IMG/VR virus record: IMGVR_UViG_3300030450_001823
Location: 33,236-97,235 of that record
Length of the DNA: 64,000 bases
Reading direction: 5' to 3' (one strand)
Source of the DNA: a virus
Below, one piece after another: positions 1 to 64,000 of the stretch (position 1 is the first letter of the stretch; each line of letters opens with the position of its first letter). A program made the position numbers and the translations under genes. Below the pieces are notes generated by a model. It was not told where the DNA came from and searched no databases. It saw only the letters and a list, made by a program, of their open reading frames with translations.

Positions 1-1
1 A

Positions 2-193
2 GAAAAACACAGTGATATGATTGTAGATTACATACGCTCTTTGCAATGGGCTGACTTTGACGAAGGTACTACTCGTTATCAAGTTGGTACAATTGTAGGT
101 ACAGACTACCCTCAGACATGTAAAATGTTATGGAGTAAAGGTCTCTGCCTTGGAAAGTGCCGTTACTGGGACAAGACGGGGGCGATAATTTGA
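2..193 (+). CDS. C-terminal fragment of a Cys-rich protein, possibly a primase or other replication protein
   Basis: The reading frame is open from the left edge of the window to a TGA at 191-193, leaving 63 residues; the start lies outside. The tail holds a tight cysteine cluster, C-x8-G-x-C-x3-C followed by an aromatic pair (TCKMLWSKGLCLGKCRYWD), which looks like a metal-binding knuckle. Such Cys-rich tails occur in primase-type replication proteins, and the next genes handle DNA, so a replication role fits, but this is inference from a fragment. The downstream gene appears to start inside its stop codon (TTGA overlap), so the two are probably translationally coupled. Confidence 0.55.
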   Translation, partial: EKHSDMIVDYIRSLQWADFDEGTTRYQVGTIVGTDYPQTCKMLWSKGLCLGKCRYWDKTGAII

Positions 194-417
194 AGCAACA
201 CTCATTTCATGGCGCTGAGTGCGCCATATGCAAAAAGGGCATCAAAGTGAACAATAGGACCAAGCGCAGCATATGCTTTCAATGTAACAACAAATACCCG
301 CCGCCTCAAGAATACAGGTGTAAAGGGATTAATGCTAAAGGTGAACAGTGCGGCCAATGGGCTAAAGTTGAACTCGATTGGTGCGGCCTCCATATACCAA
401 AGGAGGGTAATAAATGA
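190..417 (+). CDS. Small double zinc-finger protein, 75 aa
   Basis: I chose the TTG at 190, which overlaps the upstream TGA and follows a GGGGGC purine-rich stretch; a GTG at 157 would overlap the upstream gene by 37 bases. The protein has two likely zinc sites: a CxxC...CxxC ribbon (CAIC, CFQC) and a second C-x6-C-x9-CxxH site ending in CGLH. There is no other recognisable domain. It ends in an ATGA overlap with the next small gene, so it belongs to a coupled + strand operon with the nuclease and ATPase. A DNA-binding or adaptor role is plausible but not shown. Confidence 0.7.
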   Translation: MKQHSFHGAECAICKKGIKVNNRTKRSICFQCNNKYPPPQEYRCKGINAKGEQCGQWAKVELDWCGLHIPKEGNK

Positions 418-530
418 AAGACAATGTGTGGGTACAGACCGCAGAGGCTATACTAATAATAGCCATTCTACTACCTATTGTAGTGGTACTATACCCTATT
501 TACTGGTTAAAAGAGAAGGTGTTTGGATGA
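414..530 (+). CDS. Small single-pass membrane peptide, 38 aa
   Basis: This short frame has a strong ribosome-binding site (AAAGGAGGGTAATAAATG). It starts in an ATGA overlap with the upstream stop and ends in an ATGA overlap with the nuclease start at 527. The product has about ten polar residues (with an early W), a hydrophobic run of about 20 residues (AILIIAILLPIVVVLYPIYW) and a basic tail ending LKEKVFG. It therefore looks like an N-out, C-in membrane anchor. Its function is unknown; small membrane peptides in viral early operons can be holin-like or can recruit proteins to the membrane. The overlaps on both sides are the main reason to call it real. Confidence 0.7.
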   Translation: MKDNVWVQTAEAILIIAILLPIVVVLYPIYWLKEKVFG

Positions 531-1252
531 AGATACCTAACCTAATCATAGACTCTAACGAGCGGGGGCCTCTACGAGACTCTGTCATCCGTTTGTCTGA
601 AAAACAAGGCTTTGCAGTTAGTCAAGAGCATTTACAAGGACTAGGCGATTACAAGGTAGGCGCGGGTCATGTTGAGTGCAAGAGCCTAAGTGACTTTTTC
701 CAGTCAAGTCACAGTGGTCATCTTATGAGACAAATGGAAAACCTTGACTCTAATTGCGAGCGAGTTTTCCTAGTGGTACACGGCGACCTCGCTAAGTATG
801 TAGCCATGAGTAAAAAACAAGGTCGCAACATTTCCTATTCCAAAGTAATGAATGAACTACTAGGTACATTCGCAAGAATCATGGCAGACTTCGATTGCCA
901 TATCTATAGAGCGAAGGACCACTCAGAAGCGGGTATGTTCATCACTAAGTTACATTCCAAACTACACAAGCCCGCAAGTAGGCACGGTGCAAGGGCAGTT
1001 ACTCGTGTAAGTACAAACGATGTCCGAGCAGACATGCTTTTAACGGTGCCCGGATTCGGACCTGAGTTAGTCGAGCGGACACTTGAGAAATGCGGGTCGA
1101 TAGAAGAGATGTTATTCCAAGAATCACTAAAGCAAGTAAAGGGTATGGGGGCTACATTGAGGAAAAGATTACTAGATGTACTGACATCAGAAGAGCCGGT
1201 TAAGATTCAGAGGAAATACAATAAGAGAGGGAATTACAATGATGGAACATAG
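527..1252 (+). CDS. ERCC4 (XPF/Hef-type) structure-specific nuclease with helix-hairpin-helix, 241 aa
   Basis: XPF/Hef/Mus81 nucleases cut branched DNA such as flaps and forks. The ERCC4 signature is visible: DSNER at residues 9-13, GD at 40-41, then E50-C51-K52-x3-D56, matching GDXnERKX3D except that R is C. A helix-hairpin-helix follows at about 171-195 (VPGFGPELVERTL...GSIEEM), the usual DNA-binding module of XPF. I start at ATG 527 because it overlaps the upstream stop (ATGA) and follows AAGAGAAGG; the longer frame from 332 runs through two other genes. No helicase domain is fused, unlike Hef. It overlaps the ATPase gene by 14 bases. A role in resolving replication forks or recombination intermediates is likely. 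Confidence 0.85.
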   Translation: MKIPNLIIDSNERGPLRDSVIRLSEKQGFAVSQEHLQGLGDYKVGAGHVECKSLSDFFQSSHSGHLMRQMENLDSNCERVFLVVHGDLAKYVAMSKKQGRNISYSKVMNELLGTFARIMADFDCHIYRAKDHSEAGMFITKLHSKLHKPASRHGARAVTRVSTNDVRADMLLTVPGFGPELVERTLEKCGSIEEMLFQESLKQVKGMGATLRKRLLDVLTSEEPVKIQRKYNKRGNYNDGT

Positions 1253-2663
1253 AGCAGATAACTACGAATGCGTGCATAGATACCCAATTCTAAAGGGTTA
1301 CTTAGAACACTTTAACCAAGTGTCAAAAAATAATGAAATACCGGGGCTACTGTCCTTCTTTTTCATACAAGGTCAGGCGGCCATACCTTATGTCCGCATC
1401 CCTGTGGGTGGTAGTAACCTTGACCCTCGTGTGAGTATGTTTTGGATTCAAGGTACTCGTACCGGTAAATCAGCAGCATACCAAGTGATAGAGCAGGTAC
1501 TGAAAGGCGCTGGCTTACAGTCCACTGACTATGCGTCGGGTAACGATGCTGCACTTGTCGGTACGCTTGTAGACGACCCCGAATCAGAAGATAGGAGAAA
1601 CCCTGACCAAATAGTAAGAGCAGGTCTACTGGCAGGTAGAAAGGGACTTAACTTTGACGAAGGGTCCATTTTGCTGAAAACCGGCCAGCACAATGAGAAT
1701 ACAACACTGTTCCTTCAAACGGCGCTGAACTCATCAGGTACAGGTCGTAACATACTGGTCAAACACATGGCTAGAGACACATTTGAAATCAAATCCGAAG
1801 TATCTCTTTGGATTACCACATACCCGCCTAACGGTATCAAAGAGCATGTACTTGACAAAGGTATTTTCCAAAGAGTACTGACCTACTGGCGACATTGGAC
1901 TCTTGAAATGAAAAGAGAAATCGCCCACGAATTAGCAGACGCTGTGCACAGTAAGCCCGACTTCACTATGTCATTTGAAAAGGTCATAGAACATTTCATC
2001 AACATTCAGAAGAACCTCAAGCAGAGGGTATTCAAGTTGACTGGATTGAACGATATGGAGTGGAATGACATGAATGAAGAAGACCAAGACTCTACGGTTT
2101 TGGCAATAATGGATGATTTGTTCACAGTACACCCCTCTTTCCACCCAGCGCTACACTTGGCAATAGACGACTACTATGATTCAATAGAAGACATGGACCC
2201 GCAAAAACAAGGCGTATGTGCTTCTTTCATCATGGGTCTACAGAATTACACAAATGTATTGGCGCATCACATGGCTATGATAGAAGGCGTTTGGGTAGTC
2301 ACTGGTGAACATGTAGACATGGCTAAGGAAATCCTTTACGACCTATATCAGAACTTGATACACTGGCTAGAATCAGAAGTGAAAGTCGGTATGGTTGGTA
2401 AGGAAAAGCAGAAATTAGAAGGTGCTTGGAAAGAGGCATTCAAGCGATGTGAAAAGTTTGACTTTGACGATAACAGAGGAGTAGGCTGGGTCAGAAAGAG
2501 TTCGATGATGAAGCAATTCGGAGTCATTGCTAACTTGAGTTCAGATAGCGCTATCAACAACAAGTACAATTCATTCGGTGCCAAGGTGTTTGAAGAGACA
2601 AACGAAGGCGTCAGAAAATACGCTAGACTAAGGGCTGATTACAGAGACAATAAGAAAGCGTGA
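1239..2663 (+). CDS. AAA+ family ATPase, putative viral replicative helicase, 474 aa
   Basis: The P-loop is GTRTGKS at residues 72-78, the Walker B is LNFDE at 137-141, a sensor-1-like polar strand is WITT at 191-194, and a candidate arginine finger is in GIFQR near 212. This order fits an AAA+ ATPase of the MCM/superfamily-3-like helicase group. The C-terminal region from about 380 to 474 (KSSMMKQFGVIA...) looks like a winged-helix DNA-binding tail. It sits between the ERCC4 nuclease and a proofreading-type exonuclease, so DNA unwinding in replication is the best guess, but the exact family is not certain from sight. The ATG at 1239 follows AAGAGAGGG. Confidence 0.7.
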   Translation: MMEHRADNYECVHRYPILKGYLEHFNQVSKNNEIPGLLSFFFIQGQAAIPYVRIPVGGSNLDPRVSMFWIQGTRTGKSAAYQVIEQVLKGAGLQSTDYASGNDAALVGTLVDDPESEDRRNPDQIVRAGLLAGRKGLNFDEGSILLKTGQHNENTTLFLQTALNSSGTGRNILVKHMARDTFEIKSEVSLWITTYPPNGIKEHVLDKGIFQRVLTYWRHWTLEMKREIAHELADAVHSKPDFTMSFEKVIEHFINIQKNLKQRVFKLTGLNDMEWNDMNEEDQDSTVLAIMDDLFTVHPSFHPALHLAIDDYYDSIEDMDPQKQGVCASFIMGLQNYTNVLAHHMAMIEGVWVVTGEHVDMAKEILYDLYQNLIHWLESEVKVGMVGKEKQKLEGAWKEAFKRCEKFDFDDNRGVGWVRKSSMMKQFGVIANLSSDSAINNKYNSFGAKVFEETNEGVRKYARLRADYRDNKKA

Positions 2664-2701
2664 TAGGTGTCTACTTACTGGGAATACAATAGAGGGATGA
2701 T

Positions 2702-3310
2702 ATGAATAAGATGCTGGCACTTGATATAGAGACTGCAAATTACTCTCATGAAATAGGAGGCTGGGGTCAAACTCACTTGTTTGAACCTAGCGTAGTCGCT
2801 ACATGGGATGGTAACGAGGGTGTAGTTTACGCGAATGAAAATGTAGAAAAATATCTACCCGAAGGTACTATCATCAAGTCACTCCATCCTAAAACACTCG
2901 GAGAGGACCTTGCCAAGCATGTATCTGATGGAGGAATGGTACTCGGTCATAACTTGAAAATGTTTGACCTACCTATACTCCGAGACGCTTTGGATTGCTG
3001 GACTGCAAGAGACATTATGAACAAATCAGCCGAGCAAGTTTTTGACACATCTGCTTTGCTCAAAGGTATAGTCGGTCACGCTGTCCCATTGTCAGATGCC
3101 TGTTACCATACTCTTGGTAAAGGTAAACTCATGACTAGTCACGACGCCCCAATAGAGTGGAGAAAGGGTAATCACAGCAAAGTTGCTGAGTATTGCCTCA
3201 AAGATGCGGAATTAGTTTATGAACTATGGCGTCACGGCGTAGACGAGGGACTCATAAAAGCCCGGTGCAGGTCATCGGGCGAAGTCAAAGAATACGAAGT
3301 AGATTGGTGA
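2702..3310 (+). CDS. DEDDy 3'-5' exonuclease (DnaQ/PolB-exo-like), 202 aa
   Basis: All three exonuclease motifs are present: Exo I D8-I-E10 (LALDIETAN), Exo II with N84 and D89 ([10 protein letters not shown]) and Exo III Y164-x3-D168 (YCLKD), the tyrosine version typical of DNA polymerase proofreading domains. The protein stands alone and has no polymerase domain attached. Two-metal hydrolysis from 3' ends is expected; its work could be proofreading for a separate polymerase, recombination or host-DNA processing. The start at ATG 2702 follows GAGGGATGAT. It lies between the ATPase and the chaperonin, with gaps of under 40 bases. Confidence 0.85.
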
Positions 3311-3338
3311 TTCAAATAACAAAAAGAGAGGGAAATAT

Positions 3339-4835
3339 ATGCAAGATAATGATACGAGCGCAAGTGCAGTAGTGCACAATATAAGAGCAGCGAAACGAAC
3401 AGTTGACACCGTGAAAACAACCCTTGGTCCTATGGGAATGGATAAGATGATGGTTGACGGAGGTGGCAATGTCATTGTAACAAATGACGGGGCTACTATC
3501 CTACAGCAATTAGACATCGGCCACCCAGCGGCCAAGATGGTGGTAGAGGCCGCTAACACTCAAGAGAATATGTGTTATGACGGTACGACAAGTACAGTCG
3601 TATTAGCAGGGGAATTGCTAGGAAATAGCGAACTTCTGTTCAACAAGGGTCTACACGCTAATGTGATATGCAGAGGTTATAGAAAGGCCAGTAGATGGGC
3701 TATTGAGCACCTTGAATCACTAAAAGTGAAGTCCAAGGATAACCTACTACATGTGGCGACCACTTCAATTACAGGCAAAGCGCTGGAATCTAGTATGCAT
3801 CATGTAGGTGAACTGTGCGTCGACGCTGTCGAGAATGCCAAGGGTGACTACGAGCGAATCCGTGTACTATGTCAGCCGGGAGGAGCGCTGGATGACTCTT
3901 CTTGCTTTTCAGGTGTAGTGCTACACAAGGAGTTCATGTTACCCGCAATGCCGCTCAAGCCTAACGGCGATACTATCCTAATCAACACCGGTATGAGCGA
4001 CATTAAGTCCGATGATAATGTACAGTTAAACTTAGGCTCTGCTGCCGAATATCAGCAATATAAGCGACAATCTTCAAGGGATAACTGGGTCGACAAGGCA
4101 CAGCAAATCGCCTCACTTTTACCCAAAGGTGGAACTGTACTCGTTAGAGACAGTGTAAATGAGGTAATTGCTGCTACTCTTGCTAAACAAGGTATTTCTG
4201 TAGTACAGCGTATCCCTCAAAGCGACATGACTGCTCTATGTAAACTACTGGGTGCTACTATCGCACATACCCCCGATGACTTGATTGAAGCAGTAGATGC
4301 AGACATCGAATGTACCACTATTGGTGACATGAAGTACATTGTAGTAAAGGGCGCTGGAGAGGTAACCACGCTCATTCTAAGAGGTGCTACTAAGCAGACA
4401 TTGGATGAAACCGAGCGTGGATTTGAAGACGCATTGGGAGTAGTTTGCCTCGCTTATCAGACCAAGGGAGTGGTACCCGGCGGAGGCTCTTCATATCAGA
4501 ACATTGCACTTCATTTGCGCTCTCGTGCAGCAGAAGCGGGCGGTCGTGAACAGATGGCAATTGATGCATTTGCCGACTCACTGGAGTCTATACCCGCTAC
4601 TATCGCAGAGAATGCCGGTCACGATGCATTAGACACTGTATTGATGCTAAGGAATGAACATCAGCAAGGTAACTCTGATGCAGGTCCTGATATTGAGAAT
4701 GGCGGCGCTTGCTCTATGTCTAAGGCGAATGTATGGGAGCCGCTGGCTCTTGTTCGTCAGGCTATACAATCTGCTAGTGAAGTTACAATCAGTATCCTAC
4801 GAATAGATGACATAATCGGCAAGAAGAGTGAATGA
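3339..4835 (+). CDS. Group II chaperonin (thermosome subunit), 498 aa
   Basis: This is a thermosome/CCT-type chaperonin, the ATP-driven folding ring of archaea. Signatures seen: [12 protein letters not shown] near residue 27, NDGATIL near 49, DGTTST near 81 (the nucleotide-binding DGT), GVVPGGGSS near 377 and the terminal ILRIDDII near 486. It is about 45 residues shorter than common archaeal subunits (around 545), mostly in the middle (apical) part and the tail. In the GGG motif the usual AxE reads SSYQ. A GAGAGGG box lies 6 bases before the ATG. It closes the + strand block and probably helps fold the viral structural proteins; magroviruses are reported to carry a chaperonin gene. Its stop abuts the opposing gene directly. 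Confidence 0.95.
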
Positions 4836-5087
4836 TTACAACTTCTTAGCCATTTCCCTGAGATATTGGGATAATCTACCGTTAGCCCGTTTAGCAACCC
4901 TTTTGCTCTTACGCTTGCGTAAACCCAGTAAACCTAATTGGCCGTGAAATCGTAGGTAACCGCAATGAGAGCACTCGTGCAGTACAGCGGTTTCTCCTGA
5001 AATATATCTCCCTGAAATTGAGCGAGGCAGTGCAACTTTAGTGCAACTTTCACACTTTTGCTTGAGCATGTCAATGAGTCTACCCAT
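4836..5087 (-). CDS. Small basic zinc-ribbon protein, 83 aa
   Basis: The protein has two CxxC knuckles about 24 residues apart (CESC ... CSHC), forming a likely zinc ribbon, followed by a strongly basic tail rich in K and R (LRKRKSKRVAKRANGR). I start at the ATG at 5087, whose first base is the last base of the upstream TGA (TGATG coupling); a TTG one codon earlier is less likely. It is the last gene of the - strand block and ends with no gap against the chaperonin. Zinc plus a basic tail suggests nucleic-acid binding; late transcription or RNA binding are both possible, and the function is unproven. Confidence 0.7.
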   Translation of the reverse strand: MGRLIDMLKQKCESCTKVALPRSISGRYISGETAVLHECSHCGYLRFHGQLGLLGLRKRKSKRVAKRANGRLSQYLREMAKKL

Positions 5088-6286
5088 CAACTACTCACCG
5101 TGTTTAAGTTCACTTTATGCCAATCTGCACCATCGTACACGAACTTGCCGCATTCTCCATTAGCGACATCTTGGTTAATCTTAGTGTTAGTACTATGCCC
5201 TCCACTCGTAGAATCGAAGTGGAGAGTATGCGCCCCAGCCTTATGGTAAATCTCGACAGTATGACCTGCTGGGAATGTACCAGTTGGATTGAGTTTGCGA
5301 GCAGCGTCAGTAGTAATAATCCAAATGTTAGGCTCATCGAACTTGAATGTAACATCTGCTCCTGACATTGTTAGTACTTTTACTTCATCAGGCCCTAGTC
5401 TATGGGTATGCATGGCCTTAGTGCCCCCTAGAGTACGAGAGGCGGCGTAATAGAGCATAGAATGAGAATCAGGCGTATGGCTCTGCCAAACTGCGCCAAA
5501 CTCACTATTAGTCAAATCTCCACCTTCATTACTAGCATAAAGTGCATTCAAATCAGTGTGTAACCTCACTGCATTAGCAGCCGTATGAAAACTAGTACCG
5601 GTGGTTATTCCACCCTTTGTCATGTGCTGTATATACATGGGGCTATTTCTGATAAACACACGCCTGTCATGCAAAACAGGAGTGTCATTGAGTGCGTCTA
5701 TTAAGTTACCAGCGGTTTGGTCTAAACTGTACCTAAGTATACCCAATACAATAGATTGGTGATTGCTACGAGTATTGTCTATCGAAGGGTCAGCGAGGAA
5801 ACTAGACGGGATTAGGGGAGTACCTACAGCGGGCGCTACAGGTGTACCAACTTCGTATCTAATCCTACCAGTTAGGGTATCGTCGGAGCATATGTAAACT
5901 ACGACATAGACATCGCTTGCTGCGGTGGGTACCGCCGGTAATTCGCCATTGAAATTAGCAGTACCAGTGGTACCTACAACTATCGCTTGGCTTGAACCCG
6001 GACCACCTGCGAACTTGTACAGAACTCCATCTAATACGCACCATCCACCGTGTATTGTCAGCGCACCCGAAGCACCTACTTCGATGTAACCCGGAGTACT
6101 TGCGACTAGGCTATTTCTAAGACTAGTCCCAATAGCGGTGTCAGACATACGGATTATACCATTACCATGTAGACCTTCGTATAAGTTAGTCAAACTTGGA
6201 GAAGACAAGCCATCTCCGTCTCTTAGTCCTTCGGCACTAGTGCCCATTCCGGTTGCGTTTGTATGCCCTGCTATAGGATTCGTCAT
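5087..6286 (-). CDS. Distal tail or receptor-binding fibre-like protein, 399 aa
   Basis: Low-complexity, Gly/Thr/Ser/Ala-rich beta-type sequence without membrane or catalytic motifs. Residues 60-130 (VEVGASGALTIHGGWCVLDG type) resemble the N-terminal appendage domain common in phage tail fibres: short strands, turns and 'DGVLYKF'. The C-terminal third (LGPDEVKVLTMSGADVTF..., then HTVEIYHKAG) resembles the beta-sandwich tips of viral fibres. Its place at the end of the tail operon, overlapping the 118-residue gene by 4 bases, supports a tail-tip or fibre role. The exact family is not recognised. Confidence 0.6.
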   Translation of the reverse strand: MTNPIAGHTNATGMGTSAEGLRDGDGLSSPSLTNLYEGLHGNGIIRMSDTAIGTSLRNSLVASTPGYIEVGASGALTIHGGWCVLDGVLYKFAGGPGSSQAIVVGTTGTANFNGELPAVPTAASDVYVVVYICSDDTLTGRIRYEVGTPVAPAVGTPLIPSSFLADPSIDNTRSNHQSIVLGILRYSLDQTAGNLIDALNDTPVLHDRRVFIRNSPMYIQHMTKGGITTGTSFHTAANAVRLHTDLNALYASNEGGDLTNSEFGAVWQSHTPDSHSMLYYAASRTLGGTKAMHTHRLGPDEVKVLTMSGADVTFKFDEPNIWIITTDAARKLNPTGTFPAGHTVEIYHKAGAHTLHFDSTSGGHSTNTKINQDVANGECGKFVYDGADWHKVNLNTVSS

Positions 6287-6639
6287 GCGTTCACCTCAAT
6301 AATTGCTGAGAAAATAACTTCATTGTCGTTAGTCTTAGTAATTGAGTCGTATGTATACCTAAGTAAAGCGGTAGTATCGGTGGCATCGCTTGGATTCTTA
6401 TACTGCACAACTACTTCCCTCAAAGGACTCGTAAAAGAACTATCTAATGACAATTTGGCTTCAATTGCCAAACTATGGTCGTCAATTACCTTAACTGTGG
6501 GCGTAACAACGATTGCTGGCTGCGATGCGCCCGTATCGTCTTGGCTGGCAAGATTGCCACCGAATCCGAATATAACTTCGTTAATTCTACCTTTTAGCGT
6601 GTCTATCATGTATCTAGTTCCTTGGTTTAATAATGGCAT
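6283..6639 (-). CDS. Small tail/baseplate-type structural protein, 118 aa
   Basis: Unrecognised family. The sequence predicts mostly beta strands: a short N-terminal helix (QGTRYMIDTLKGRINEVIFG), then alternating polar and hydrophobic strands, ending in EVIFSAIIEVNA. It has no Cys and no transmembrane segment. It sits one base from the preceding 567-residue tail protein and overlaps the fibre-like gene by 4 bases (ATGA type), so it is made together with the distal tail set. A connecting or tail-completion role is a reasonable inference from position only. Confidence 0.5.
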   Translation of the reverse strand: MPLLNQGTRYMIDTLKGRINEVIFGFGGNLASQDDTGASQPAIVVTPTVKVIDDHSLAIEAKLSLDSSFTSPLREVVVQYKNPSDATDTTALLRYTYDSITKTNDNEVIFSAIIEVNA

Positions 6640-6640
6640 A

Positions 6641-8344
6641 TCAGCCTCTCCTTCTACTTGAGTATGTTCCTTTGTTCAGCCCTATAGTTAAGTGGTTATT
6701 GTAAGATTCGGGCAAACTATCTATGGATATTTGGAATAACTCTTCATTATCCTTGACTAAATCAGGTGATTTTTTAGTAATTACGACTTGGTTAGCACTA
6801 GCAGAACTGAGTTTACCTAACAAGTTACCATTGGACCTGTAGACAAAGGCATCTGCCTTACCTGCGCTAATTATACTTGATGTGAATATATCGTCAGCAT
6901 CCGTACCATCAGTTGCAAATGTAGTAGTATTAACTGCATAACCTCCTCCGTTGTTAATCAAAATACCTGTACTTTTCAAATGCCTACCGCCGTGTATGGT
7001 AGATTTACTAGGTATACCTATTGCCATACCTTTTGTTGGATTCCTGATACTGCGCTCTTCTACTTGCCAAGACACCTTGATATTGAAACCAAACGATGTA
7101 AAGAAGTCTTCTTTGCCAAATTGTCGGTTACGCTCTTCGTTATCCTTTGTACTAGAACTGATGTCTACTTCTTGGAATCTTTGTAAAATATCCTCTAAAG
7201 AGCCATCTACTGAGTTGATATTGATTTCAGACTTAGCGTTTATCAAGTCGTGTTTAGTAGAAAGTACTACTTGTCTTTGTGAATCGGTCAATGTGTCGTA
7301 TGAAATCACATCTCCGGGCTGAACATTAGAAGCGTGAACTACTCCCATCAATTTTTCACCACCAGTCGCTCTTTTAGACATAGAAAGCACCCTACGACCG
7401 ATATTTCTAGCACTTGCTTTGGTAACAGCAGTAGGTGCGTATATACCGCCCGGTATTTCATTGACACCATCTACTTGAGGGCCTAAGTCATCTATTTGTA
7501 CCGTATTGTCATCGTTATTAGCCCTTGATTTGCCCCTTACTATGACACGATTAGGTGTGTTTTTACTGGCATTTTTAACAGAGCCTTCTGTCACCATAGA
7601 TTGGGTAACATAGTGCTCCCTGTTGTGCTTCTTTTGGTGAGAATAATGCAAGTTTCCAAACTGGTCGGTAGTAGTGTTATACCCGTCGTGTTTAGACAAG
7701 AACCTCATAGCAGTTATGCCATCTACGCCGTAGAAATCCTGTGCTACGAATGTGCCACTTGGGTTATTTATGCTCAATCCGTTGAGCGAGTTGGTAGTAC
7801 CCTTGGCAAGCCTAGCAACGAGGTCAGTTGTACGCAATCCGACATTGACTTTCTGACCTATGTGAACCGTTTTGCTAGTAAATCCAACCTGTTTCAATTC
7901 TTTACCTTTCATATTACCAATTCGATAACGAGTACCGTCGGTGGCACTCAACACATCGTCTAACTCGGTTTGAGGTGAAACTAATGCCGAGACAACAAGT
8001 GACTGTGAAGGGTCATCTCCGCCGATTAACAAAGGAGGCAAGGTGTAACGATTGAGTGAAACTTCGTCGCTATCAAAGAATATACTACCCGTATACTTAT
8101 GACCGTCGCTTACCTTATGAGTCAAACGGATAGTATCTTCTTCTTCTACAAGTGTGTACTTACGGTCATGCGTCGGTACAAAGTCCGTTGCAGTGGGTGC
8201 TTTTACAGAAAACCCACTTTGTACCTTGTTATATTCAGCATGGCGCATACCGTTATCCACAAACTTAGGCTTACGCACGCGCTTCATGACGGGTGTTTGG
8301 CTCGCATTGGAACGACCAGTGATTGTGTTCTTACCTAGTGCCAT
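6641..8344 (-). CDS. Tail tip / baseplate-hub-like protein with a shared adhesion module, 567 aa
   Basis: The start is ATG 8344, which follows GGGGAGAG and lies just after the upstream stop. The middle has a stretch, YGVDGITAMRFLSKHDGY then a F-G-N-L-H-Y strand, that resembles hub or late-control (gpD/gp27-like) proteins of phage tails, and later PGDVISYDTLTDSQRQ. This is pattern resemblance, not a firm assignment. At about residues 458-540 it carries one copy of a module (ILINNGGGY ... VKDNEELFQI) also present twice in the giant protein and once in the 661-residue protein. Its place after the giant adhesin supports a distal-tail role. Confidence 0.55.
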   Translation of the reverse strand: MALGKNTITGRSNASQTPVMKRVRKPKFVDNGMRHAEYNKVQSGFSVKAPTATDFVPTHDRKYTLVEEEDTIRLTHKVSDGHKYTGSIFFDSDEVSLNRYTLPPLLIGGDDPSQSLVVSALVSPQTELDDVLSATDGTRYRIGNMKGKELKQVGFTSKTVHIGQKVNVGLRTTDLVARLAKGTTNSLNGLSINNPSGTFVAQDFYGVDGITAMRFLSKHDGYNTTTDQFGNLHYSHQKKHNREHYVTQSMVTEGSVKNASKNTPNRVIVRGKSRANNDDNTVQIDDLGPQVDGVNEIPGGIYAPTAVTKASARNIGRRVLSMSKRATGGEKLMGVVHASNVQPGDVISYDTLTDSQRQVVLSTKHDLINAKSEININSVDGSLEDILQRFQEVDISSSTKDNEERNRQFGKEDFFTSFGFNIKVSWQVEERSIRNPTKGMAIGIPSKSTIHGGRHLKSTGILINNGGGYAVNTTTFATDGTDADDIFTSSIISAGKADAFVYRSNGNLLGKLSSASANQVVITKKSPDLVKDNEELFQISIDSLPESYNNHLTIGLNKGTYSSRRRG

Positions 8345-8346
8345 AC

Positions 8347-8772
8347 TCACTCTCCCCTTAACATACCAATGGCCTTGTTGTATCTCCGAGCGAGACTCTC
8401 ATGTGGTTGCCTCTTTAGATTAGCATGTAAGTCGGCCAATTTCACTTGCCTTGCTTCGGGGTGTTCGTTGGCTCGTTGAATGAAATCAAAGTATTGTTCT
8501 CCTTCACGACGAGTCAAAGCATCAATTGCTGAGCCTACTTCGGGACCAAAGCGTTCATGGATTTCGTCTAAACTCACTCCCGTATCTTCTACCACATCAT
8601 GTAAGTAAGCGATGCGCTGTAGGTACGGGTCAGTGAAACCACTGGCAACATCCTCTACATGCGTCATGTAAGGTTGGTCTCCGTATAGTTGGTCACCGTG
8701 TGCTTGAGTAGCAAACTCGCGGGCTTCTTGGGGCATTTTCAGAATCCTCCAAGCCTTATCCATTGGTGTCAT
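8347..8772 (-). CDS. SpoT/MESH1-like HD-domain hydrolase with N-terminal AW tag, 141 aa
   Basis: This is a compact HD-fold metal-dependent phosphohydrolase of the RelA/SpoT/MESH1 hydrolase type, which removes pyrophosphate from (p)ppGpp or acts on related nucleotides. The metal-site residues are all seen: H38 (PYMTH), H58-D59 (YLHDV), E62-D63 (VEDT) and D114 (KLAD), and the surrounding FG-x-EV and LTR positions also match. No synthetase domain is present. Residues 4-14 (MDKAWRILKMP) carry the AW tag seen in other proteins here. The start ATG 8772 follows GGGGAG; the giant gene's stop is at 8778-8780. Its place among tail genes is unusual for a metabolic enzyme, so it may be packaged or injected; that is inference. 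Confidence 0.8.
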   Translation of the reverse strand: MTPMDKAWRILKMPQEAREFATQAHGDQLYGDQPYMTHVEDVASGFTDPYLQRIAYLHDVVEDTGVSLDEIHERFGPEVGSAIDALTRREGEQYFDFIQRANEHPEARQVKLADLHANLKRQPHESLARRYNKAIGMLRGE

Positions 8773-8777
8773 GCCAC

Positions 8778-11700
8778 TCACTCCCCGCTATGGTCTCCTG
8801 TATTATAAGATGCATCACCGTCACTACCCTTTGGATGCAATGTTTGACTGTACCTTGGCTGTACGCTGTAATCGCCTTCTTCATCATCAGGTGATTTACG
8901 ACTTGCATCTGCTCTAAAGTGTTCAAGTGTATTTTCAGTCATAACTACTCTCGCCACAGGTGAGCGTATGTCAGCCTTGTTATATCCTGTTACATCTACA
9001 CCCTGAATCTTAGGACCTTGGCTTGTAGGTACAGTTGTACTGGAAGTAGGGGTAATTGAGTAAACAGGTGCATACGGCGGGCTACTCGGAGTACCCGTTA
9101 ACGCACCCGGAGCATCACTTGTGAATAGCCCGTATTTACCTCCGGCTGTCGCTCTGTAAAAGTTAGAGCCGCCCTGTATAGTGTCATCCCCGTCAGTATC
9201 GTCAGCACTTATCACAGGCGCTGGTCTGAATAGTTGTACATGCTTGTTATCCAGCACTTGAGCAGGGCGATAAAGGAAATCAATTGTAGAATCAGTAGCA
9301 TTTGTATTTTGGAGAGTAGAGTCGTGGGCGGCGTTTTGATAAGGATTAGATGATGAAGAGGCCCCTGCTTGCCCCCAGCCCTTGACATCAAGTACACCTG
9401 CGTATCTGCTCCATTCCATAGCATATGTACCGCCCAAAGGCCAATAGGCATGCGCGTTGGAAATCCTAGTTATACCTGCCTTTGGATTAGATGAAAAGTT
9501 AAGGGCAGTTAAGTCAAAGTCAGTCAAAGTTCTACTTGCACCATCCATAGCCCCTCTTACGGTAGTTCTCTGACCTATTTCCCTGTCAGTGTGTAAACTC
9601 ACAGCCTCAGTTGACATAATTACATACTCTCTACTAACGCCTTCGTTCAGTTCTCCTATTGTATCTACATCAAGTCCTATTCTAACATCGTCTCTGCCAA
9701 CAGGCTCGGCCAAACGAGTATCAGCAGTGATAGTTTCAGTACCTTCTGCAACAGAAGCGCTTGGCTTGAGCAACCCATCTTCGCTAGCGACATCTAATCT
9801 AGCACTGATTCCTCTTTCAATCTCACCTGACTGCAAAGCCAAGTTACTTGGCCTCACCAAACCTTGGCCGAAGGCTGGCTCTGCTGTGCTATGAGACAAT
9901 ACTAGTCCGGTAGCCTCATGTGTTTCGCTGACATCCATTAGCATACTTTCATTGAATACTGTAGGCCAGCGGACCCCTCTACCATCTCCTCTGTCACCTA
10001 CTCTGAGAGCGCTGGCTGGGTTGAACCAATCCGCTACTCCCATGTTACTAGCGTCATTATTAGCGGTGTTAGCATTTCCACTTTGACGGTCGTTACCATC
10101 CCCTCCAAACAACGCATTAGCAGCAGGTCGGTGAGCGATATTAGTATCTGTATAAGCGTCTTCGGGGTCCCAAGCAGGGCGTATACCAAACCCTCTTACA
10201 GGGAAGCGCCTGACATCTTCTCCACGAGTATTGCCCCACCAGTCGACCATATAGTAGCGATGAGCATTAGCCAATTCGGATATATCTTTACCGGCATTGT
10301 CACCCGGATATTCTCTTCTGACAGTAGATGCATTTCTGATAGTTCTAACAGCACAGCCAAACGGTTGAGTCATTCTGCGACCATCGCTGTACCTTACTTG
10401 GCGACCAATTTGGTCTTGGTTGAGTAATGCACTAACTTGTGTTAACCTTTCCAAGATGCCGACATAAGAAGCGACAAAACTGACATCGCCCAAAGCAGTA
10501 TCGCTACCTACATAGTCCCAGCCGTTAGTCTTGTTATCTTGCTGTATAAGCGGGCCGTGATAATAGCCTAGTAGAGCGTTAGAATTAGCGACTTCTAACC
10601 AACCTCGGACATATTGCCCCCATCGTGGTCTATTATACGCCTGTCTAACTCCGAATCTATAACCAAAGCAATGGTTACGAGCATAAGGTGAAGCCACAGT
10701 AGCCTCATTGTATGTGCGGGTTCTGATACCTGTATTGTCATCAAATGTACCACAGTCCATACCGTATGTCTCCCCGCCCCAACCAATCAAAGAATCTCCA
10801 TATGCCTCTAATCGACTGACTGCTCCTCCTCCATGAGAGCCGCCCGGCCAAAAGCCAGCGAAGTTATATTTTTCACTAAGATAGAGTGCTTCGTTGTTTG
10901 TCAAAACCACTAATGTTCCGCCACCAAATGTGACTCCGTATGGAGCACTGCCGTCAACAGCCGTAAGTACACCGACTAAGATTCCAGCGGAATTGTATAC
11001 GCTATCACCTACTTGGAACTTAGTAGTAGGGTCAACTGCGTCTACAGGAATAGCGCTAGTAGTGTTAACGCTGTAGGTATTACTGGCACCTGACGGGTGA
11101 TTAATCAAAACACCACTACTTTCTGTACTACTTTCTACTCCACCTTGGTGTTTCAGATTAGTATCGAGGTCAATGACTGCGGCTGTATGAACTATGCCGT
11201 CAGCAGCGTTTGTAGGACTGGTGCCCCCTCCGGGTGGCGCTATCCAACTCATAGCGAATCCAAATGGACCTTTGCTCGCTACATAATTGAAATCTTGATA
11301 ATGAATTGTCTCAAAGTGCTCAGGTAGCATATTGTAAGGCTTCTTATCCAAAGGTGTATCTGCTGCTCCAGCCTTGGTATAGAAATTACGAGTACCACCG
11401 TCAGCAGTGTCACTATACCAAGTGAATGGTCTGCCGAGATTCGGATGCCACATGCATAAATATGCATCAGGTACATGTAGGCTGTTTGTATCTCTACTGC
11501 CGTTAGATATTTGAGGCAAAGCCCTTGTAATTATACTAGATAACGAATTAGTGAATACTTTGTCAGAGGAATGGTTGTCATAAGGTCTAGTCAGTTTTAT
11601 GATAGTGCCTGTTGCAATGTTAGCCCAAAACTCACCACTACCGCTGACAGTTGAGAATGTAACAGATGCACCTAATGTTGCATAAGCAAGAGTACCTGTT

Positions 11701-14700
11701 CTGTTTCCATAAGTAGCAGTGTACCGTACACCATCTTTGGTGTATTCTAACTTTTCACCATAATAAGGTACTACTGGGAATAAAGAGTTATCATCGACTG
11801 TTATTGTAGAGGAGCCGTTGTTAGATATTACTACACAAGTAGGATTTAGACTTCTGTTGCGCTTATGGACTTCGTAAATGTCTAGGAAAGAAGTTGGATA
11901 ACCACCTAGGGTTAACTGTGCGCCTACGCAACCGTATGATGCTCTGCAAAGTTCGTAGTAATTATCAGGCTTATGCCATTCTAGGTGTCTAAACTTGTCA
12001 GCACCACTTGCACCTGCTCCATCTTTGTGCAATATACCCCACCAAGGTACAGTAAGTGTATATCCGGGCGTAGCACTGCTAAACATACCCGGTCTGTAAG
12101 GTAGGCTTCTACGAGTAAGCGAAGGTGAACTAGTCTCTTGAACTCCAAGTGGGTTGTAAAGTGCCAAAGTAGGTAAATTAGTGAAATGGCTACCCGAATC
12201 AGGTTCAATGTCAAGTATAACTTCGTTTATTATTACTTCACAACCTCTGACATCTGCCATTATTGCATCTGCTAAAATCAGACTGTATGCGCCGTTTGTG
12301 TCAACATCTTGCTCAATGGCAATTACAGTATTCACTTGCTGCCCTGTTAATTCTACAACTTTAGTGCCGCTTTCAGAAGGTGCTTTGTTCTCAGTACTAT
12401 GGTTTAAGTGGAAACCTTTGATTTGCTGAGCAAATACATTCGGCTGTATCACAATCTGATAGGCCCCGACCTCCATAGGGTCAGGGAAATGGTTGTTGAG
12501 AGTATAAGTCCCACCTGCTTCTAATACAAGTTCGTGCCCACCTGCTGCGTTAGTAGTACCAGCAGCACCTAGAGACGCAGCAACTCCGTAACCTTCGTAT
12601 TTGATTTTAGTCTCAGTCAATAGAGTGAATGCCCCGCCGTGTATATCAGATGGTGAGAATGCAGCGGTTGGACCGGAGAAGTAAATGTAAGGGTCACGGC
12701 CCGATTCATGAGTGGTGGATGTAGCAGTTGTACTGGTTCTAGTACCTTCGTTGGTACCAATGAGGCTGTCAATCAAAGGTGCATTGTTAGAAGTTCTACA
12801 ACTTTGGTTTAACTCGTACAAGCGTTGGTAGGCCGGGTGAGCATAATGTCCGGGCATGAGTGCCATTGTCGGGCTAATGTAATGGTGACCCATACGAGGT
12901 ATAGGCATAGGTGTCATCTTAGGAGTCATTATGTGATTATAAGGTATAGAAGGATTAGTAGTCGCACCTGTATTCGCAGGTAAAGCAGCATATAGCGCGT
13001 ACCAATCAATTATCTTCATATCAGGACTAGCACCGCTGTACTCACTATGGTCCCTTAGTCGTCTTGCGCCAAAGAACCTAGTGCTACCCGCTGGCATATA
13101 GTAAGAAGGTACTATTTTCAGCAATGTACCCTCTGATATTTCCTTTTCTACAAATGTAGTAAAGTCAGGGCTATACACGACGCCTGTAAACTTACCACTA
13201 CCTATACCTGTATAAGAAACCAATACTCCTTCGTTAGTGGTATCATTGTACACTCTTAGGAAATATCTACCACCGCTTAATTCACTACTGTCAGTCCACA
13301 CACCTGTTTCAGGTGTAGCACTTACTGTTATTTCTGTACCACTATGACTTTGGTAATTTAACAACTGCGATGTCTCACGGTTAGTCATAGATACACCCAT
13401 ACGGGTGACATGGAAATACAAGTTTCTATCATGAGGCTCGTATGCTGTCTTAAGAGGAGAATTACTAGTATGGTCTTGCCACCCTTCTACAGTTGAAGCC
13501 GGGAACTTCAAGCGATTATCGCTCTTGGCCAAAGATACATCTACTCCGTCTTGACTTAAATGCTCCCAGCCGTTATTTTCCCAAGTAGGCCATAGTCTAG
13601 GACCTGAATACTTGTTATCGAACATGTCAGTAATATGCTGCACAGGCTGTGACGGGTGCTGTAGACCTCCTGAGCCTATAGTTTCACTTTGATACGCTTG
13701 TATACGGTCGAATCCGGGCCTAACGATAATGTTACCCGGTATTTCATCAGGGTTAGGTAATCTGATTTTCATATTAGGTGAAACACCTGTACCAGCAAGT
13801 GCAGGTGCCAGCCCCTCTATTTCCCTGTCACTTACATGTCTGAAATCCATGATAACGGTACCTAGAGGAGAGCCACCCTCAAGTCGGTGCTCTTGACCAG
13901 TATCGTCTATCACCATCATGCTTTGGAATTGCTTTTCCTCATTTGGTAACATTAGTGCGTTGCGGATTTCCATAGGGTGCTGCTCTGCTAATTGAGGGTG
14001 GGATAGTTCTTGGGCCTGTATGATTGGAAACATCGCTGCGTTAGTTGATTCAAAACTAAACCTAACATTACCAAGTACTTTTTCACCTTCAAGTAAGTAT
14101 TGCCCAGTAGAGGCTTTTCTCCTAACCCAAGGTATAGCACCGAGTCCTCTTGCATTAGCGGCTGGCATAGTTAGACTACCGCCATCCATTCGTTTCCAAA
14201 CCACATGTTCTGCTGAGAAATTACGAGCAGCAGAGCGAGTATTGTAATAGCCGAATAATCCATTATGCGGCATAGCAGTGCTCGACGCACCGGGGTTCAA
14301 GTAATCATCACTACCACTTACCCCTATACATTCTTTGCCATAAGTACCAAAGTCTTCATGGAAATTAGAGCCTTTAACAACGCTCTCATCCCAAAATAAA
14401 TCACCAGTAGGATTTAGACAGGCGTTGGCTTGTACCATTTTGCCCGACGCTATTGTATCGTGCCACTTATTGGCTGCTACGGCTGCGCTAGTGGCGGGAT
14501 AATCCCCTGCAACAGTTGGTCTCACAAAGTCCGAATGCACTTGTGCTTCTACACGAGGACCACCAGTTGCAGGGCCTAAGTAACGAGATTTGTTGTGAAC
14601 TTTAGAAGTGTCCCATTGTATTGTACCTGCATTGATAATGTTACTAGTCTCCTTCGTCATCAACCAGTCACCTGCACAAGTTACTCCGTCTCTGTCAGCC

Positions 14701-17700
14701 TTAGCGATAAGAGGCAATTCACTTTCGTGAGTAATCGCAATCAAGTGTCGAGAAGACAAGCCGTTTACGCAATAATCTGAAAATGTAGCAGTAGCAGTAT
14801 CACCTGTTCCGACTGGAGATGATGCCGCTAAACAAGTTTCAGCAGCACCGTATGGATTGAAACCAAGGGATGGGTGCCAAGCACCTAATCCAGCAGGGTA
14901 AACACCTGAGCCGACTTGTGTACCTGTATAGGAGTTCATGTAAGAGTAGGCTTCTCCAGCCCAGCCTACTGCTCCTACAGGCTTGGTACGGTCTATTGCA
15001 TCAATTAACCCATTGTAGTGAACTTGGGTAATATGGTCTCTTGTTGTAACCGTGTTATCATTATTCAATCGGTGTGTACCGGATTTAGCCCAAACATACG
15101 CCTTGAAATCACTGGTGGCGGTAACTTCTCTATCATTGGTAGGATTGATGAAAGAAGTACTTTTTGCACAGTCTACTAGAAGTATTCTTGCAGCACCGTC
15201 ACCACCTGCCGGTATCACCAACTCTCCGGGCTGATAACCTGAACCGGCGGTAGCAATACTAATTCCAGTTATTTCACCGGAGCCTCCGACTGTGAGAGCC
15301 AGCGTTAGCCCAGTACCACTACCGCCGCTTGTAGAAACAGTTGCTGCACTATAACCTGCACCGGGCACTGCGACAGCAGCCACTGACGGTACGGTTGAGT
15401 TAACACTTTTTCCTAAAAAGATTGAGCCAGTATTCCCATTAAACCCGGCAATCGTAAGGTTTGCGACATCTTCTGTAATCGTAGTATTGCCTGAAATACC
15501 AGCAACTGCGTTGGTTAAAGTAAAAATACTCGTACTTGTTTCAGTTACTGTAATTTTACCAGCATGCCCGTTAGCGTGCTCTATTGCAGCCTTGATTTGC
15601 TCCAAATACTGATGCTGAGTAGCACTTGAAAAGTTGATACCAACCGCTATGCCTCCTGTTAGACTATCTCCGGCTGTACCTGCACCTGTGTCTGAATTAG
15701 AAACTAATACTGTTCCAGTAGCAACCCCTCCAGCGTTAGTATCTGTCAATACATATACTCTTACCGTGCCATCTGCTGCGGTAATAGTCACCTTTTGTTT
15801 CTCAGTCATACCGTGTGCGCTACCTTGAGCCGCAACCGTAAGTGTAGCAGTAGTAGTTATGTCAGTATAAGGTGCATATCCAGCGGTATTGCCGTCACTA
15901 ATGCGAATCCAACCATATTTAGGTAAAGTTTCAAGGGATGCATTGTTAGTGACAACCAGTTTATTCGCTGGCTCAAAAGAAGCAATATCCAACTGTACCC
16001 AGCCGTACCTATCTTGTTTGTGAGCATTCTGCATTGAAGGCAAAAAGGTACCACCTATTGCCTTGAGTGGGTCTTTACCGGGGAATGTGTTGATAGACGC
16101 ACTGATGACTGCTCCTAATTCTTCTGCGTTTTGTACACGAGTAGCGTCTATCAATACTACATTGTCATCATTCGCTTGATTATCAGGTGAACCTCCATAC
16201 TGAGTTAAATATGCTTTAGCCAAAAGTCCACAAGGTCTGAAAGCAGATACATTATGCTTATTGGTACCACCTGTAGCAAGTCTACCACCTTCTACAGCGT
16301 GTTTAGGATTTATGTTAACATGGTTATCAAGGAAATGTCCGCCGGGATGATAGCCTCCATCCATGTGCCAAATTACAGAAGACTTCTTTGTAGCAGGGTG
16401 ACTACTTGATTCAAGAGCGTTACCACTTGAGTCAGTAAATATATGACTAAATGGATGAGCGCTTGGTGGTAACGCTACTCCAAATGTAAAGGGAGAGCCT
16501 TCGTAATAAAATGCCCTATCGTAAGTTTGTGCAAATGTAGTACTACCACTTACAGCAACGCTTGGGAATCCTTTAGTAGGCTCCCAGTTCATATCGTAAT
16601 TAAAGGCTGAAAGTTTATTGATTTGGAAAAATGTAGTTCTAGGTAAATGTCCGATAACGGCACCACTAGCATGGTTTATCAAACCGGCAACGGTGCTATC
16701 TCCATTAGTCAATGAGTTAGGTAAAAATGTTTCAAGACTGACAGTGCTACCATCAGTATAAATTGGCACTGCACTGTAACCATTACCGCTCGTAACTATA
16801 TTGGCACCCTGTGGCTCAAAAGCAGCAGAATTGTGCGGGAATGCTTGGCCGGGACCAAATACCATGTAGATAGTTTGGTCAGCAGTATTACCCGTAGCAC
16901 TATATCTAGCGTGAGGGTGAGCAAATCTAAGTACAATTGGACTAGGTAAATTAGCGTGGACTGCGTTGCTACCATCTGTATAAGTAAGTCCAGTGAACTT
17001 AGTATTAGCACCCTTCGCCATGTCAAATGGTAATAGGCTATCTTGATTAAACAAAGGAGGATTATTTTTACCTTTATGGTCGTCTAAGTAAGGTGTACCG
17101 GGAAACATAGCCAGCATAGCGTTAGTATCGAGTAACGCGTAGGAGCCAGCGATTTCTCCTACATTTTGAAGACCAGCAGAACCTGTAGGGCCACCTGCGT
17201 ATGGGTGCGTGTAAAAATCACCATAGTCGTTTTGAGTACCGTCGTTAATATCCATAACAACGCCACTGAAACCACCACCGAAGTAAAGTGGTACCCAATG
17301 GTCGGGACTATCTCTACCTCCTCTAAAGTAGAGGAACGGACTAGACATTTTGCTACCAGCCCTACGAATACCATCTGTTTTCATGCCATTCTTGACATCA
17401 CCGTTTCGCATAAGAACTTCATCGTCGCTGTCGTGACAGAAAGAAGCAAAGTTGGCACTAACACCTGTACCTGCCCCGTAAGTAAGTTTAGTTTCAACTG
17501 CTGCTCCGGGCGTACTAGCAACCTCTGCGTATTCTTCTGAACCCCACCAAATTGTAAATCGCTCGCCCCAAGCCTGTGCATGGTCTGAACCCGGTACACA
17601 TATCGAATACAAGTAAGTGCTACTTGCGGTTGTTATTAGAGTACCACTATCAGTGGTTTTCAAAATCATAGGGCTGTCTACCTTTGGTATAATGTGGTCG

Positions 17701-20700
17701 CCCGCTACACTTGTGTAATTGTCACCACGAAGGTTCCTCTGCCATGTAGATATGTCAACAGGGTTATTCTGATTATCAACTAGAATAGGAGTAGCGGTGT
17801 TAGCATTAGTACCCTTGTAACGGGTAGTAATGTGCAACACTGTTTCAGGAATATAACCTACATCTAACCTTGTACCTGCGTCTCTTTCAACATCGCTTAA
17901 CCCACCAGTGTGTTTAGAAGATACAACGGCGTCACTACTTGCACCTTCGACCAACCCCCAATCTTTGTTCCTTGATACTTGGAATAATTTACTTAGAGGC
18001 GTTTTGCTCTTACTACTGGCTTTAACTCGTATTGCAGTAGGGCTAACTCCCCATTCTCCCAATGTTTTACCATCAGGTGCAAACATACCTGTGCAATCAA
18101 AACTAGTCGCTGCTATACTATCGTCTGTCGGGTCAGGCATAGCCATCGCAAACTCAACTGCTGCTGCAATCACTTCGTCAGTGAGTACGCTTGTGAAGTT
18201 GATTCTTGGGCTAATTAGCATACCTTCGTTAGTAGTTAGTGCACGACCACCTGTGCAGCCATAGAAGTAATGCTTGTTAGATGCACCAGTGTCACCGTCG
18301 TGGTCGTAATGAGAACGACTGGTATAATGAATAGTAATCCCTTGGTCACCACTAGTACCTGCATCATCTGTCAATTGTAATACTCCCGACTCAGGGAATC
18401 CGAGATAACCTAGTACATCAGGGTGGGTTAGCGTGTCTCCTGTACTGTAAGGTGCAGTGAAAGTTACATCCATAGTTACTCCGGTATCAGTAGCCTTGTT
18501 ACCAGTCACATGTATTCCTACAGCAGGTGAAGGGTAATTGTTCCAAAGATTACCTTTGTATGGCTTAGCAGTACCTCCACTCTTTTCACCGCAGACTTCT
18601 CCTGTACCTACCATGTGCTTACCAATTGTGAATCCACCTTGTGCTACATCTCTATCGTCAAAGTGAATAACAATCTCTTCGTCAATCGTAGGAGGTACTA
18701 TTGTCAAATCATTTGCAAAAGACTTACCATACTGCTTGTATATCATCCTAACAGTATGATTATCACCTCGATGGTCTACTAAACGAATACCATAAATGTT
18801 ACCGTCACCTATATTACGGGGCTTCATATCATCTTTAGGAATATAACCAACTTTGTTATCGGTATCGTATATTGTACTATTTAGCATAGCAGTAGCGGCG
18901 TTAGAAGCGTTACCGTATACTGATTGGTAACGAGAGTCTTCTCCGTCTCTGCCCATCCCCCATTTACCAGCATCAGGAGACCAGCCGGGTATACCTGCTT
19001 GAGTCATACCGCCGAAGTTAATACGAGACTTAGCAGAAGTACCTGTTCTCAACCCATCGACAAGTGTAGATGATGGACTCTTGGTTTCAAACGATTCATC
19101 TATAACTGTATTACTATTCCTACCCGAAGCGTTTTCTCTAAAGGTATCAGCAGACTGTGTTGAACCAATCACTATTTCAGGACCTATACTCAGATTATTA
19201 CTAAAAGAAGCAAGAGTCTCTTCGGGAGGTAAGTATTCTTTCAAAGTTGTAATTGGTGCGAACGGTCTACCGAATCTATTGATAGGCATAGGTGCAGGGT
19301 GCATGTTTTCACCAGTCATTTCATCAGGTTGGCACCAATAATTACGGAATCTACCACCGTGCCCAATGAGGTACTGAGGGCGATAAGGTGTTTGAGCACG
19401 GCTGTTATCTAACCAAGTACAGAAGTTTCTACCTTCTGCGCCCGGTATTGTAGAATGTATAACGATAGAGTAACCCTTGTTACCGTCAGAATCAAGGACT
19501 ACTCTACCAAGATGAGCACGGACATACCCCATATGCGTACCTCTGTCGTGACTTGAGAATCCTCTTTTAATGTCCCAAAACGGAGCCGGGTCGTGTGTAG
19601 AACCGGTTGCTGCAAAGTCAGCGTTGATGTGAGCAGCACTTGGGTCAAAGCCCATACTGAATCCGCCAGCCTTTACGCCGGGTGAAGATAAATCAAACTT
19701 TTCACTTTCGCCTAAATACTGGTCAGCAGGTCTTCTAGCGTGAGTACGACCATTCTTTGCACCCGCTTGGTTAACTAAGCGAACAACTTCTCTTGCCGCT
19801 GCTTCTATGTCTGTTACACCGTCTCTAAGTGCTACCTCTCCAAAGTCTACTGTTAACCGGCGCACGAAGTCCATCTGAGTCCAATGGTCTAGTTCATTCA
19901 ATCTTGCCTCTTCATGCCCACTTAAGTCAGCAGTACTGCTTCTAATCCCTTTCAGTGCAAGGAATGCTGGTATCGCTCTTGTACCATCGGGAGTATCAAA
20001 GAATGTCGAGGCTTCTCTTGAGTCTTTGTCAATCTGCTTATGCTTTAGAACAGCGTCGTCAGAATTGATAACAGCATCATTAGTCCTTGGCATAGCGCCA
20101 TTTGTTGCATACTTTGTACCTACATCGGGTGCATGTGGTGAAAGTATAGTACCTGTACTAGCATTCCATGTACTCTTATGAGAATAAGCAGCCTCCATAA
20201 AATCGGAGCCATTAGTTGCTGCTAGATATTTACTTTCGCTTGGGAAACCGGCGGCTACATCTATCCAAGAACCTGAATTGTCATCATCGTGCACAATTGC
20301 ACCGGCAGTGTGGGCTGGTGCAGCCCCTATCTTGGTGGCATCAGCGCTACTCTGTACCTGCATCCATAGGTCTTGGAAAGCGATAAACTCACGGTCATGG
20401 GCCACATCATAAAGTAATACACGAGCGTGCTCTTCTGTAGATTGATAAGGGTCTAGGTAAGCGACAGTCGGTGCAGGTGTATTAGATGTAAATGTCAAAG
20501 TTTGACTAGACTTAGAGCCGCCAGTGGTAGCCTCAGATAACTCAAAGTGAGTAGCGTCGGTTACTGTAGCCACAGTAGCGCCGTCAGGTATACCACTACC
20601 ACTTACTCCCATACCTACCACAATTGCAGTAGAAGAAGTGTGAGTAATTGTCGGGTCGTTATTATACGAAGCGCCACCTACTGTGAACTCGGCGTATAAT

Positions 20701-23700
20701 CCAAGTGCTTCGTAATTTAACTCAATCGTTTTGTTAACATGTTGAACAAAGTTCTGAGCCGTTTCTGTACAACTATTGCCTATCAAGAAGTTCTCCATAG
20801 GTATACTGTTCCTTGGATTAGCAGCAAACGCTCCCTCCCCTCCATTAAACCCAGTCCATACTTCGCCTTCGTTGAGTGTGCCTCTGCTCTTAGCAAACAG
20901 TCCCTCAATCGCATGAGGGTTGGTGTAATGCATGTTCATCCAAACGGTGTCACCGTCACGCAATCCACCCGGAGCATACGGATAAGCCCAAGATTTGTTT
21001 AAGAATACACCTTCTTTGACTTCGGGATATATCGTAGTAGGACTTGCATGCATATCTACTAGTGTAACTTCGTCACCGGATGCTGGTTGAAAAGCGTCAT
21101 CTCGCTGAGTCAAAGTTAGCAAATTGTCAGATTTTATATCATAATGAGCATGAGTTATAACTCCGTTTGAAGTAATTGTCAAAGTCTTACTACTCAAAGA
21201 GCCGCCGGTTGTAGCGACCGATAAATCAAAAGTAGTATTACTGATAACTGCTTCAACTGTTGCTCCAACAGGTATACCATCTCCACTCACAGCCATACCG
21301 ACTGCGACCAAGGTAGACGACGAATGTGTTATGAGTTTAGCATTGTTATAGGAACAACCAGTCAAACTAAAGTCACTTGGTGCCCAAGCAAGACGGTAGC
21401 GATAATTGCTATAGCCATCTACTCCGGCTATGTTATCAGGAAATAAACTGGCATCTTTCATATACAAAAGGGTCGGAGCACCACTAGCCCAAGCCTGTAC
21501 TACCCCTTTGGCTCTACCGCTTTGTATTCTATCGAGATGAGGGTTAACACGAGGCCCTGCTCTAAACTCTACTGCACTAACATATTGCCTCATACCATAG
21601 TCTACATTACCACCTTGTGTCATTACATTGGAGCGGTCATAGTAGAAAGAGCGCCTACCTTCATATCCAGCACTCTTAAGCAGAGGGTTGTCAGCAATAG
21701 GAGTGTAATTCATATCTTGGTAGCCCGGAGCCGGAGTAAGTTGTGCACCAACTGCAAACTCCTTGACGAAGTTCTTACTCATTGCCCAGTTGCCACCAGC
21801 AGTAGACGCAGAGGCCGCTGTAATTGTGTTAGCACTTGTGTCTCTAGCAGTGTAGAGCACCCATTCTCCGCTCGGCAAGAATGCCCTACGATACCTTGCA
21901 CTGCCGTCAACACCAGCAACGGTGACAGGGGCAGCATCAGGTATAGGGAATATACTAGCATCTTCTACAGAGATTGTAGTACCAGTAAAAGGCTTGGTAA
22001 TCTTAGTTCCTGACCTGTGACTGTCACTAGATATACTGTAGGAAAATGCACCAAAGATTTCAGGGTCTTGTGTTGCAATTTCGTCATGTCTTCTACCTAC
22101 TGGGTTTGGTGCCCAGTTACTTGCAGTATGTGTAGCGTCGACATGTATTTTCATACTGTTATCAGGGCCGGGGAATATACCCTTGTCAGGGTTGTCAAAG
22201 AAGAACTCTTCAAACAAAGGTATCTCTACTAAAGCACGAGTACTGGCGTACTGTGTACCCAATTGGTAATCGTGCTGTACGCTGTCTAATGTTTGGAATA
22301 GTCTATCATTGACAGTAGTACCGTCGTTACACATGGATTCCTCAAGGAACTTATCATCAACATGTAATTTATGACCTGTGCTTATTCCAGTAGCACTGGC
22401 CCAAGCAGCAAAGCCTACTGCTTCACTACCGTCGGCCAATACAAACTTACCTGAACCTAAGTGAGTAGTGCCTGATGCAAAGTTAAACAAAACCCCTGTC
22501 TTTGAAGAATACTCTGCCGAAGCAAATCTAATCGGCTCGTTTACATCAGTCCTTGGTAATTCAAGATATATTCTACCGACTTTAGGGAAACAGTATGTAC
22601 CCCAAGATTGTAAATCAGTAGAGCGGTTGTTAAGAGGTAAAGTCGTTACAGTGCGACTACTTGTGTCGACTGCGCTTACTTCGGTAACACAATCACGCCT
22701 TGTATTCCAAGCAAGGCGAGCGGTAGGGCTAGGCTCCCAAGTCTCTTTCGTGTTGATTGCACCTTGACCCGGACCACCTAGCATCATTGTTACGACAGGT
22801 GCACCGGGCATTATTTCCTTAACAATGTGAGAATCAGGAGCGCCGTCACCTTTTGCACTGACACTAGCACCCGCTATATCGGATATAATACCATAAGCGA
22901 GTAGGTTTGAGTTACCGTTATCATCTTCATTGAATGAAAGTACACGGCCCCTTGACATCAAGTATTCTACTGACAAATGGTTAGATGAATCTTCATCTAT
23001 CTTTAGTCTAGCCAGTTGTGTAAATCTTCTACGGTCGCTTGGTTGAACAGTTAAAGTTACTATATCTCCACTCATCTGATGCTCAATGATGTCAAATATC
23101 TCATGAACAGAAGTAGATTGGTTAGTAGTACCTGTACCTATGTTAATAGACTGGTTGTAGAGTTCTTCATTGTCTACCAAAGACGCAGTAATTCCAGCAG
23201 ACACTCCGATGGCTGTTTCTGCAACAGAAGTAATTGTACCTAATACGGTCCCATCAATCTTATACAAACTCTGACCTGTTGAGAACTTAGTACGAGCGTC
23301 TACTGCATCAACGGTGATACTGGTAGCAGTTGCTGAATAACCACTGCCATTATTTACCAACACACCAGTTCTTTGCCGGTCATACTGAGAACTTTGTCTA
23401 ATTATATCTGCTGTCTCTTCTAAAGTGTCTTCATAAGTAGCGGTTTTAATTATTATTTTACTAAACTGTGAACTCTTAGTAGATAAGTTAGAATCAGATA
23501 CCGCTATACCTTGAGGTGTAGTTTGCGGTGGGTCAGTAGATGCCAAAGGTAAGTAATTATCAGGGCACAGCGTTGTGTCTAAAGTTGTCTCTGCAACAGT
23601 GCCTTCTTCTGTATCTCCTTCTAAGTCTCCGCTTTTGAAAGGAAACATACCGGGTGCTTTGAACTCTACTATACCACCGGGAGAAAGTATATCCAAGTCT

Positions 23701-25949
23701 GCACTAGCCATATCAGTGTGTATCAAATCAAGTATAGATGTACTACCAGTCACTATTGTACTGACATCAGGTAATGTCTTACTAACCATTAGGCAAGGCC
23801 CATCCATCGCTAGTTTAACAATCGCTCCTGTAGTATCGACTGCTTGAAAACCGGAGTCTGTATTCGCACTAAATGTAATCTTATTGTCACTATGGTTTAG
23901 AGTAGCAGTAATGTCAGGGTTAGTAGTTGCAACTACTCCTCCTATTGAAATAGAGGTTGCTGGCAAAACTGCTCCGGTTTTGCCAAAAGACTTGATACTT
24001 TGTAATTTAATAATAGTAGCGGTACTGGTAAATGAAGAGTCTATCCTAGATACAGCCGCAGTAGGGAAATCTACAGAGTTGTGACAAATTGCATTGTAGT
24101 GAATCTGTACAAAGGGAGCATAGTCGTAACTAGCCAAAGAAGGTACGCTCAGTATAGCAATCCTAGACTCGTCAGAAGGCACCAGTTGTGCCTTTGAGTT
24201 TTCAGCAACAGTATCGGCACCCAATGCTTTCAATGCAAATGCACTAGGGTCAAATGAAGTCCCACCTATCGCAAGTAGACCTCTCTGAGTATCAGAAATG
24301 TCACTCATTCCATTTTCTACGATTGTGTTAACTTTGGTCGAATAAAAAGTATTTTCTAACTTGACAGGTTCGTGAGAATCAAATGCAGATATTTTAGAGT
24401 TTAGAGGCACAGTTCCTCTTATATCAGAATACTGTGATGAAAAAGATGCGGATATTACATCAGCCGAAGCATCTAACTTCTTATCAACTACTAAGTCAGA
24501 TGCGGGAGGCAAATAGCCCATGAAAGGATGGCTCTTTACATGATTGAGAATGTGTCTACCGCTATGTCCTAAGTAAAAACCAGCACCGGGGTTAGTAGTA
24601 AATGCAGCAAACTTGTTGTGAACCGTGTTGTCAACGGCCATGCTCATTGAAAACATAATCCCATGATTTTCAAAATTACTTTCATCTATACACACTTGGC
24701 CCTGCCTGTGTGAAAATTGAGTACCGCTACCTTGTGGCTGATACACATTACCGTTACCCCCGTCAACTAGGCAATCGCCTGTTACTACTACGAAGCGACC
24801 AGCATCATGTGCCTGTAATGCACCTCTACGACCAGTAGAAGCATTCGATGCAAAGTCAAGGTGAATTGACTCAACCGTGATAGTGCCAGCATCACCGTCA
24901 ACTGCCATGAGTCTTAGTCGTTCAGGGGCTTTATTGGTAGGCTTACCAGTAGTAGAGACATAGCCTAGTGGGTTAACGATTATATTGTAAGGGACTTTTG
25001 GTATAGTTGCATCACTAGAAGATGTAGCACCGTGCACTTTTATTTTGTAAGAGCCTTGAGAACTCCAAGGGCTTTGAGTTGCAAAATTGATAGTATTACC
25101 GATTACAACTGAGATTCCGTTCTTAAACCGATTAACCAAAGCAGTAGCGGCTGCTACGCCTATATTGATACTTGAACTAGCGCTAGTAGAAGCAGATATA
25201 GAAGGCGTAGTAGTTATTAGAGAAATAGGCTCAATAGGCTCTTCAAATCTCCAAAGTCCGATTGTGTCATCGCTTTTGACAGGAGCAAACTCACTCCTAC
25301 CTGATTTCTTTTCACCTCTTGACAGATGGATAGCCTCAATTGTACCTCTGTACTCTCCACCTTTGCCTCCTAAGTACATATTTGAAGGAGACAAAACTAT
25401 CTGCTGATTCTCTTCAAACTCCTTAGTAACGACCAAGTCACCATTGATGTGCATTGATAGATAGCGGCGATTAAATGTAACAGTTACATTGAGTAACTCT
25501 CTATGCCCGTCGTTCAGTGCAGTAGAGTCATTTACAGCAGCGTCTGTCGCAATGTAAGAATTGTGCATATTGAGCGCAGGTTGTGGGAATAGTATACCAT
25601 CCCAGTAAGCAAAATCTCCGTTAATCTTGTTAACAGGCTTTGCACTACTGATTGTATGTACGCTTTTTGTTCCAGCCGCTACATTTTCTAAATTAATCTC
25701 AAAAGTAGCAGGGGCGGGACTAGAAGGACTACCTACCGTTAGTCGCATCATATTTTCATACTCATAGACAATACCACCACAGTCAGGCATAATCCATGTT
25801 TCAAGTGTAAATGAATGCAAGGCGGCAGGTAAAGACTTTCTACCTTCGTCACTTTTACCATGTATCACATTTTGATTACTAGGTACCAAGACACCGTCAG
25901 TTACCCCATTGAAGGAAAGGGCGTATCCGGGGTCAATTACTATACTCAT
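8778..25949 (-). CDS. Giant modular tail/adhesin protein, 5723 aa
   Basis: A single unbroken frame of 17.2 kb, over a quarter of the window. Residues 1-240 look like a LamG/concanavalin-type carbohydrate-binding fold (SFTLETWIMPD, then FNRRYLSMHINGDL, closing with TIGLWRFEE). The rest is Gly/Ser/Thr/Asn/Asp-rich beta sequence. Modules seen more than once: an 'NNGSGY...DNEEL' unit at about 861-935 and 4944-5025, a 'THTSS...TTGGS' unit at about 1525-1597 and 1753-1822, and a Gly-rich GSGY unit at about 3528-3586. No transmembrane segment, protease triad or signal peptide was seen. It lies between tail proteins and is probably a long fibre or side appendage for host binding. Length may mean a physically long structure. 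Confidence 0.85.
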   Translation of the reverse strand: MSIVIDPGYALSFNGVTDGVLVPSNQNVIHGKSDEGRKSLPAALHSFTLETWIMPDCGGIVYEYENMMRLTVGSPSSPAPATFEINLENVAAGTKSVHTISSAKPVNKINGDFAYWDGILFPQPALNMHNSYIATDAAVNDSTALNDGHRELLNVTVTFNRRYLSMHINGDLVVTKEFEENQQIVLSPSNMYLGGKGGEYRGTIEAIHLSRGEKKSGRSEFAPVKSDDTIGLWRFEEPIEPISLITTTPSISASTSASSSINIGVAAATALVNRFKNGISVVIGNTINFATQSPWSSQGSYKIKVHGATSSSDATIPKVPYNIIVNPLGYVSTTGKPTNKAPERLRLMAVDGDAGTITVESIHLDFASNASTGRRGALQAHDAGRFVVVTGDCLVDGGNGNVYQPQGSGTQFSHRQGQVCIDESNFENHGIMFSMSMAVDNTVHNKFAAFTTNPGAGFYLGHSGRHILNHVKSHPFMGYLPPASDLVVDKKLDASADVISASFSSQYSDIRGTVPLNSKISAFDSHEPVKLENTFYSTKVNTIVENGMSDISDTQRGLLAIGGTSFDPSAFALKALGADTVAENSKAQLVPSDESRIAILSVPSLASYDYAPFVQIHYNAICHNSVDFPTAAVSRIDSSFTSTATIIKLQSIKSFGKTGAVLPATSISIGGVVATTNPDITATLNHSDNKITFSANTDSGFQAVDTTGAIVKLAMDGPCLMVSKTLPDVSTIVTGSTSILDLIHTDMASADLDILSPGGIVEFKAPGMFPFKSGDLEGDTEEGTVAETTLDTTLCPDNYLPLASTDPPQTTPQGIAVSDSNLSTKSSQFSKIIIKTATYEDTLEETADIIRQSSQYDRQRTGVLVNNGSGYSATATSITVDAVDARTKFSTGQSLYKIDGTVLGTITSVAETAIGVSAGITASLVDNEELYNQSINIGTGTTNQSTSVHEIFDIIEHQMSGDIVTLTVQPSDRRRFTQLARLKIDEDSSNHLSVEYLMSRGRVLSFNEDDNGNSNLLAYGIISDIAGASVSAKGDGAPDSHIVKEIMPGAPVVTMMLGGPGQGAINTKETWEPSPTARLAWNTRRDCVTEVSAVDTSSRTVTTLPLNNRSTDLQSWGTYCFPKVGRIYLELPRTDVNEPIRFASAEYSSKTGVLFNFASGTTHLGSGKFVLADGSEAVGFAAWASATGISTGHKLHVDDKFLEESMCNDGTTVNDRLFQTLDSVQHDYQLGTQYASTRALVEIPLFEEFFFDNPDKGIFPGPDNSMKIHVDATHTASNWAPNPVGRRHDEIATQDPEIFGAFSYSISSDSHRSGTKITKPFTGTTISVEDASIFPIPDAAPVTVAGVDGSARYRRAFLPSGEWVLYTARDTSANTITAASASTAGGNWAMSKNFVKEFAVGAQLTPAPGYQDMNYTPIADNPLLKSAGYEGRRSFYYDRSNVMTQGGNVDYGMRQYVSAVEFRAGPRVNPHLDRIQSGRAKGVVQAWASGAPTLLYMKDASLFPDNIAGVDGYSNYRYRLAWAPSDFSLTGCSYNNAKLITHSSSTLVAVGMAVSGDGIPVGATVEAVISNTTFDLSVATTGGSLSSKTLTITSNGVITHAHYDIKSDNLLTLTQRDDAFQPASGDEVTLVDMHASPTTIYPEVKEGVFLNKSWAYPYAPGGLRDGDTVWMNMHYTNPHAIEGLFAKSRGTLNEGEVWTGFNGGEGAFAANPRNSIPMENFLIGNSCTETAQNFVQHVNKTIELNYEALGLYAEFTVGGASYNNDPTITHTSSTAIVVGMGVSGSGIPDGATVATVTDATHFELSEATTGGSKSSQTLTFTSNTPAPTVAYLDPYQSTEEHARVLLYDVAHDREFIAFQDLWMQVQSSADATKIGAAPAHTAGAIVHDDDNSGSWIDVAAGFPSESKYLAATNGSDFMEAAYSHKSTWNASTGTILSPHAPDVGTKYATNGAMPRTNDAVINSDDAVLKHKQIDKDSREASTFFDTPDGTRAIPAFLALKGIRSSTADLSGHEEARLNELDHWTQMDFVRRLTVDFGEVALRDGVTDIEAAAREVVRLVNQAGAKNGRTHARRPADQYLGESEKFDLSSPGVKAGGFSMGFDPSAAHINADFAATGSTHDPAPFWDIKRGFSSHDRGTHMGYVRAHLGRVVLDSDGNKGYSIVIHSTIPGAEGRNFCTWLDNSRAQTPYRPQYLIGHGGRFRNYWCQPDEMTGENMHPAPMPINRFGRPFAPITTLKEYLPPEETLASFSNNLSIGPEIVIGSTQSADTFRENASGRNSNTVIDESFETKSPSSTLVDGLRTGTSAKSRINFGGMTQAGIPGWSPDAGKWGMGRDGEDSRYQSVYGNASNAATAMLNSTIYDTDNKVGYIPKDDMKPRNIGDGNIYGIRLVDHRGDNHTVRMIYKQYGKSFANDLTIVPPTIDEEIVIHFDDRDVAQGGFTIGKHMVGTGEVCGEKSGGTAKPYKGNLWNNYPSPAVGIHVTGNKATDTGVTMDVTFTAPYSTGDTLTHPDVLGYLGFPESGVLQLTDDAGTSGDQGITIHYTSRSHYDHDGDTGASNKHYFYGCTGGRALTTNEGMLISPRINFTSVLTDEVIAAAVEFAMAMPDPTDDSIAATSFDCTGMFAPDGKTLGEWGVSPTAIRVKASSKSKTPLSKLFQVSRNKDWGLVEGASSDAVVSSKHTGGLSDVERDAGTRLDVGYIPETVLHITTRYKGTNANTATPILVDNQNNPVDISTWQRNLRGDNYTSVAGDHIIPKVDSPMILKTTDSGTLITTASSTYLYSICVPGSDHAQAWGERFTIWWGSEEYAEVASTPGAAVETKLTYGAGTGVSANFASFCHDSDDEVLMRNGDVKNGMKTDGIRRAGSKMSSPFLYFRGGRDSPDHWVPLYFGGGFSGVVMDINDGTQNDYGDFYTHPYAGGPTGSAGLQNVGEIAGSYALLDTNAMLAMFPGTPYLDDHKGKNNPPLFNQDSLLPFDMAKGANTKFTGLTYTDGSNAVHANLPSPIVLRFAHPHARYSATGNTADQTIYMVFGPGQAFPHNSAAFEPQGANIVTSGNGYSAVPIYTDGSTVSLETFLPNSLTNGDSTVAGLINHASGAVIGHLPRTTFFQINKLSAFNYDMNWEPTKGFPSVAVSGSTTFAQTYDRAFYYEGSPFTFGVALPPSAHPFSHIFTDSSGNALESSSHPATKKSSVIWHMDGGYHPGGHFLDNHVNINPKHAVEGGRLATGGTNKHNVSAFRPCGLLAKAYLTQYGGSPDNQANDDNVVLIDATRVQNAEELGAVISASINTFPGKDPLKAIGGTFLPSMQNAHKQDRYGWVQLDIASFEPANKLVVTNNASLETLPKYGWIRISDGNTAGYAPYTDITTTATLTVAAQGSAHGMTEKQKVTITAADGTVRVYVLTDTNAGGVATGTVLVSNSDTGAGTAGDSLTGGIAVGINFSSATQHQYLEQIKAAIEHANGHAGKITVTETSTSIFTLTNAVAGISGNTTITEDVANLTIAGFNGNTGSIFLGKSVNSTVPSVAAVAVPGAGYSAATVSTSGGSGTGLTLALTVGGSGEITGISIATAGSGYQPGELVIPAGGDGAARILLVDCAKSTSFINPTNDREVTATSDFKAYVWAKSGTHRLNNDNTVTTRDHITQVHYNGLIDAIDRTKPVGAVGWAGEAYSYMNSYTGTQVGSGVYPAGLGAWHPSLGFNPYGAAETCLAASSPVGTGDTATATFSDYCVNGLSSRHLIAITHESELPLIAKADRDGVTCAGDWLMTKETSNIINAGTIQWDTSKVHNKSRYLGPATGGPRVEAQVHSDFVRPTVAGDYPATSAAVAANKWHDTIASGKMVQANACLNPTGDLFWDESVVKGSNFHEDFGTYGKECIGVSGSDDYLNPGASSTAMPHNGLFGYYNTRSAARNFSAEHVVWKRMDGGSLTMPAANARGLGAIPWVRRKASTGQYLLEGEKVLGNVRFSFESTNAAMFPIIQAQELSHPQLAEQHPMEIRNALMLPNEEKQFQSMMVIDDTGQEHRLEGGSPLGTVIMDFRHVSDREIEGLAPALAGTGVSPNMKIRLPNPDEIPGNIIVRPGFDRIQAYQSETIGSGGLQHPSQPVQHITDMFDNKYSGPRLWPTWENNGWEHLSQDGVDVSLAKSDNRLKFPASTVEGWQDHTSNSPLKTAYEPHDRNLYFHVTRMGVSMTNRETSQLLNYQSHSGTEITVSATPETGVWTDSSELSGGRYFLRVYNDTTNEGVLVSYTGIGSGKFTGVVYSPDFTTFVEKEISEGTLLKIVPSYYMPAGSTRFFGARRLRDHSEYSGASPDMKIIDWYALYAALPANTGATTNPSIPYNHIMTPKMTPMPIPRMGHHYISPTMALMPGHYAHPAYQRLYELNQSCRTSNNAPLIDSLIGTNEGTRTSTTATSTTHESGRDPYIYFSGPTAAFSPSDIHGGAFTLLTETKIKYEGYGVAASLGAAGTTNAAGGHELVLEAGGTYTLNNHFPDPMEVGAYQIVIQPNVFAQQIKGFHLNHSTENKAPSESGTKVVELTGQQVNTVIAIEQDVDTNGAYSLILADAIMADVRGCEVIINEVILDIEPDSGSHFTNLPTLALYNPLGVQETSSPSLTRRSLPYRPGMFSSATPGYTLTVPWWGILHKDGAGASGADKFRHLEWHKPDNYYELCRASYGCVGAQLTLGGYPTSFLDIYEVHKRNRSLNPTCVVISNNGSSTITVDDNSLFPVVPYYGEKLEYTKDGVRYTATYGNRTGTLAYATLGASVTFSTVSGSGEFWANIATGTIIKLTRPYDNHSSDKVFTNSLSSIITRALPQISNGSRDTNSLHVPDAYLCMWHPNLGRPFTWYSDTADGGTRNFYTKAGAADTPLDKKPYNMLPEHFETIHYQDFNYVASKGPFGFAMSWIAPPGGGTSPTNAADGIVHTAAVIDLDTNLKHQGGVESSTESSGVLINHPSGASNTYSVNTTSAIPVDAVDPTTKFQVGDSVYNSAGILVGVLTAVDGSAPYGVTFGGGTLVVLTNNEALYLSEKYNFAGFWPGGSHGGGAVSRLEAYGDSLIGWGGETYGMDCGTFDDNTGIRTRTYNEATVASPYARNHCFGYRFGVRQAYNRPRWGQYVRGWLEVANSNALLGYYHGPLIQQDNKTNGWDYVGSDTALGDVSFVASYVGILERLTQVSALLNQDQIGRQVRYSDGRRMTQPFGCAVRTIRNASTVRREYPGDNAGKDISELANAHRYYMVDWWGNTRGEDVRRFPVRGFGIRPAWDPEDAYTDTNIAHRPAANALFGGDGNDRQSGNANTANNDASNMGVADWFNPASALRVGDRGDGRGVRWPTVFNESMLMDVSETHEATGLVLSHSTAEPAFGQGLVRPSNLALQSGEIERGISARLDVASEDGLLKPSASVAEGTETITADTRLAEPVGRDDVRIGLDVDTIGELNEGVSREYVIMSTEAVSLHTDREIGQRTTVRGAMDGASRTLTDFDLTALNFSSNPKAGITRISNAHAYWPLGGTYAMEWSRYAGVLDVKGWGQAGASSSSNPYQNAAHDSTLQNTNATDSTIDFLYRPAQVLDNKHVQLFRPAPVISADDTDGDDTIQGGSNFYRATAGGKYGLFTSDAPGALTGTPSSPPYAPVYSITPTSSTTVPTSQGPKIQGVDVTGYNKADIRSPVARVVMTENTLEHFRADASRKSPDDEEGDYSVQPRYSQTLHPKGSDGDASYNTGDHSGE
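10870..11118 (-). repeat. Module A copy ('NN.SG...DNE.L'), giant protein second copy
   Basis: Encodes residues about 4944-5025 of the giant protein, beginning GVLINHPSG and ending LTNNEALYL, with VDAVDPTTKFQVGD in between. It matches the copy at 23150-23366 in order and spacing (VDAVDARTKFSTGQ, then VDNEELY). It is a protein-level repeat; the DNA has diverged. Confidence 0.7.
15190..15365 (-). repeat. Gly-rich 'GSGY' module in the giant protein
   Basis: Encodes two GAGYS/GSGYQ turns around TGLTLALTVGGSGEITGI. The same pattern (GSGF..., TGMTVDTT, VGSGYTSGD) occurs in the 699-residue connector protein at 34740-34945. GxGYxxGD repeats are common in marine viral structural proteins and probably form beta-helix or beta-sandwich turns. 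Confidence 0.65.
20485..20690 (-). repeat. Module B copy ('DPTITHTSS...TTGGSKS'), giant protein
   Basis: Encodes residues about 1753-1822: YNNDPTITHTSST, SGSGIPDGATV, then ATTGGSKSSQTLTF. A second copy lies about 230 residues earlier in the same protein and a third in the connector at 34960-35165. The copy here and the connector copy share the string THTSS and the closing SQTLTF/GQTLTF. Confidence 0.75.
21160..21375 (-). repeat. Module B second copy, giant protein
   Basis: Encodes residues about 1525-1597: YNNAKLITHSSST, SGDGIPVGATV, ATTGGSLSSKTLTI. It is an in-protein duplicate of the 20485-20690 unit with many substitutions, so the duplication is not recent. Confidence 0.7.
23150..23366 (-). 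repeat. Module A copy, giant protein first copy
   Basis: Encodes residues about 861-935: GVLVNNGSGYSAT, VDAVDARTKFSTGQ, DGTVLGTITSV, LVDNEELYNQS. It is the clearest copy of this unit; related copies are in the 567-residue and 661-residue tail proteins. Confidence 0.75.
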
Positions 25950-25951
25950 AT

Positions 25952-27937
25952 CTATACCCCAATCACAAAGTCAGAAGCCATTAATTTAAGATTAAAGGCG
26001 TAGTAGTTGTTGCCAGCATCATACCGTACATGTAGTTTTTCAGGTATAATCCTAATACCACCGTCATTACCATGACCTACTGTTTGTAAAGTTACTAATG
26101 TATCACCGATAAGATTGCCTACAAAGTTAGTCAAAGTGCCAACAGCGCTTGCTAATTCTCCTAAAAAGAACTTTTCTGACCAATCTTCATCTGTTTCGTC
26201 AACAGGGTCACCACCAAGGTCATAGGGTAGCAAAGAAGGAACCATCTTTTTAGATGCGCTGATAGTATTAGCCAACGAACCTTTGTCGTCAATTGACTGC
26301 GCTCCAAATGTAAGGAAAAAGTTTCTCGCAACTCCGGTCACACCTGAACTCTGAATGAGGCTGTCGTAAGGTATCTGTATACCTCTTATCAAATCTTTAT
26401 TCTTTTTGGCATTAGAAACAAGCCCTAGTAAGTCTTGTACTTTGTCACCAGCAGATTTACTTTTGTTACTAATTGACAGGTTTTCAGCATCTGCTCCAAA
26501 GTATTCAAACCTAGCCTTGTTTGAACTTAAATTAGAATTAAAAGGATTACAAGGTCGCTTAGTCTGAGTATAACCATCTAGCGCTTTGTCTTTTTGAGTG
26601 ACTGAAATCAAAGGTCCACTTACGGTTGTATCAAATGCAGATAAAATACTATTACCGTTTGTAGAAGTTATGTAATCGTTACTATTTACCATTGCATTAT
26701 CGGAGATTTCCAAAGCATCCTGTACCATAAGTGCTAATTGTGCAGCAGGGTTACCACCAGCCGCTTTGGTACTAAGGTCCTTGATGGGTAATTCTACAAT
26801 TATATCTTGTTTATTAACCGCCATACCTAGGTTAAAGATACCGCTTTGTATAATCCTTGGTTCTTCTCCATCGGTACTTGCTGTAGTATAGGTATTGTGT
26901 GCTACTTCGTTAGCATTAAATCGAAGTATTACATTAAGAGGAGTGCGAGTTATGTTACTAAGATAACCGCTTGTATACGCACGGCAAAAGTTAGGAAAAA
27001 AGTGCAATTCTTTATCGTGCAATGTTGCTTCAAAGATACTCATACCGAATGCGTCAATGAAGTATCTTTCTGAGTCATTTATAGGCACATCTATTGTATC
27101 TAAAGTAATAGTCGTAACTTTACTTGAATCGCTATTCAGAGTAATGTCAGTTATGTGACCCACTAATTGACCTTGTCTAGTAAAAAGTGCTGCTCTGAAA
27201 CACAATATATTTTCATCATCTGCAAGTGTAACTCTAGCACTATCTACTGTAATGACATTTGTAGTTAAGTTAGTTACTGTTCCAATCAACGCACCTGAAC
27301 TTTTGTGTATCCTATCGCCTATTCTAATTAATGTATCACCGTTGCTGTTTAGTAAATTACCATTAGATATAGAATGAGAAGATAAACCATCATATGCAAT
27401 TGCCGTGGCTCCTACCGAGATACCTGAGCCATTGTTAACTTGTGCGCCAATATAAGAGCCTGTTCCGACCAACGGGGCGGAAAAGGTAACTGCTTGTTCT
27501 AAATTACCAACATTCGGAGTATCAAAGTCTATTATATCTACAACTGTGCTAGAACTAGTTGTTCCAAATTGTGCATTTACTGAACTCCTTAACTTGATGT
27601 TATCATAAAAGCCAATAATACCTTGAGTGTTACGAATGACTTCGTCACCAAACTTAGAAACAGTTGTTGGAAAATTAGAAGCAAAGTTAATCATAACTGA
27701 GCCGCCTAAATTAGAAGAAGTAGTAGATTCCGATTCAAAAGAAGGCTCGTCGTCTTGTAAAATACCTGCAATTTCAATCTCAATCGAAGGTGTATTTGTA
27801 TCAATTGCGAATCTTTCCATATTAGGAGTAGGAATAGTACTTGCCTTTCTATCAACTGCAATGTCAATAGATTGCGCCTCCAATGGTATTTCTATCCCCC
27901 CTTTGGGACCTACCAGTAATCTAATTGGTAACGCCAT
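25952..27937 (-). CDS. Tail structural protein, paralog of the next gene upstream, 661 aa
   Basis: It shares both ends with the 828-residue neighbour: N-terminal PIRLLVGPKG...IDIAVDRK against PIRLVQENGD...IDMVVERI, the central KSAGDKVQDLLGL plus IRGIQIPYDS, and the C-terminal YYAFNLKLMASDFVI against AYEFSLKFVAADITI. So this is a tandem duplication. Its insert (about 161-250) is a module A copy (VNNGSGISVG ... LADDENIL). No enzyme motif is seen. Position after the tape-measure candidate and before the giant adhesin suggests a distal-tail or baseplate protein to which the adhesin attaches. The stop is 2 bases from the giant gene's start. Confidence 0.65.
   Translation of the reverse strand: MALPIRLLVGPKGGIEIPLEAQSIDIAVDRKASTIPTPNMERFAIDTNTPSIEIEIAGILQDDEPSFESESTTSSNLGGSVMINFASNFPTTVSKFGDEVIRNTQGIIGFYDNIKLRSSVNAQFGTTSSSTVVDIIDFDTPNVGNLEQAVTFSAPLVGTGSYIGAQVNNGSGISVGATAIAYDGLSSHSISNGNLLNSNGDTLIRIGDRIHKSSGALIGTVTNLTTNVITVDSARVTLADDENILCFRAALFTRQGQLVGHITDITLNSDSSKVTTITLDTIDVPINDSERYFIDAFGMSIFEATLHDKELHFFPNFCRAYTSGYLSNITRTPLNVILRFNANEVAHNTYTTASTDGEEPRIIQSGIFNLGMAVNKQDIIVELPIKDLSTKAAGGNPAAQLALMVQDALEISDNAMVNSNDYITSTNGNSILSAFDTTVSGPLISVTQKDKALDGYTQTKRPCNPFNSNLSSNKARFEYFGADAENLSISNKSKSAGDKVQDLLGLVSNAKKNKDLIRGIQIPYDSLIQSSGVTGVARNFFLTFGAQSIDDKGSLANTISASKKMVPSLLPYDLGGDPVDETDEDWSEKFFLGELASAVGTLTNFVGNLIGDTLVTLQTVGHGNDGGIRIIPEKLHVRYDAGNNYYAFNLKLMASDFVIGV
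27190..27455 (-). repeat. Module A copy in the 661-residue tail protein
   Basis: Encodes GAQVNNGSGISVGATAI, GDRIHKSSGALIGTVT, VTLADDENILCF. The order (NNGSG, two GxxIG turns, DDENxL) is the same as in the giant protein copies. Confidence 0.65.
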
Positions 27938-27946
27938 TTTTTCACC

Positions 27947-30433
27947 TCATATTGTTATATCAGCCGCTACAAACTTTAGAGAAAACTCATACGCTTTCAT
28001 CTCCGCATCTCTATGCACATTGAAGTCAGTCACTATGCCGCTTATTCCATTCATACGGCTACCTGTAGCCCAAGGTGCAAATAAATTAGACGCATGGGTA
28101 TTGTTAGACATTGCTAATTTACTAGCAGTTAAAGTGGTACCTGTTGTCAAAAAGTGGTTACGCTGCGCTACTTGAGAATCAAGACCACTTTCACCTTTGG
28201 TAACTTTGCTATTGTAAGGTATTTGTATGCCACGGATATAATCGCCTGATTCTACTTCACTGTAAAGGCTCTCTTGTATATAGTCTACAAAGTTTCCAAC
28301 AAAACTACCCAATCCACTTGTGTTTGCTGTTCTAAAGTTATTACTATTGGCAAGTATACCTAATATATCTTGTACCTTGTCACCAGCAGACTTTACCTTT
28401 TTACCGGACTTGCCGCCAGTAAAGCCTTGTACTAAGGGCATGTTACCGGGACTCAAAGTATAATTTATTGTCTCGTTAACACGACCAAGAGAAGTAGCAT
28501 ATAGTTGAGTTATAGTTAGTCTTGTTTGGTGACCGTGGCTAGATTCTCCAATGTCTATGCTGAAAACTTTATCTAAAGTAAAACTACCCAACGCATCTAC
28601 AGGTCTGTCTCCTAATTTGAGCGTAGATGTTAACAAGTTCTTTACTAAAAAAGCAATGTACTCGTCGCTTCTTTCGTATACAGTTGACCCCGCTCTTGCA
28701 GTAGAGCCGTCTTGGTGAGTAGTGAACTCAGGACCACCATAACTAGCACCAGCGTCTGTACCAGCACCTATGTTCTTTATCGTAGCCATTAGACATGGAC
28801 CTGCGTAACTAGAACTTTGAAGGTCGCCTGATAAATTATCACTGGCTGCTATCCAAACCTTATCATTAGTAGCAGGTAAAGTCCCACTAAATGTACAAGT
28901 TATTGTACTGCTATTAACTGCGATTACTGTTGCTATTGTATTAGTGCCGTTACTGCCAACAAAGCCGTTGCTATTTCTAAATATAATTTTATATGTAGAA
29001 GAACTACTAAGTTCAAAGTAATGTTGTGGATTTGCACCTGAAACTGTTAACACCCCAGTGCTACTATTGACATTTGTAATCGTCATGTCTGTTTCTCTGT
29101 TTCTATTCACATAGCCATAAGGTTCCTTAATAGACCCTAACTTCGTAGTATCAAATCCTAATCTAATTCTATTACTGTCGTCTGTATAACTAAAGTGAGC
29201 GTAAGGATGCGCTCCTCCACTTGAACCTGTTACTGGAATGTTATATTTTTTAGAAAGATAGCCTTCTACTTGCTGTCTTTCTACTTGAGTTAATACTCTG
29301 CTATAGAGTAAGATTTCGTAAATACCTCCAATGAACTTTTGAGCATTATTAAAGGCCCCAATTTGAGATGCACCACTACTAGGTACAGGGGCGTAACCAT
29401 CTCCAGTATCTGTGTCTTCTAAAACACCTTTATTGTAAGTCTTAGTAGTATAGTCACTGCCAGTGAAGTCCACTGTATGAGCGTGTAACTGTAATGCATT
29501 TGCTGCTAAAGCACTGGTAGTGAAGGAATAATCTTTTGCACTACCGGCTTCGTACAAAGTTAACACAATGTCATCATTGGTAGAATGACGGTAGCGTAGG
29601 TTCCAACCGTTGTTATAAGGAGAAGGAGAAGTGTTGATTATATATTGAGTGGCATTAGTAGTACTGGTGCTTGTTGCAACTACAAACAAAGTAAACTCAC
29701 TAGGATTTAATGCAGCATTAAAGGGAATATCAAACTTAGCAGAGCCGTCAAGGTAGACATAAGGCTGCCCATTAGCACCTGCTGTTCTATATCGAGGAGA
29801 GCCGGACTTTGTGCCTGTTATCCCATTTCCACTAGAGTCGACCCAAGTATTTACAACTGAATTGAATGAAAGAGTACTAGTATCGACATTGTCAGCAGTG
29901 ATAGCATCTGCCTTGAACCAAGTACTAATTCCCGAAGTAACTGGGTTATTATCAGTTGTAGCAGTTTTTTCAGTCCAATATCCTACTGGTAAGTCAATGT
30001 ACTTGTCTTTCCAATTTCCATAATTCAATATAGAAGGGGCGACAGAAACCATGCCTCCAAAGTTAGTACCTGTATTAGTGCCAAAGCCAACTGTGTTGAA
30101 CAAACCAAAACCGGGTTGAGTTAACCCGTCACCATCAGTAGGTCCACCTTCGTCATCGGGCAAAGTAAGGTCTTGTGGTTGATAAAAGTCTATTACGGCC
30201 TGTGCTTGTGAAGAAGTCTCTTGACCTTCATCGTCAGTGAATACCCCTTGTATTTCAAAAGCAACTGCGGCTTGGTTTAGGTCAATCCCCATCTTTTTAG
30301 CCTGTAGTAAAGGGATAGCAAAGTTAGATTGTATACGCTCAACAACCATGTCTATGCTAGTCGCATCTAAGGAAAGTGTATCTCCGTTCTCTTGTACAAG
30401 ACGGATTGGTACTCTTTCCCCTGCTTCTGCCAA
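27947..30433 (-). CDS. Tail structural protein with inserted LamG-like domain, 828 aa
   Basis: This is the larger of the paralog pair (see the 661-residue gene for the shared ends). The extra central region, about residues 166-401, is a LamG/concanavalin-like fold: an opening GISTWFKAD strand, NTWVDSSGNG, a middle FTLFVVATS strand, and the classic close FIGGIYEILLYSRVL followed by a helix ending LSKKYNIP. Such domains bind sugars, so the insert probably contacts host glycans. The shared KSAGDKVQDILG segment lies near 690. The gene begins two bases below the stop of the 160-residue gene. A baseplate or distal-tail position is inferred. Confidence 0.7.
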   Translation of the reverse strand: MAEAGERVPIRLVQENGDTLSLDATSIDMVVERIQSNFAIPLLQAKKMGIDLNQAAVAFEIQGVFTDDEGQETSSQAQAVIDFYQPQDLTLPDDEGGPTDGDGLTQPGFGLFNTVGFGTNTGTNFGGMVSVAPSILNYGNWKDKYIDLPVGYWTEKTATTDNNPVTSGISTWFKADAITADNVDTSTLSFNSVVNTWVDSSGNGITGTKSGSPRYRTAGANGQPYVYLDGSAKFDIPFNAALNPSEFTLFVVATSTSTTNATQYIINTSPSPYNNGWNLRYRHSTNDDIVLTLYEAGSAKDYSFTTSALAANALQLHAHTVDFTGSDYTTKTYNKGVLEDTDTGDGYAPVPSSGASQIGAFNNAQKFIGGIYEILLYSRVLTQVERQQVEGYLSKKYNIPVTGSSGGAHPYAHFSYTDDSNRIRLGFDTTKLGSIKEPYGYVNRNRETDMTITNVNSSTGVLTVSGANPQHYFELSSSSTYKIIFRNSNGFVGSNGTNTIATVIAVNSSTITCTFSGTLPATNDKVWIAASDNLSGDLQSSSYAGPCLMATIKNIGAGTDAGASYGGPEFTTHQDGSTARAGSTVYERSDEYIAFLVKNLLTSTLKLGDRPVDALGSFTLDKVFSIDIGESSHGHQTRLTITQLYATSLGRVNETINYTLSPGNMPLVQGFTGGKSGKKVKSAGDKVQDILGILANSNNFRTANTSGLGSFVGNFVDYIQESLYSEVESGDYIRGIQIPYNSKVTKGESGLDSQVAQRNHFLTTGTTLTASKLAMSNNTHASNLFAPWATGSRMNGISGIVTDFNVHRDAEMKAYEFSLKFVAADITI

Positions 30434-30435
30434 AC

Positions 30436-30918
30436 TTAACCACTCCTACTAAATCCGCTACTACTAAGCGGTCCACCGATTTTAGAACGAAGTTCTTTAG
30501 TTACCATAGCGCTAATTTCCTTGGCTAATGCTCGCTTATCTGTTCTGTCAGTTATTCCGCTGACATCTATCTTTAGATTAACTGTAACATTATTTTGCTC
30601 TTCTTGTGCGCCCGCCTTAGTTGGTAATCGTCTTTCTGCACTAGGTGCCTGTGGCGCTTGCCGAGCAGTCATAGTTTTTTCAAGACCTTCTTGGACTCCT
30701 TTGATAGATTCCTCCATTTGCTTGAAAGGCTCTATACCACCCATCTGTCTAAGTGATTCTCTAAGGTCAGTGCTGTGTGACTTTGTCATAGACATACTGT
30801 TAGTGAACTTATCCATTTGGGTTTGAAGTGCTTTCATATTTTTCTGTGCTTCTTCACTATATTTCTTAAAGTTCTCCATCGCATCGACGGACCTTGGGTC
30901 AATTTCTCCATCTACCAT
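30436..30918 (-). CDS. Small coiled-coil protein, tape-measure-like candidate, 160 aa
   Basis: The first 95 residues are charged and helical with heptad-like spacing (FKKYSEEAQKNMKALQTQMDKF, then EPFKQMEESIKGVQEGL). The end, NVTVNLKIDVSGITDRTDKR then ALAKEISAMVTKELRSK, looks like the C-terminal end of phage tape-measure proteins. At 160 residues it is much shorter than usual tape measures (hundreds to over a thousand), so it may be a truncated or very short ruler, or a partner of another ruler. It follows the tail-chaperone pair, the normal place for a tape measure. SD GGGGAG precedes the ATG. Confidence 0.5.
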   Translation of the reverse strand: MVDGEIDPRSVDAMENFKKYSEEAQKNMKALQTQMDKFTNSMSMTKSHSTDLRESLRQMGGIEPFKQMEESIKGVQEGLEKTMTARQAPQAPSAERRLPTKAGAQEEQNNVTVNLKIDVSGITDRTDKRALAKEISAMVTKELRSKIGGPLSSSGFSRSG

Positions 30919-31187
30919 TGGCTCCCCTCCAGTGGTGGGACAGTGTCATACCCCAAGTAGACTTTGTTTTCTGAGACCTGTTCTTCTCCCTGCATAGCCT
31001 GTGCCCAATACAAAAGTTGCTTAGCATCATCTATCTCCAAATCTCTAACCTCCTTTATTCCCATTCCGTAGTGTGTCATTAGTAGATATTCCATTCCTTC
31101 TTTTTGAAAGCGAAGCCGGTCAGTTACTGTTCTCCCGTAGACGAACCGCTTGATGTTGCCGACTTCGCTTCCTGAAAAACTAGCCAA
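30912..31187 (-). CDS. Tail assembly chaperone, second frame (gpT-like), 91 aa as an open frame
   Basis: The frame overlaps the end of the 104-residue gene by 64 bases and lies in its -1 frame. The only initiation codon near the beginning is TTG at 31187, and no good ribosome-binding site is seen before it. In lambda and many siphoviruses the same two-frame arrangement (G and GT) just before the tape measure gives a -1 frameshift fusion. The main helical region (YGRTVTDRLRFQKEGMEYLL then MGIKEVRDLEIDDAKQLLYWA) fits a chaperone helix bundle. It is probably made mainly as the fusion rather than as a separate protein. Confidence 0.6.
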   Translation of the reverse strand: MASFSGSEVGNIKRFVYGRTVTDRLRFQKEGMEYLLMTHYGMGIKEVRDLEIDDAKQLLYWAQAMQGEEQVSENKVYLGYDTVPPLEGSQW

Positions 31188-31438
31188 CCCATAACTTCGC
31201 TAGGTTCAGGTAGCAGCGCAGTAAGGCTTTGGCCTTCACTAGGCGTTAATCCTTCGATGTCTATGTAGTCGTCGCAGACTAACCACTTTTCAAAAGCATG
31301 TCTCCAGTATTGTGAGAAATCCATTGTACCATCCATAAGTAACGGCGCAACTGCTTGTACATCAAAGAATGTCAAGCGTTTTGCTGTAATTTCTAAAGGT
31401 CGGCCATTTATTTTTATTTTATTCTTCTTCGGTGACAT
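31124..31438 (-). CDS. Tail assembly chaperone-like protein, first frame (gpG-like), 104 aa
   Basis: Small acidic helical protein lying between the tail tube gene and the tape-measure candidate, the standard place of tail assembly chaperones, which keep the tape measure soluble until the tube polymerises. It has a short basic start (MSPKKNKIKINGRPLEITAK) followed by mostly alpha-helical sequence (LTFFDVQAVAPLLMDG, YWRHAFEKWLVCDDYIDIEG, and SEVMGWLVFQEAKS). It overlaps the acidic 67-residue gene by 20 bases and the -1-frame gene by 64. Assignment is by context and secondary-structure character; no signature motif is known to me. Confidence 0.6.
   Translation of the reverse strand: MSPKKNKIKINGRPLEITAKRLTFFDVQAVAPLLMDGTMDFSQYWRHAFEKWLVCDDYIDIEGLTPSEGQSLTALLPEPSEVMGWLVFQEAKSATSSGSSTGEQ
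31128..31187 (-). promoter_or_regulatory. Candidate -1 frameshift window for the tail chaperones
   Basis: The two chaperone frames share this stretch. In it, the first frame reads GTT TTT CAG at 31180-31172 (a run of five T that would let a tRNA-Phe slip one base) and later GGA GAA CAG TAA just before its stop. Neither is a perfect X-XXY-YYZ heptamer, so the slip site is unproven, but the frame relation (-1) is the one used by known tail chaperones. Confidence 0.4.
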
Positions 31439-31622
31439 ACTTACTCACTTCTTTATCATTCGATGCAGCCTCTTCTGAGGGGGCATCATTAGCAAGGTGG
31501 GCGAACGGGTCGTCGCTGGCTTTCCCTGCTTCGGGGTCAAAGAGGTATTCTCCTCCTTCTTCTTCTTCTTCTGCCAAATCTACTACAGGCGAGTGAAGGT
31601 TTTTCCAAATCTTCAACGGCAT
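31419..31622 (-). CDS. Small acidic protein near the tail chaperones, 67 aa
   Basis: A short, very acidic, probably disordered protein (DLAEEEEEGGEYLFDPE, then KEVSKYVTEEE). It overlaps the start of the tail chaperone gene by 20 bases and starts 9 bases after the tail tube gene's stop, so it is translated with them. Acidic flexible proteins of this kind can be assembly factors or linkers, but no family is recognised. The KIWKN N-terminus is the only hydrophobic part. Confidence 0.5.
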   Translation of the reverse strand: MPLKIWKNLHSPVVDLAEEEEEGGEYLFDPEAGKASDDPFAHLANDAPSEEAASNDKEVSKYVTEEE

Positions 31623-31631
31623 AGTATCATC

Positions 31632-33704
31632 TCAACAGTGGTAAAGCGTATCTTCGCTTATGACTTTTAGGTTCCTAGGCTCTAGCCTAATTTTAGAATG
31701 CAACAATCCCTTGTCATCAGGGACAGGTATAGGTGCTGCGGTAATAATATAATCATCTAATAATATCCTCATAGACTGTACAGCGGTGTTATCAGAAGAT
31801 AAATCAGCGGTAGCAGTCGCCGGTTTAGTGAAGTAAAGGTGGATTAAGTTTCCAGTGGAACCTACTGTGCCGCTCTGTTCAATGTGAGTTCTTAATTGGT
31901 GGAATAGTGTAGCATCAGTTAAGACTACATCTATTTCCATCTCAAACTCTTCACGACCTTCACGAATAATAGAAGCGTTTCTAGTACCACCATAAGGTAC
32001 TTGCTTGAGACTTAGTCCTGTACCGGTATCTGTGCTCTCTGCAACTGGGTTGCTTTGGATTGTATGAAATACTTCTACACCAGTTTTGCCTCTTAATTCA
32101 AAAGCACTGATAAATCCTAGACTAGAGCCAAATGCTTCTACACTACCATTGTAAAACATAAACGGCTTTTCAGTTCCAGTAGCAATACCCGATGCTTTCC
32201 TTGAAGTTTCATCAGTAGCCGTGTTTTGGAACATGCGGTGAGAATTATAACGGTCACCTTGATTTGCAGATTCTAAACGACCTGTATCTGTATAACAGGA
32301 AAGCGCATCAAAGATACACCTATACTTTAATTCAGCATCAACGGTAGATGATAATTCCCATTCTACTACTTTGCAGCCTCTAAAGATACGAGTCAATTGT
32401 TTACTATCTGTCGAGCCGCCCGGTGCATTTACGCCAGCACCTGTTTCAGCAGAATAAGAACCTACATCTCTGTTTCTAATACTATGCTCTACGCAGAAAG
32501 AAGGAATGGTGTCTGCTGAAAAGAACAATTTTCTCACAGGCCATTTGATTAATTTAGAAGATAATATGTGAGGGCCTTGGTCTCCCGTTGCGTCGTATAC
32601 TCTAATTCCAACAGGGTCGTTTGAGTGAGCAAATTGCCAAGGGTCATCTACGAATACTCTAAAGCCACTGGCTAAAGCCTCAACTGCAACTATGCGTCTG
32701 CACTCGCTTGTTTCTGCCCACTCAAAGTGATGAGCATCGGAGGCTAAACTACCACCACTGGCAGGGGGCCAATACTTGTTAGTATCTAATTCAGGAGCCT
32801 TGTATGTCGTAGTAGGGCTTCTCGTAGTGTCTTTGATTAGAATGTATTTACCGATTATGTAATCCGGGTCACCTGCTGTAAGATTGAAAGCGCTTGCGCC
32901 GGAAGGGAGGCTACCAAACCCTAAGTCAGGAATGTCAATGTAGGTTTGACCCGGAGACACTGTGTAAGTGAAATCTGTTTGGTCTGTACCTTGAAGCCTA
33001 CCGCAGTTGTAAGCGTCTACGACTTCTCTACCGAGACTGTAGTATAACCAACGAGGGCTATGTAATGGCATTTCAAGCGCACCGCCCATATGATGCACCT
33101 TGCCCGTTTGCTGTACCGCCGCCTGTCTACCAAGCCCTACAACATGGTATTTGTGAATATCAACTGTGGTATCAGGTAGTGTCATAAACGAAGCCAATCC
33201 TACGAATTGGTCTATTAGACTAAACTCTTTGGATAATTTAGCCTGAGCATTTATAGAAAAATCAGTACTTGCTGTAATAGTAGGCATGCCCAAAGAGTGA
33301 ATAGAAATTATGTCATTAGTTGCACCAGTAACAGCCGCACCAAGTGCAGGTACAATTTTTATTTTAGTAACAGTGTCAAGCGTATGGTCTACTATACTGT
33401 GTATTCTACCATTAAGTGCTTCGTAGTAATAAGGAGAAAAGCCTCCTGATGTATTACTACCATGGAAAGTCAACTTTGCTCCAATCAACATACCGACTGG
33501 TACAGACAAAATACCTGTAGTACTGTGGCGACCCACCGTACCATTTACACTACCGATTGCAGTTGCGAATACAATTTCTGTATAGTCTGTGTAGTTAGTG
33601 GCATTGAATGTCAAAGGTTGACCATGCTCTAAGTGCAAGCCTGTCTCATGTCCCATAGTAACTTCTGAGACATCTCCTTTGTAATGCGCTCCAAACCCAC
33701 TCAT
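31632..33704 (-). CDS. Major tail tube-like protein, 690 aa
   Basis: Its order before the chaperone pair, and internal segments, suggest a tail tube protein. HHMGGALEMPLHSPRWLYYS near residue 200 and FRGCKVVEWELSSTVDAEL near 430 resemble the tail-tube strand pairs seen in siphovirus and myovirus tube proteins, where GxKVxxxxLS leads the beta-sandwich. At 690 residues it is two to three times longer than usual tube proteins, so it probably carries extra domains exposed on the tail surface. No repeat module was seen in it. It overlaps the upstream tail-terminator gene by 4 bases. Confidence 0.6.
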   Translation of the reverse strand: MSGFGAHYKGDVSEVTMGHETGLHLEHGQPLTFNATNYTDYTEIVFATAIGSVNGTVGRHSTTGILSVPVGMLIGAKLTFHGSNTSGGFSPYYYEALNGRIHSIVDHTLDTVTKIKIVPALGAAVTGATNDIISIHSLGMPTITASTDFSINAQAKLSKEFSLIDQFVGLASFMTLPDTTVDIHKYHVVGLGRQAAVQQTGKVHHMGGALEMPLHSPRWLYYSLGREVVDAYNCGRLQGTDQTDFTYTVSPGQTYIDIPDLGFGSLPSGASAFNLTAGDPDYIIGKYILIKDTTRSPTTTYKAPELDTNKYWPPASGGSLASDAHHFEWAETSECRRIVAVEALASGFRVFVDDPWQFAHSNDPVGIRVYDATGDQGPHILSSKLIKWPVRKLFFSADTIPSFCVEHSIRNRDVGSYSAETGAGVNAPGGSTDSKQLTRIFRGCKVVEWELSSTVDAELKYRCIFDALSCYTDTGRLESANQGDRYNSHRMFQNTATDETSRKASGIATGTEKPFMFYNGSVEAFGSSLGFISAFELRGKTGVEVFHTIQSNPVAESTDTGTGLSLKQVPYGGTRNASIIREGREEFEMEIDVVLTDATLFHQLRTHIEQSGTVGSTGNLIHLYFTKPATATADLSSDNTAVQSMRILLDDYIITAAPIPVPDDKGLLHSKIRLEPRNLKVISEDTLYHC

Positions 33705-34174
33705 GGTATCAACTCCGCAAGTACTACGACTTCTACTTGGAATGTGTGACGGAATAATTTTTTAGTCCTGTCGCTTAAATCAGTGCGTGTTTTCATAACC
33801 ATGCGGTCAAAATTAACACCATCTCCTTTTCGACTGTTATGGATTACTCTTCTCATTTCATTTTCCATTTTACGCAAACGAGAACGGCCTTTGGATGTAC
33901 GAATATCTACTGTGATATTAGTACGAGTTGTTGTGAAGTTATAGAATAAGTCAGGTACTTCTTCATTAAGGGCTGTTTCATAACATACTATGTAATCGCT
34001 ACGCTGCAAGTCTAAACGCTTACCACGCTCAGGCCCTTCGTCTGCTACATCAATTACTACTGGTCGAATGTTATCAGTATTTGCTCTGTTCCAAGAACCA
34101 GTGTTGCTAGAAGAGTAGTTATCTTTGAGTACATCAATAACGACATCGAGTGCTTCTTTCCATGTCGCCGTCAT
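33701..34174 (-). CDS. Tail terminator / tail-completion-like protein, 157 aa
   Basis: Small mixed alpha/beta protein. N-terminal helix (TWKEALDVVIDVLKDNYSSS), a strand (VVIDVADEG), then YIVCYETALNEEVPDLFYNF and paired strands with R/K (TNITVDIRTSKGRSRLRKMENEMRRV), and a closing HTFQVEVVVLAEL. This order fits tail-terminator or neck proteins that cap the tube (gpU/gp17-like), and its place between the connector and the tube is the usual one. It overlaps both neighbours by 4 bases. Call is by fold pattern and position. Confidence 0.55.
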   Translation of the reverse strand: MTATWKEALDVVIDVLKDNYSSSNTGSWNRANTDNIRPVVIDVADEGPERGKRLDLQRSDYIVCYETALNEEVPDLFYNFTTTRTNITVDIRTSKGRSRLRKMENEMRRVIHNSRKGDGVNFDRMVMKTRTDLSDRTKKLFRHTFQVEVVVLAELIP

Positions 34175-36270
34175 GCAAACACCACTATTTCCTTATATCT
34201 TTGCAAAATAGTCTCTGCCTCCTTGCGGTAAAGTTGAATCTTAGAGCCGAGGTCTACATTCTGAGAGCCTTCGGGAATAAGTACAGAACGGTCATCGGAC
34301 ATAAGTAAGTCAGCAGCCACTAACTTAGTAGCGGCCTCTTCAATTGCTTTCTCAAGATAGCGTTCGCCATAGATATAAGAGACCTTAACTGCATTCCACT
34401 CAAAGAACGGGTATGAGTTGTTGAAGTAAATGATACCCATCTCTGAATCTAACCACCAGTCCCTAAGACGGGCTTGGTCACCACCAGCGTCAGAGTACTG
34501 CCCTATATCAGTTCCAAATGCCAATTGATTGGCGCTTTTTGTACCAGTATCCAATGTACTAATTCCGTCAAAAGCCCCGTTAGCATTTAACGGGGTACCA
34601 TGTAACTCTTGGCAACCGGTTAGTGTAGAGCCGGATTTACCAGTATAGCCAATAACTTCTTGCGAGGTCCCACTACCTAGTGTCAAAACCCCAAAGTTTT
34701 TGAAACCGCTGACATCAGTTCCAGTGATAACACCATCCGTAATTACCCTGATAGTAAGCGTTTTACCACCTGAGCCGCCAGTTATGGTTATGACATCGCC
34801 GCTTGTATATCCACTACCTACATTATTTATTGCCACCGTTGCTAATGCTCCCCCGATGGCAGTAGTGTCTACAGTCATGCCAGTACCAGTCCCACCAGTA
34901 GTGGCAAGCGTAGCAGTACCAAAGCCTGAGCCGCCCGAATCATGACTTATTACCATAACAGGTGAAAATGTCAAAGTTTGCCCGCTTTTAGAGCCGCCTG
35001 TCGTTGAAACATTTAATTCAAACTCAGTAGCACTAGTTATACTTTGTACTATTGCATTATTAGGAATACCTGAGCCGCTAACTCTCATACCTAGTTTGAT
35101 TAAACTTGAAGAAGTATGCGTGATAGTAGGGTCATCATTATACGCACCGCCACCTACTGTAAAGTCAGCAGTTTGAACTTTACTAAAGGTAGTAGTGGCC
35201 GAGCCTGTGTCCGATACTACCATACTGGTAGCGTCACTTACCGCTATAGTAGCGCTTTCTCCACCTTTGGTCTGTTGCATGCTAGTAATTTTTACATTAC
35301 CGTTACCATAATCCGCATTAGCAGTTGTAATAAACTCATCATGAACATGAACATTACTAACGCCGGTTGATGAGGAGCCATTTGGCTGAGTATAAGTAGT
35401 TCCGCTTGGACTGGTAGCATCAGTAGTAAAGGTAACTGTGCCTCGGTTAGTACGGTCCTCTTTGTTTATCAAATCCGCTAGATTCTGAGCAGTTGTTACA
35501 TTATTAAAATTAGATTCCCATTGCTGAGTACCGGTTCCAACTGCTAATTTAGCAAAGCCCCCTCCACCGGGAGATAAATAAATCGCATCTCCCGACAATC
35601 CTGTATAATCAACAATCTCTAACCTCGCTTCTGCACCAGCCAGTTCTCTATAATCATCACCTTGCCATACTTCAAGCCTCAAGATTTGCTGAACATTCCT
35701 AAACAATAGGGGGGTAGTACCTACATAATCAGTATAGTATCGTCTTCTATAAGGCTTGTAAGTATCAAAGTTGACATACTCTGCGCTTACGAGATAAGGT
35801 CTCCAAGCATTGTGAGTGATATTATCAATGCGGTCTTGTACTTCAAGAATACGCTGCTCGACTATAGACTTCTTCATTCCACGAGTCTTGCCGTTGGTGA
35901 ATGATGCTTGGTTTTGAATATAGGTATTGTCAGCAGTTTGAAAGTCAGTAACATTGGATATATTACTACCAGTAAAATATAAAGCAACTCCGTTAGCACC
36001 GCCTTCGGCTATTGATGTAATGTCCTTTTCAACACCCAAAGCCTGTGCATCGCTGTAAATAAGAATAGTATCTCCTACAGCAAACCCATGTGCTCTGTAA
36101 TCAGAACCTGTGACATAAACTCTGTCAGCCTCTGTATCAGCACTAGCCAACACTGCTTCACTCGGTCCAATACCAAGTAAGTCTGCTACTTTCTGAGCAC
36201 TAGTATATACAATTCCAGCAGGGTCAAGAGGCCGAGTCTCAGGCTCGCCGGGTGAAAATACTGCTGGCAT
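34171..36270 (-). CDS. Head-tail connector-like protein with inserted adhesion modules, 699 aa
   Basis: The two ends form a connector-like helical part: near residues 125-160 a helix pair (SIVEQRILEVQDRIDNITHN), and at the C-terminus VSYIYGERYLEKAIEEAATK then DLLMSDDRSVLIPEGSQ and YRKEAETILQRYKEIV. This resembles gp6-type head-tail connectors. Between them lie beta-rich inserts, including a module B copy (residues about 368-437) and a GSGY Gly-rich unit, both also in the giant tail protein. So a connector appears to carry surface modules. It overlaps the terminator gene by 4 bases. Confidence 0.6.
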   Translation of the reverse strand: MPAVFSPGEPETRPLDPAGIVYTSAQKVADLLGIGPSEAVLASADTEADRVYVTGSDYRAHGFAVGDTILIYSDAQALGVEKDITSIAEGGANGVALYFTGSNISNVTDFQTADNTYIQNQASFTNGKTRGMKKSIVEQRILEVQDRIDNITHNAWRPYLVSAEYVNFDTYKPYRRRYYTDYVGTTPLLFRNVQQILRLEVWQGDDYRELAGAEARLEIVDYTGLSGDAIYLSPGGGGFAKLAVGTGTQQWESNFNNVTTAQNLADLINKEDRTNRGTVTFTTDATSPSGTTYTQPNGSSSTGVSNVHVHDEFITTANADYGNGNVKITSMQQTKGGESATIAVSDATSMVVSDTGSATTTFSKVQTADFTVGGGAYNDDPTITHTSSSLIKLGMRVSGSGIPNNAIVQSITSATEFELNVSTTGGSKSGQTLTFSPVMVISHDSGGSGFGTATLATTGGTGTGMTVDTTAIGGALATVAINNVGSGYTSGDVITITGGSGGKTLTIRVITDGVITGTDVSGFKNFGVLTLGSGTSQEVIGYTGKSGSTLTGCQELHGTPLNANGAFDGISTLDTGTKSANQLAFGTDIGQYSDAGGDQARLRDWWLDSEMGIIYFNNSYPFFEWNAVKVSYIYGERYLEKAIEEAATKLVAADLLMSDDRSVLIPEGSQNVDLGSKIQLYRKEAETILQRYKEIVVFA
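34740..34945 (-). repeat. Gly-rich 'GSGY' module in the connector-like protein
   Basis: Encodes GGSGFGTATLATTGGTGTG, then AINNVGSGYTSGDVITITGG. It matches the giant protein unit at 15190-15365 in turn spacing and wording. Confidence 0.65.
34960..35165 (-). repeat. Module B copy in the connector-like protein
   Basis: Encodes FTVGGGAYNDDPTITHTSSS, SGSGIPNNAIV, STTGGSKSGQTLTF. It is the third copy of the unit seen twice in the giant protein. Confidence 0.75.
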
Positions 36271-36282
36271 ATCTCATTCCCC

Positions 36283-36726
36283 TCACCTTAGCCAAGCGTT
36301 ACCACTTGAATAACCCTGTTGTTTCAAAATAGACCAAGCGTCATCAAACGACTTGCGATACATAAAGTCAGGGTGACCTCCGTGAGGAGGCTCGCTTGGA
36401 GCAGGTGCCGCTGCTTCGGGTGGATAGCCTTGCTCTATTGCGGTTTGTTCTTCACCTGTGACATTAGGTTGATTCATTTGTGGTTCTTGGGCACCTTCGG
36501 GCACTCCATCTAAGAACTCAATACCGTGTGCTTGTGGATTAGCCATCGCTTCTTGGATTAAATTATCACGAGCCATTTGCCAGTCAGGACCTGCACGGTC
36601 TCCTCCAAGTTCTCCAACAGCCTCTGCTGCTTTTCTATTAGCCCACTTTCCTAATCTAGTTTGCTCACCGTCGACTAATATCTTTTGACGGTGTGGATTG
36701 GGTTGTTTCAAAATATAAACTGTCAT
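36283..36726 (-). CDS. Virion-associated protein with C-terminal AW tag, 147 aa
   Basis: An N-terminal basic strand region (MTVYILKQPNPHRQKILVDG), then a helical part (NLIQEAMANPQAHGIEFLDG), then a Pro/Glu-rich linker (AAAPAPSEPPHGGHPD) and, at the end, KSFDDAWSILKQQG. This last motif matches the AW tag of the protein at 55450 and of three small accessory proteins. It lies among head-completion genes, before the connector. A possible anchoring partner of tagged proteins; function unknown. Confidence 0.6.
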   Translation of the reverse strand: MTVYILKQPNPHRQKILVDGEQTRLGKWANRKAAEAVGELGGDRAGPDWQMARDNLIQEAMANPQAHGIEFLDGVPEGAQEPQMNQPNVTGEEQTAIEQGYPPEAAAPAPSEPPHGGHPDFMYRKSFDDAWSILKQQGYSSGNAWLR

Positions 36727-37007
36727 TGTTCTCTACTCCCTAAATTAAAATCTACTTGCTTACCACATGTTCTACAGGTATCTACCCAGCAGAAATAAAG
36801 CATCCCACAACCTTTACAACGAGTGCCACTACCAATGTTTAACACATCGCCAGCGTTCTTATTACGGTTGCGTTGCTTTAATGTCAAACCTGCAAGTGGA
36901 TTATCTTCATCAGTTCTTACCGATGCTCCATAAGACTCGTTAAGCCTAATACCACGCTTCTGCAAGCGCTCGATGTCATTCAAGTCAAGGTTGTCGTTAG
37001 ACTCCAT
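36723..37007 (-). CDS. Zinc-knuckle protein, 94 aa
   Basis: A short protein with C-x2-C-x4-C-x5-C-x2-C (CKGC..FC...CRTC), probably binding one zinc. The N-terminal half is polar and helical (DNLDLNDIERLQKRG). It overlaps the next gene by 4 bases and lies in the head-gene cluster. Small zinc proteins recur throughout this genome (see findings). Function unknown; a structural clip or nucleic-acid binder are both possible. Confidence 0.6.
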   Translation of the reverse strand: MESNDNLDLNDIERLQKRGIRLNESYGASVRTDEDNPLAGLTLKQRNRNKNAGDVLNIGSGTRCKGCGMLYFCWVDTCRTCGKQVDFNLGSREQ

Positions 37008-37017
37008 ATTATCCCAC

Positions 37018-37224
37018 TCAAGACTTGTAAATGATTACCAAATAAGCATTTCCCAAGACATTGAGCATTTCAATACCGACTATCGTATCTGCTGTATTAG
37101 CATCTGTCACTGCGTCAAAACCTGCATCAAGTGCAGTTTGGATTGCTGTAGCGCCTGAAAAGTCAGCCGGTGATAGAGGTCCTACCACTTTAGACTTCAA
37201 TGCTGCTAAGTTTGCACTTCCCAT
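37018..37224 (-). CDS. Small head-region protein, 68 aa
   Basis: Unrecognised. A mostly helical Ala-rich protein (ALKSKVVGPLSPADFSGATA, then ALDAGFDAVTDANTADTIVG) ending in a hydrophobic strand (LNVLGNAYLVIIYK). It sits between the zinc-knuckle gene and a 107-residue protein with gaps of about 10 bases. It could be a minor head or decoration component, judged from place only. Confidence 0.45.
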   Translation of the reverse strand: MGSANLAALKSKVVGPLSPADFSGATAIQTALDAGFDAVTDANTADTIVGIEMLNVLGNAYLVIIYKS

Positions 37225-37235
37225 CAGTCGTCACC

Positions 37236-37559
37236 TCAAGAGCGGCGACCTATTACTAAGAATGTTCCACCAGTGGTACCGTGTCCTACTGCACCGGAAC
37301 TTATAGTAATTGTAGTGCCACTAAAGGTAGCCATGTCTCCGGGTAAAGTCAAATCTACTGCTGCGTATGATGTGCCGCCAGCGATGTCTAAATGCTGAAC
37401 TTTTGCAAGGTTACCTGCTGCTGTCGGATTAACTATTACTGCGTCAATGCTTGCGAGCAAACTGCCCAAAACTATTGATGTGTCCGTTGCTGCGTAACTT
37501 CCCGTTACTATCATTCTATCACCAAAATAACTTGGTCTTGCGTCTATTGTTACTGCCAT
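37236..37559 (-). CDS. Small beta-rich head protein, possible decoration protein, 107 aa
   Basis: Beta-type sequence with Thr/Gly/Ser (RMIVTGSYAATDTSIVLGSL, then FSGTTITISSGAVGHGTTGG). No Cys and no membrane helix. Position downstream of the major capsid protein and size are typical of capsid decoration or head-completion proteins. It overlaps the 132-residue gene by one base. No family recognised. Confidence 0.45.
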   Translation of the reverse strand: MAVTIDARPSYFGDRMIVTGSYAATDTSIVLGSLLASIDAVIVNPTAAGNLAKVQHLDIAGGTSYAAVDLTLPGDMATFSGTTITISSGAVGHGTTGGTFLVIGRRS

Positions 37560-37957
37560 TATTCTTCATCTCCTATTATATCTTGTTCTTCAACTGCCTC
37601 TTCGACTGGGACTTCTTCGACTACTGGTTCCGGCTCAGGAGCAGGTGGGTTGAGAGTGGTCTTTACCATGTCGAGCAACTTGCTCTTGGTAGTATATCCA
37701 CTTACAACTTCACCTTTTCCTTTAAGCCATGCGCCTATGTCTTTTTTAGTCCAGCCACTATCAGGGAGTCCGTCGTTACCAGCGTCTACTGTTACACCTT
37801 CGTCTCCTTCTATCTTGAAGGTTTTAGGTGACATTCTGACTCTGTGTTTATTTAGCCATTCCTGACTAACTTCAACAGGCTCTCCCCTTATCCATTGACC
37901 TGATACACCGCTCTTACGACGATACATCATTGGTCCTAGAAAAGTTACTGTAGGCAA
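37559..37957 (-). CDS. Head protein with SAP-like helix pair and acidic tail, 132 aa
   Basis: N-terminal beta part (TVTFLGPMMYRRKSGVSGQW), a central helix pair (SGWTKKDIGAWLKGKGEV then TTKSKLLDMVKT) similar in length to a SAP/HeH DNA-binding motif, and a long acidic Pro/Glu tail (PAPEPEPVVEEVPVEEAVEE). HeH/SAP-like ends occur in phage head-tail joining or scaffold-like proteins. The tail is probably disordered. Call is tentative. Confidence 0.5.
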   Translation of the reverse strand: MPTVTFLGPMMYRRKSGVSGQWIRGEPVEVSQEWLNKHRVRMSPKTFKIEGDEGVTVDAGNDGLPDSGWTKKDIGAWLKGKGEVVSGYTTKSKLLDMVKTTLNPPAPEPEPVVEEVPVEEAVEEQDIIGDEE

Positions 37958-37968
37958 GTTGAATCACC

Positions 37969-38412
37969 TCAAGCCGCTATAAATGTTAGCAAAACAACAT
38001 CGTCATCAGTAGCAATATCAAAAGTAATTGTCCCTGCTTCATGTGCTATTGTTGTTGCTGCTGCTAAAACGCTTTCGTCTGTGTCACTATTATTAACTAT
38101 AGATACAAGCGCTAATACATAATTTAGACTACTATCGTATGCGTTAACATCAAATGTTGTTGCTGCATCTTCATCAGTACAAGTTACCGCTAAAGAAATT
38201 AATCTTGTTTGTGCTGGTGTTTCATTACTACTTGTGTTAACCGCTTGGAATCCAGTTATAGCGCCGGGATATGTCCCTGCTGCTGCTGTTCCACTCAACC
38301 AAGCAGTGTTAGCGCTTGCAACGCCATCTGCACTTGGGTAGTTATTCGGTGCTCCGTTGTGTATTCCTATATCTAGGTATGTCTGTGCTACTGTTAGATT
38401 TACATGTGCCAT
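37969..38412 (-). CDS. Capsid decoration-like protein, 147 aa
   Basis: Ala/Thr/Ser-rich beta sequence (AAAGTYPGAITGFQAVNTSS then TRLISLAVTCTDED). It directly follows the major capsid gene in transcription order with a 35-base gap, the usual place for decoration or auxiliary head proteins. No known domain recognised. Confidence 0.45.
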   Translation of the reverse strand: MAHVNLTVAQTYLDIGIHNGAPNNYPSADGVASANTAWLSGTAAAGTYPGAITGFQAVNTSSNETPAQTRLISLAVTCTDEDAATTFDVNAYDSSLNYVLALVSIVNNSDTDESVLAAATTIAHEAGTITFDIATDDDVVLLTFIAA

Positions 38413-38447
38413 ATTTATTCATCTCCTTTATTTTCCACCATTAATCC

Positions 38448-39626
38448 TCACTGTAGGTCACGAATTGAACCTTGACCTCCAAAGAAAGTAGTCCAAACTT
38501 CACCCATTGTGCGGTAAAGTCCTTCTTGCCCTAGTCTGTTAACAGCGAATGGGTCTCCAGTTTCGATACCGGACTCAAAGTATTGAGTTGGTTTCGCAGT
38601 ACTGTAGTATAGGTAGTCAGTGTCAAGCATGTAGATTCTGCTAATGCCGTCTGTCTGTACATCTTTAGATGGAATGATTGGGACACCGTTGTAAGTTGCG
38701 ACTATAAATCCAGCCTCAACACCCGGTACACCTTTTACACCGTTGTAAGTTGGTACAACACGCTTTTCCTCCATGAATCTCTGTTGAGATTGTAGAAGTT
38801 GCTGAATACGCATTAGAGTGTCATATCCTGTTAGCATAACCTTCGGGTTACCACCACGAATCCAAACCTTTTGGAAGATGGTATCCAAGTGGTCAAGACT
38901 TAGAGTACGGCGGTTACCTGCTGCTCTGTCACTACCACAGTCAACTTCTGCGTTAGACCAAGAGTTTGCTGCTTCACCTCGGTCAATGCTGTAGATGTCT
39001 AAATCGCTAGCGCCACAGTGGTCTGTACCTGATGATGCACCAGTTTCCATAGATGTTAGTCCACCGCTTGCTCCACCGTCGTTACCAGTAACTCTGTCAA
39101 GAGACTCGATGTTGTTACCTGCTGGTGTTTCACTGTCTTCTGTTAGCATTTGGTTGATGTGCTCTGCGTGGTGCTTACCCATTTCCTCTTTAAGGACTGA
39201 GCGAATGTCACCTAGACCGTCATCCTTGTCATTAAGGAAAATAGCGGTTTCGGACATATCGAATGTGTGTGCAATAGTCTTAGGCTTTGCTGCAACATGC
39301 TGGAATGTAGGCTTGGTTGTGTCCGGTAGGGTTGCATTTTCTGCAACTCCGCCACCAACAGATGTTGACGGCTTAGCGGTAACTACTCTCCAACCACTTC
39401 TGTCCCAAGGCTTCTTAGGCAGAATGGAGAATGCGTTGAACTCTTGGTTCAATTGACTCCAAACTTTGCGGCCATAAATTGCTTGGTATGTACCTGCGGT
39501 TGTGCTCAGCATTGGTGCATCTGCCTTTAGTAGTTCTGAACCACTGTAGGAATATCCCATGCTCTGTCCCGCGCCATAATAATAGCGCTCCATATCGTTT
39601 ACTGTTCTCATATAATTTCTTGCCAT
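38448..39626 (-). CDS. Major capsid protein (HK97-type fold), 392 aa
   Basis: The gene follows the prohead protease in transcription order, and its sequence has the character of HK97-fold capsid proteins. An N-terminal helical arm (MARNYMRTVNDMERYYYGAG) leads to a segment with IYGRKVWSQLNQEFNAFSIL. A helix follows (IRSVLKEEMGKHHAEHINQM), and the end FEAVNRLGQ-type region reads DPFAVNRLGQEGLYRTMGEV. Length 392 is typical. No N-terminal extension is obvious, and the fused scaffold may instead be on the protease. It starts at ATG 39626 after a 15-base gap. Confidence 0.85.
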   Translation of the reverse strand: MARNYMRTVNDMERYYYGAGQSMGYSYSGSELLKADAPMLSTTAGTYQAIYGRKVWSQLNQEFNAFSILPKKPWDRSGWRVVTAKPSTSVGGGVAENATLPDTTKPTFQHVAAKPKTIAHTFDMSETAIFLNDKDDGLGDIRSVLKEEMGKHHAEHINQMLTEDSETPAGNNIESLDRVTGNDGGASGGLTSMETGASSGTDHCGASDLDIYSIDRGEAANSWSNAEVDCGSDRAAGNRRTLSLDHLDTIFQKVWIRGGNPKVMLTGYDTLMRIQQLLQSQQRFMEEKRVVPTYNGVKGVPGVEAGFIVATYNGVPIIPSKDVQTDGISRIYMLDTDYLYYSTAKPTQYFESGIETGDPFAVNRLGQEGLYRTMGEVWTTFFGGQGSIRDLQ

Positions 39627-39641
39627 ATTTCATTCCCCCAA

Positions 39642-41036
39642 TTAATTCCATACACTCCCTGCTAGAGCGTGTACCTCATCCCAGTTCATGTTACCGAGTT
39701 CCTCTGTTGAAGGAATCTCTACGGTGGAGTTGTCTGTTGCTTTACGGATTTCTATACCTGCTGGTTTTGTAGCAAGGTCGTCAATTCTAGCACCGAGGTC
39801 AGCAATTGCTTTCTCGATGTTACTTAGTGGTGCACGAGCGTCAAACTCTGATGCTGCGCGAGCCTCTGCTTCGTAGTTAAGTTCCTTTGCAAGGCGGTCT
39901 GAAAATACATTGTTCAAGGAACCCTTGAATTGTTCTTCAAGAGCAGCAGCCTTGTAGACTTCGTATGCAGCCTCGATGTCAGTTGAACTGACATTGCTTG
40001 GGTGCAAGTAACCTTTCGATACACTCTTACCGGAATTAATCTTACCAAGTGCGCCAGTAGATGGGTTGCCACCTTCTTGCTCACGGTTCGCTGTCTGTCC
40101 CGACATTTGTGCCGTATCTATTTGCTCAGGTGTACTACCAAGGTTAGCCTTAGCGACATCGTCAAAGTGACTTCTTGCCGCACCAGTGTCAACGCCTTGT
40201 GATTTCAAGGTGTTTTCCATCCAGTTTAGGTATTCACTTGATATTACATCAGAGTATTCGCTCTTTTCCATATCATCGTATGCCTTTTTCTCTTCGTCTT
40301 TCATATCTTTCGCCTCATCTTTAGGTGCGTCATCTTTCTCATCCTTAGACTCGTCTTTAGCATCATCTTTGGATTCCATAAAAGGAGGAAGGTCGCCCTT
40401 CTCCATTGAATCCATATGTTTGCTCATTCGGTCTAAGACACTAGAAAGTTCTGCTAATGTTTCTGTTTCACTTGTCATATCTGTGTCCTCCTTCAATATA
40501 CGGAATGTCGCCTCCGGGTTAATACCTTTTTCACAAATAGTAACTTCATGCAGTTCCAACTTGGAGATTTCTGTATAGTCTCCGTGTTTATCATCGGCCT
40601 TACGCATTCTCTTAAACGCTTGACCTCCGATGCTGAAACCAGTTAGGTTACCTTTGCGAATATCATTGGCTACTTCACGAGCCTTTTCGATGTCATCTCT
40701 TAGTTGAATGACTACGAACATACCGGCGTCATCGACACCGGATTTCCACACACGACCGTCAGAGTCAGTGTATTGTGGTATTACACTACCAACCTGTATG
40801 TTAGAGTGTGCGAGTTGTACATTTCTAAAATCTTCTGCTTTCATAAAGTTACCAAAAGCGTCTTTTAGTGCTCCACGAGTGATTAGGTCTCCTTGCTTGT
40901 CAACCATTTCAACACTGGCATAACCAGCGATTACAAGGTCGTTACCTGCCTTAATGATACTGATATTCCCCTCGTGATGAACGGGGGAGGTTCTCAGTGA
41001 AAGTGAGGCGACCATGCTTCTATAGAGAATGACCAT
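39642..41036 (-). CDS. HK97-type prohead protease fused to an acidic scaffold-like domain, 464 aa
   Basis: The first 180 residues are a U35-type serine protease: H77 in VQLAHSN and S135 in LTGFSIGG, with the closing ELHEVTICEKGINPEATF. Proteases of this family cut the scaffold and capsid arms during maturation. After a Met/Ser stretch comes an acidic Lys/Asp/Glu region (DDAKDESKDEKDDAPKDEA), a helical part and a C-terminal MNWDEVHALAGSVW. The long tail probably acts as internal scaffold and is cut from the enzyme. The same MxWxx(V/I)HALA ending occurs in the 46936 protein. The start could also be a later Met (residue 8); upstream TATATAGTATGG is A/T-rich. Confidence 0.85.
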   Translation of the reverse strand: MVILYRSMVASLSLRTSPVHHEGNISIIKAGNDLVIAGYASVEMVDKQGDLITRGALKDAFGNFMKAEDFRNVQLAHSNIQVGSVIPQYTDSDGRVWKSGVDDAGMFVVIQLRDDIEKAREVANDIRKGNLTGFSIGGQAFKRMRKADDKHGDYTEISKLELHEVTICEKGINPEATFRILKEDTDMTSETETLAELSSVLDRMSKHMDSMEKGDLPPFMESKDDAKDESKDEKDDAPKDEAKDMKDEEKKAYDDMEKSEYSDVISSEYLNWMENTLKSQGVDTGAARSHFDDVAKANLGSTPEQIDTAQMSGQTANREQEGGNPSTGALGKINSGKSVSKGYLHPSNVSSTDIEAAYEVYKAAALEEQFKGSLNNVFSDRLAKELNYEAEARAASEFDARAPLSNIEKAIADLGARIDDLATKPAGIEIRKATDNSTVEIPSTEELGNMNWDEVHALAGSVWN

Positions 41037-41045
41037 ACTATATAA

Positions 41046-44000
41046 TCAAGTACGGAATGAAGCAGTGTCTCTTGTTACTTCTAAAGTACCACCTTCTACC
41101 GGTACTACCAAGTGCTTTGTATCTTCGGAGTCCTCTGTTTTTGGTTCTATAGAATAATCTTCTCCCGGTCTCTTTTTGTTATCATAGTCCGGCATTGTCT
41201 TAGAGTCGTTTAGATTTGTCGGACCAGTAGGTGATTCTATAGGAGTAGCATAATCTATTCCTAGGCCCATAGTACCTGTACTAGATTGCCCGACTAAACC
41301 TGCTCCACTTTTCATCATCCTTTCAAGTAACATTGCACCTTTAACTAGAATCTTCTGCTTCTTTTGTTTATTCCAAAAATCAGTACCTTCGACCTTTTTA
41401 GGCGGAATGAGTGGCTTTGAGTCTCCTTCTGTTTCATGAACTTCTTCTTTTTCTGCAATTTCCAAGTTAGCCTTGAGCATTGCTCCAGCCACAGGTGACC
41501 AGTATTGTCTTTGACTTTCAGACAAACGAATGAGATAATGATTAGGTGCCAAAGGACTATGCACAGTCCAAATCGAACCTGTTTGAGTAGTCTTGTAAAT
41601 GACATCACCTTGTGGCATAGTTATTCTAACACCCGAAGGAGACCTTGAAACTTCACATAACCATTGTTCTGTTTCAGACTTAGCGAGTATTCCAAGCGTC
41701 TCTTGGCTTACTAACCCTTCTCCTTCTGCTTCTTCTTGTATTTCAGAGCCGCTTACATTGTATAACTTCTGACCGCTAGTAGTTTCTGTAACACCTACAT
41801 TACTGACATTGACTCTTACATGGTCACCTTCTTTGTACTTTTCAGAACTGTCAAAGGCCGCTCCCATATCCATATATGTATCTCCGTTCAATTCAACCCC
41901 ACGAGAGCCTAATTCTTCTTCTTGAGTAATTGGACCTGTACCTAGTCTATATGTGTAAGGTCCATTTCCTCTACGCTCAAGTACTACAAGTACGACATCA
42001 TTACCCGGAGATAACAAAACCCACTTAGGATGTCGCATTTCACCTACCATGTAGGTAGACTTAGCATCACGCATCAATAATTGCTCGTTATCTTCTTGTA
42101 AGTTTTCAACAGTAAGTTCTAAACCAGCGTCGTCTGTTAAACGAGTATCACTTGCAGAAGGGACATGTATATTTTCAATACCCTCCATTCCGCCTCTTAG
42201 TATCTTAATACGGTCGTCAAGTAAAGTATCATGAACTTCTTTACCATCGTATTCTATTACATCAAAGATATAGTAACCTTCTTCTGTCTTTACTACATCT
42301 ACTTGGAAATCTTTATCGGTGACTTTTCCAAAGTTAGTTTTATCTTCATCTGATAGCGTGAACGAAGGAGATGTAATGTCATCATCTTCTTTTTTAACAA
42401 AGCCCCTTTCACCCTTTGGCATTGCAGAAACAATCCAGTCTCCTGTAAATCCACGAAGGTGTTCAAGGTCTTCGATTTCAAAAATGCGATGCATTGGTTG
42501 TAACAAAGGTATATCTTTGCCAAGTTCCTTGCGAATTACATCAGGGTTAGTCAATGCAGCAAGGTCCATATTGGACTTAGCAATGTCTACTGGGTTTTGT
42601 AACCTTCGATAACCAAGACTGTTTAACCAAAAGTTAGGTGCCATTCTGTGTAATCCGTGAAGTTTTTTTGTCTCCTCTGTATGCAATATAGGTTTCAAAT
42701 GAGGTACTGCTAAATCATAAAAGTCCTCAGTAGGTTGTACAAGGTTAAACGGAGCATCATTAGGAAATACCTCAACTTTACCATCCTTGTGTATTCTATA
42801 ATCAAATGTAGGGTACAAATCTGCTTGGTCTCCTAACTCGTGTTTGAAACCAGTCGAATTATAGATACTTTGTACTGAATAAGAATTAGGCCCGAATCTA
42901 TCAACAGGAACTGGCCCAAGACCCATGCGGGTAGCATCAACCGAAGTTATCTCTTTTGGCTCTACTCGCGGGTCACTGATTAAAACAGAATCTAAGTTTT
43001 GCAATGTTCTATAGATTTTAGATTGTAACTTTGCAGTTTTGTTATTAGTAATGTTAGGAGGTCGTATATCAGTTTCTGACCTTGGGTCAGAATGATGAGC
43101 AGTATGCCAATCAAGTCCAAGTCCAGCCATGAGTTCTCCTACACCTTCTTTTGCAGTTCTACCTTTACCTTTGAGCCGAGGGTCATAAGTACTTAAGTCG
43201 CGGTTAACTCTTTGTATAGTTCTTACTAGTGCTTCATTCCGGTCTTTCGCACGCAGTCTTTCAAAGCCTCTAACCTTGTCTCTTAAATCACCTGAAAAGT
43301 CTCCATAGTGATTACTAGTTCCTAACATTTGTGCAACTGTCATAACTGGAAACTCTAAAGTCCCATCTCCACTCTCTTGAACTTTGCCTTTTATTTTTTC
43401 TAATAGGCTATCCACTGTTTCCTTAGCATGCGGTTGGTCATAGTCTAAGCCAAGTATGTCAGCAACTTCTTCTGCCGAATCTTGCACATTGATAGTATTA
43501 GGACTATTGTGTATGTGCGCTTTTACTTTAGAAGGTATATTCCCACTTGTGACACCTTTGGTTTGAGTATGTTCTGAACTAGGACCTATCGTACTGATAC
43601 CGTGCATTTCGTGTGGTACTATTTGCAATAAGTCATTACCCATGCGGGCTAGTTGCCTAACATTAGCGTCAATTTGTTCTAAAGATAAGACATCGGGATT
43701 AAACGCATCGGGCATGGCCTCCTCAACTACTCCTCTTGAAATACCACCCGCTTGCCCAATTGCCTTTACATCACCTCTTAATTTATCTGCAAAGGTATCT
43801 TGCTGAGTACCCTCCATGCCAATAAGTGAGCCTTCTTGACTTTCTGATGCATAACTTTGTGCTTCTAGGTCTTTGTACTCTTGTTGTAAGTTTTCTAACA
43901 TATGACGCATATGTTCTCTTTTTTGAGGACTTTGTTCTTCTTGCATTTGTGTTTGTAAATGCATAACTTCATCGAATAAATCAGCAAGTTCCATTTCATC

Positions 44001-46496
44001 TACACCTTCGTGAGGTGTGGCATCTCTAGCAAGGGAGTTTACTACATCTACAGAGTGGGCTGTAGGAATAGTTTCAGGTCGAGGTGAAGTCAGATTATGA
44101 ACTCCTCTACCCGGACTAAGTGGCGGAGAACCCATATGTAACATGGTACCGACTGTATGGAACTTAGACGCTCGTTTTCTCCTTTGTCGCTCAAAAGCCA
44201 GCGCTCCTCCTTTACTAGCAAATGCATGAGACCAAGGTAAAGTTCCACTCCTATTACCTGCTATTCTTAGTTTCATCTCGTTCATAGTTTTATTATCGTC
44301 ATTCATAAACGCATCATAATGACCTCTTGCTGCCTCATTATGAAACGGACCATTAGCAGAAGCAGCGTGCCTTTCATAACTAGCACGATTCCCTTGCCCT
44401 GTCATAAACACATTATGGGGATGCAAGTTAGATTCCGCATCTCTAATATCGCCTGTCTCCCTGCGCTTTACATCTCTATAAATAGGACTACCGCTTTCGT
44501 CTTTTTTTCCAGTCTTCACCCTAGTGTCTGTTAACTCAGGCTCGGCTTGCCCAAATGGTCCTAATAGATTTAGTACACCGTGGTTATAGATTTCTCCTTT
44601 TCTATTACTGCCATGCCTTATTCCTATATTTTGTGAAACTCGCAAAGGAGTCTTTGCAGTAAATTGCTCTCCACCTATAGAAACAGGTTGGTTTTCTAAC
44701 TCAGTACCTGTGTTTTTTTGAAAGAATAAACTTAGTTCATTAGCCCTGTCATCTACGCTTATTCCACCTTTTTCATCTTCTTCTAAGTTTGCATAAGGGT
44801 CATTAAACCCTTCATCAGAGCCAAAACTACTATGACGCTCTAACTTGCCTTTTCCTCCGTATAATAAACTATGTTCGTGTAATAAGTTATAGAGAGTATT
44901 AGGGTGTTTGCCCATCCCCCCTTTTCCAAAAAATGGCTCATGCCAATGAGTAGCCAAAGTTCTATTTTCACCTTCGGTTAATTCTTCGGGCCAATGGGTA
45001 GGGTCTAAAAATGTACCATAATGAAAAATACTATTATTACGGGCTATTCTCCCTGCTTGAGTTTGTAAAGTTCTTTTTTGAGAGTTACCTAATATAGACT
45101 TTATTTCTTCATCTGTAAAAGGAGACTCGCTTTTTTTCCAATCGTCATAATAAGGGTGTTCATTATCATTGTACATTTCACCGGTATTGACATCTAAGTT
45201 TAACAAATGCATTAGCATATTTCTACGCATTCTTCCTACATTGTCTTGGCTATTAGAAAAATTAACTTTACCTGTTTTGCTATCTATGTAAGGCATGCCA
45301 TCAGGTAAGTCTTCATAACCTTCCATAGATTCTTGTAAAAAAGAATCGTCTACTAGCGCTCGCTCTTTCATATGATTCAATGCCCTAGAGTAACCATTAG
45401 GTACAGCACTAAATGCATGAAAATTATCTTCAAGTTTAGGTACTGTCTTTTTACTAAGATTTTTTGGCCTAGCAAGTATAGGTTCTCCCGGCTCATCAGG
45501 GTCCCTTATCCAATGGTTATACATGCCTGAAAATCTTTGGTGAAAGTTTCTAATTAATCTAGGAACAGTAAATGCAGAGTGACCTATGTTTAATCTAAGC
45601 GAATCATGTGGGTCACTGGTACCTTTGTGCGATATATGTTCGTATACTTCGTGTCGTTGAGAAGGAGTTAACCATTCAAGTCCAAGTAAATAATCCATCA
45701 AGCCTAGACCTTGTGGAATACCATTTTCGTCTACCGCATCAGAAGACCAACCTTGCCTTGCTTCTTCCATGTGTCTTTTTTTACATTCATGGTCTATTTC
45801 ATCATCAGTAGCGTTTGGAAATTGTTCTTTGATTTGTTCTTTTAACCCGTCGTTAGACTTTATCCAATCATCATAATGACTTTGATAAAGACTATGATTT
45901 GTCATTTCTCCACTTAACTTACCATAATGATGAGGGTTACGCAAAAAATCATGAGGGCCTTCTGCATGGTGGTCCTCCCAAGCCATCTCTTTTCTACCAT
46001 CAATTTGACTTCTTGATTCTACATAAGCATCAGAAGGTAAATAAAAATCTGAAATAGTTTGGTGCATCTGAGGACCTGCTTCTGATTGAGCACCATGCAT
46101 TAATGGCAAAAACCTGTAATCAAAGTAATTGTGATTTTTATGTGCATCGTCTACATCACCTTGTGCCATTTCTAAGTTTCTACCTGTTAAACTTTGGTCA
46201 GGTCTAGGATTGATTACCCGTTGGTCATCATAAGCACCACCTGACATTAACTCTTGACCGGCTTCTTGATGATAGGTTCCGTAGGGTGATTCTTCTTGCA
46301 TCTCTTCTTTGATAATCAAACAAGACATCTTAAACAAACTTTCATCTTCTGATTTGATAATATAACCGGCTCGTTCAGCACTTAGTACAGAGAAAAAATA
46401 ATCAGCACTTGCGTCGTGCTTTCCTATATTGTCGCCTATAGATTCTAATAGCGTTTTACGAGACCTATTCAAAATGTCAATGGGACTTTCTCGCAC
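41046..46496 (-). CDS. Giant virion protein with a degenerate DNA-ligase-like region, 1816 aa
   Basis: The N-terminal 1330 residues are mostly polar and rich in His, Asn and Gly, with helical parts (REHMRHMLENLQQEYKDLEA), and match no family I know. Between about 1333 and 1560 the sequence follows ATP-dependent DNA ligase: LQPMHRIFEIEDLEHL, GDWIVSAMPKGERGFVKK (motif I), YYIFDVIEYDGKEVHDTLL (motif III), LLMRDAKSTYMVGE (motif IV), PKWVLLSPGND (motif V). The motif I nucleophile lysine, the motif IV lysine (R) and the motif V lysines are not in place, so it should be inactive. It lies between the protease and three small proteins near the portal. Perhaps an ejected or DNA-contacting protein. The start is GTG. 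Confidence 0.7.
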   Translation of the reverse strand: MRESPIDILNRSRKTLLESIGDNIGKHDASADYFFSVLSAERAGYIIKSEDESLFKMSCLIIKEEMQEESPYGTYHQEAGQELMSGGAYDDQRVINPRPDQSLTGRNLEMAQGDVDDAHKNHNYFDYRFLPLMHGAQSEAGPQMHQTISDFYLPSDAYVESRSQIDGRKEMAWEDHHAEGPHDFLRNPHHYGKLSGEMTNHSLYQSHYDDWIKSNDGLKEQIKEQFPNATDDEIDHECKKRHMEEARQGWSSDAVDENGIPQGLGLMDYLLGLEWLTPSQRHEVYEHISHKGTSDPHDSLRLNIGHSAFTVPRLIRNFHQRFSGMYNHWIRDPDEPGEPILARPKNLSKKTVPKLEDNFHAFSAVPNGYSRALNHMKERALVDDSFLQESMEGYEDLPDGMPYIDSKTGKVNFSNSQDNVGRMRRNMLMHLLNLDVNTGEMYNDNEHPYYDDWKKSESPFTDEEIKSILGNSQKRTLQTQAGRIARNNSIFHYGTFLDPTHWPEELTEGENRTLATHWHEPFFGKGGMGKHPNTLYNLLHEHSLLYGGKGKLERHSSFGSDEGFNDPYANLEEDEKGGISVDDRANELSLFFQKNTGTELENQPVSIGGEQFTAKTPLRVSQNIGIRHGSNRKGEIYNHGVLNLLGPFGQAEPELTDTRVKTGKKDESGSPIYRDVKRRETGDIRDAESNLHPHNVFMTGQGNRASYERHAASANGPFHNEAARGHYDAFMNDDNKTMNEMKLRIAGNRSGTLPWSHAFASKGGALAFERQRRKRASKFHTVGTMLHMGSPPLSPGRGVHNLTSPRPETIPTAHSVDVVNSLARDATPHEGVDEMELADLFDEVMHLQTQMQEEQSPQKREHMRHMLENLQQEYKDLEAQSYASESQEGSLIGMEGTQQDTFADKLRGDVKAIGQAGGISRGVVEEAMPDAFNPDVLSLEQIDANVRQLARMGNDLLQIVPHEMHGISTIGPSSEHTQTKGVTSGNIPSKVKAHIHNSPNTINVQDSAEEVADILGLDYDQPHAKETVDSLLEKIKGKVQESGDGTLEFPVMTVAQMLGTSNHYGDFSGDLRDKVRGFERLRAKDRNEALVRTIQRVNRDLSTYDPRLKGKGRTAKEGVGELMAGLGLDWHTAHHSDPRSETDIRPPNITNNKTAKLQSKIYRTLQNLDSVLISDPRVEPKEITSVDATRMGLGPVPVDRFGPNSYSVQSIYNSTGFKHELGDQADLYPTFDYRIHKDGKVEVFPNDAPFNLVQPTEDFYDLAVPHLKPILHTEETKKLHGLHRMAPNFWLNSLGYRRLQNPVDIAKSNMDLAALTNPDVIRKELGKDIPLLQPMHRIFEIEDLEHLRGFTGDWIVSAMPKGERGFVKKEDDDITSPSFTLSDEDKTNFGKVTDKDFQVDVVKTEEGYYIFDVIEYDGKEVHDTLLDDRIKILRGGMEGIENIHVPSASDTRLTDDAGLELTVENLQEDNEQLLMRDAKSTYMVGEMRHPKWVLLSPGNDVVLVVLERRGNGPYTYRLGTGPITQEEELGSRGVELNGDTYMDMGAAFDSSEKYKEGDHVRVNVSNVGVTETTSGQKLYNVSGSEIQEEAEGEGLVSQETLGILAKSETEQWLCEVSRSPSGVRITMPQGDVIYKTTQTGSIWTVHSPLAPNHYLIRLSESQRQYWSPVAGAMLKANLEIAEKEEVHETEGDSKPLIPPKKVEGTDFWNKQKKQKILVKGAMLLERMMKSGAGLVGQSSTGTMGLGIDYATPIESPTGPTNLNDSKTMPDYDNKKRPGEDYSIEPKTEDSEDTKHLVVPVEGGTLEVTRDTASFRT

Positions 46497-46511
46497 ACCA
46501 TCACCCGCCGA

Positions 46512-46931
46512 TTAGTTAAAATGGCGGTCAAGTCGCTGTGCAGATTTCTTTATGTCTTGTAGGTTTAGTTTTTCCTCGGAGCCGCCTAGCGATTTCTGAA
46601 TTGGAGTACTACCGCCCTTTTCGTTCACACGATATGATTGTTGGTCATCGAATGCATCAGGAAATTGCGTTGGTTTGTCAAGTATGTTACTTTTTTCTGA
46701 GGTTGCACCTGCGTTTTTGACATCTTCTACTTCGGGTATAACATTATTTGTGTTGTAAAATACATTAGGAACTTTACCCGGTTGTGTTTCAAATCTTTCA
46801 ACTCCTTGTGTAGAGCCTTCTTTTTGATTACCATAATCAGGTACAGCCTTGGTAAGCCTTTCCTCTAATTCTTTTGCTTCTTTTAGCAAACTGTCATATT
46901 CTTCATCACGAGGTTCGTATCTTGGTTTCAT
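46512..46931 (-). CDS. Small coiled-coil virion-region protein, 139 aa
   Basis: The start is ATG 46931, 4 bases after the upstream stop, with GGAATGGA upstream; a GTG 12 codons earlier would overlap that gene. It begins with a charged helix (EYDSLLKEAKELEERLTKAV) and ends with LQDIKKSAQRLDRHF, while the middle is Gly/Asn/Pro-rich and probably flexible. No domain recognised. It lies between a coiled-coil protein and the pseudo-ligase protein, so it may be an internal or scaffold-associated component. Confidence 0.5.
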   Translation of the reverse strand: MKPRYEPRDEEYDSLLKEAKELEERLTKAVPDYGNQKEGSTQGVERFETQPGKVPNVFYNTNNVIPEVEDVKNAGATSEKSNILDKPTQFPDAFDDQQSYRVNEKGGSTPIQKSLGGSEEKLNLQDIKKSAQRLDRHFN

Positions 46932-46935
46932 ATTA

Positions 46936-47310
46936 TCAATCCATTCCAATGTTATTTCCAATCGCACCTACACTTTTAGCCTTATCAGCAAGTGCATGAA
47001 TATCGGCCCATTCCATAGTATGGAAATCGGCGTTGTTTGTAGGTACTGATATTTCATGCCCGTCTTCACCCTTGATTATCATTTCATCAGAGTTTCCTCT
47101 AAACTCATCAGGCATCAAATCTTCGGGTGCACTGTTACTTGCTCTTACAAAACCTGCCTTCTTTAGCAAAGTCATTGGGTTATTGAGCATAGATTTTAAT
47201 TGTTTATTCTCTGCTTTGATTAATTGGATACTATTATCCATGTTTTCCATTTTACTAATGAGCGCGCCCATTAGTTTTTCTGCGGTGTTAGTTTCCCCCT
47301 CGTCTGTCAT
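46936..47310 (-). CDS. Coiled-coil protein with HALA motif, 124 aa
   Basis: N-terminal helix (KLMGALISKMENMDNSIQLI, then KAENKQLKSML) is a likely coiled coil. The C-terminal part has TMEWADIHALADKAKSVGAI, which matches the last residues of the protease-scaffold protein (MNWDEVHALAGSV). A shared short motif on two head-cluster proteins suggests binding to one partner, for example the portal or capsid, during assembly. It lies 9 bases below the 125-residue gene. Function inferred from motif and place. Confidence 0.55.
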   Translation of the reverse strand: MTDEGETNTAEKLMGALISKMENMDNSIQLIKAENKQLKSMLNNPMTLLKKAGFVRASNSAPEDLMPDEFRGNSDEMIIKGEDGHEISVPTNNADFHTMEWADIHALADKAKSVGAIGNNIGMD

Positions 47311-47319
47311 CTAATCACC

Positions 47320-47697
47320 TCAAAGAGTGCGGTTACTTTGCTTTCTCATTATTGAGCCGATGCGATTAGTTCTAATGGTGCCCGGTAAGACATCATTAGA
47401 AGAAGGGTGAATCTTTTCAATGTTATTGTAACGCATGACTGGTACACCGCCAGCATAGACATCGTTGACTCCCGTTGGGTTAGATTCTCCCTTTAGGATT
47501 GCCTTTTCTACATCGTTGGATAAGTATTCTGCATACTTTGTTATTTCATTGATATTAAGACGAGCATTTGAAGCATCATTGTCTTCTAGCGCTTTGTAAA
47601 AAGCATCAATATGAGTACGCATTTTTCTAGCCATTGGGTCAAGTTTCAACAAGTCCATGCGCCAGTCCACTACTCCCCTTGACTTTAACCTTGTCAT
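47320..47697 (-). CDS. Small helical protein next to the portal, 125 aa
   Basis: Unrecognised, mainly helical and basic: VVDWRMDLLKLDPMARKMRT, then DAFYKALEDNDASNARLNIN and EYLSNDVEKAILKGES. It overlaps the portal stop by 4 bases (ATGA), so it is coupled to the portal. Small proteins next to portals are often adaptors or scaffold helpers. No known domain seen. Confidence 0.5.
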   Translation of the reverse strand: MTRLKSRGVVDWRMDLLKLDPMARKMRTHIDAFYKALEDNDASNARLNINEITKYAEYLSNDVEKAILKGESNPTGVNDVYAGGVPVMRYNNIEKIHPSSNDVLPGTIRTNRIGSIMRKQSNRTL

Positions 47698-49460
47698 GCG
47701 CCCTTAAAATTACGAGCGTCTAATATATTCCGAGAAGCCTGTTGAACTCCGCCCATTGGCATGCCTCTTTGTTGCACACTGGAAACAGGAGAGCCTGAAC
47801 CCATTGTGCTTCTGTTCTGAGGGCTTGCTGGGCTACTCGGAGTGCGTATTCCCATACCTTCGCCACCCGGTTGACCCATCTGCGCTTGTCTTGCCATCTG
47901 CGCTGCACCTTGTGGACTTATGTTACGGCCCGGCAAAGCGCCGGGAGTGCCCATTCCTCCACCCATTTGCATACCCGGCATCATTCCGCCCGGAGGCATA
48001 CCACCCGGAGGAGGTTGCTGCATCCCGGCTTCGGCAGGGTCAGGTTGCTTGTATATGAAACGAATATCTCGGTTAGCAGAATCTTCTACTAAGTCAGGCT
48101 TGTAACCTAGCATCATCATACGCTGCGCTATATTGACCTCCATCTCATCACGGCGTAGTCTTGTAACTTCGTCTTCTTCTTCATTTGGATACAGGGTTAT
48201 TTTCCAATCCGTAATATCCATCTCTTCATTTAATCGGGGGAATAGATGCTCGGCATATACCTTGTGCCCAAACTCAACCGCACGGTTAGTAACAAGAATC
48301 TGCATACCTTCATTGTTTAGACCGCCGGACTTACCAGTATCCATCATAAATACATTCGATACACCATAGAATGCAGCGATACGCTGTCTCATTTCATCTC
48401 TTGCAGGTATGTATTGCATCTCTTCTAATGTGTCCATAAACTTGACCCAGTTGACACCACCTCTGCCGGAATTAGACTCTATTCCTATCTTAGGGATATA
48501 ATGAGGGTCACGCTCTAACTTTTCATCCATACTCTTGAAAAACGACTTCATTGATTCTAAGTTGTCAGTTGTTACAGAAATCATACCTTTAGGAGTTCTA
48601 CGCTTGCTATAAGAAGTATACATATAATTATCCATAGCAGTCAAAGTCATAGCCTGTCGCCAAAGTGTAGAAACAGGAGAGCGACCGTATAACTTAGAAG
48701 GTTGGTACTTACTTACATGTATTACTTCTCCCTTAAGGTAGTATTGAGTTTTTCCTGAACCAGCAGTATTGACATGATGTACATCTTCTAAGTCGTAACC
48801 GCATGTTTGGCAAGTCTTTTCTTCTTCGCTGTAAGACCTAACTTGGTCTCTATGAACTGGGCATACCCTAAATCTACCACCACGGACTCCTCTTTTGTCA
48901 GCAATTATACGCATAAAGATAGGGTCACCTCTAAGTATCTCTTTGACTCTGTAAAACATTAGTTCGTTAGTATCAGGGTCCATGTAGTATTCTTTGATAA
49001 GTACAAGGAATGCGTCGTCGGTAATGTTCAAGTCATATTCAATTTCTCTAAGAACATCCATAAAGGTCTGCTCCATTGAGTTTCTCTGCTCAAGTAACCA
49101 GCGAGGATATACTAACTGGTTCACATCAGGCTCTGCTAAATTAGAATTATTACATCTTTTGCATATTTCAACATCATGTTGGAACTCAGCATCGCAATCA
49201 AGACATTTCTTTGCAAACTTCTTTTCCCAATAATAACCTCTACGGAATATCTCTTGTTGAAGAGTAGTCAAAACTGTGCGGAGAATAAGATTTTCATTAG
49301 CAACTGCATACAAAGCAGGGATTGTAATACCTTGTACGAGAACTGGCTCTTGAATACCTGTAGTCCAAAGCGGCATTTGTGGCTCAGGAGTTCTTCTTTT
49401 TCTAAATGGATTTGTAATTGATTCTAGTATTCGACCTACTCTGCTTTTTTGCTCTGCCAT
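47694..49460 (-). CDS. Portal protein with two zinc clusters, 588 aa
   Basis: Portal proteins form the ring through which DNA enters the capsid. The core fits the HK97-type portal order: SPVSTLWRQAMTLTAMDNYM, then NSGRGGVNWVKFMDTLEEMQ, the conserved AAFYGVSNVFMM, and a late helical wing rich in Met. Inserted in the N-terminal half are two zinc-type clusters, C86-x2-C89-x10-C100-x2-C103 and C200-x2-H203-x13-C217-x2-C220, which most portals lack. The C-terminal tail is Gly/Met/Pro-rich and probably flexible. It sits 2 bases below the LAGLIDADG-fusion stop. Confidence 0.9.
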   Translation of the reverse strand: MAEQKSRVGRILESITNPFRKRRTPEPQMPLWTTGIQEPVLVQGITIPALYAVANENLILRTVLTTLQQEIFRRGYYWEKKFAKKCLDCDAEFQHDVEICKRCNNSNLAEPDVNQLVYPRWLLEQRNSMEQTFMDVLREIEYDLNITDDAFLVLIKEYYMDPDTNELMFYRVKEILRGDPIFMRIIADKRGVRGGRFRVCPVHRDQVRSYSEEEKTCQTCGYDLEDVHHVNTAGSGKTQYYLKGEVIHVSKYQPSKLYGRSPVSTLWRQAMTLTAMDNYMYTSYSKRRTPKGMISVTTDNLESMKSFFKSMDEKLERDPHYIPKIGIESNSGRGGVNWVKFMDTLEEMQYIPARDEMRQRIAAFYGVSNVFMMDTGKSGGLNNEGMQILVTNRAVEFGHKVYAEHLFPRLNEEMDITDWKITLYPNEEEDEVTRLRRDEMEVNIAQRMMMLGYKPDLVEDSANRDIRFIYKQPDPAEAGMQQPPPGGMPPGGMMPGMQMGGGMGTPGALPGRNISPQGAAQMARQAQMGQPGGEGMGIRTPSSPASPQNRSTMGSGSPVSSVQQRGMPMGGVQQASRNILDARNFKGA

Positions 49461-49461
49461 A

Positions 49462-50769
49462 TCATAATCCCTCCGACCAACTCATGACCGTATCTTTATC
49501 CACTCCCCAATCTTTCAAAGACTCTTCTGCTTTTCTAGTACCTTCTCTGTTAGAGAATTGAACAAATCTCTTTAGTTCTGTTTTACGCATAGGGTCTTTT
49601 TCATTTATGAAAGCAGCAACCGCTTTGGCTTGCATATCTTTCATTCTTAGGTGTGGAGTAATCTTTTTCAATAACTTAGTCAAGTCATCTTTGGAATAAA
49701 AACTAACACGGTGCTGGCTACGCTGCCCATCTTTGTACACTTTTTGGTCTAACTGTAACTTACCTGCACCTATGTTTTTGTGAAGTTGTTCACAGTGCAT
49801 ACGACCTCTATCGCCTGTAGCAATAAAACCTGCACGAGGTTCTCCTCTTTCTGTAATAGTAATGTAACCGTCAGCATCAAGGAACCCTGCTGCATAAGCC
49901 CAAGGGTCTTTGATGATAAGCCCAGTACGGTTTAGAGTCATATATTCACCTTTACGAGGCGCTTTGATAATGTTAATCTCTTCACCATACATTTTGAGTA
50001 ACTTTGCTATTCTATTTACATTCAAGCGAGGTACGCCTTTGTGAATCAAGTTTTCAGTTATTCCTCTTGCGTTTATCGAACCATGTTCTTCTATCTCAGC
50101 CTTAGCCATGTTAAGCCATTTTTGCTGCTCTTTGTTTAGATTGTCAAACTGATTGAGAGTGTTTTTCCACATTTTACGAGCATCTTTACGCATTTGCATA
50201 GCATTAACCCAAGACTGCCTCTCTTCATCACCCCATACATCTTGAAACTCATCAAGTGTTTTAAGTGTGCTTTCTGCATTTTCCCAAGTATTACATGCTC
50301 TAATTAGACTATTTTCTCGACTATTACCGAATAATCTAAGCGACTTAAGTGACTTGTCGTCAAGACCTATGCTTCTAATAGTATCTTCATAAGAAGAAGC
50401 CCAATCTAATTTGGCTAATGTAGCCTCGGTTTCTAACGCCTTTAGATTTCTAACAGCAGTAATCATTTTATCAATATCACCTTTAGAATCTTTCATAACT
50501 CTACGGGCTTTTCTAAGTTCTTTGATAACATTACTTGCGCTCTTTCCAAGAGATGACTCAAACCAACTGTCACCGGTAGGGCAAAATGGAGCATATGTCA
50601 CTTGTGGAATGTCATCTTCTTTGATAATAACAGTCTGAGATGCAATAGACTTAGCAATGTTAGAATCTACAAGAGGATGACTGGTTAAACTAGAGGCAAT
50701 TATAGACAAAACATCATTGCCCATATCCAAACTTTGGACTGGCTCTCCTACCCCTAATGATGCCCACAT
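49462..50769 (-). CDS. LAGLIDADG-domain protein fused to a long N-terminal helical region, 435 aa
   Basis: The C-terminal 150 residues hold a single LAGLIDADG motif, WAYAAGFLDADGYITI at about 290-303, followed by a beta-strand/helix order and basic residues typical of homing endonucleases. Only one motif is present, so it would act as a dimer. The N-terminal 270 residues are helical (FDNLNKEQQKWLNMAKAEIE) with a winged-helix-like LIHKGVPRLNVNRIAKLLK before the motif. It lies between the portal and TerL, and no intron or intein is evident. It could be a domesticated endonuclease working in packaging, or a freestanding selfish gene; both are inference. Confidence 0.7.
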   Translation of the reverse strand: MWASLGVGEPVQSLDMGNDVLSIIASSLTSHPLVDSNIAKSIASQTVIIKEDDIPQVTYAPFCPTGDSWFESSLGKSASNVIKELRKARRVMKDSKGDIDKMITAVRNLKALETEATLAKLDWASSYEDTIRSIGLDDKSLKSLRLFGNSRENSLIRACNTWENAESTLKTLDEFQDVWGDEERQSWVNAMQMRKDARKMWKNTLNQFDNLNKEQQKWLNMAKAEIEEHGSINARGITENLIHKGVPRLNVNRIAKLLKMYGEEINIIKAPRKGEYMTLNRTGLIIKDPWAYAAGFLDADGYITITERGEPRAGFIATGDRGRMHCEQLHKNIGAGKLQLDQKVYKDGQRSQHRVSFYSKDDLTKLLKKITPHLRMKDMQAKAVAAFINEKDPMRKTELKRFVQFSNREGTRKAEESLKDWGVDKDTVMSWSEGL

Positions 50770-50807
50770 GATTGTCTCCCCTTTTTGGTGTCATAAAACA
50801 CTTGCTA

Positions 50808-52289
50808 TCAAGCGACGAACCAAGCCCCTGCTACATTATTTTGTTCAGACTCACCAAACAGGCTATCAAATCCGGGCATGTAGTCATCTAGCGCAACTAC
50901 ATTTCCTCGGAACTCTTTGGTAGCCCAATTAGCCAGTGCTAGGCTCATAGCCAAGTCATCATGGGAGCCTACAGATTCAAGTCTGCCGTTTTTCTGCATT
51001 CCAAATCGACTAAGTTGAGTCTCAAGAGTACGAGTATATTCTTTACTTTGTTCATTGCCCCAAGGAGTTTTAATCTTACCTTGCTCAAATGCCATCAATA
51101 ATGACATAAACATACTTTCCTTGCGTTGCTTTGTTGTCATAAAGGTCTTGATAGGTATATCATCCCTCATCTCTTGTAACTCAGCGGCAAACATTCTTTG
51201 AAAGTTATTACCTTCAAGTTCAATTAAGTCAGGTTGAAAACGATTATTCAGTAAAACTATTTGTCGCTTTTGAGCAGCACCGCCTAGTCCTTTTTCATTC
51301 AAAGCATAAATGACTTGTTTATCTTCGCTATCCGGCAATGTTCTAAGTATAGTCATAGCAGTGTAGTCAGCATTAGCATCAGATGCAATTGCAGGGTCCC
51401 ATCCGATAAAGTGCTGACCAAATACACCAGCCGCTTCTCCTTCTTCATCAAACTCTTCTTCTGCTCTGTCTAATAATATCAGTTCGCTATCTCTTGCTTT
51501 TTCAAGAAGTGACATAGGAAACATACTAGACATGTCGTGGATAGGCTCACAAAGATATTCACGAGCGAATCTAATCGCTGGCATAGATTGTTCACGAACT
51601 TTCAGTGCATCTAAAGGCCATCTAGTAGGCCAAAGAGGTTCTCCCAATGCATTTATTGCAGGGTATGTCTCAACTCTAAAGGCATCTTTGTCTTCCAGTT
51701 CTGCATACAAGTCGTTGTAACTAAAAGGAGTACCGACCATCATAAGACGACCTGTGTGGTGCAGAACTGGAAGTAAGACAGTATAGAACCAATCTGCTGC
51801 TCTTTGTAATTCAGAAGCAGTGGTACCCCAAAGAATATCGTCACATACAACTACATCAGGGTGAAACCCACGAGTTGCTCCACCAACGGACTTAGCCATC
51901 ATACGGCTACCGTTAGTGAACTCAAAGTAAGACTTAGCCCAAGGTTTTCCACCACTGGGTTTCAAATGCCTAAGAACATCGCTACTTTCTATGTTATTAC
52001 GGATAAACCGCATGTGTTCAAGGGTCTGTTCTAAACTGTGACTGAATATCATAATGTGGGTTTTAGGATTAAAGGCAGCAATCCAAAGAGCATAACTCAT
52101 AAAAAATACAGACTTGCCGTGGTCACGACTTGCCTTTACACAATATCTGTTACTTTCTACTAATCCTTCTTCCCAGCACTGGTGGTGGTCCGAGTAGTCG
52201 AATTGTAAAATCTCAGTAAAGAAGTATTTGAATGACTTTTTGCACATTTGTATGTCAATGTCGTTGACGAGTTCATCCACATTTCCCAC
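50808..52289 (-). CDS. terL: Terminase large subunit (TerL), 493 aa
   Basis: TerL is the packaging motor and nuclease. The ATPase shows SRDHGKS at residues 54-60 (Walker A-like), VVVCDD at 146-151 (Walker B) and VGTPFSYND (motif C). The RNase-H-like nuclease begins near 295 with FIGWDPAIASDANADY, where the aspartates bind metal. A later D-D-L-A-M (SHDDLAMSLALA) is the usual last catalytic site. Length is typical. The gene follows a Pro/Gln-rich virion protein by 6 bases and is separated from the LAGLIDADG gene by 38 bases. Confidence 0.95.
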   Translation of the reverse strand: MGNVDELVNDIDIQMCKKSFKYFFTEILQFDYSDHHQCWEEGLVESNRYCVKASRDHGKSVFFMSYALWIAAFNPKTHIMIFSHSLEQTLEHMRFIRNNIESSDVLRHLKPSGGKPWAKSYFEFTNGSRMMAKSVGGATRGFHPDVVVCDDILWGTTASELQRAADWFYTVLLPVLHHTGRLMMVGTPFSYNDLYAELEDKDAFRVETYPAINALGEPLWPTRWPLDALKVREQSMPAIRFAREYLCEPIHDMSSMFPMSLLEKARDSELILLDRAEEEFDEEGEAAGVFGQHFIGWDPAIASDANADYTAMTILRTLPDSEDKQVIYALNEKGLGGAAQKRQIVLLNNRFQPDLIELEGNNFQRMFAAELQEMRDDIPIKTFMTTKQRKESMFMSLLMAFEQGKIKTPWGNEQSKEYTRTLETQLSRFGMQKNGRLESVGSHDDLAMSLALANWATKEFRGNVVALDDYMPGFDSLFGESEQNNVAGAWFVA

Positions 52290-52295
52290 ATCTCA

Positions 52296-53333
52296 TCACT
52301 CCATATCCTTAACCGTCTGCCATAACTCAGCATATTGCGGAGTATTTTCTCTACCTTGAGCGCGCCACTGGTTTAACTTAGCCATCATAGCCGCTTTTCC
52401 TTTAGCGGGGTCTCCACCAGCAATGACACTTCCTTGGTTAGCATTAAGTCTACTCGTTTGTTGCTCTATCCCTGCTTGCTGTTCTGCACTAGGGTCCGTA
52501 TAAGATTCATCCTTAAGATTAAACCCATCAGGTGTTTCGCTGGCACTTTCTATGTCATTAATTTCATCAGCGGCACCACCTTCTCTGCTACCCATACCCA
52601 CCGGTTGGACTATATTATTAGTAGCAGCAGGTGATGCACTAGCCAAAGTTTGTACCGGTTGCCCAGCAGCATTTTGTCCGACCATAGGAGGAGAAGGATT
52701 GGGGTTAGAAGATTGACTTACCGCAACCATAGGAGGAGAAGGATTGGGGTTAGAAGATTGACTTACCGCAACCATAGGAGGAGAAGGATTGGGTATAGGT
52801 ACAGGAGGTTGCGGTGGCGAAGGTGGAACTTGAGGTGGTTTGTAAGGAGTAACCACTGGATTTGCATTTCTACGATTTACTGCAACCAAGTTTGCGTCTG
52901 CTGCATCTTTAACGGCTGTATTTTTACGACGCATAGCGGCCATTGGATTAAACCTACTCATAGGACCTTGCCCTCTTGAACGGGCCTGTTCTGCAAGTTT
53001 AGCATTCTGTACTGCTACTTTTTGTTTATTATCCTCTCGTATGTTTGCTCTTGCTTGACCTTCTCTAGTTACGGTAGAGCGACCTAGACCTTGCCCAAGT
53101 TGTTTACCTTGAACTCCGCCTGAAATTGCTGACTGGGCCAAGCCTCCCAAACTACGATGCTGACCCGCTAAAGAACCAAGGGCACCGAGGACACCACCTG
53201 CCATACCGCCTAGTTTTTCTCTAAAAGTTTTACCTCTTGCTTTTTCATTTCCACCACCACTGGCTACCATAATTGGAGGCCCGCCACTTGCTGGATACTG
53301 TGCACCTATTCCTTTAACGAGTACTTTACCCAT
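52296..53333 (-). CDS. Low-complexity virion protein with tandem repeats, 345 aa
   Basis: A Gly/Ala/Gln/Pro-rich protein. It starts with a basic part (TFREKLGGMAGGVLGALGSL), passes a basic helix, and then has a Pro-rich section (PYKPPQVPPSPPQPPVP) followed by three copies of a 15-residue unit, NPNPSPPMVAVSQSS, the last cut to NPNPSPPMV. The C-terminus is helical and polar (AAMMAKLNQWRAQG). It overlaps the 705-residue gene by one base (ATG/stop). Probably a flexible linker or ejected protein. Confidence 0.6.
   Translation of the reverse strand: MGKVLVKGIGAQYPASGGPPIMVASGGGNEKARGKTFREKLGGMAGGVLGALGSLAGQHRSLGGLAQSAISGGVQGKQLGQGLGRSTVTREGQARANIREDNKQKVAVQNAKLAEQARSRGQGPMSRFNPMAAMRRKNTAVKDAADANLVAVNRRNANPVVTPYKPPQVPPSPPQPPVPIPNPSPPMVAVSQSSNPNPSPPMVAVSQSSNPNPSPPMVGQNAAGQPVQTLASASPAATNNIVQPVGMGSREGGAADEINDIESASETPDGFNLKDESYTDPSAEQQAGIEQQTSRLNANQGSVIAGGDPAKGKAAMMAKLNQWRAQGRENTPQYAELWQTVKDME
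52681..52793 (-). repeat. Tandem repeat, 45-bp unit, 2.5 copies
   Basis: Two identical 45-base units at 52681-52725 and 52726-52770, then a 23-base part of a third at 52771-52793. The unit is a multiple of three, so the frame stays open and gives repeated Pro/Gln/Ser residues. Identity over two units suggests recent expansion by slippage. Confidence 0.9.
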
Positions 53334-55450
53334 CAGAATACACCTCCAAATGCGACTTTAACAGCCTTTACTATCTCAGGTTTAACACTCCATTCGTCAG
53401 CAACTTTGTACCAATCACCTTGGCTTTGATAAAGACCGTGCACATCTACTCCGGTGAGGCCGAGGCTTTTAGCAATGTCTTGTACATCCCAATAAGAATC
53501 AATTGAAAGCGCACGATTAGGTATCATTTTTGTAATATCTTTATCTTGACGAGCATCCATTATCTGAACTAACTCAATCTTTTTGCGTATTTCGTCTAAA
53601 TTAACCAAAATATCATCTGAGCGCTGTACCAAAGCACCGGAGCCAATATCCCAAAGTTGTTGCCTAGGGTCCATCCCTAACCTATTACCGAAGTATTGTT
53701 CTTCAAAAGGAGCGGCAGGTCTTGTAGGATAAGCAGCAGGGGCTGCTGCTGTAGGAGTAGGCATTACTTGTTGAGGCATAGGTGCAGCAGGTGCAGGTGC
53801 AGGTGTAGGTGCAAGAGGACCGACTGCTACTTTTTCTCGTTGAGGAACTGGCATTTCTCTACGAGCATTAGAAGCAGGTGCTAGGTCACTAGTACCTACG
53901 ATTCTTTTTTGCCAGTGCTCAGGTACTTCTGTATGGGTTTCGCCAAAGCCGTGTGGCAAACCACCAGCAATATGCTCAGTAGGAACTGAGCCAAGATTAA
54001 ACTTTTCATGACCTTGTGCCCCCATAATTCTACCAATTAGGTCTTCTGTTTTTTCACGCAGTCCTTCTACCGGAGCGTATCTTGACTTTTGACTTTCGTG
54101 CGCTCTTAAATTAGTAGCCGCTTGCTCAAGTGCCTGTTCTTCACTCATACCTTGTTGCATATACTTACCTGCAAGGTTACTCAAATGACCGACAATATCG
54201 GCTGCTCTGATATTAGCAGTTTTATGATAAGAAGGACCTTCGGTAGAAACAGCGGCTTTAGCATTAGAGCGGTGTAATTTATATTCTTCATCAGTATGAT
54301 GACTACCTAATTCTCTAAAGGTGTTATTAATAGCAGTTTTAACAGCACCTCCGCCACTACCTTCTAGGTTATGAGTTCGACTAAAAAATAACTTCATAGC
54401 CATTGTACCAGCCATTTGGTTTAACTCTTCGGGAGAATAGCCTTCTGTACTAACACCTGCTTGTTGCATAACACTTGCTAGTTGTTCACCAGCAGAAACA
54501 GGGTCCTCTTCACCTCCCTTTGGTCTACCTCCACCACTACCAGTAGCACCGTGATAAAATACATCAGGTAAAAGATGAGCGACTTGATGAGCATGTATGT
54601 CGCCGTGAGTTCTTTGAGAATCTAACTGACTTCTAACTTCGGGATGTAAATAATTATCAGGAGAAGTACCACTTAATCCAGCCTTTGCTGCGTCTGTTTT
54701 GTTCCAAGATACTACCAAATCATTTGTTAAATAGTTAGGCTTGAGTACAGAGTACTTAACATAAGGTAACCTTTTGTACTCATTTGGTGGCACACCTGCT
54801 GCTGCTAATTCTTCTCCAATCTCTTTGTGAAAATGAATGTGCCCACCATCAATCCAAGAACCTTGGTCTGCGCCGGTTTCAGGGTCTACATTTCCCATGT
54901 TCATTGAATATGTAACTAAAGGTCTAGGTCCTCCTTCGTAAAGAGGGGTGTCGCCTCTAATTTGCCTTTCCTCGGCGGGAGTCTTAGGGTCGATGTAATC
55001 ACCGGCAAATGTTTTTCTCCATTCAGGACTTTCAAATGGAGGCAAACCATGATTTGTATCACGAGGGTGTTTCATATTATATCTGTCAATAGCATTGTTA
55101 ATAATTTGAGTAGCAGATTCAGGTCCGTATTTTTCAGACAAGTCCTTGTGCACATAATCAATCGGGTGATGACCAAAGGCAGTACCGTCTTGATTATTTA
55201 TCAACTGCCCAGTTTGAGGATTATGCGACCAAGGAGGGTGGTCGGGTTCATTTGGGTCAGGATTAATTGCATCTTCGGGTGCCCATGAGTGAACAAACCC
55301 TCTGTTATTTTCACCACCTACTCGATAATGTAACAAACCACTCTTGCGAATATCCATTGACTCAAGATAAGCCTTTAGAAAAATACCTGAGCCGTAAGTC
55401 TTGGCTTGCTTTTTGAAATAACTATGGGCAGGTTGGTGAACTCTAAACAT
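53333..55450 (-). CDS. Large virion-region protein of unknown function, 705 aa
   Basis: A mixed protein without a recognised family. N-terminal half: GENNRGFVHSWAPEDAIN, then His- and Pro-rich parts (DPNEPDHPPWSHNPQTGQLI), then WIDGGHIHFHKEIGEELA. Middle: helical (TYSPEEL-like, YSPEELNQMAGTMAMKLFFS). A Pro/Ala-rich hinge (APTPAPAPAAPMPQQVMPTP) precedes a C-terminal helical part ending VKPEIVKAVKVAFGGVF. His-rich segments could bind metal. Its place between the low-complexity protein and the AW-tagged protein, coupled by one-base overlaps, suggests a head or ejection component. Function not known. Confidence 0.5.
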   Translation of the reverse strand: MFRVHQPAHSYFKKQAKTYGSGIFLKAYLESMDIRKSGLLHYRVGGENNRGFVHSWAPEDAINPDPNEPDHPPWSHNPQTGQLINNQDGTAFGHHPIDYVHKDLSEKYGPESATQIINNAIDRYNMKHPRDTNHGLPPFESPEWRKTFAGDYIDPKTPAEERQIRGDTPLYEGGPRPLVTYSMNMGNVDPETGADQGSWIDGGHIHFHKEIGEELAAAGVPPNEYKRLPYVKYSVLKPNYLTNDLVVSWNKTDAAKAGLSGTSPDNYLHPEVRSQLDSQRTHGDIHAHQVAHLLPDVFYHGATGSGGGRPKGGEEDPVSAGEQLASVMQQAGVSTEGYSPEELNQMAGTMAMKLFFSRTHNLEGSGGGAVKTAINNTFRELGSHHTDEEYKLHRSNAKAAVSTEGPSYHKTANIRAADIVGHLSNLAGKYMQQGMSEEQALEQAATNLRAHESQKSRYAPVEGLREKTEDLIGRIMGAQGHEKFNLGSVPTEHIAGGLPHGFGETHTEVPEHWQKRIVGTSDLAPASNARREMPVPQREKVAVGPLAPTPAPAPAAPMPQQVMPTPTAAAPAAYPTRPAAPFEEQYFGNRLGMDPRQQLWDIGSGALVQRSDDILVNLDEIRKKIELVQIMDARQDKDITKMIPNRALSIDSYWDVQDIAKSLGLTGVDVHGLYQSQGDWYKVADEWSVKPEIVKAVKVAFGGVF

Positions 55451-57057
55451 CAGCCGACCCTCCCACTACCTCTTGCTGCAAACATAGTAGAAGGTGCGCC
55501 CCAGTTCTTAGGGTCATTTTCCATATCTTCTGTGGCACCTTCGTTTCTAGTAGTACTATCTTGGCCTTCTCGATGCCCTGCCTCTCTATTTTGACCGGGA
55601 CCTGCTGAAACAGCAGCCTTGTTATGTCTATCTCTATTTTCCATAGATTCTTTCATGCGTCTAAGTAACCTACGCATTTGGGCAAAGTGCATGTAATCCA
55701 TTTTTTTAGAAACTTCATCTAGTTGTTTTTTAACTTTAGTCAAGTCATCTGACTTAGCCAAAGACTGACCCATTAATTTAGGAGCAGTTGGTGCTCTAAT
55801 ACTCAACCCTTCTCCAGTACTTATCTTAGGAGGTTTAGGATTATATGTTCTTTCAGAACTTAAGCCGTGACCTGACATCGGTTGAGGTATGTTACCCATT
55901 AATTTACGACGAGCCACAGTACCCATTTGGTGTCTATACTTTTCAGGAAATAACTTGAGAGGTTGCTTTGTAGAAACACCAAGGTGGCTCATATGAACAG
56001 AAAGAGGACTACGCATAAGTCCATGCTTTTTACTGGGTTGTAAATATCTTGAGTGTAACTTAGAGCGACGAGAAGTAGCAGTAGATATGTTAGCACCACC
56101 GGGCTGAATACGGAATAGCGGCTGAGTCCAAGGTTTCAATTCTTTGCCACCAACTTTGTCAAGTCTACTTTTTATCAAACTACTCCAAGCGTCATCAATT
56201 GGCTCGCCTGTAGAAACCGTATTGTCATGAGCCGTACCAGCAAGTGGAGAAGCAGGTGCGCCACAATCAGGGCAAGGTTGGCTTAGAATCTTACCTTGAC
56301 AAGTAGGGCATTGTGGAAGGAGTGGGTTAATAGTCTGTACAGGAGGTCTTTTGTACCTACGCATAGTAGGTGACTCGTCTACTCTGTCTTTCATCAAACT
56401 CGACCAAGCGTTATCAATTGGCTCGCCTGTTGTAAAATAATCAGGGTCACCGTGAGCATCGCGTCTAATCATTCCCCGCCTTTGCTCACTTTCTCGCATT
56501 TCTATTACAGGCTCAGCAGCCAATCTCCTAAGTCTGTTAATTTCTGCTTGAGGGTCAATAGGAGGAGGTCTTCTACTAAACTTCTCGTCAGGAACTTCGT
56601 CATCTTTTTCTTCATTATCGTCTTCTTTCATAAGACTAGACCAAGCATCCTCCATCGGCTCACCTGTAGCAAGCATGCCGCCCGGTGCTGGCATTGTACC
56701 CGTTGCGTTACCAATACTGAGATTACCAGTATCAGGCATACCGGTCATTGCGCTGAGTTGATTACCTTCTTGATATTGGTCAGCCATAGGGTCTTCTTCT
56801 TCTTCCTCTTCCATACCCGGCATCATAGGTGGCATCTCAGGCTCAGGTTTAGGAACTTCAATAGTAAGATGTGGTAAATCAGAAGCCTGTGTTTCTGCAT
56901 CTTTTTCAGCAATGCGCTTATCCTTCGCTGCCTCCATCGCTTCGGGGTCACCTATACCATAAGTGTAATCGTCTTCATCCTTGGTATAACCAAGCATAGA
57001 CTCAGAACGAGGACTATACATCCTTGTATCAGAACCTGTACTCATATTACCCGGCAT
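55450..57057 (-). CDS. Virion-region protein with three AW tags and a zinc ribbon, 535 aa
   Basis: Acidic, low-complexity N-terminal part, then three copies of one motif: TGEPMEDAWSSLMKEDDNE near residue 129, TGEPIDNAWSSLMKDRVDE near 208 and TGEPIDDAWSSLIKSRLDK near 281. Between the second and third lies a CPTC...CPDC zinc ribbon. The C-terminal part is basic and helical (KKQLDEVSKKMDYMHFAQMR). So it looks like a scaffold with three identical docking peptides. Single versions of the peptide appear in other proteins of this genome (see findings). No enzyme domain seen. It overlaps the 705-residue gene by one base. Confidence 0.6.
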   Translation of the reverse strand: MPGNMSTGSDTRMYSPRSESMLGYTKDEDDYTYGIGDPEAMEAAKDKRIAEKDAETQASDLPHLTIEVPKPEPEMPPMMPGMEEEEEEDPMADQYQEGNQLSAMTGMPDTGNLSIGNATGTMPAPGGMLATGEPMEDAWSSLMKEDDNEEKDDEVPDEKFSRRPPPIDPQAEINRLRRLAAEPVIEMRESEQRRGMIRRDAHGDPDYFTTGEPIDNAWSSLMKDRVDESPTMRRYKRPPVQTINPLLPQCPTCQGKILSQPCPDCGAPASPLAGTAHDNTVSTGEPIDDAWSSLIKSRLDKVGGKELKPWTQPLFRIQPGGANISTATSRRSKLHSRYLQPSKKHGLMRSPLSVHMSHLGVSTKQPLKLFPEKYRHQMGTVARRKLMGNIPQPMSGHGLSSERTYNPKPPKISTGEGLSIRAPTAPKLMGQSLAKSDDLTKVKKQLDEVSKKMDYMHFAQMRRLLRRMKESMENRDRHNKAAVSAGPGQNREAGHREGQDSTTRNEGATEDMENDPKNWGAPSTMFAARGSGRVG

Positions 57058-57066
57058 TTAATCAAC

Positions 57067-57768
57067 TCATATTATATCTAAAATGTCTTCACTAACTTCA
57101 CCATCAGCCTGTGACAAAAGTTTAGCCTTGACTCTTTTCCAAGTTTCAGGACTTTCCTTACCCAGTTCCACCTTTAAGACATTGATAGTATTATTGGCAA
57201 CATTAGTACTAGGTTCTGCCCATTTCTCTTGGTATTGGCTTAGGTCTTTGAGAGTTTCACGAACTTCTTTGTGCAATCTAACCATGTCAGAGATAACACC
57301 ATCGTCATGTATATTGGTCTCCTCCATAAATTGAGAAAGTTTTCCATTTAATCCTTCTACATTTTTACGAAGTATGTTAACTTCTTCTCCAACTTTGACT
57401 GAAACAATTGCAGTAGCACTTCTTTTGACCAAAGGCTGGAAATGATTTTTCATATGACGATAGACTAACTGTTCGCTGCAATCAAGTTCTGTTGCTATAT
57501 CTTCACTAGTTCTATCTCCTTCAAAGTAAGCAACTTCGTATTGCTTACGGTCATCACTTGTACATACTATACAACTATGGTTTGCACTATTATGATAATC
57601 CCCTGCGTGGTTATTCATATGTCGCTCGGATGTATTAGTTCTCCAACCCATATCTTTGTCTAACATCTTGATGTCAGCAATGCCATTAATTATGTTTTGT
57701 TCTAACTGGTCCCGCTCTTCGTGCTGGCAAAAGGGGCATGACCGCTTAGTTTGACGCTCACCGCCCAT
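57067..57768 (-). CDS. Tandem zinc/HTH DNA-binding protein, possible small terminase, 233 aa
   Basis: Two copies of one unit with identical spacing: C11-x2-C14-x35-H50-MNN-H54 and C66-x2-C69-x35-H105-MKN-H109. In the second, RTSEDIATELDCSEQLVYRH forms a helix-turn-helix. The part from about 115 to 233 is helical with coiled-coil character (EEVNILRKNVEGLNGKLSQF, then RLHKEVRETLKDLSQYQEKW). HTH plus coiled coil is the plan of small terminase subunits, and this gene lies upstream of TerL in the same operon, so TerS is likely; a transcription regulator is the alternative. A + strand gene starts 61 bases away. Confidence 0.65.
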   Translation of the reverse strand: MGGERQTKRSCPFCQHEERDQLEQNIINGIADIKMLDKDMGWRTNTSERHMNNHAGDYHNSANHSCIVCTSDDRKQYEVAYFEGDRTSEDIATELDCSEQLVYRHMKNHFQPLVKRSATAIVSVKVGEEVNILRKNVEGLNGKLSQFMEETNIHDDGVISDMVRLHKEVRETLKDLSQYQEKWAEPSTNVANNTINVLKVELGKESPETWKRVKAKLLSQADGEVSEDILDII

Positions 57769-57828
57769 AACGCTCCGAGAGCATGCACACGAATAACCCT
57801 TTTGAACAAAGACCGATTGCGTAGAGTA

Positions 57829-58167
57829 ATGAGATTACCTCGTTCTCCACCTAAAATAATGGGAGTTCCTGTTTCTATAGAGACTGCAAAAAGCCTAACA
57901 AGAGCCAGTAGAGATGTGTTTATGAGAAGGTTTGTAGGTAATGATATAAAACAAATAAGAATGGATATTTGCATGGTCTGCCCAAGTTGGGAGCACACTA
58001 GTAACCGATGTACTGAATGTGGTTGTCAAATGAGAGTAAAAGTCTCGCTTGCTTCTTCTGAGTGCCCATTAAAAAAATGGGGTAGGCATGTTGAATCGTC
58101 AAACGCTAGAGATTCGGCTATAGATACTACCGAGCATAAAGAAGGCACCAAAGAGTCCAGCGACTAA
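57829..58167 (+). CDS. Cys-rich zinc protein on the opposite strand, 112 aa
   Basis: The only + strand gene in the - strand block. Six cysteines in a compact order, C48-x2-C51-x9-C61-x2-C64-x-C66-x12-C79 (CMVCPSWEH ... RCTECGC ... CPLKKW), form a recognisable zinc site; CGCxxxxK...CPLxKW is common in small proteins of marine and T4-like phages, where the role is unknown. ATG 57829 avoids overlap with the opposite gene; a 57751 start would overlap. Its end overlaps the oppositely oriented membrane gene by 69 bases. The reversal means a separate promoter; no TATA-like box is obvious just upstream. Confidence 0.7.
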   Translation: MRLPRSPPKIMGVPVSIETAKSLTRASRDVFMRRFVGNDIKQIRMDICMVCPSWEHTSNRCTECGCQMRVKVSLASSECPLKKWGRHVESSNARDSAIDTTEHKEGTKESSD

Positions 58168-58344
58168 GTAAGACATAGTGTCGCTACCTAATGTCCCTGA
58201 GCCTGTTACCATTACAATGCCCAATGTAACTATAATGGCTATTAGTTGAACCATCACCATATCTACTATTACGCTCTTCTTTGGTGCAAATATACTCATA
58301 GTACTACTTGCAAGTCCAATAATTGGTCCTTCTTTTGGTATCAT
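58099..58344 (-). CDS. Two-helix membrane protein, 81 aa
   Basis: Two hydrophobic segments: VIVDMVMVQLIAIIVTLGIV and YLVAGLFGAFFMLGSIYS, joined by TGSGTLGSD, so both ends lie on one side of the membrane. Length and plan fit holin-like or small viral membrane proteins, but membrane-pilot proteins are another option. It lies in a row of membrane-associated genes and is followed by the + strand gene, which it overlaps tail to tail. Function is unknown; a holin call would need a partner lytic gene, which I do not see. Confidence 0.6.
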   Translation of the reverse strand: MIPKEGPIIGLASSTMSIFAPKKSVIVDMVMVQLIAIIVTLGIVMVTGSGTLGSDTMSYLVAGLFGAFFMLGSIYSRISSV

Positions 58345-58348
58345 AGTA

Positions 58349-58993
58349 TCACCGCATACCCATCATTCTGCCCATAAAGGAGCCAGCAGCACCACCGGCT
58401 TTATCCATAAAGCCTTCATTAGCCAAAGCAGCACTTAGTGCACCGCCCATCATAGACTGTTGTGCAAATGCCATAATTTGTTGTTGTTGCATTTCTGCTT
58501 GTTGAATGTTTTGCTGACTTGTCATTTGCAAATTACTAAATTGACCTGTTACATTTTCCGCACTCATAGTCTGTAAGTTAGAAGGGAGTGATGTAATGTC
58601 AAGTTTCATTGTACCTTCATCTTCATTGATAACAAAGGTAGCACCTTTTAGAATCTCTAAAACTGAAAATGATACTAGGTCATTGAGCATTGAAAGGAAA
58701 GTACCCATTTGTTGACTAATAATAAATCGGTCAGCAGGTGCTAGGCTTTTCATTAATGCCATTTGTATTTCTGCCTCAGAAGGAGGTTGCATAGATTGCT
58801 GGCCCATTTGCTGAGCATTCATACCCATGCCTCCGGCCATACCAGCCATGAAGGGATTTTGACCTGCTTGTTGCATCATTCCATTTTGAGTAGCAAAGGG
58901 ATTGGCAGATTGTTGCATACCCATACTACTAGCACCTAAATTAAGTGCCTGTCCGTTCTGTTGTTGTGCGTTGTTATTTGAAAATAGTCCCAT
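58349..58993 (-). CDS. Met/Gln-rich protein, 214 aa
   Basis: A low-complexity protein rich in Gln, Met, Asn and Gly (MGMQQSANPFATQNGMMQQA), with a central ordered part of about 80 residues (SEAEIQMALMKSLAPADRFI then LSMLNDLVSFSVLEILKGAT, ending in a strand DEGTMKLDITSLPS) and a Met/Gln-rich tail. The ATG at 58993 follows AAAGGTGA; a GTG three codons earlier is the alternative. It is coupled to the 347-residue gene. Unknown function; may be a membrane-contacting virion protein. Confidence 0.5.
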   Translation of the reverse strand: MGLFSNNNAQQQNGQALNLGASSMGMQQSANPFATQNGMMQQAGQNPFMAGMAGGMGMNAQQMGQQSMQPPSEAEIQMALMKSLAPADRFIISQQMGTFLSMLNDLVSFSVLEILKGATFVINEDEGTMKLDITSLPSNLQTMSAENVTGQFSNLQMTSQQNIQQAEMQQQQIMAFAQQSMMGGALSAALANEGFMDKAGGAAGSFMGRMMGMR

Positions 58994-59004
58994 TTTATTC
59001 ACCT

Positions 59005-60048
59005 TTATTGTTGCGGTAATGTCATCTGCTCTGCTTGTCCCACTACGCCGCTATTGATAACAGCATTGGGCTGAGCATTAGCCAAACCTACGCCCGTCGT
59101 TGCTTCTACAGCACCGTTATTATTCTGCATTTGCATTATGCCTAAATTACTAATCGCATCACTAAGAGTCGAACCTTGTTCTGCAATTTCCTTTTGAAAT
59201 AATCTAAGGTCAAATACAATCATAGTCACATCATTTATACCTGTTTCAGGATTTTTATAATGTAGTATGTTGATACCGTTCTGAACTTTACTGTCTTTTT
59301 CTAATTGCTCAAAGAATGGCTCATACTTTTTGAGCAACTCAGGGGTATTATCCTTCTTCTTAATAATAGCAATAGGTACAGCGATTGTACTAACGCCCTT
59401 CTTTACCATCTCTTTCATACCAGTCTTAGTCTTATTGTGGTCTTTGTCAGATTCATTCTGCCATTTGCAAAGTAAATGATAAAGATGTAAATGTTCAGGG
59501 CAATATGTACCCTTCATTAGTCTACCATTAGTTACTTGTTCTCTTGCAACAAAGGCTTCGGGAGCACCTGTTACCGGGTTTTTCCAATATAATTCCCAAA
59601 GACTTTTACCAGTCTCTTCATCACAAATCTTAGTATAAAGATTATCATATTTAATCAACTCTTCACAGTCACAACCGTCAATTACACAATGACTGGTTTG
59701 GCGATTATAACGATACTTGTTACCCCAAAGCCACCTAAAGGGGTTAAGTAGACTGCGCTTAGTTGGTGTAAGAAGCCTACTGGCTTGTTTAATGTCTTGC
59801 TTTCTTGCCTTTCTAGGGTCAGCGTGACGACTGGGGTAAAAGTTAACCTTGGGCACTTCTATATTTTGCTTACTAGCAGCCGCTGCCATCCCTTGTTGTG
59901 CACTTTGCATTTCTAATAACTGAGCGTGACTAGCACTACCTTGCTGACCTAACGCCATCAAATGTGCATCACTCATATTTGCCAAATTAGCATCGTTTCT
60001 AGGTACTCTACCTGAGCCGCCGAATCCAAAGTTCATTACCATATTCAT
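59005..60048 (-). CDS. Cys/His-rich virion-region protein, 347 aa
   Basis: N-terminal Gly/Asn/Ala-rich, then a Cys/His-rich domain: CVIDGCDCEE ... KICDEETGKS ... GTYCPEHLHLYHLLCKW, which should bind zinc. It ends in a Gln/Asn/Ala-rich tail. No family recognised. The zinc part lies at about residues 120-215. Gene sits between the small GTPase and the Met/Gln-rich protein. Strong SD (AAGGAGG) precedes three closely spaced ATG codons; the first is used here but 60042 gives better spacing. A partner of the GTPase is a possible role. Confidence 0.5.
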   Translation of the reverse strand: MNMVMNFGFGGSGRVPRNDANLANMSDAHLMALGQQGSASHAQLLEMQSAQQGMAAAASKQNIEVPKVNFYPSRHADPRKARKQDIKQASRLLTPTKRSLLNPFRWLWGNKYRYNRQTSHCVIDGCDCEELIKYDNLYTKICDEETGKSLWELYWKNPVTGAPEAFVAREQVTNGRLMKGTYCPEHLHLYHLLCKWQNESDKDHNKTKTGMKEMVKKGVSTIAVPIAIIKKKDNTPELLKKYEPFFEQLEKDSKVQNGINILHYKNPETGINDVTMIVFDLRLFQKEIAEQGSTLSDAISNLGIMQMQNNNGAVEATTGVGLANAQPNAVINSGVVGQAEQMTLPQQ

Positions 60049-60055
60049 TTCCTCC

Positions 60056-60778
60056 TTACATTGTTAGTATATCAATTAATGTGTTTTCTACATTCCAACC
60101 AATTCTTGTAGCCATCATGCCTCTACGCGTAGGTATACCCGCTTTTTGCAAACGCACTAAGTCTTCTCTAAAAGGGTCAAACATCTTATGTTCACCAAGG
60201 CGCTGTTGCTGCCAAAGTACATTTGCATTATCATCCCACCAATTATCTGCTTTGTTAGCAACGAGCATGATTACTTTAGGACAGTACTTTTTACCTCTAA
60301 GCCAAGACCTAAACTTACGATAACGATACTGACGATGAAGAATTGCATCTACAAGATATTTGAAACCGCCTACTGACTGGATTGCATCACTGCCTCCTTT
60401 AGTTGCTCTATCGTCAAACATAAACAACACCGCTTCTACATTACGATTAACCATATCATCTATCCAAAGATTCCAAAAACGCTCATCGCCACCAATGTCA
60501 GAAGAATAAACCACGCGCTTGTCTCCTTTCCAACTTACACGCTTGCGTGTAGGGCGAGGGAGCAAAAAACGATTCATTCCGGGGATTCTAAAGTGCTTAG
60601 TGCGCTCACTTTCAGGTATTTCCTCCATTTCACCCGGAGTTGTCATGTACCTGTCAAGTGTAGTTTTACCAGTCATAGGTGGGCCATAGATACCTACTCT
60701 GCGAGGAATAAAGTAATGATAAAGTTCACGAGCAAATACCATTCCACCCACAAGTGCAGACCCTCCCATTGCTGACAT
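60056..60778 (-). CDS. Small GTPase (Arf/Ras-like), 240 aa
   Basis: P-loop G32-x4-G37-K38-T39 (YGPPMTGKTT), switch-II-like D94-I-G-G (SSDIGGDERFWNLW), and NKxD-type N175-K176-A-D178 (LVANKADNW). The SSDIGGDERF order is closest to Arf/SR-beta type GTPases, where DxGG or DTAGQ precedes the ER/F. An N-terminal hydrophobic stretch of about 15 residues (GGSALVGGMVFA) could anchor it to a membrane. It sits directly after two membrane proteins. Small GTPases are rare in viruses, so this is noteworthy. It could control membrane traffic or virion assembly; the function is inferred. Confidence 0.75.
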   Translation of the reverse strand: MSAMGGSALVGGMVFARELYHYFIPRRVGIYGPPMTGKTTLDRYMTTPGEMEEIPESERTKHFRIPGMNRFLLPRPTRKRVSWKGDKRVVYSSDIGGDERFWNLWIDDMVNRNVEAVLFMFDDRATKGGSDAIQSVGGFKYLVDAILHRQYRYRKFRSWLRGKKYCPKVIMLVANKADNWWDDNANVLWQQQRLGEHKMFDPFREDLVRLQKAGIPTRRGMMATRIGWNVENTLIDILTM

Positions 60779-60786
60779 AATATCAC

Positions 60787-61035
60787 CTAATCAAAAATTG
60801 CATCGGACCAGCCTTGTAAAGTCTCTTTTAACCAATTACCAGTATCCTCCCAAAGATTCCAATCAGTATAATACTCATAAGCACTTACCACAAAGGCAGT
60901 TAATATAGAAAATGCAATCACCTTTAACCAACCCATTCCTCTTTCATAGGCTACATCAACCATGTTAGCGGTATGCATCATTCTCAAAGTCTCTTCTACT
61001 GTATCGTCAGAAGGGGTTTTGAAAATACGGCCCAA
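60787..61035 (-). CDS. Single-pass membrane protein, 82 aa
   Basis: One transmembrane segment (GWLKVIAFSILTAFVVSAYE) with a polar N-terminal half and a helical C-terminal part (YTDWNLWEDTGNWLKETLQG). The only useful start is TTG at 61035 after AAGGGGTGA. It lies between a larger membrane protein and the GTPase with gaps of under 10 bases, so they are translated together and may form one complex. Family unknown. Confidence 0.6.
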   Translation of the reverse strand: MGRIFKTPSDDTVEETLRMMHTANMVDVAYERGMGWLKVIAFSILTAFVVSAYEYYTDWNLWEDTGNWLKETLQGWSDAIFD

Positions 61036-61041
61036 AAAGAA

Positions 61042-61617
61042 TCACCCCTTCTTTTGATAACGCTTATCAGGCGTACCGTCTTTTTTAAGACGGGCAGTCT
61101 CTTTATCACCAAAGTCTAAACCTAGGCTAAGTGGCTCTTTAGAATCTGTTATAGAAGTGTTAGGTACAAAGTTAGAACTATCAAAGTCATTGTTGTACAA
61201 TCTTTCCTCTACCCAAGGCGGAGTCTTACCGGGGTTTTCCTCCATCCACTTTAACTCAGTCTCAAGTTGTGCTTCTTGCATACGCATTTCCATATCTTGG
61301 CGGCGACGGTCAAAAGTAAACTCCATGCTTCTATATCGGTTTCTGCGCTCTCGCTCTTGAGCAGCCATTCTTGCTTTATCATCCATACCCTGTTGGAAAA
61401 ACATCTTGAAAAGGTAGTAAGCAAGTCCCTGTACAGCAAATGCTGCCATAGAATAAGTTACTCCATTTACCACTGGGTCTTCTAAATCTATCCATAGATT
61501 AGCATCGAATAGTCCAATTGCCATTCCGATAGATACCGCTTGTGTTAAGATTAATCCCATCAAGCGTATTTCTGCTTGGTCATGCTCTCTGTATTGTTGG
61601 TCTTGTGCTGGCACCAT
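61042..61617 (-). CDS. Two-pass membrane protein with a long charged tail, 191 aa
   Basis: ATG 61617 is chosen because it follows GAGAGGG by five bases; a GTG five codons earlier has no ribosome-binding site. Two membrane segments: LMGLILTQAVSIGMAIGLFD and VTYSMAAFAVQGLAYYLFKM. The following helix is very charged (QERERRNRYRSMEFTFDRRR, QDMEMRMQEAQLETELKWME) and a disordered basic end (KKDGTPDKRYQKKG). It heads the run of membrane genes and GTPase. Probably a membrane-bound virion protein or pilot protein; no family recognised. Confidence 0.6.
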   Translation of the reverse strand: MVPAQDQQYREHDQAEIRLMGLILTQAVSIGMAIGLFDANLWIDLEDPVVNGVTYSMAAFAVQGLAYYLFKMFFQQGMDDKARMAAQERERRNRYRSMEFTFDRRRQDMEMRMQEAQLETELKWMEENPGKTPPWVEERLYNNDFDSSNFVPNTSITDSKEPLSLGLDFGDKETARLKKDGTPDKRYQKKG

Positions 61618-61632
61618 AATAGTCCCTCTCAC

Positions 61633-61766
61633 CTATCGGGAGATGGTACATGACATAAAGTGTTCTACTAATGATTTAAGTATCACTAAAGTAAGGCGGG
61701 TCGGAGAATGCGAGAGGGTTGCCCCCTCCGACCCATGTAGGCCGAGAAGGAAAGGGGTCTTCAAAC
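61633..61766. other. Longest gene-free gap, 134 bases, with hairpin
   Basis: Between the stop of the 442-residue gene and the start of the membrane-protein group. It contains a strong hairpin (see the next entry) and, past it in the - direction, A/T-rich stretches (TACTTAAATC, CTTTATG) that could be a promoter for the genes below, though no firm element is recognised. No tRNA or small gene is evident. Confidence 0.5.
61698..61734 (-). terminator. Perfect 9-bp stem-loop, possible terminator or processing hairpin
   Basis: GGGTCGGAG at 61698-61706 pairs perfectly with CTCCGACCC at 61726-61734, with a 19-base loop holding a smaller GGG/CCC pair. It lies 32 bases after the stop of the 442-residue gene. 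No U-run follows, so a classical bacterial-type terminator is not shown; an RNA processing or stability element is as likely. Confidence 0.5.
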
Positions 61767-63068
61767 TCACTCTTCTTTTTCGTCTTTTTCAGAGTCAAGT
61801 TTCATACGCTTACCATCCTTTGATGGTCCGGGTCCGGCTTTGCTACTAATTACAATAACCATACCATGAGCGGGCTTCTTACTATCTTCCTTTTTGTTCT
61901 TGTATTCTTTACAATTACAGTTCTTTTTACCACATGCAGGGCAAACTGCCTTGTACATTATATCTTCTGCTTGTTTTAACATTCTTTCTCCTATTTTCAT
62001 ATTCTCACCTTTTGTTGCCTTTTCACCCATGCCAAATCCTCCGCCAAATTGCATAGTGTTCTCTTTACCAGTCCAAATGTCTTGAAGACCAGTTCTGTTA
62101 CTGAATTGATTATCCACGCCACCAATGTCAGTACCTTCGCCAAAGCCACTAGCAGCACCGCCTGTATTACTTTGACCAAAACCACCGCTACTAGCACCAC
62201 CATAAGCACCAAAGCCGGAGGTATTTGGGTCAACTGAATAGTCATCTGCCATATTTTGTGCAAAGTAAGGTGCTAACAAACCTGCTACAGGTCCAGCCAA
62301 TTGCGTTGCTCTACCAGCAGCACCCATCACACGACCCATAGGCTGCGTAGGTCTGAAACTAGTAGGACTATTACCGTATGTGGTCAAACGATTACCTAAC
62401 TTACTTTCAAGAGGTGCTGTATAACGAGCGGCTTTATCAGAAACTTGTTGAACTTTTGCTTGGTGCTGCATAGCGGGAGTAACAGCGGGTTTAGTCATAA
62501 CCGTATTCCTTTGTAACCAAGTCGGGCCTCGCGTTCCTCTACCAATTCCATATTGAGCAGGTCTTCCACTAAACTGACTAACAGGACCAACATCGGCTGC
62601 TGCTTCTGCTCTTGCAGCCGCTATCCTACCCCGATTAATACCGTCTGTTCTTGCAGCGAGTCTACCACCTGCTGTTCTTGCAAGTGGTTTTGAAACTCCC
62701 GCAGCCCCTAGTCCTCTTGCTGCTGCACCTGCTCCTCTTACATAGGTAAAAGGATTAATCGCTTGGGTAGCACCAGTCGCCGCTCCACCGAGTAAATCAT
62801 ACCACTCAGGGTCTTCAACTTCATGCCTACCAAGATAGCCTCCTGTAATAGGGTCTTCATACCGAGCCTTTTCTCCAATACCACCAAAAAACTTCTTATC
62901 AGGGTCTCCCCAAGCGTCAAAGCCATGCATACCTGCGCCTCGTGCAGCACCGTATGCTCCAAACGCTAAAGGAATAAGGGGTAAAAACTTCTCAACCTTG
63001 TCAGGGTCATTTGTCTGTTTTAAGACAGCCCAAGCAGCGTCACTCGGTGACAAATCTGACTTCGACAT
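61767..63068 (-). CDS. Gly/Ala-rich virion protein, possible DNA-ejection protein, with AW tag, 433 aa
   Basis: The start ATG 63068 gives MSKSDLSPSDAAWAVLKQTN, an AW tag near the N-terminus. Then a hydrophobic Gly/Ala stretch (FLPLIPLAFGAYGAARGAGM), an Arg/Ala-rich part (GRIAAARAEAAADV) and a long Gly-rich tail (GFGAYGGASSGGFGQ). Near the end a CPACGKKNCNC zinc knuckle precedes a basic, Lys-rich C-terminus. The amphipathic Gly/Ala content is like ejection or pilot proteins that insert in membranes. Two earlier starts (63095, 63074) are possible; their ribosome-binding sites are worse. Role is inferred. Confidence 0.55.
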   Translation of the reverse strand: MSKSDLSPSDAAWAVLKQTNDPDKVEKFLPLIPLAFGAYGAARGAGMHGFDAWGDPDKKFFGGIGEKARYEDPITGGYLGRHEVEDPEWYDLLGGAATGATQAINPFTYVRGAGAAARGLGAAGVSKPLARTAGGRLAARTDGINRGRIAAARAEAAADVGPVSQFSGRPAQYGIGRGTRGPTWLQRNTVMTKPAVTPAMQHQAKVQQVSDKAARYTAPLESKLGNRLTTYGNSPTSFRPTQPMGRVMGAAGRATQLAGPVAGLLAPYFAQNMADDYSVDPNTSGFGAYGGASSGGFGQSNTGGAASGFGEGTDIGGVDNQFSNRTGLQDIWTGKENTMQFGGGFGMGEKATKGENMKIGERMLKQAEDIMYKAVCPACGKKNCNCKEYKNKKEDSKKPAHGMVIVISSKAGPGPSKDGKRMKLDSEKDEKEE

Positions 63069-63252
63069 GTACATTCCCACTGCCTCTGTTTTCATAAGCC
63101 TGTCGCAAAAAACGATAATGGTCTACTGCATTCATCAATAATGAAATGTTTTCCCAAGAGTCTTTTTTGTCTACAAACGCATCAAGGTGCATAATATCTT
63201 TTTCTGACTGTTTTAACATATCAGTCAGTAGTATGCTCCACCAATCTTCCAC
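63040..63252 (-). CDS. Small helical protein with variant tag, 70 aa
   Basis: MEDWWSILLTDMLKQSEKDI at the start looks like a variant of the AW tag (D-x-W-x-x-L), but the A is W and the spacing differs, so I do not count it as a full copy. The rest is helical and polar (LMNAVDHYRFLRQAYENRGS). It overlaps the next gene by 29 bases and follows the 88-residue gene by 20. No family recognised. It could regulate or partner the ejection protein. Confidence 0.5.
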   Translation of the reverse strand: MEDWWSILLTDMLKQSEKDIMHLDAFVDKKDSWENISLLMNAVDHYRFLRQAYENRGSGNVHVEVRFVTE

Positions 63253-63272
63253 GCTTACCCTACCGTGTGATA

Positions 63273-63539
63273 TTACTTAAGCGTGCCTCGCTCTTTGAAA
63301 TGACGAGCACGGTTTGCATGAGGGTCTTCTGCGACCATAGTGCCTTCTTTGGTATGACTCATATCAGGACCACCTTGCCCATAAATACCACGCTTACGAC
63401 GCTCTTGGTTCAAAGACTCACGATATTTGACTCTTTCAGGATTAGATTCATATTTTTTATCATACTCTACTTTATGACGCAGTGCTTCGGGAGAAGAAGC
63501 ATGCTTTAACATACGCCAAGCGATGTCGAAGGCAGTCAT
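63273..63539 (-). CDS. Small basic protein with N-terminal AW tag, possible degenerate HNH-type, 88 aa
   Basis: ATG 63539 follows GAAGGTGA and gives MTAFDIAWRMLKHASS, a clear AW tag. The rest is very basic (YESNPERVKYRESLNQERRK then RGIYGQGGPDMSHTKEG), ending NRARHFKERGTL. The sequence order of KY-ERxK, DMSH and NRARH is like phage HNH-type or NUMOD-like proteins, but the His-rich catalytic pattern is not complete, so a nuclease call is weak. A GTG six codons upstream is the other start. It lies one base after the GNAT-like gene. Confidence 0.5.
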   Translation of the reverse strand: MTAFDIAWRMLKHASSPEALRHKVEYDKKYESNPERVKYRESLNQERRKRGIYGQGGPDMSHTKEGTMVAEDPHANRARHFKERGTLK

Positions 63540-63540
63540 C

Positions 63541-64000
63541 TCATTGTTCACCTTCACTCACCCCGACATGGCCTTCATCTTCCATTTGACTCCAAAATTG
63601 GTGAGCGTTGCCCTCGCCAAGTATTTCATCCCGACTCACATACGGCTTGAAATTAGGGTATCGGGCTTGTATCTCCGCAATCATTTCCAATAATCGTTCT
63701 CTCCCCAAACCTTGTCCTTGTAATTGATGTGGAATCCCAAAAGCATGAATCAATCCCTCTTTGGTTGCACTTCCTCTTGCATCATCCGGTTCAGAAGTCC
63801 AACCAATATCGCCTTCTTTTGTATTGCTAAGGTCATGCAGAAAATCATCCAAAACACCTTCTTGTGGGTGGGTCTGTTGATTCCATGTTTTAGGGGCCTT
63901 TTCGCCTCTTTCATACAAAGGCATCTTGAGCAACCGCCAAGCGAGGTCCATAGGTTCGCCTTTGTTGTAACCTCGTTTTTGTTGAAGGACAGGGACCGGA
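63541..64000 (-). CDS. GNAT-like acetyltransferase domain with AW tag, 5' end outside the window
   Basis: The frame is open to the right edge. An ATG at 63951 would give 136 residues, but in-frame codons just before it read GYNKGEP, and GEP-MDLAWRLLKMP matches the GEP-tag of the 535-residue protein, so the gene probably begins further upstream. The tag is followed by a flexible part and a GNAT-like core: PHQLQGQGLGRERLLEMIAE fits motif A (Q/R-x-x-G-x-G/A), where acetyl-CoA binds, and NAHQFWSQMEDEGHVGV fits the last helix and strand. The upstream strands are not clear. Proposed: tagged acyltransferase carried in the virion. Confidence 0.55.
   Translation of the reverse strand, partial: PVPVLQQKRGYNKGEPMDLAWRLLKMPLYERGEKAPKTWNQQTHPQEGVLDDFLHDLSNTKEGDIGWTSEPDDARGSATKEGLIHAFGIPHQLQGQGLGRERLLEMIAEIQARYPNFKPYVSRDEILGEGNAHQFWSQMEDEGHVGVSEGEQ

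Follow-up and report, generated by a model that had tools for sequence, protein, structure and literature searches.

Tagged proteins in the window

The window, a stretch of 64,000 nucleotides, belongs to a 97 kb record of a tailed virus whose genome is divided into two opposed modules. It encodes, on the minus strand, at least six proteins that share a short peptide, and all eight sites listed in the initial annotation were recovered. The tag is ten residues long, with the core P-[MFIL]-[DE]-x-A-W-x-[LIV]-L-K. On the same strand lie the large terminase (50808..52289), which defines the late strand, the major capsid protein (38448..39626; SU10_MCP, E 3.5e-08; phrog_24667, E 1.3e-54), which serves as a lineage marker, and a prohead protease with a long C-terminal extension (39642..41036; Peptidase_S78, E 1.4e-10), a candidate processor of the tag. 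A chaperonin (thermosome) gene is located at 3339-4835.

The HD hydrolase-like protein (144 residues; 8347..8781, minus strand; Pfam HD_4, E 5.4e-07; phrog_990, E 2.9e-35) bears the N-terminal tag PMDKAWRILK (8737..8766; matrix score 30.2). Its gene adjoins that of a 5723-residue protein, a tail-fibre candidate. In all nine close relatives a strict tag directly precedes the HD body; eight of these are solo proteins, and the ninth, from L340, is fused behind an HExxH-type module in a two-module ORF. A basic protein with a phrog_6437 body (63273..63557, minus strand; E 4.4e-19), which counts 94 residues from a GTG start and 88 from an ATG, begins with the tag AFDIAWRMLK (63504..63533). The tag precedes this body in 26 loci and follows it in 5, and a strict tag occurs in the same ORF in 38 of 80 loci, which counts against a universal tagging rule. 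Some of the other 42 are degenerate, truncated or belong to other phages, but about twenty look truly untagged.

The 535-residue protein (55450..57057, minus strand) contains three internal tags, PMEDAWSSLM(K) (56629..56658), PIDNAWSSLM(K) (56392..56421) and PIDDAWSSLI(K) (56173..56202). All three copies have the form AWSS-L-[MI]-K, a sub-variant of the motif. A tagged orthologue is present in each of the ten records, and all 48 distinct full-length orthologues are tagged, 45 by a lax pattern and three, AF variants, as recognized by eye. The number of tags ranges from one to three and the body forms a family of its own, which leaves the notion of a tripled relative unsupported; the protein may possibly be a hub or core component. 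The Ala/Gly-rich protein of 442 residues (61767..63095, minus strand), labelled ejection-like by eye, has the tag PSDAAWAVLK near its N-terminus (63018..63047). Of the 21 orthologues that reach the N-terminus, 18 have an AW-type motif among their first 60 residues, although the one in L008 is spurious. The 147-residue protein of the morphogenesis block (36283..36726, minus strand) carries SFDDAWSILK (36322..36351) toward its C-terminus, 22 residues before the end, and the two homologues found are both tagged.

The eighth site, (GE)PMDLAWRLLK (63925..63954), belongs to an ORF truncated at the end of the contig, the visible part of which (63541..64000, minus strand) was labelled GNAT-like by motif only and has no Pfam match. 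The tag had been described as N-terminal, a placement that was not borne out. The reading frame runs without a stop to position 64000, where the contig ends, and the residues upstream of the tag (PVPVLQQKRGYN) correspond to the end of a different module in the very close relative L252, where a longer multi-module ORF has tags separating its modules. The tag is therefore most likely inter-module, and the GNAT-like module is probably the last of a tag-linked polyprotein. A search with the body alone matched only its own locus in the window, and an iterative HMM search drifted via the tag itself and was excluded as homology evidence. Among the tag-linked module chains in general, domain matches to GNAT are weak (E 0.011 and 0.07), and one match to a ParB-like domain reached 4.8e-4. 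Both the GNAT and the HExxH labels have weak or no Pfam support.

Sequence and specificity of the tag

A motif search across related viral genomes, as proposed in the initial annotation, revealed the tag in ten records and showed it to be more widespread than first described. A matrix scan of these records (73-109 kb) at a score of at least 13 gave 95 matches, compared to none in the reversed proteins and 0.7 per shuffled proteome; the tag is thus not a product of chance. Among the 95, 36 are identical to a seed and 59 are not, and 87 contain W or F. Five of the eight without W/F represent one early-strand decamer, PFDEAxALAK, which was excluded from the tag. At the DNA level, the pattern A-W-x-[hydrophobic]2-K matched 57 times in nine records fetched by terminase only, against one match in the backwards control. 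A loose pattern also returned clearly unrelated proteins, such as a tape-measure-like ORF in 13 of the 80 loci listed; being unspecific, it was set aside, and the counts rest on the stricter patterns or the matrix alone. A literature search found no description of such a tag, which does not prove that none exists.

The codons differ among the tags at the conserved residues A, L, K and P, indicating that selection acts on the protein. On the strength of this variation we rejected a DNA-level recombination seam, in which the motif would shuffle modules and have no protein function. Polyproteins with irregular spacing and exchanged modules are what such a seam would leave behind, but the tag is also retained at the starts and ends of genes, and we regard the idea as having next to no chance of being right. 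Mimicry of a host motif was not supported either: a loose pattern gave 13 matches against 8 in the control in one Poseidoniales genome, and the strict pattern, which matched 39 times in nine virus records, matched once in 145 genomes sampled from that genome's order.

Confinement to the late strand

The final matrix set comprised 120 matches, of which 27 were dropped for lacking W/F or scoring below 17. Fifteen of the dropped matches are late-strand ones, including three plausible M or T variants; the remaining 12 are on the early strand, and nine of these are the conserved decamer PFDEAxALAK or close to it, without W. The matches retained define 79 tagged proteins in the ten records, which fall into 43 families after tag masking. 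All 79 are encoded on the terminase (late) strand, compared to 526 of 1064 untagged ORFs; for ORFs of at least 150 residues, the figures are 58 of 58 and 256 of 472. No W/F tag scoring at least 17 was found on the early strand. Five kinase-like genes keep the late orientation even though all six of their larger neighbours lie on the opposite strand. In six records, 7-10 motif matches cluster within 4-8 kb.

Tags are found at either terminus of a protein or at the junctions between modules. Within the first 30 residues lie 55 of 93 matches, where an even spread predicts 14.7, and C-terminal matches show no excess (7 observed, 9.9 expected). At least three tags separate unlike segments in 15 listed ORFs, two of which are one and the same. 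The occurrence of tags at C-termini and between modules rules out a simple N-terminal signal peptide or translation signal.

Position of the tag relative to folded domains

That the motif lies in protein ends or linkers and outside folds, as claimed earlier, is well supported. The tag is absent from the homologues of the HD and 94-residue proteins in eight named phage records, the cyanophage homologues of the latter included, and homology to the phage proteins begins at or beyond the place of the tag. As for the motif being kept along with the rest of each protein, the 535-residue family and the HD relatives retain it throughout, whereas the 94-residue body with its 38 strictly tagged loci does not.

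Further evidence came from a tagged protein of another record (L335:3423-3848), the gene of which directly follows a tagged HD gene. It is predicted to adopt an ADP-ribosyltransferase (ART) fold of the KptA/Tpt1-like type (pLDDT 72, pTM 0.64). Foldseek gave a probability of 1.00 and an E-value of 1e-4, with TM-scores of just 0.44-0.50 for the best matches, and structural alignment gave a Z-score of 10.9 and an rmsd of 2.4 over 89 residues (model range 33-139). In the model the tag forms a helix at residues 6-19, and the alignment to the best solved structures starts at residue 32-33; the tag is thus outside the ART fold as modelled.

A ninth tag site, outside the window, is near the N-terminus of a 270-residue kinase-like protein (L003:16544-17353, minus strand). 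The Gly-loop, K, D..N and D columns are invariant in seven sequences, but its model is poor (pLDDT 48) and gave no fold match, so that the kinase fold is unconfirmed. A viral scan with this protein detected no tagged relative beyond one record, and the six tagged relatives came from records fetched by other routes.

Virus lineage

The viruses very probably infect abundant ocean archaea, and the tag-bearing lineage probably corresponds to the Magrovirales, defined as tailed viruses of Poseidoniales with genomes of 90-110 kb and oppositely directed replication and morphogenesis modules. The record of the window, with its 97 kb and two opposed modules, looks like a magrovirus. Among the 11 thermosome loci found, the viral thermosome is closest, at 41%, to that of a Poseidoniales MAG. 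When cell genomes were searched with the terminase, no relative emerged. Of 35 records selected by the tag, 34 carry one or more of three marker genes from this virus. Judged by these searches, the tag is lineage-specific.

A proposed docking peptide for late proteins

Going by sequence, the tag most likely acts as a baggage label that loads proteins into the virus particle. More precisely, we propose, with a probability of about 0.6, that it is a transferable docking peptide, employed by a single lineage of tailed viruses infecting marine archaea, that earmarks late proteins to be built into the particle as it assembles. The confinement of all 79 tagged proteins to the late strand and the tagging of all 48 orthologues of the 535-residue protein fit this reading. 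The tag would probably fold as an amphipathic helix with a capping box (S/T/N/D followed by P-x-[DE]), and the tags on cargo, on the 535-residue protein and on the ejection-like protein may all bind one shared partner within the procapsid core. Enzymes would turn into cargo by acquiring the peptide at either terminus or as a spacer in a chain of modules. The putative cargo comprises ART-fold, HD hydrolase, GNAT-like, kinase-like, HExxH and small basic proteins, which would be injected alongside the genome and act early in taking over the host. That a single position-independent code serves the whole virus order, such that any protein becomes virion cargo once it has gained the tag, be it terminally or as a polyprotein bead, is a more tentative idea, to which we give slightly less than an even chance.

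The late-strand and 535-residue data would also fit if the tag docked late proteins elsewhere, at the tail, a tail fibre such as the 5723-residue protein, a membrane or a viral assembly focus instead of the head interior, and the HD gene does adjoin the gene of that large protein. Effector-like cargo such as the ART-fold and HD proteins is, however, most sensible if delivered inside cells, and head packaging is known or predicted for the internal proteins of T4 and for polyvalent proteins of the phage type; we therefore consider docking outside the head unlikely. Short W-anchored helices commonly serve as degrons or partner-binding motifs, and the tag, being retained on enzymes, might act as such in the infected cell, binding for example a host late factor, with no relation to the particle. 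Its presence in the 535-residue, ejection-like and 147-residue morphogenesis-block proteins and its confinement to the late strand make this improbable. Low odds also attach to the tag recruiting clients to the virus-encoded thermosome for late-phase folding. A chaperonin gene lies in the window and in nine of the ten tag-selected records that yielded no capsid gene, and the propeptides of T4 reportedly recruit chaperonins (PMC10052503). But thermosome, capsid and terminase may merely share a lineage, the lack of high-scoring W/F tags on the early strand speaks against it, and several tags in a seemingly low-complexity protein, or one on a protein of 60 residues, are unlike folding clients.

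Comparison with known systems

The proposed docking peptide resembles several known sorting signals. Encapsulin cargo-loading peptides are short, terminal and direct enzymes into an HK97-fold shell; the present tag differs in belonging to a DNA virus and to many cargo families. In T4, a capsid-targeting sequence (CTS) of about ten residues brings the internal proteins IPI-III and also foreign fusions into the head (PMC9026906). Both are short peptides common to otherwise unrelated late proteins. In that account, however, the CTS is an N-terminal propeptide on a few proteins, removed by the prohead protease, whereas the present tag is N-terminal, C-terminal or internal in 43 families and no cleavage of it is known, although the S78 protease gene is present. 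Since the tag is also C-terminal and inter-module, we do not class it as a T4-type CTS.

In heads of the SPN3US/phiKZ type, which carry ejected proteins, the prohead protease cuts after A-X-E, and SPN3US favours Ser at P1' (PMC10052503). Any cleavage of the tag might take place at the [GS]E-P linkers; Pro after Glu would make an odd site. The propeptides of those phages mostly span 111-254 residues (two have 20 and 24), unlike the shared ten-residue tag described here.

Polyvalent proteins, known from phages and conjugative elements, are chains of unlike effector domains, including ART, kinase, GNAT, zincin and ParB; the phage versions are encoded close to late genes and are believed to enter the host together with the DNA (Iyer et al. 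2017, PMC5512222). The tagged genes are similarly late and clustered. The ORFs with unlike segments between tags, and the L340 ORF that joins an HExxH-type module to the HD body, are candidates for such chains, with weak domain matches. The accessible text of PMC5512222 mentions no linking peptide, whereas here one repeated peptide joins segments and labels stand-alone proteins too.

The best reading thus combines loading like that by the T4 CTS with effector chains like those of polyvalent proteins. If true, targeting of the T4 kind would reach into archaeal viruses and would include tags at C-termini and between modules, and ocean viruses known from metagenomes only would possess a general cargo code. 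The tag would then be both a lineage marker and a small portable peptide for capsid loading; the injected effectors of an uncultured virus could be read straight from its sequence, and enzymes of host takeover would be swappable by the gain or loss of ten residues.

Recurrence and lineage of the tag

All eight sites at which the initial annotation had placed the AW tag in the window were recovered. The same record has a ninth outside the window, close to the N-terminus of a 270-aa protein. The core of this ten-residue tag reads P-[MFIL]-[DE]-x-A-W-x-[LIV]-L-K, the W being replaceable by F or M, mainly in inter-module copies. The tag of the GNAT-like protein, previously described as N-terminal, most likely is not, because its frame remains open past the contig end and the residues upstream recur in a very close relative, within a longer ORF whose modules are separated by tags.

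A score matrix was built from seeds in tag-rich loci, partly drawn from the ten records scored. At a score of at least 13 it gave 95 matches in these records; reversed proteins gave none and shuffled proteomes 0.7 each. Of the 95 matches, 36 are identical to a seed and 59 are not, and 87 carry W or F. The late (terminase) strand holds 90 matches, and the five on the early strand all represent one conserved decamer, PFDEAxALAK, which lacks W and was excluded from the tag count. This tag-like decamer occurs in nine of the ten records and exclusively on the early strand, as in an ORF of record G000 (29348-30388, +) and in an early-strand ORF of ~795 aa in most other records; it could be a coincidence or a distant echo. 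A DNA pattern yielded 57 matches in nine records fetched by terminase only, versus 1 in the backwards control, and 68 versus 1 in thirteen records that form a biased set, as they were fetched by the tag itself. The strict pattern found 39 matches in nine virus records (seven with any), none when run backwards over them, and a single one in 145 genomes, each of 1.2-2.3 Mb, from the order of a Poseidoniales MAG. Among the material examined, the tag pattern is real, strong and lineage-wide.

The window comprises the final 64,000 bases of a virus record 97,235 bases long, with the SU10-type capsid protein, S78 prohead protease, terminase and other structural genes on the minus strand, and the thermosome and other early genes on the plus strand. 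Among 11 loci found, the best cellular match of the thermosome is a Candidatus Poseidoniales MAG (41% identity). Size, opposed modules and host signal agree with the ICTV profile of Apasviridae, which describes the order Magrovirales (PMC12999244), and on this basis the virus very probably belongs to the Magrovirales. A scan for start-codon-exact tags returned at least 118 stretches; the records taken from the 80 listed include 33 of at least 30 kb, mostly outside the terminase-fetched set. Terminase is present in 23 and capsid protein in 24 of the 33, and a viral thermosome in eight of the nine with neither; two further listed records contain the capsid protein and the thermosome, respectively. 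Among the matches listed, a marker gene thus accompanies the tag in 34 of 35 tag-selected records, which makes the tag nearly a hallmark of the lineage.

Distribution among proteins

After tag masking, 79 tagged proteins fall into 43 families (E < 1e-4). The first 30 residues hold 55 of 93 tag matches (14.7 expected under an even spread), and 31 are internal, including 14 of the 535-aa type; there is no C-terminal excess, with seven observed versus 9.9 expected. Codons vary at the conserved residues, so selection acts on the peptide. Fifteen ORFs were listed in which unlike segments are separated by at least three tags, two of these being one ORF. In inter-module copies, E most commonly precedes the core (106/171), with G or S ahead of it.

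The extent to which the motif is kept along with the rest of each protein differs among families. A tagged orthologue of the 535-aa protein is found in all ten records, and its 48 distinct full-length orthologues are all tagged, 45 via a lax pattern and three as AF variants read from the sequences. A strict tag directly precedes the HD body in all nine close relatives on viral contigs, eight of them solo proteins; in locus L340 an HExxH-type segment precedes the HD body in one fused ORF, the two being joined by the linker SEPFDQAWTLLK. In 21 HD relatives that are more distant, the first 75 residues hold no tag (30 of the 80 loci were read). For the 94-aa body in 80 loci, a strict tag lies just upstream in 26, downstream in five and elsewhere in the ORF in seven; the other 42 have none. 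Some of these are truncated at the edge of the locus, have a degenerate tag (e.g. EPMDIALRLLK) or belong to other phages; about twenty appear to lack a tag, which is hence not obligatory for this body. The tag is also absent from HD homologues in Vibrio, Pseudomonas and Nodularia phages and 94-aa homologues in Synechococcus phages, in the eight records read of 418 (HD) and 21 (94-aa) with a match; phage homology to both proteins begins at or past the tag position.

Late-strand context

All 79 tagged genes lie on the terminase strand, versus 526 of 1064 untagged ORFs from a crude ORF caller; for ORFs of at least 150 aa the figures are 58/58 versus 256/472. This count takes matrix matches with W or F scoring at least 17, which drops 27 matches, 12 of them early-strand and nine of those the PFDEA-type decamer. 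In five records a kinase-like gene points in the late direction though all six larger neighbours are on the opposite strand; late-oriented and isolated among early-strand genes, the 270-aa kinase-like gene of the window's own record (L003:16544-17353, -), outside the window, has this kind of setting. Tagged genes are clustered, with 7-10 motif matches within 4-8 kb in six records. An AW-type motif, spurious in one case (L008), occurs in 18 of 21 orthologues of the 442-aa protein that reach the N-terminus, and two of the other three start no more than 32 bases from the edge of their locus.

Several neighbouring features were also observed. The C-terminus of the prohead protease (39642-41036, -), NMNWDEVHALAGSVWN, resembles a near-C-terminal stretch of a 124-aa protein (46936-47310, -), TMEWADIHALADKAK. 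A pattern for such stretches matched 36 ORFs in the loci examined; 30 were listed. In 29 of these the ORF is a 122-130-aa protein whose C-terminal end lies 24 residues beyond the stretch, and the remaining one is protease-sized (465 aa). The stretch may be a helix for capsid or scaffold binding that these proteins share. The C-terminus of the 442-aa protein (61767-63095, -) includes MVIVISSKAGPGPSKDGKR, and stretches of the GMVIVIG type are found again close to the beginning of other ORFs (loci L246 and L248), perhaps as another shared short motif. The 5723-aa ORF (8778-25949, -) fills over a quarter of the window and is directly followed by the tagged HD gene. A 435-aa protein (49462-50769, -), encoded between the terminase and the presumed 588-aa portal, carries at its C-terminus a stretch that by eye looks like a LAGLIDADG homing-endonuclease domain.

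Putative cargo proteins

Locus L335 encodes a tagged protein directly after a tagged HD gene whose product is 94% identical to that of the window. Its AlphaFold model (pLDDT 72) matches KptA/Tpt1-type ADP-ribosyltransferases by Foldseek with E 1e-4 and probability 1.00, at a TM of only 0.44-0.50, and with a Z of 10.9 and, across 89 residues in the model range 33-139, an rmsd of 2.4. The matched region does not include the tag, which is modelled as a helix at residues 6-19. The other labels of tagged proteins are weaker: HD has Pfam HD_4 at 5.4e-07, GNAT has E 0.011 and 0.07, HExxH was assigned by eye without Pfam support, and kinase by motifs seen by eye, its poor structure model matching no fold. 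DUF5872 occurs in three of 65 tagged proteins, phrog_6437 in three and a ParB-like match in one. In six loci (L104, L335, L421, L130, L327 and L266) the tag is followed by a second common stretch, RQTxLGEFHPDxPSxxGPV or a variant of it, that precedes the ART-like domain.

Proposed working of the tag

The N-terminal form of the tag often begins with [STND]-P-x-[DE], a classic helix start. The core is preceded by S, T, N or D in 94 of 166 N-terminal copies, and the tag is helical in both AlphaFold models, the low-confidence kinase-like one and that of L335. Together these suggest a short helix whose A, W and L share one face, as in a docking peptide.

In T4, the first ten residues of IPIII alone are needed for head incorporation, and Alt is both an ART and a head protein (PMC9026906), a precedent by which tag-driven head loading is possible. 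By this analogy, the tag would most likely work like a capsid-targeting sequence. That sequence is N-terminal only, whereas the tag is also C-terminal and internal; for this reason, and as loading and cleavage are putative here, we do not file it as such, and there is a fair chance that it is something broader than the known kind. The prohead protease of a giant phage cuts after A-X-E and prefers Ser next (PMC10052503); by comparison, Pro after Glu at the [GS]E-P linkers would be unusual for such a site.

We propose that a partner of the tag is located in the procapsid core and that the 535-aa and ejection-like proteins may bind this same partner. Polyvalent proteins are chains of domains whose delivery together with phage DNA is presumed (PMC5512222). 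Tagged effectors would be enclosed in the particle via the partner and injected later.
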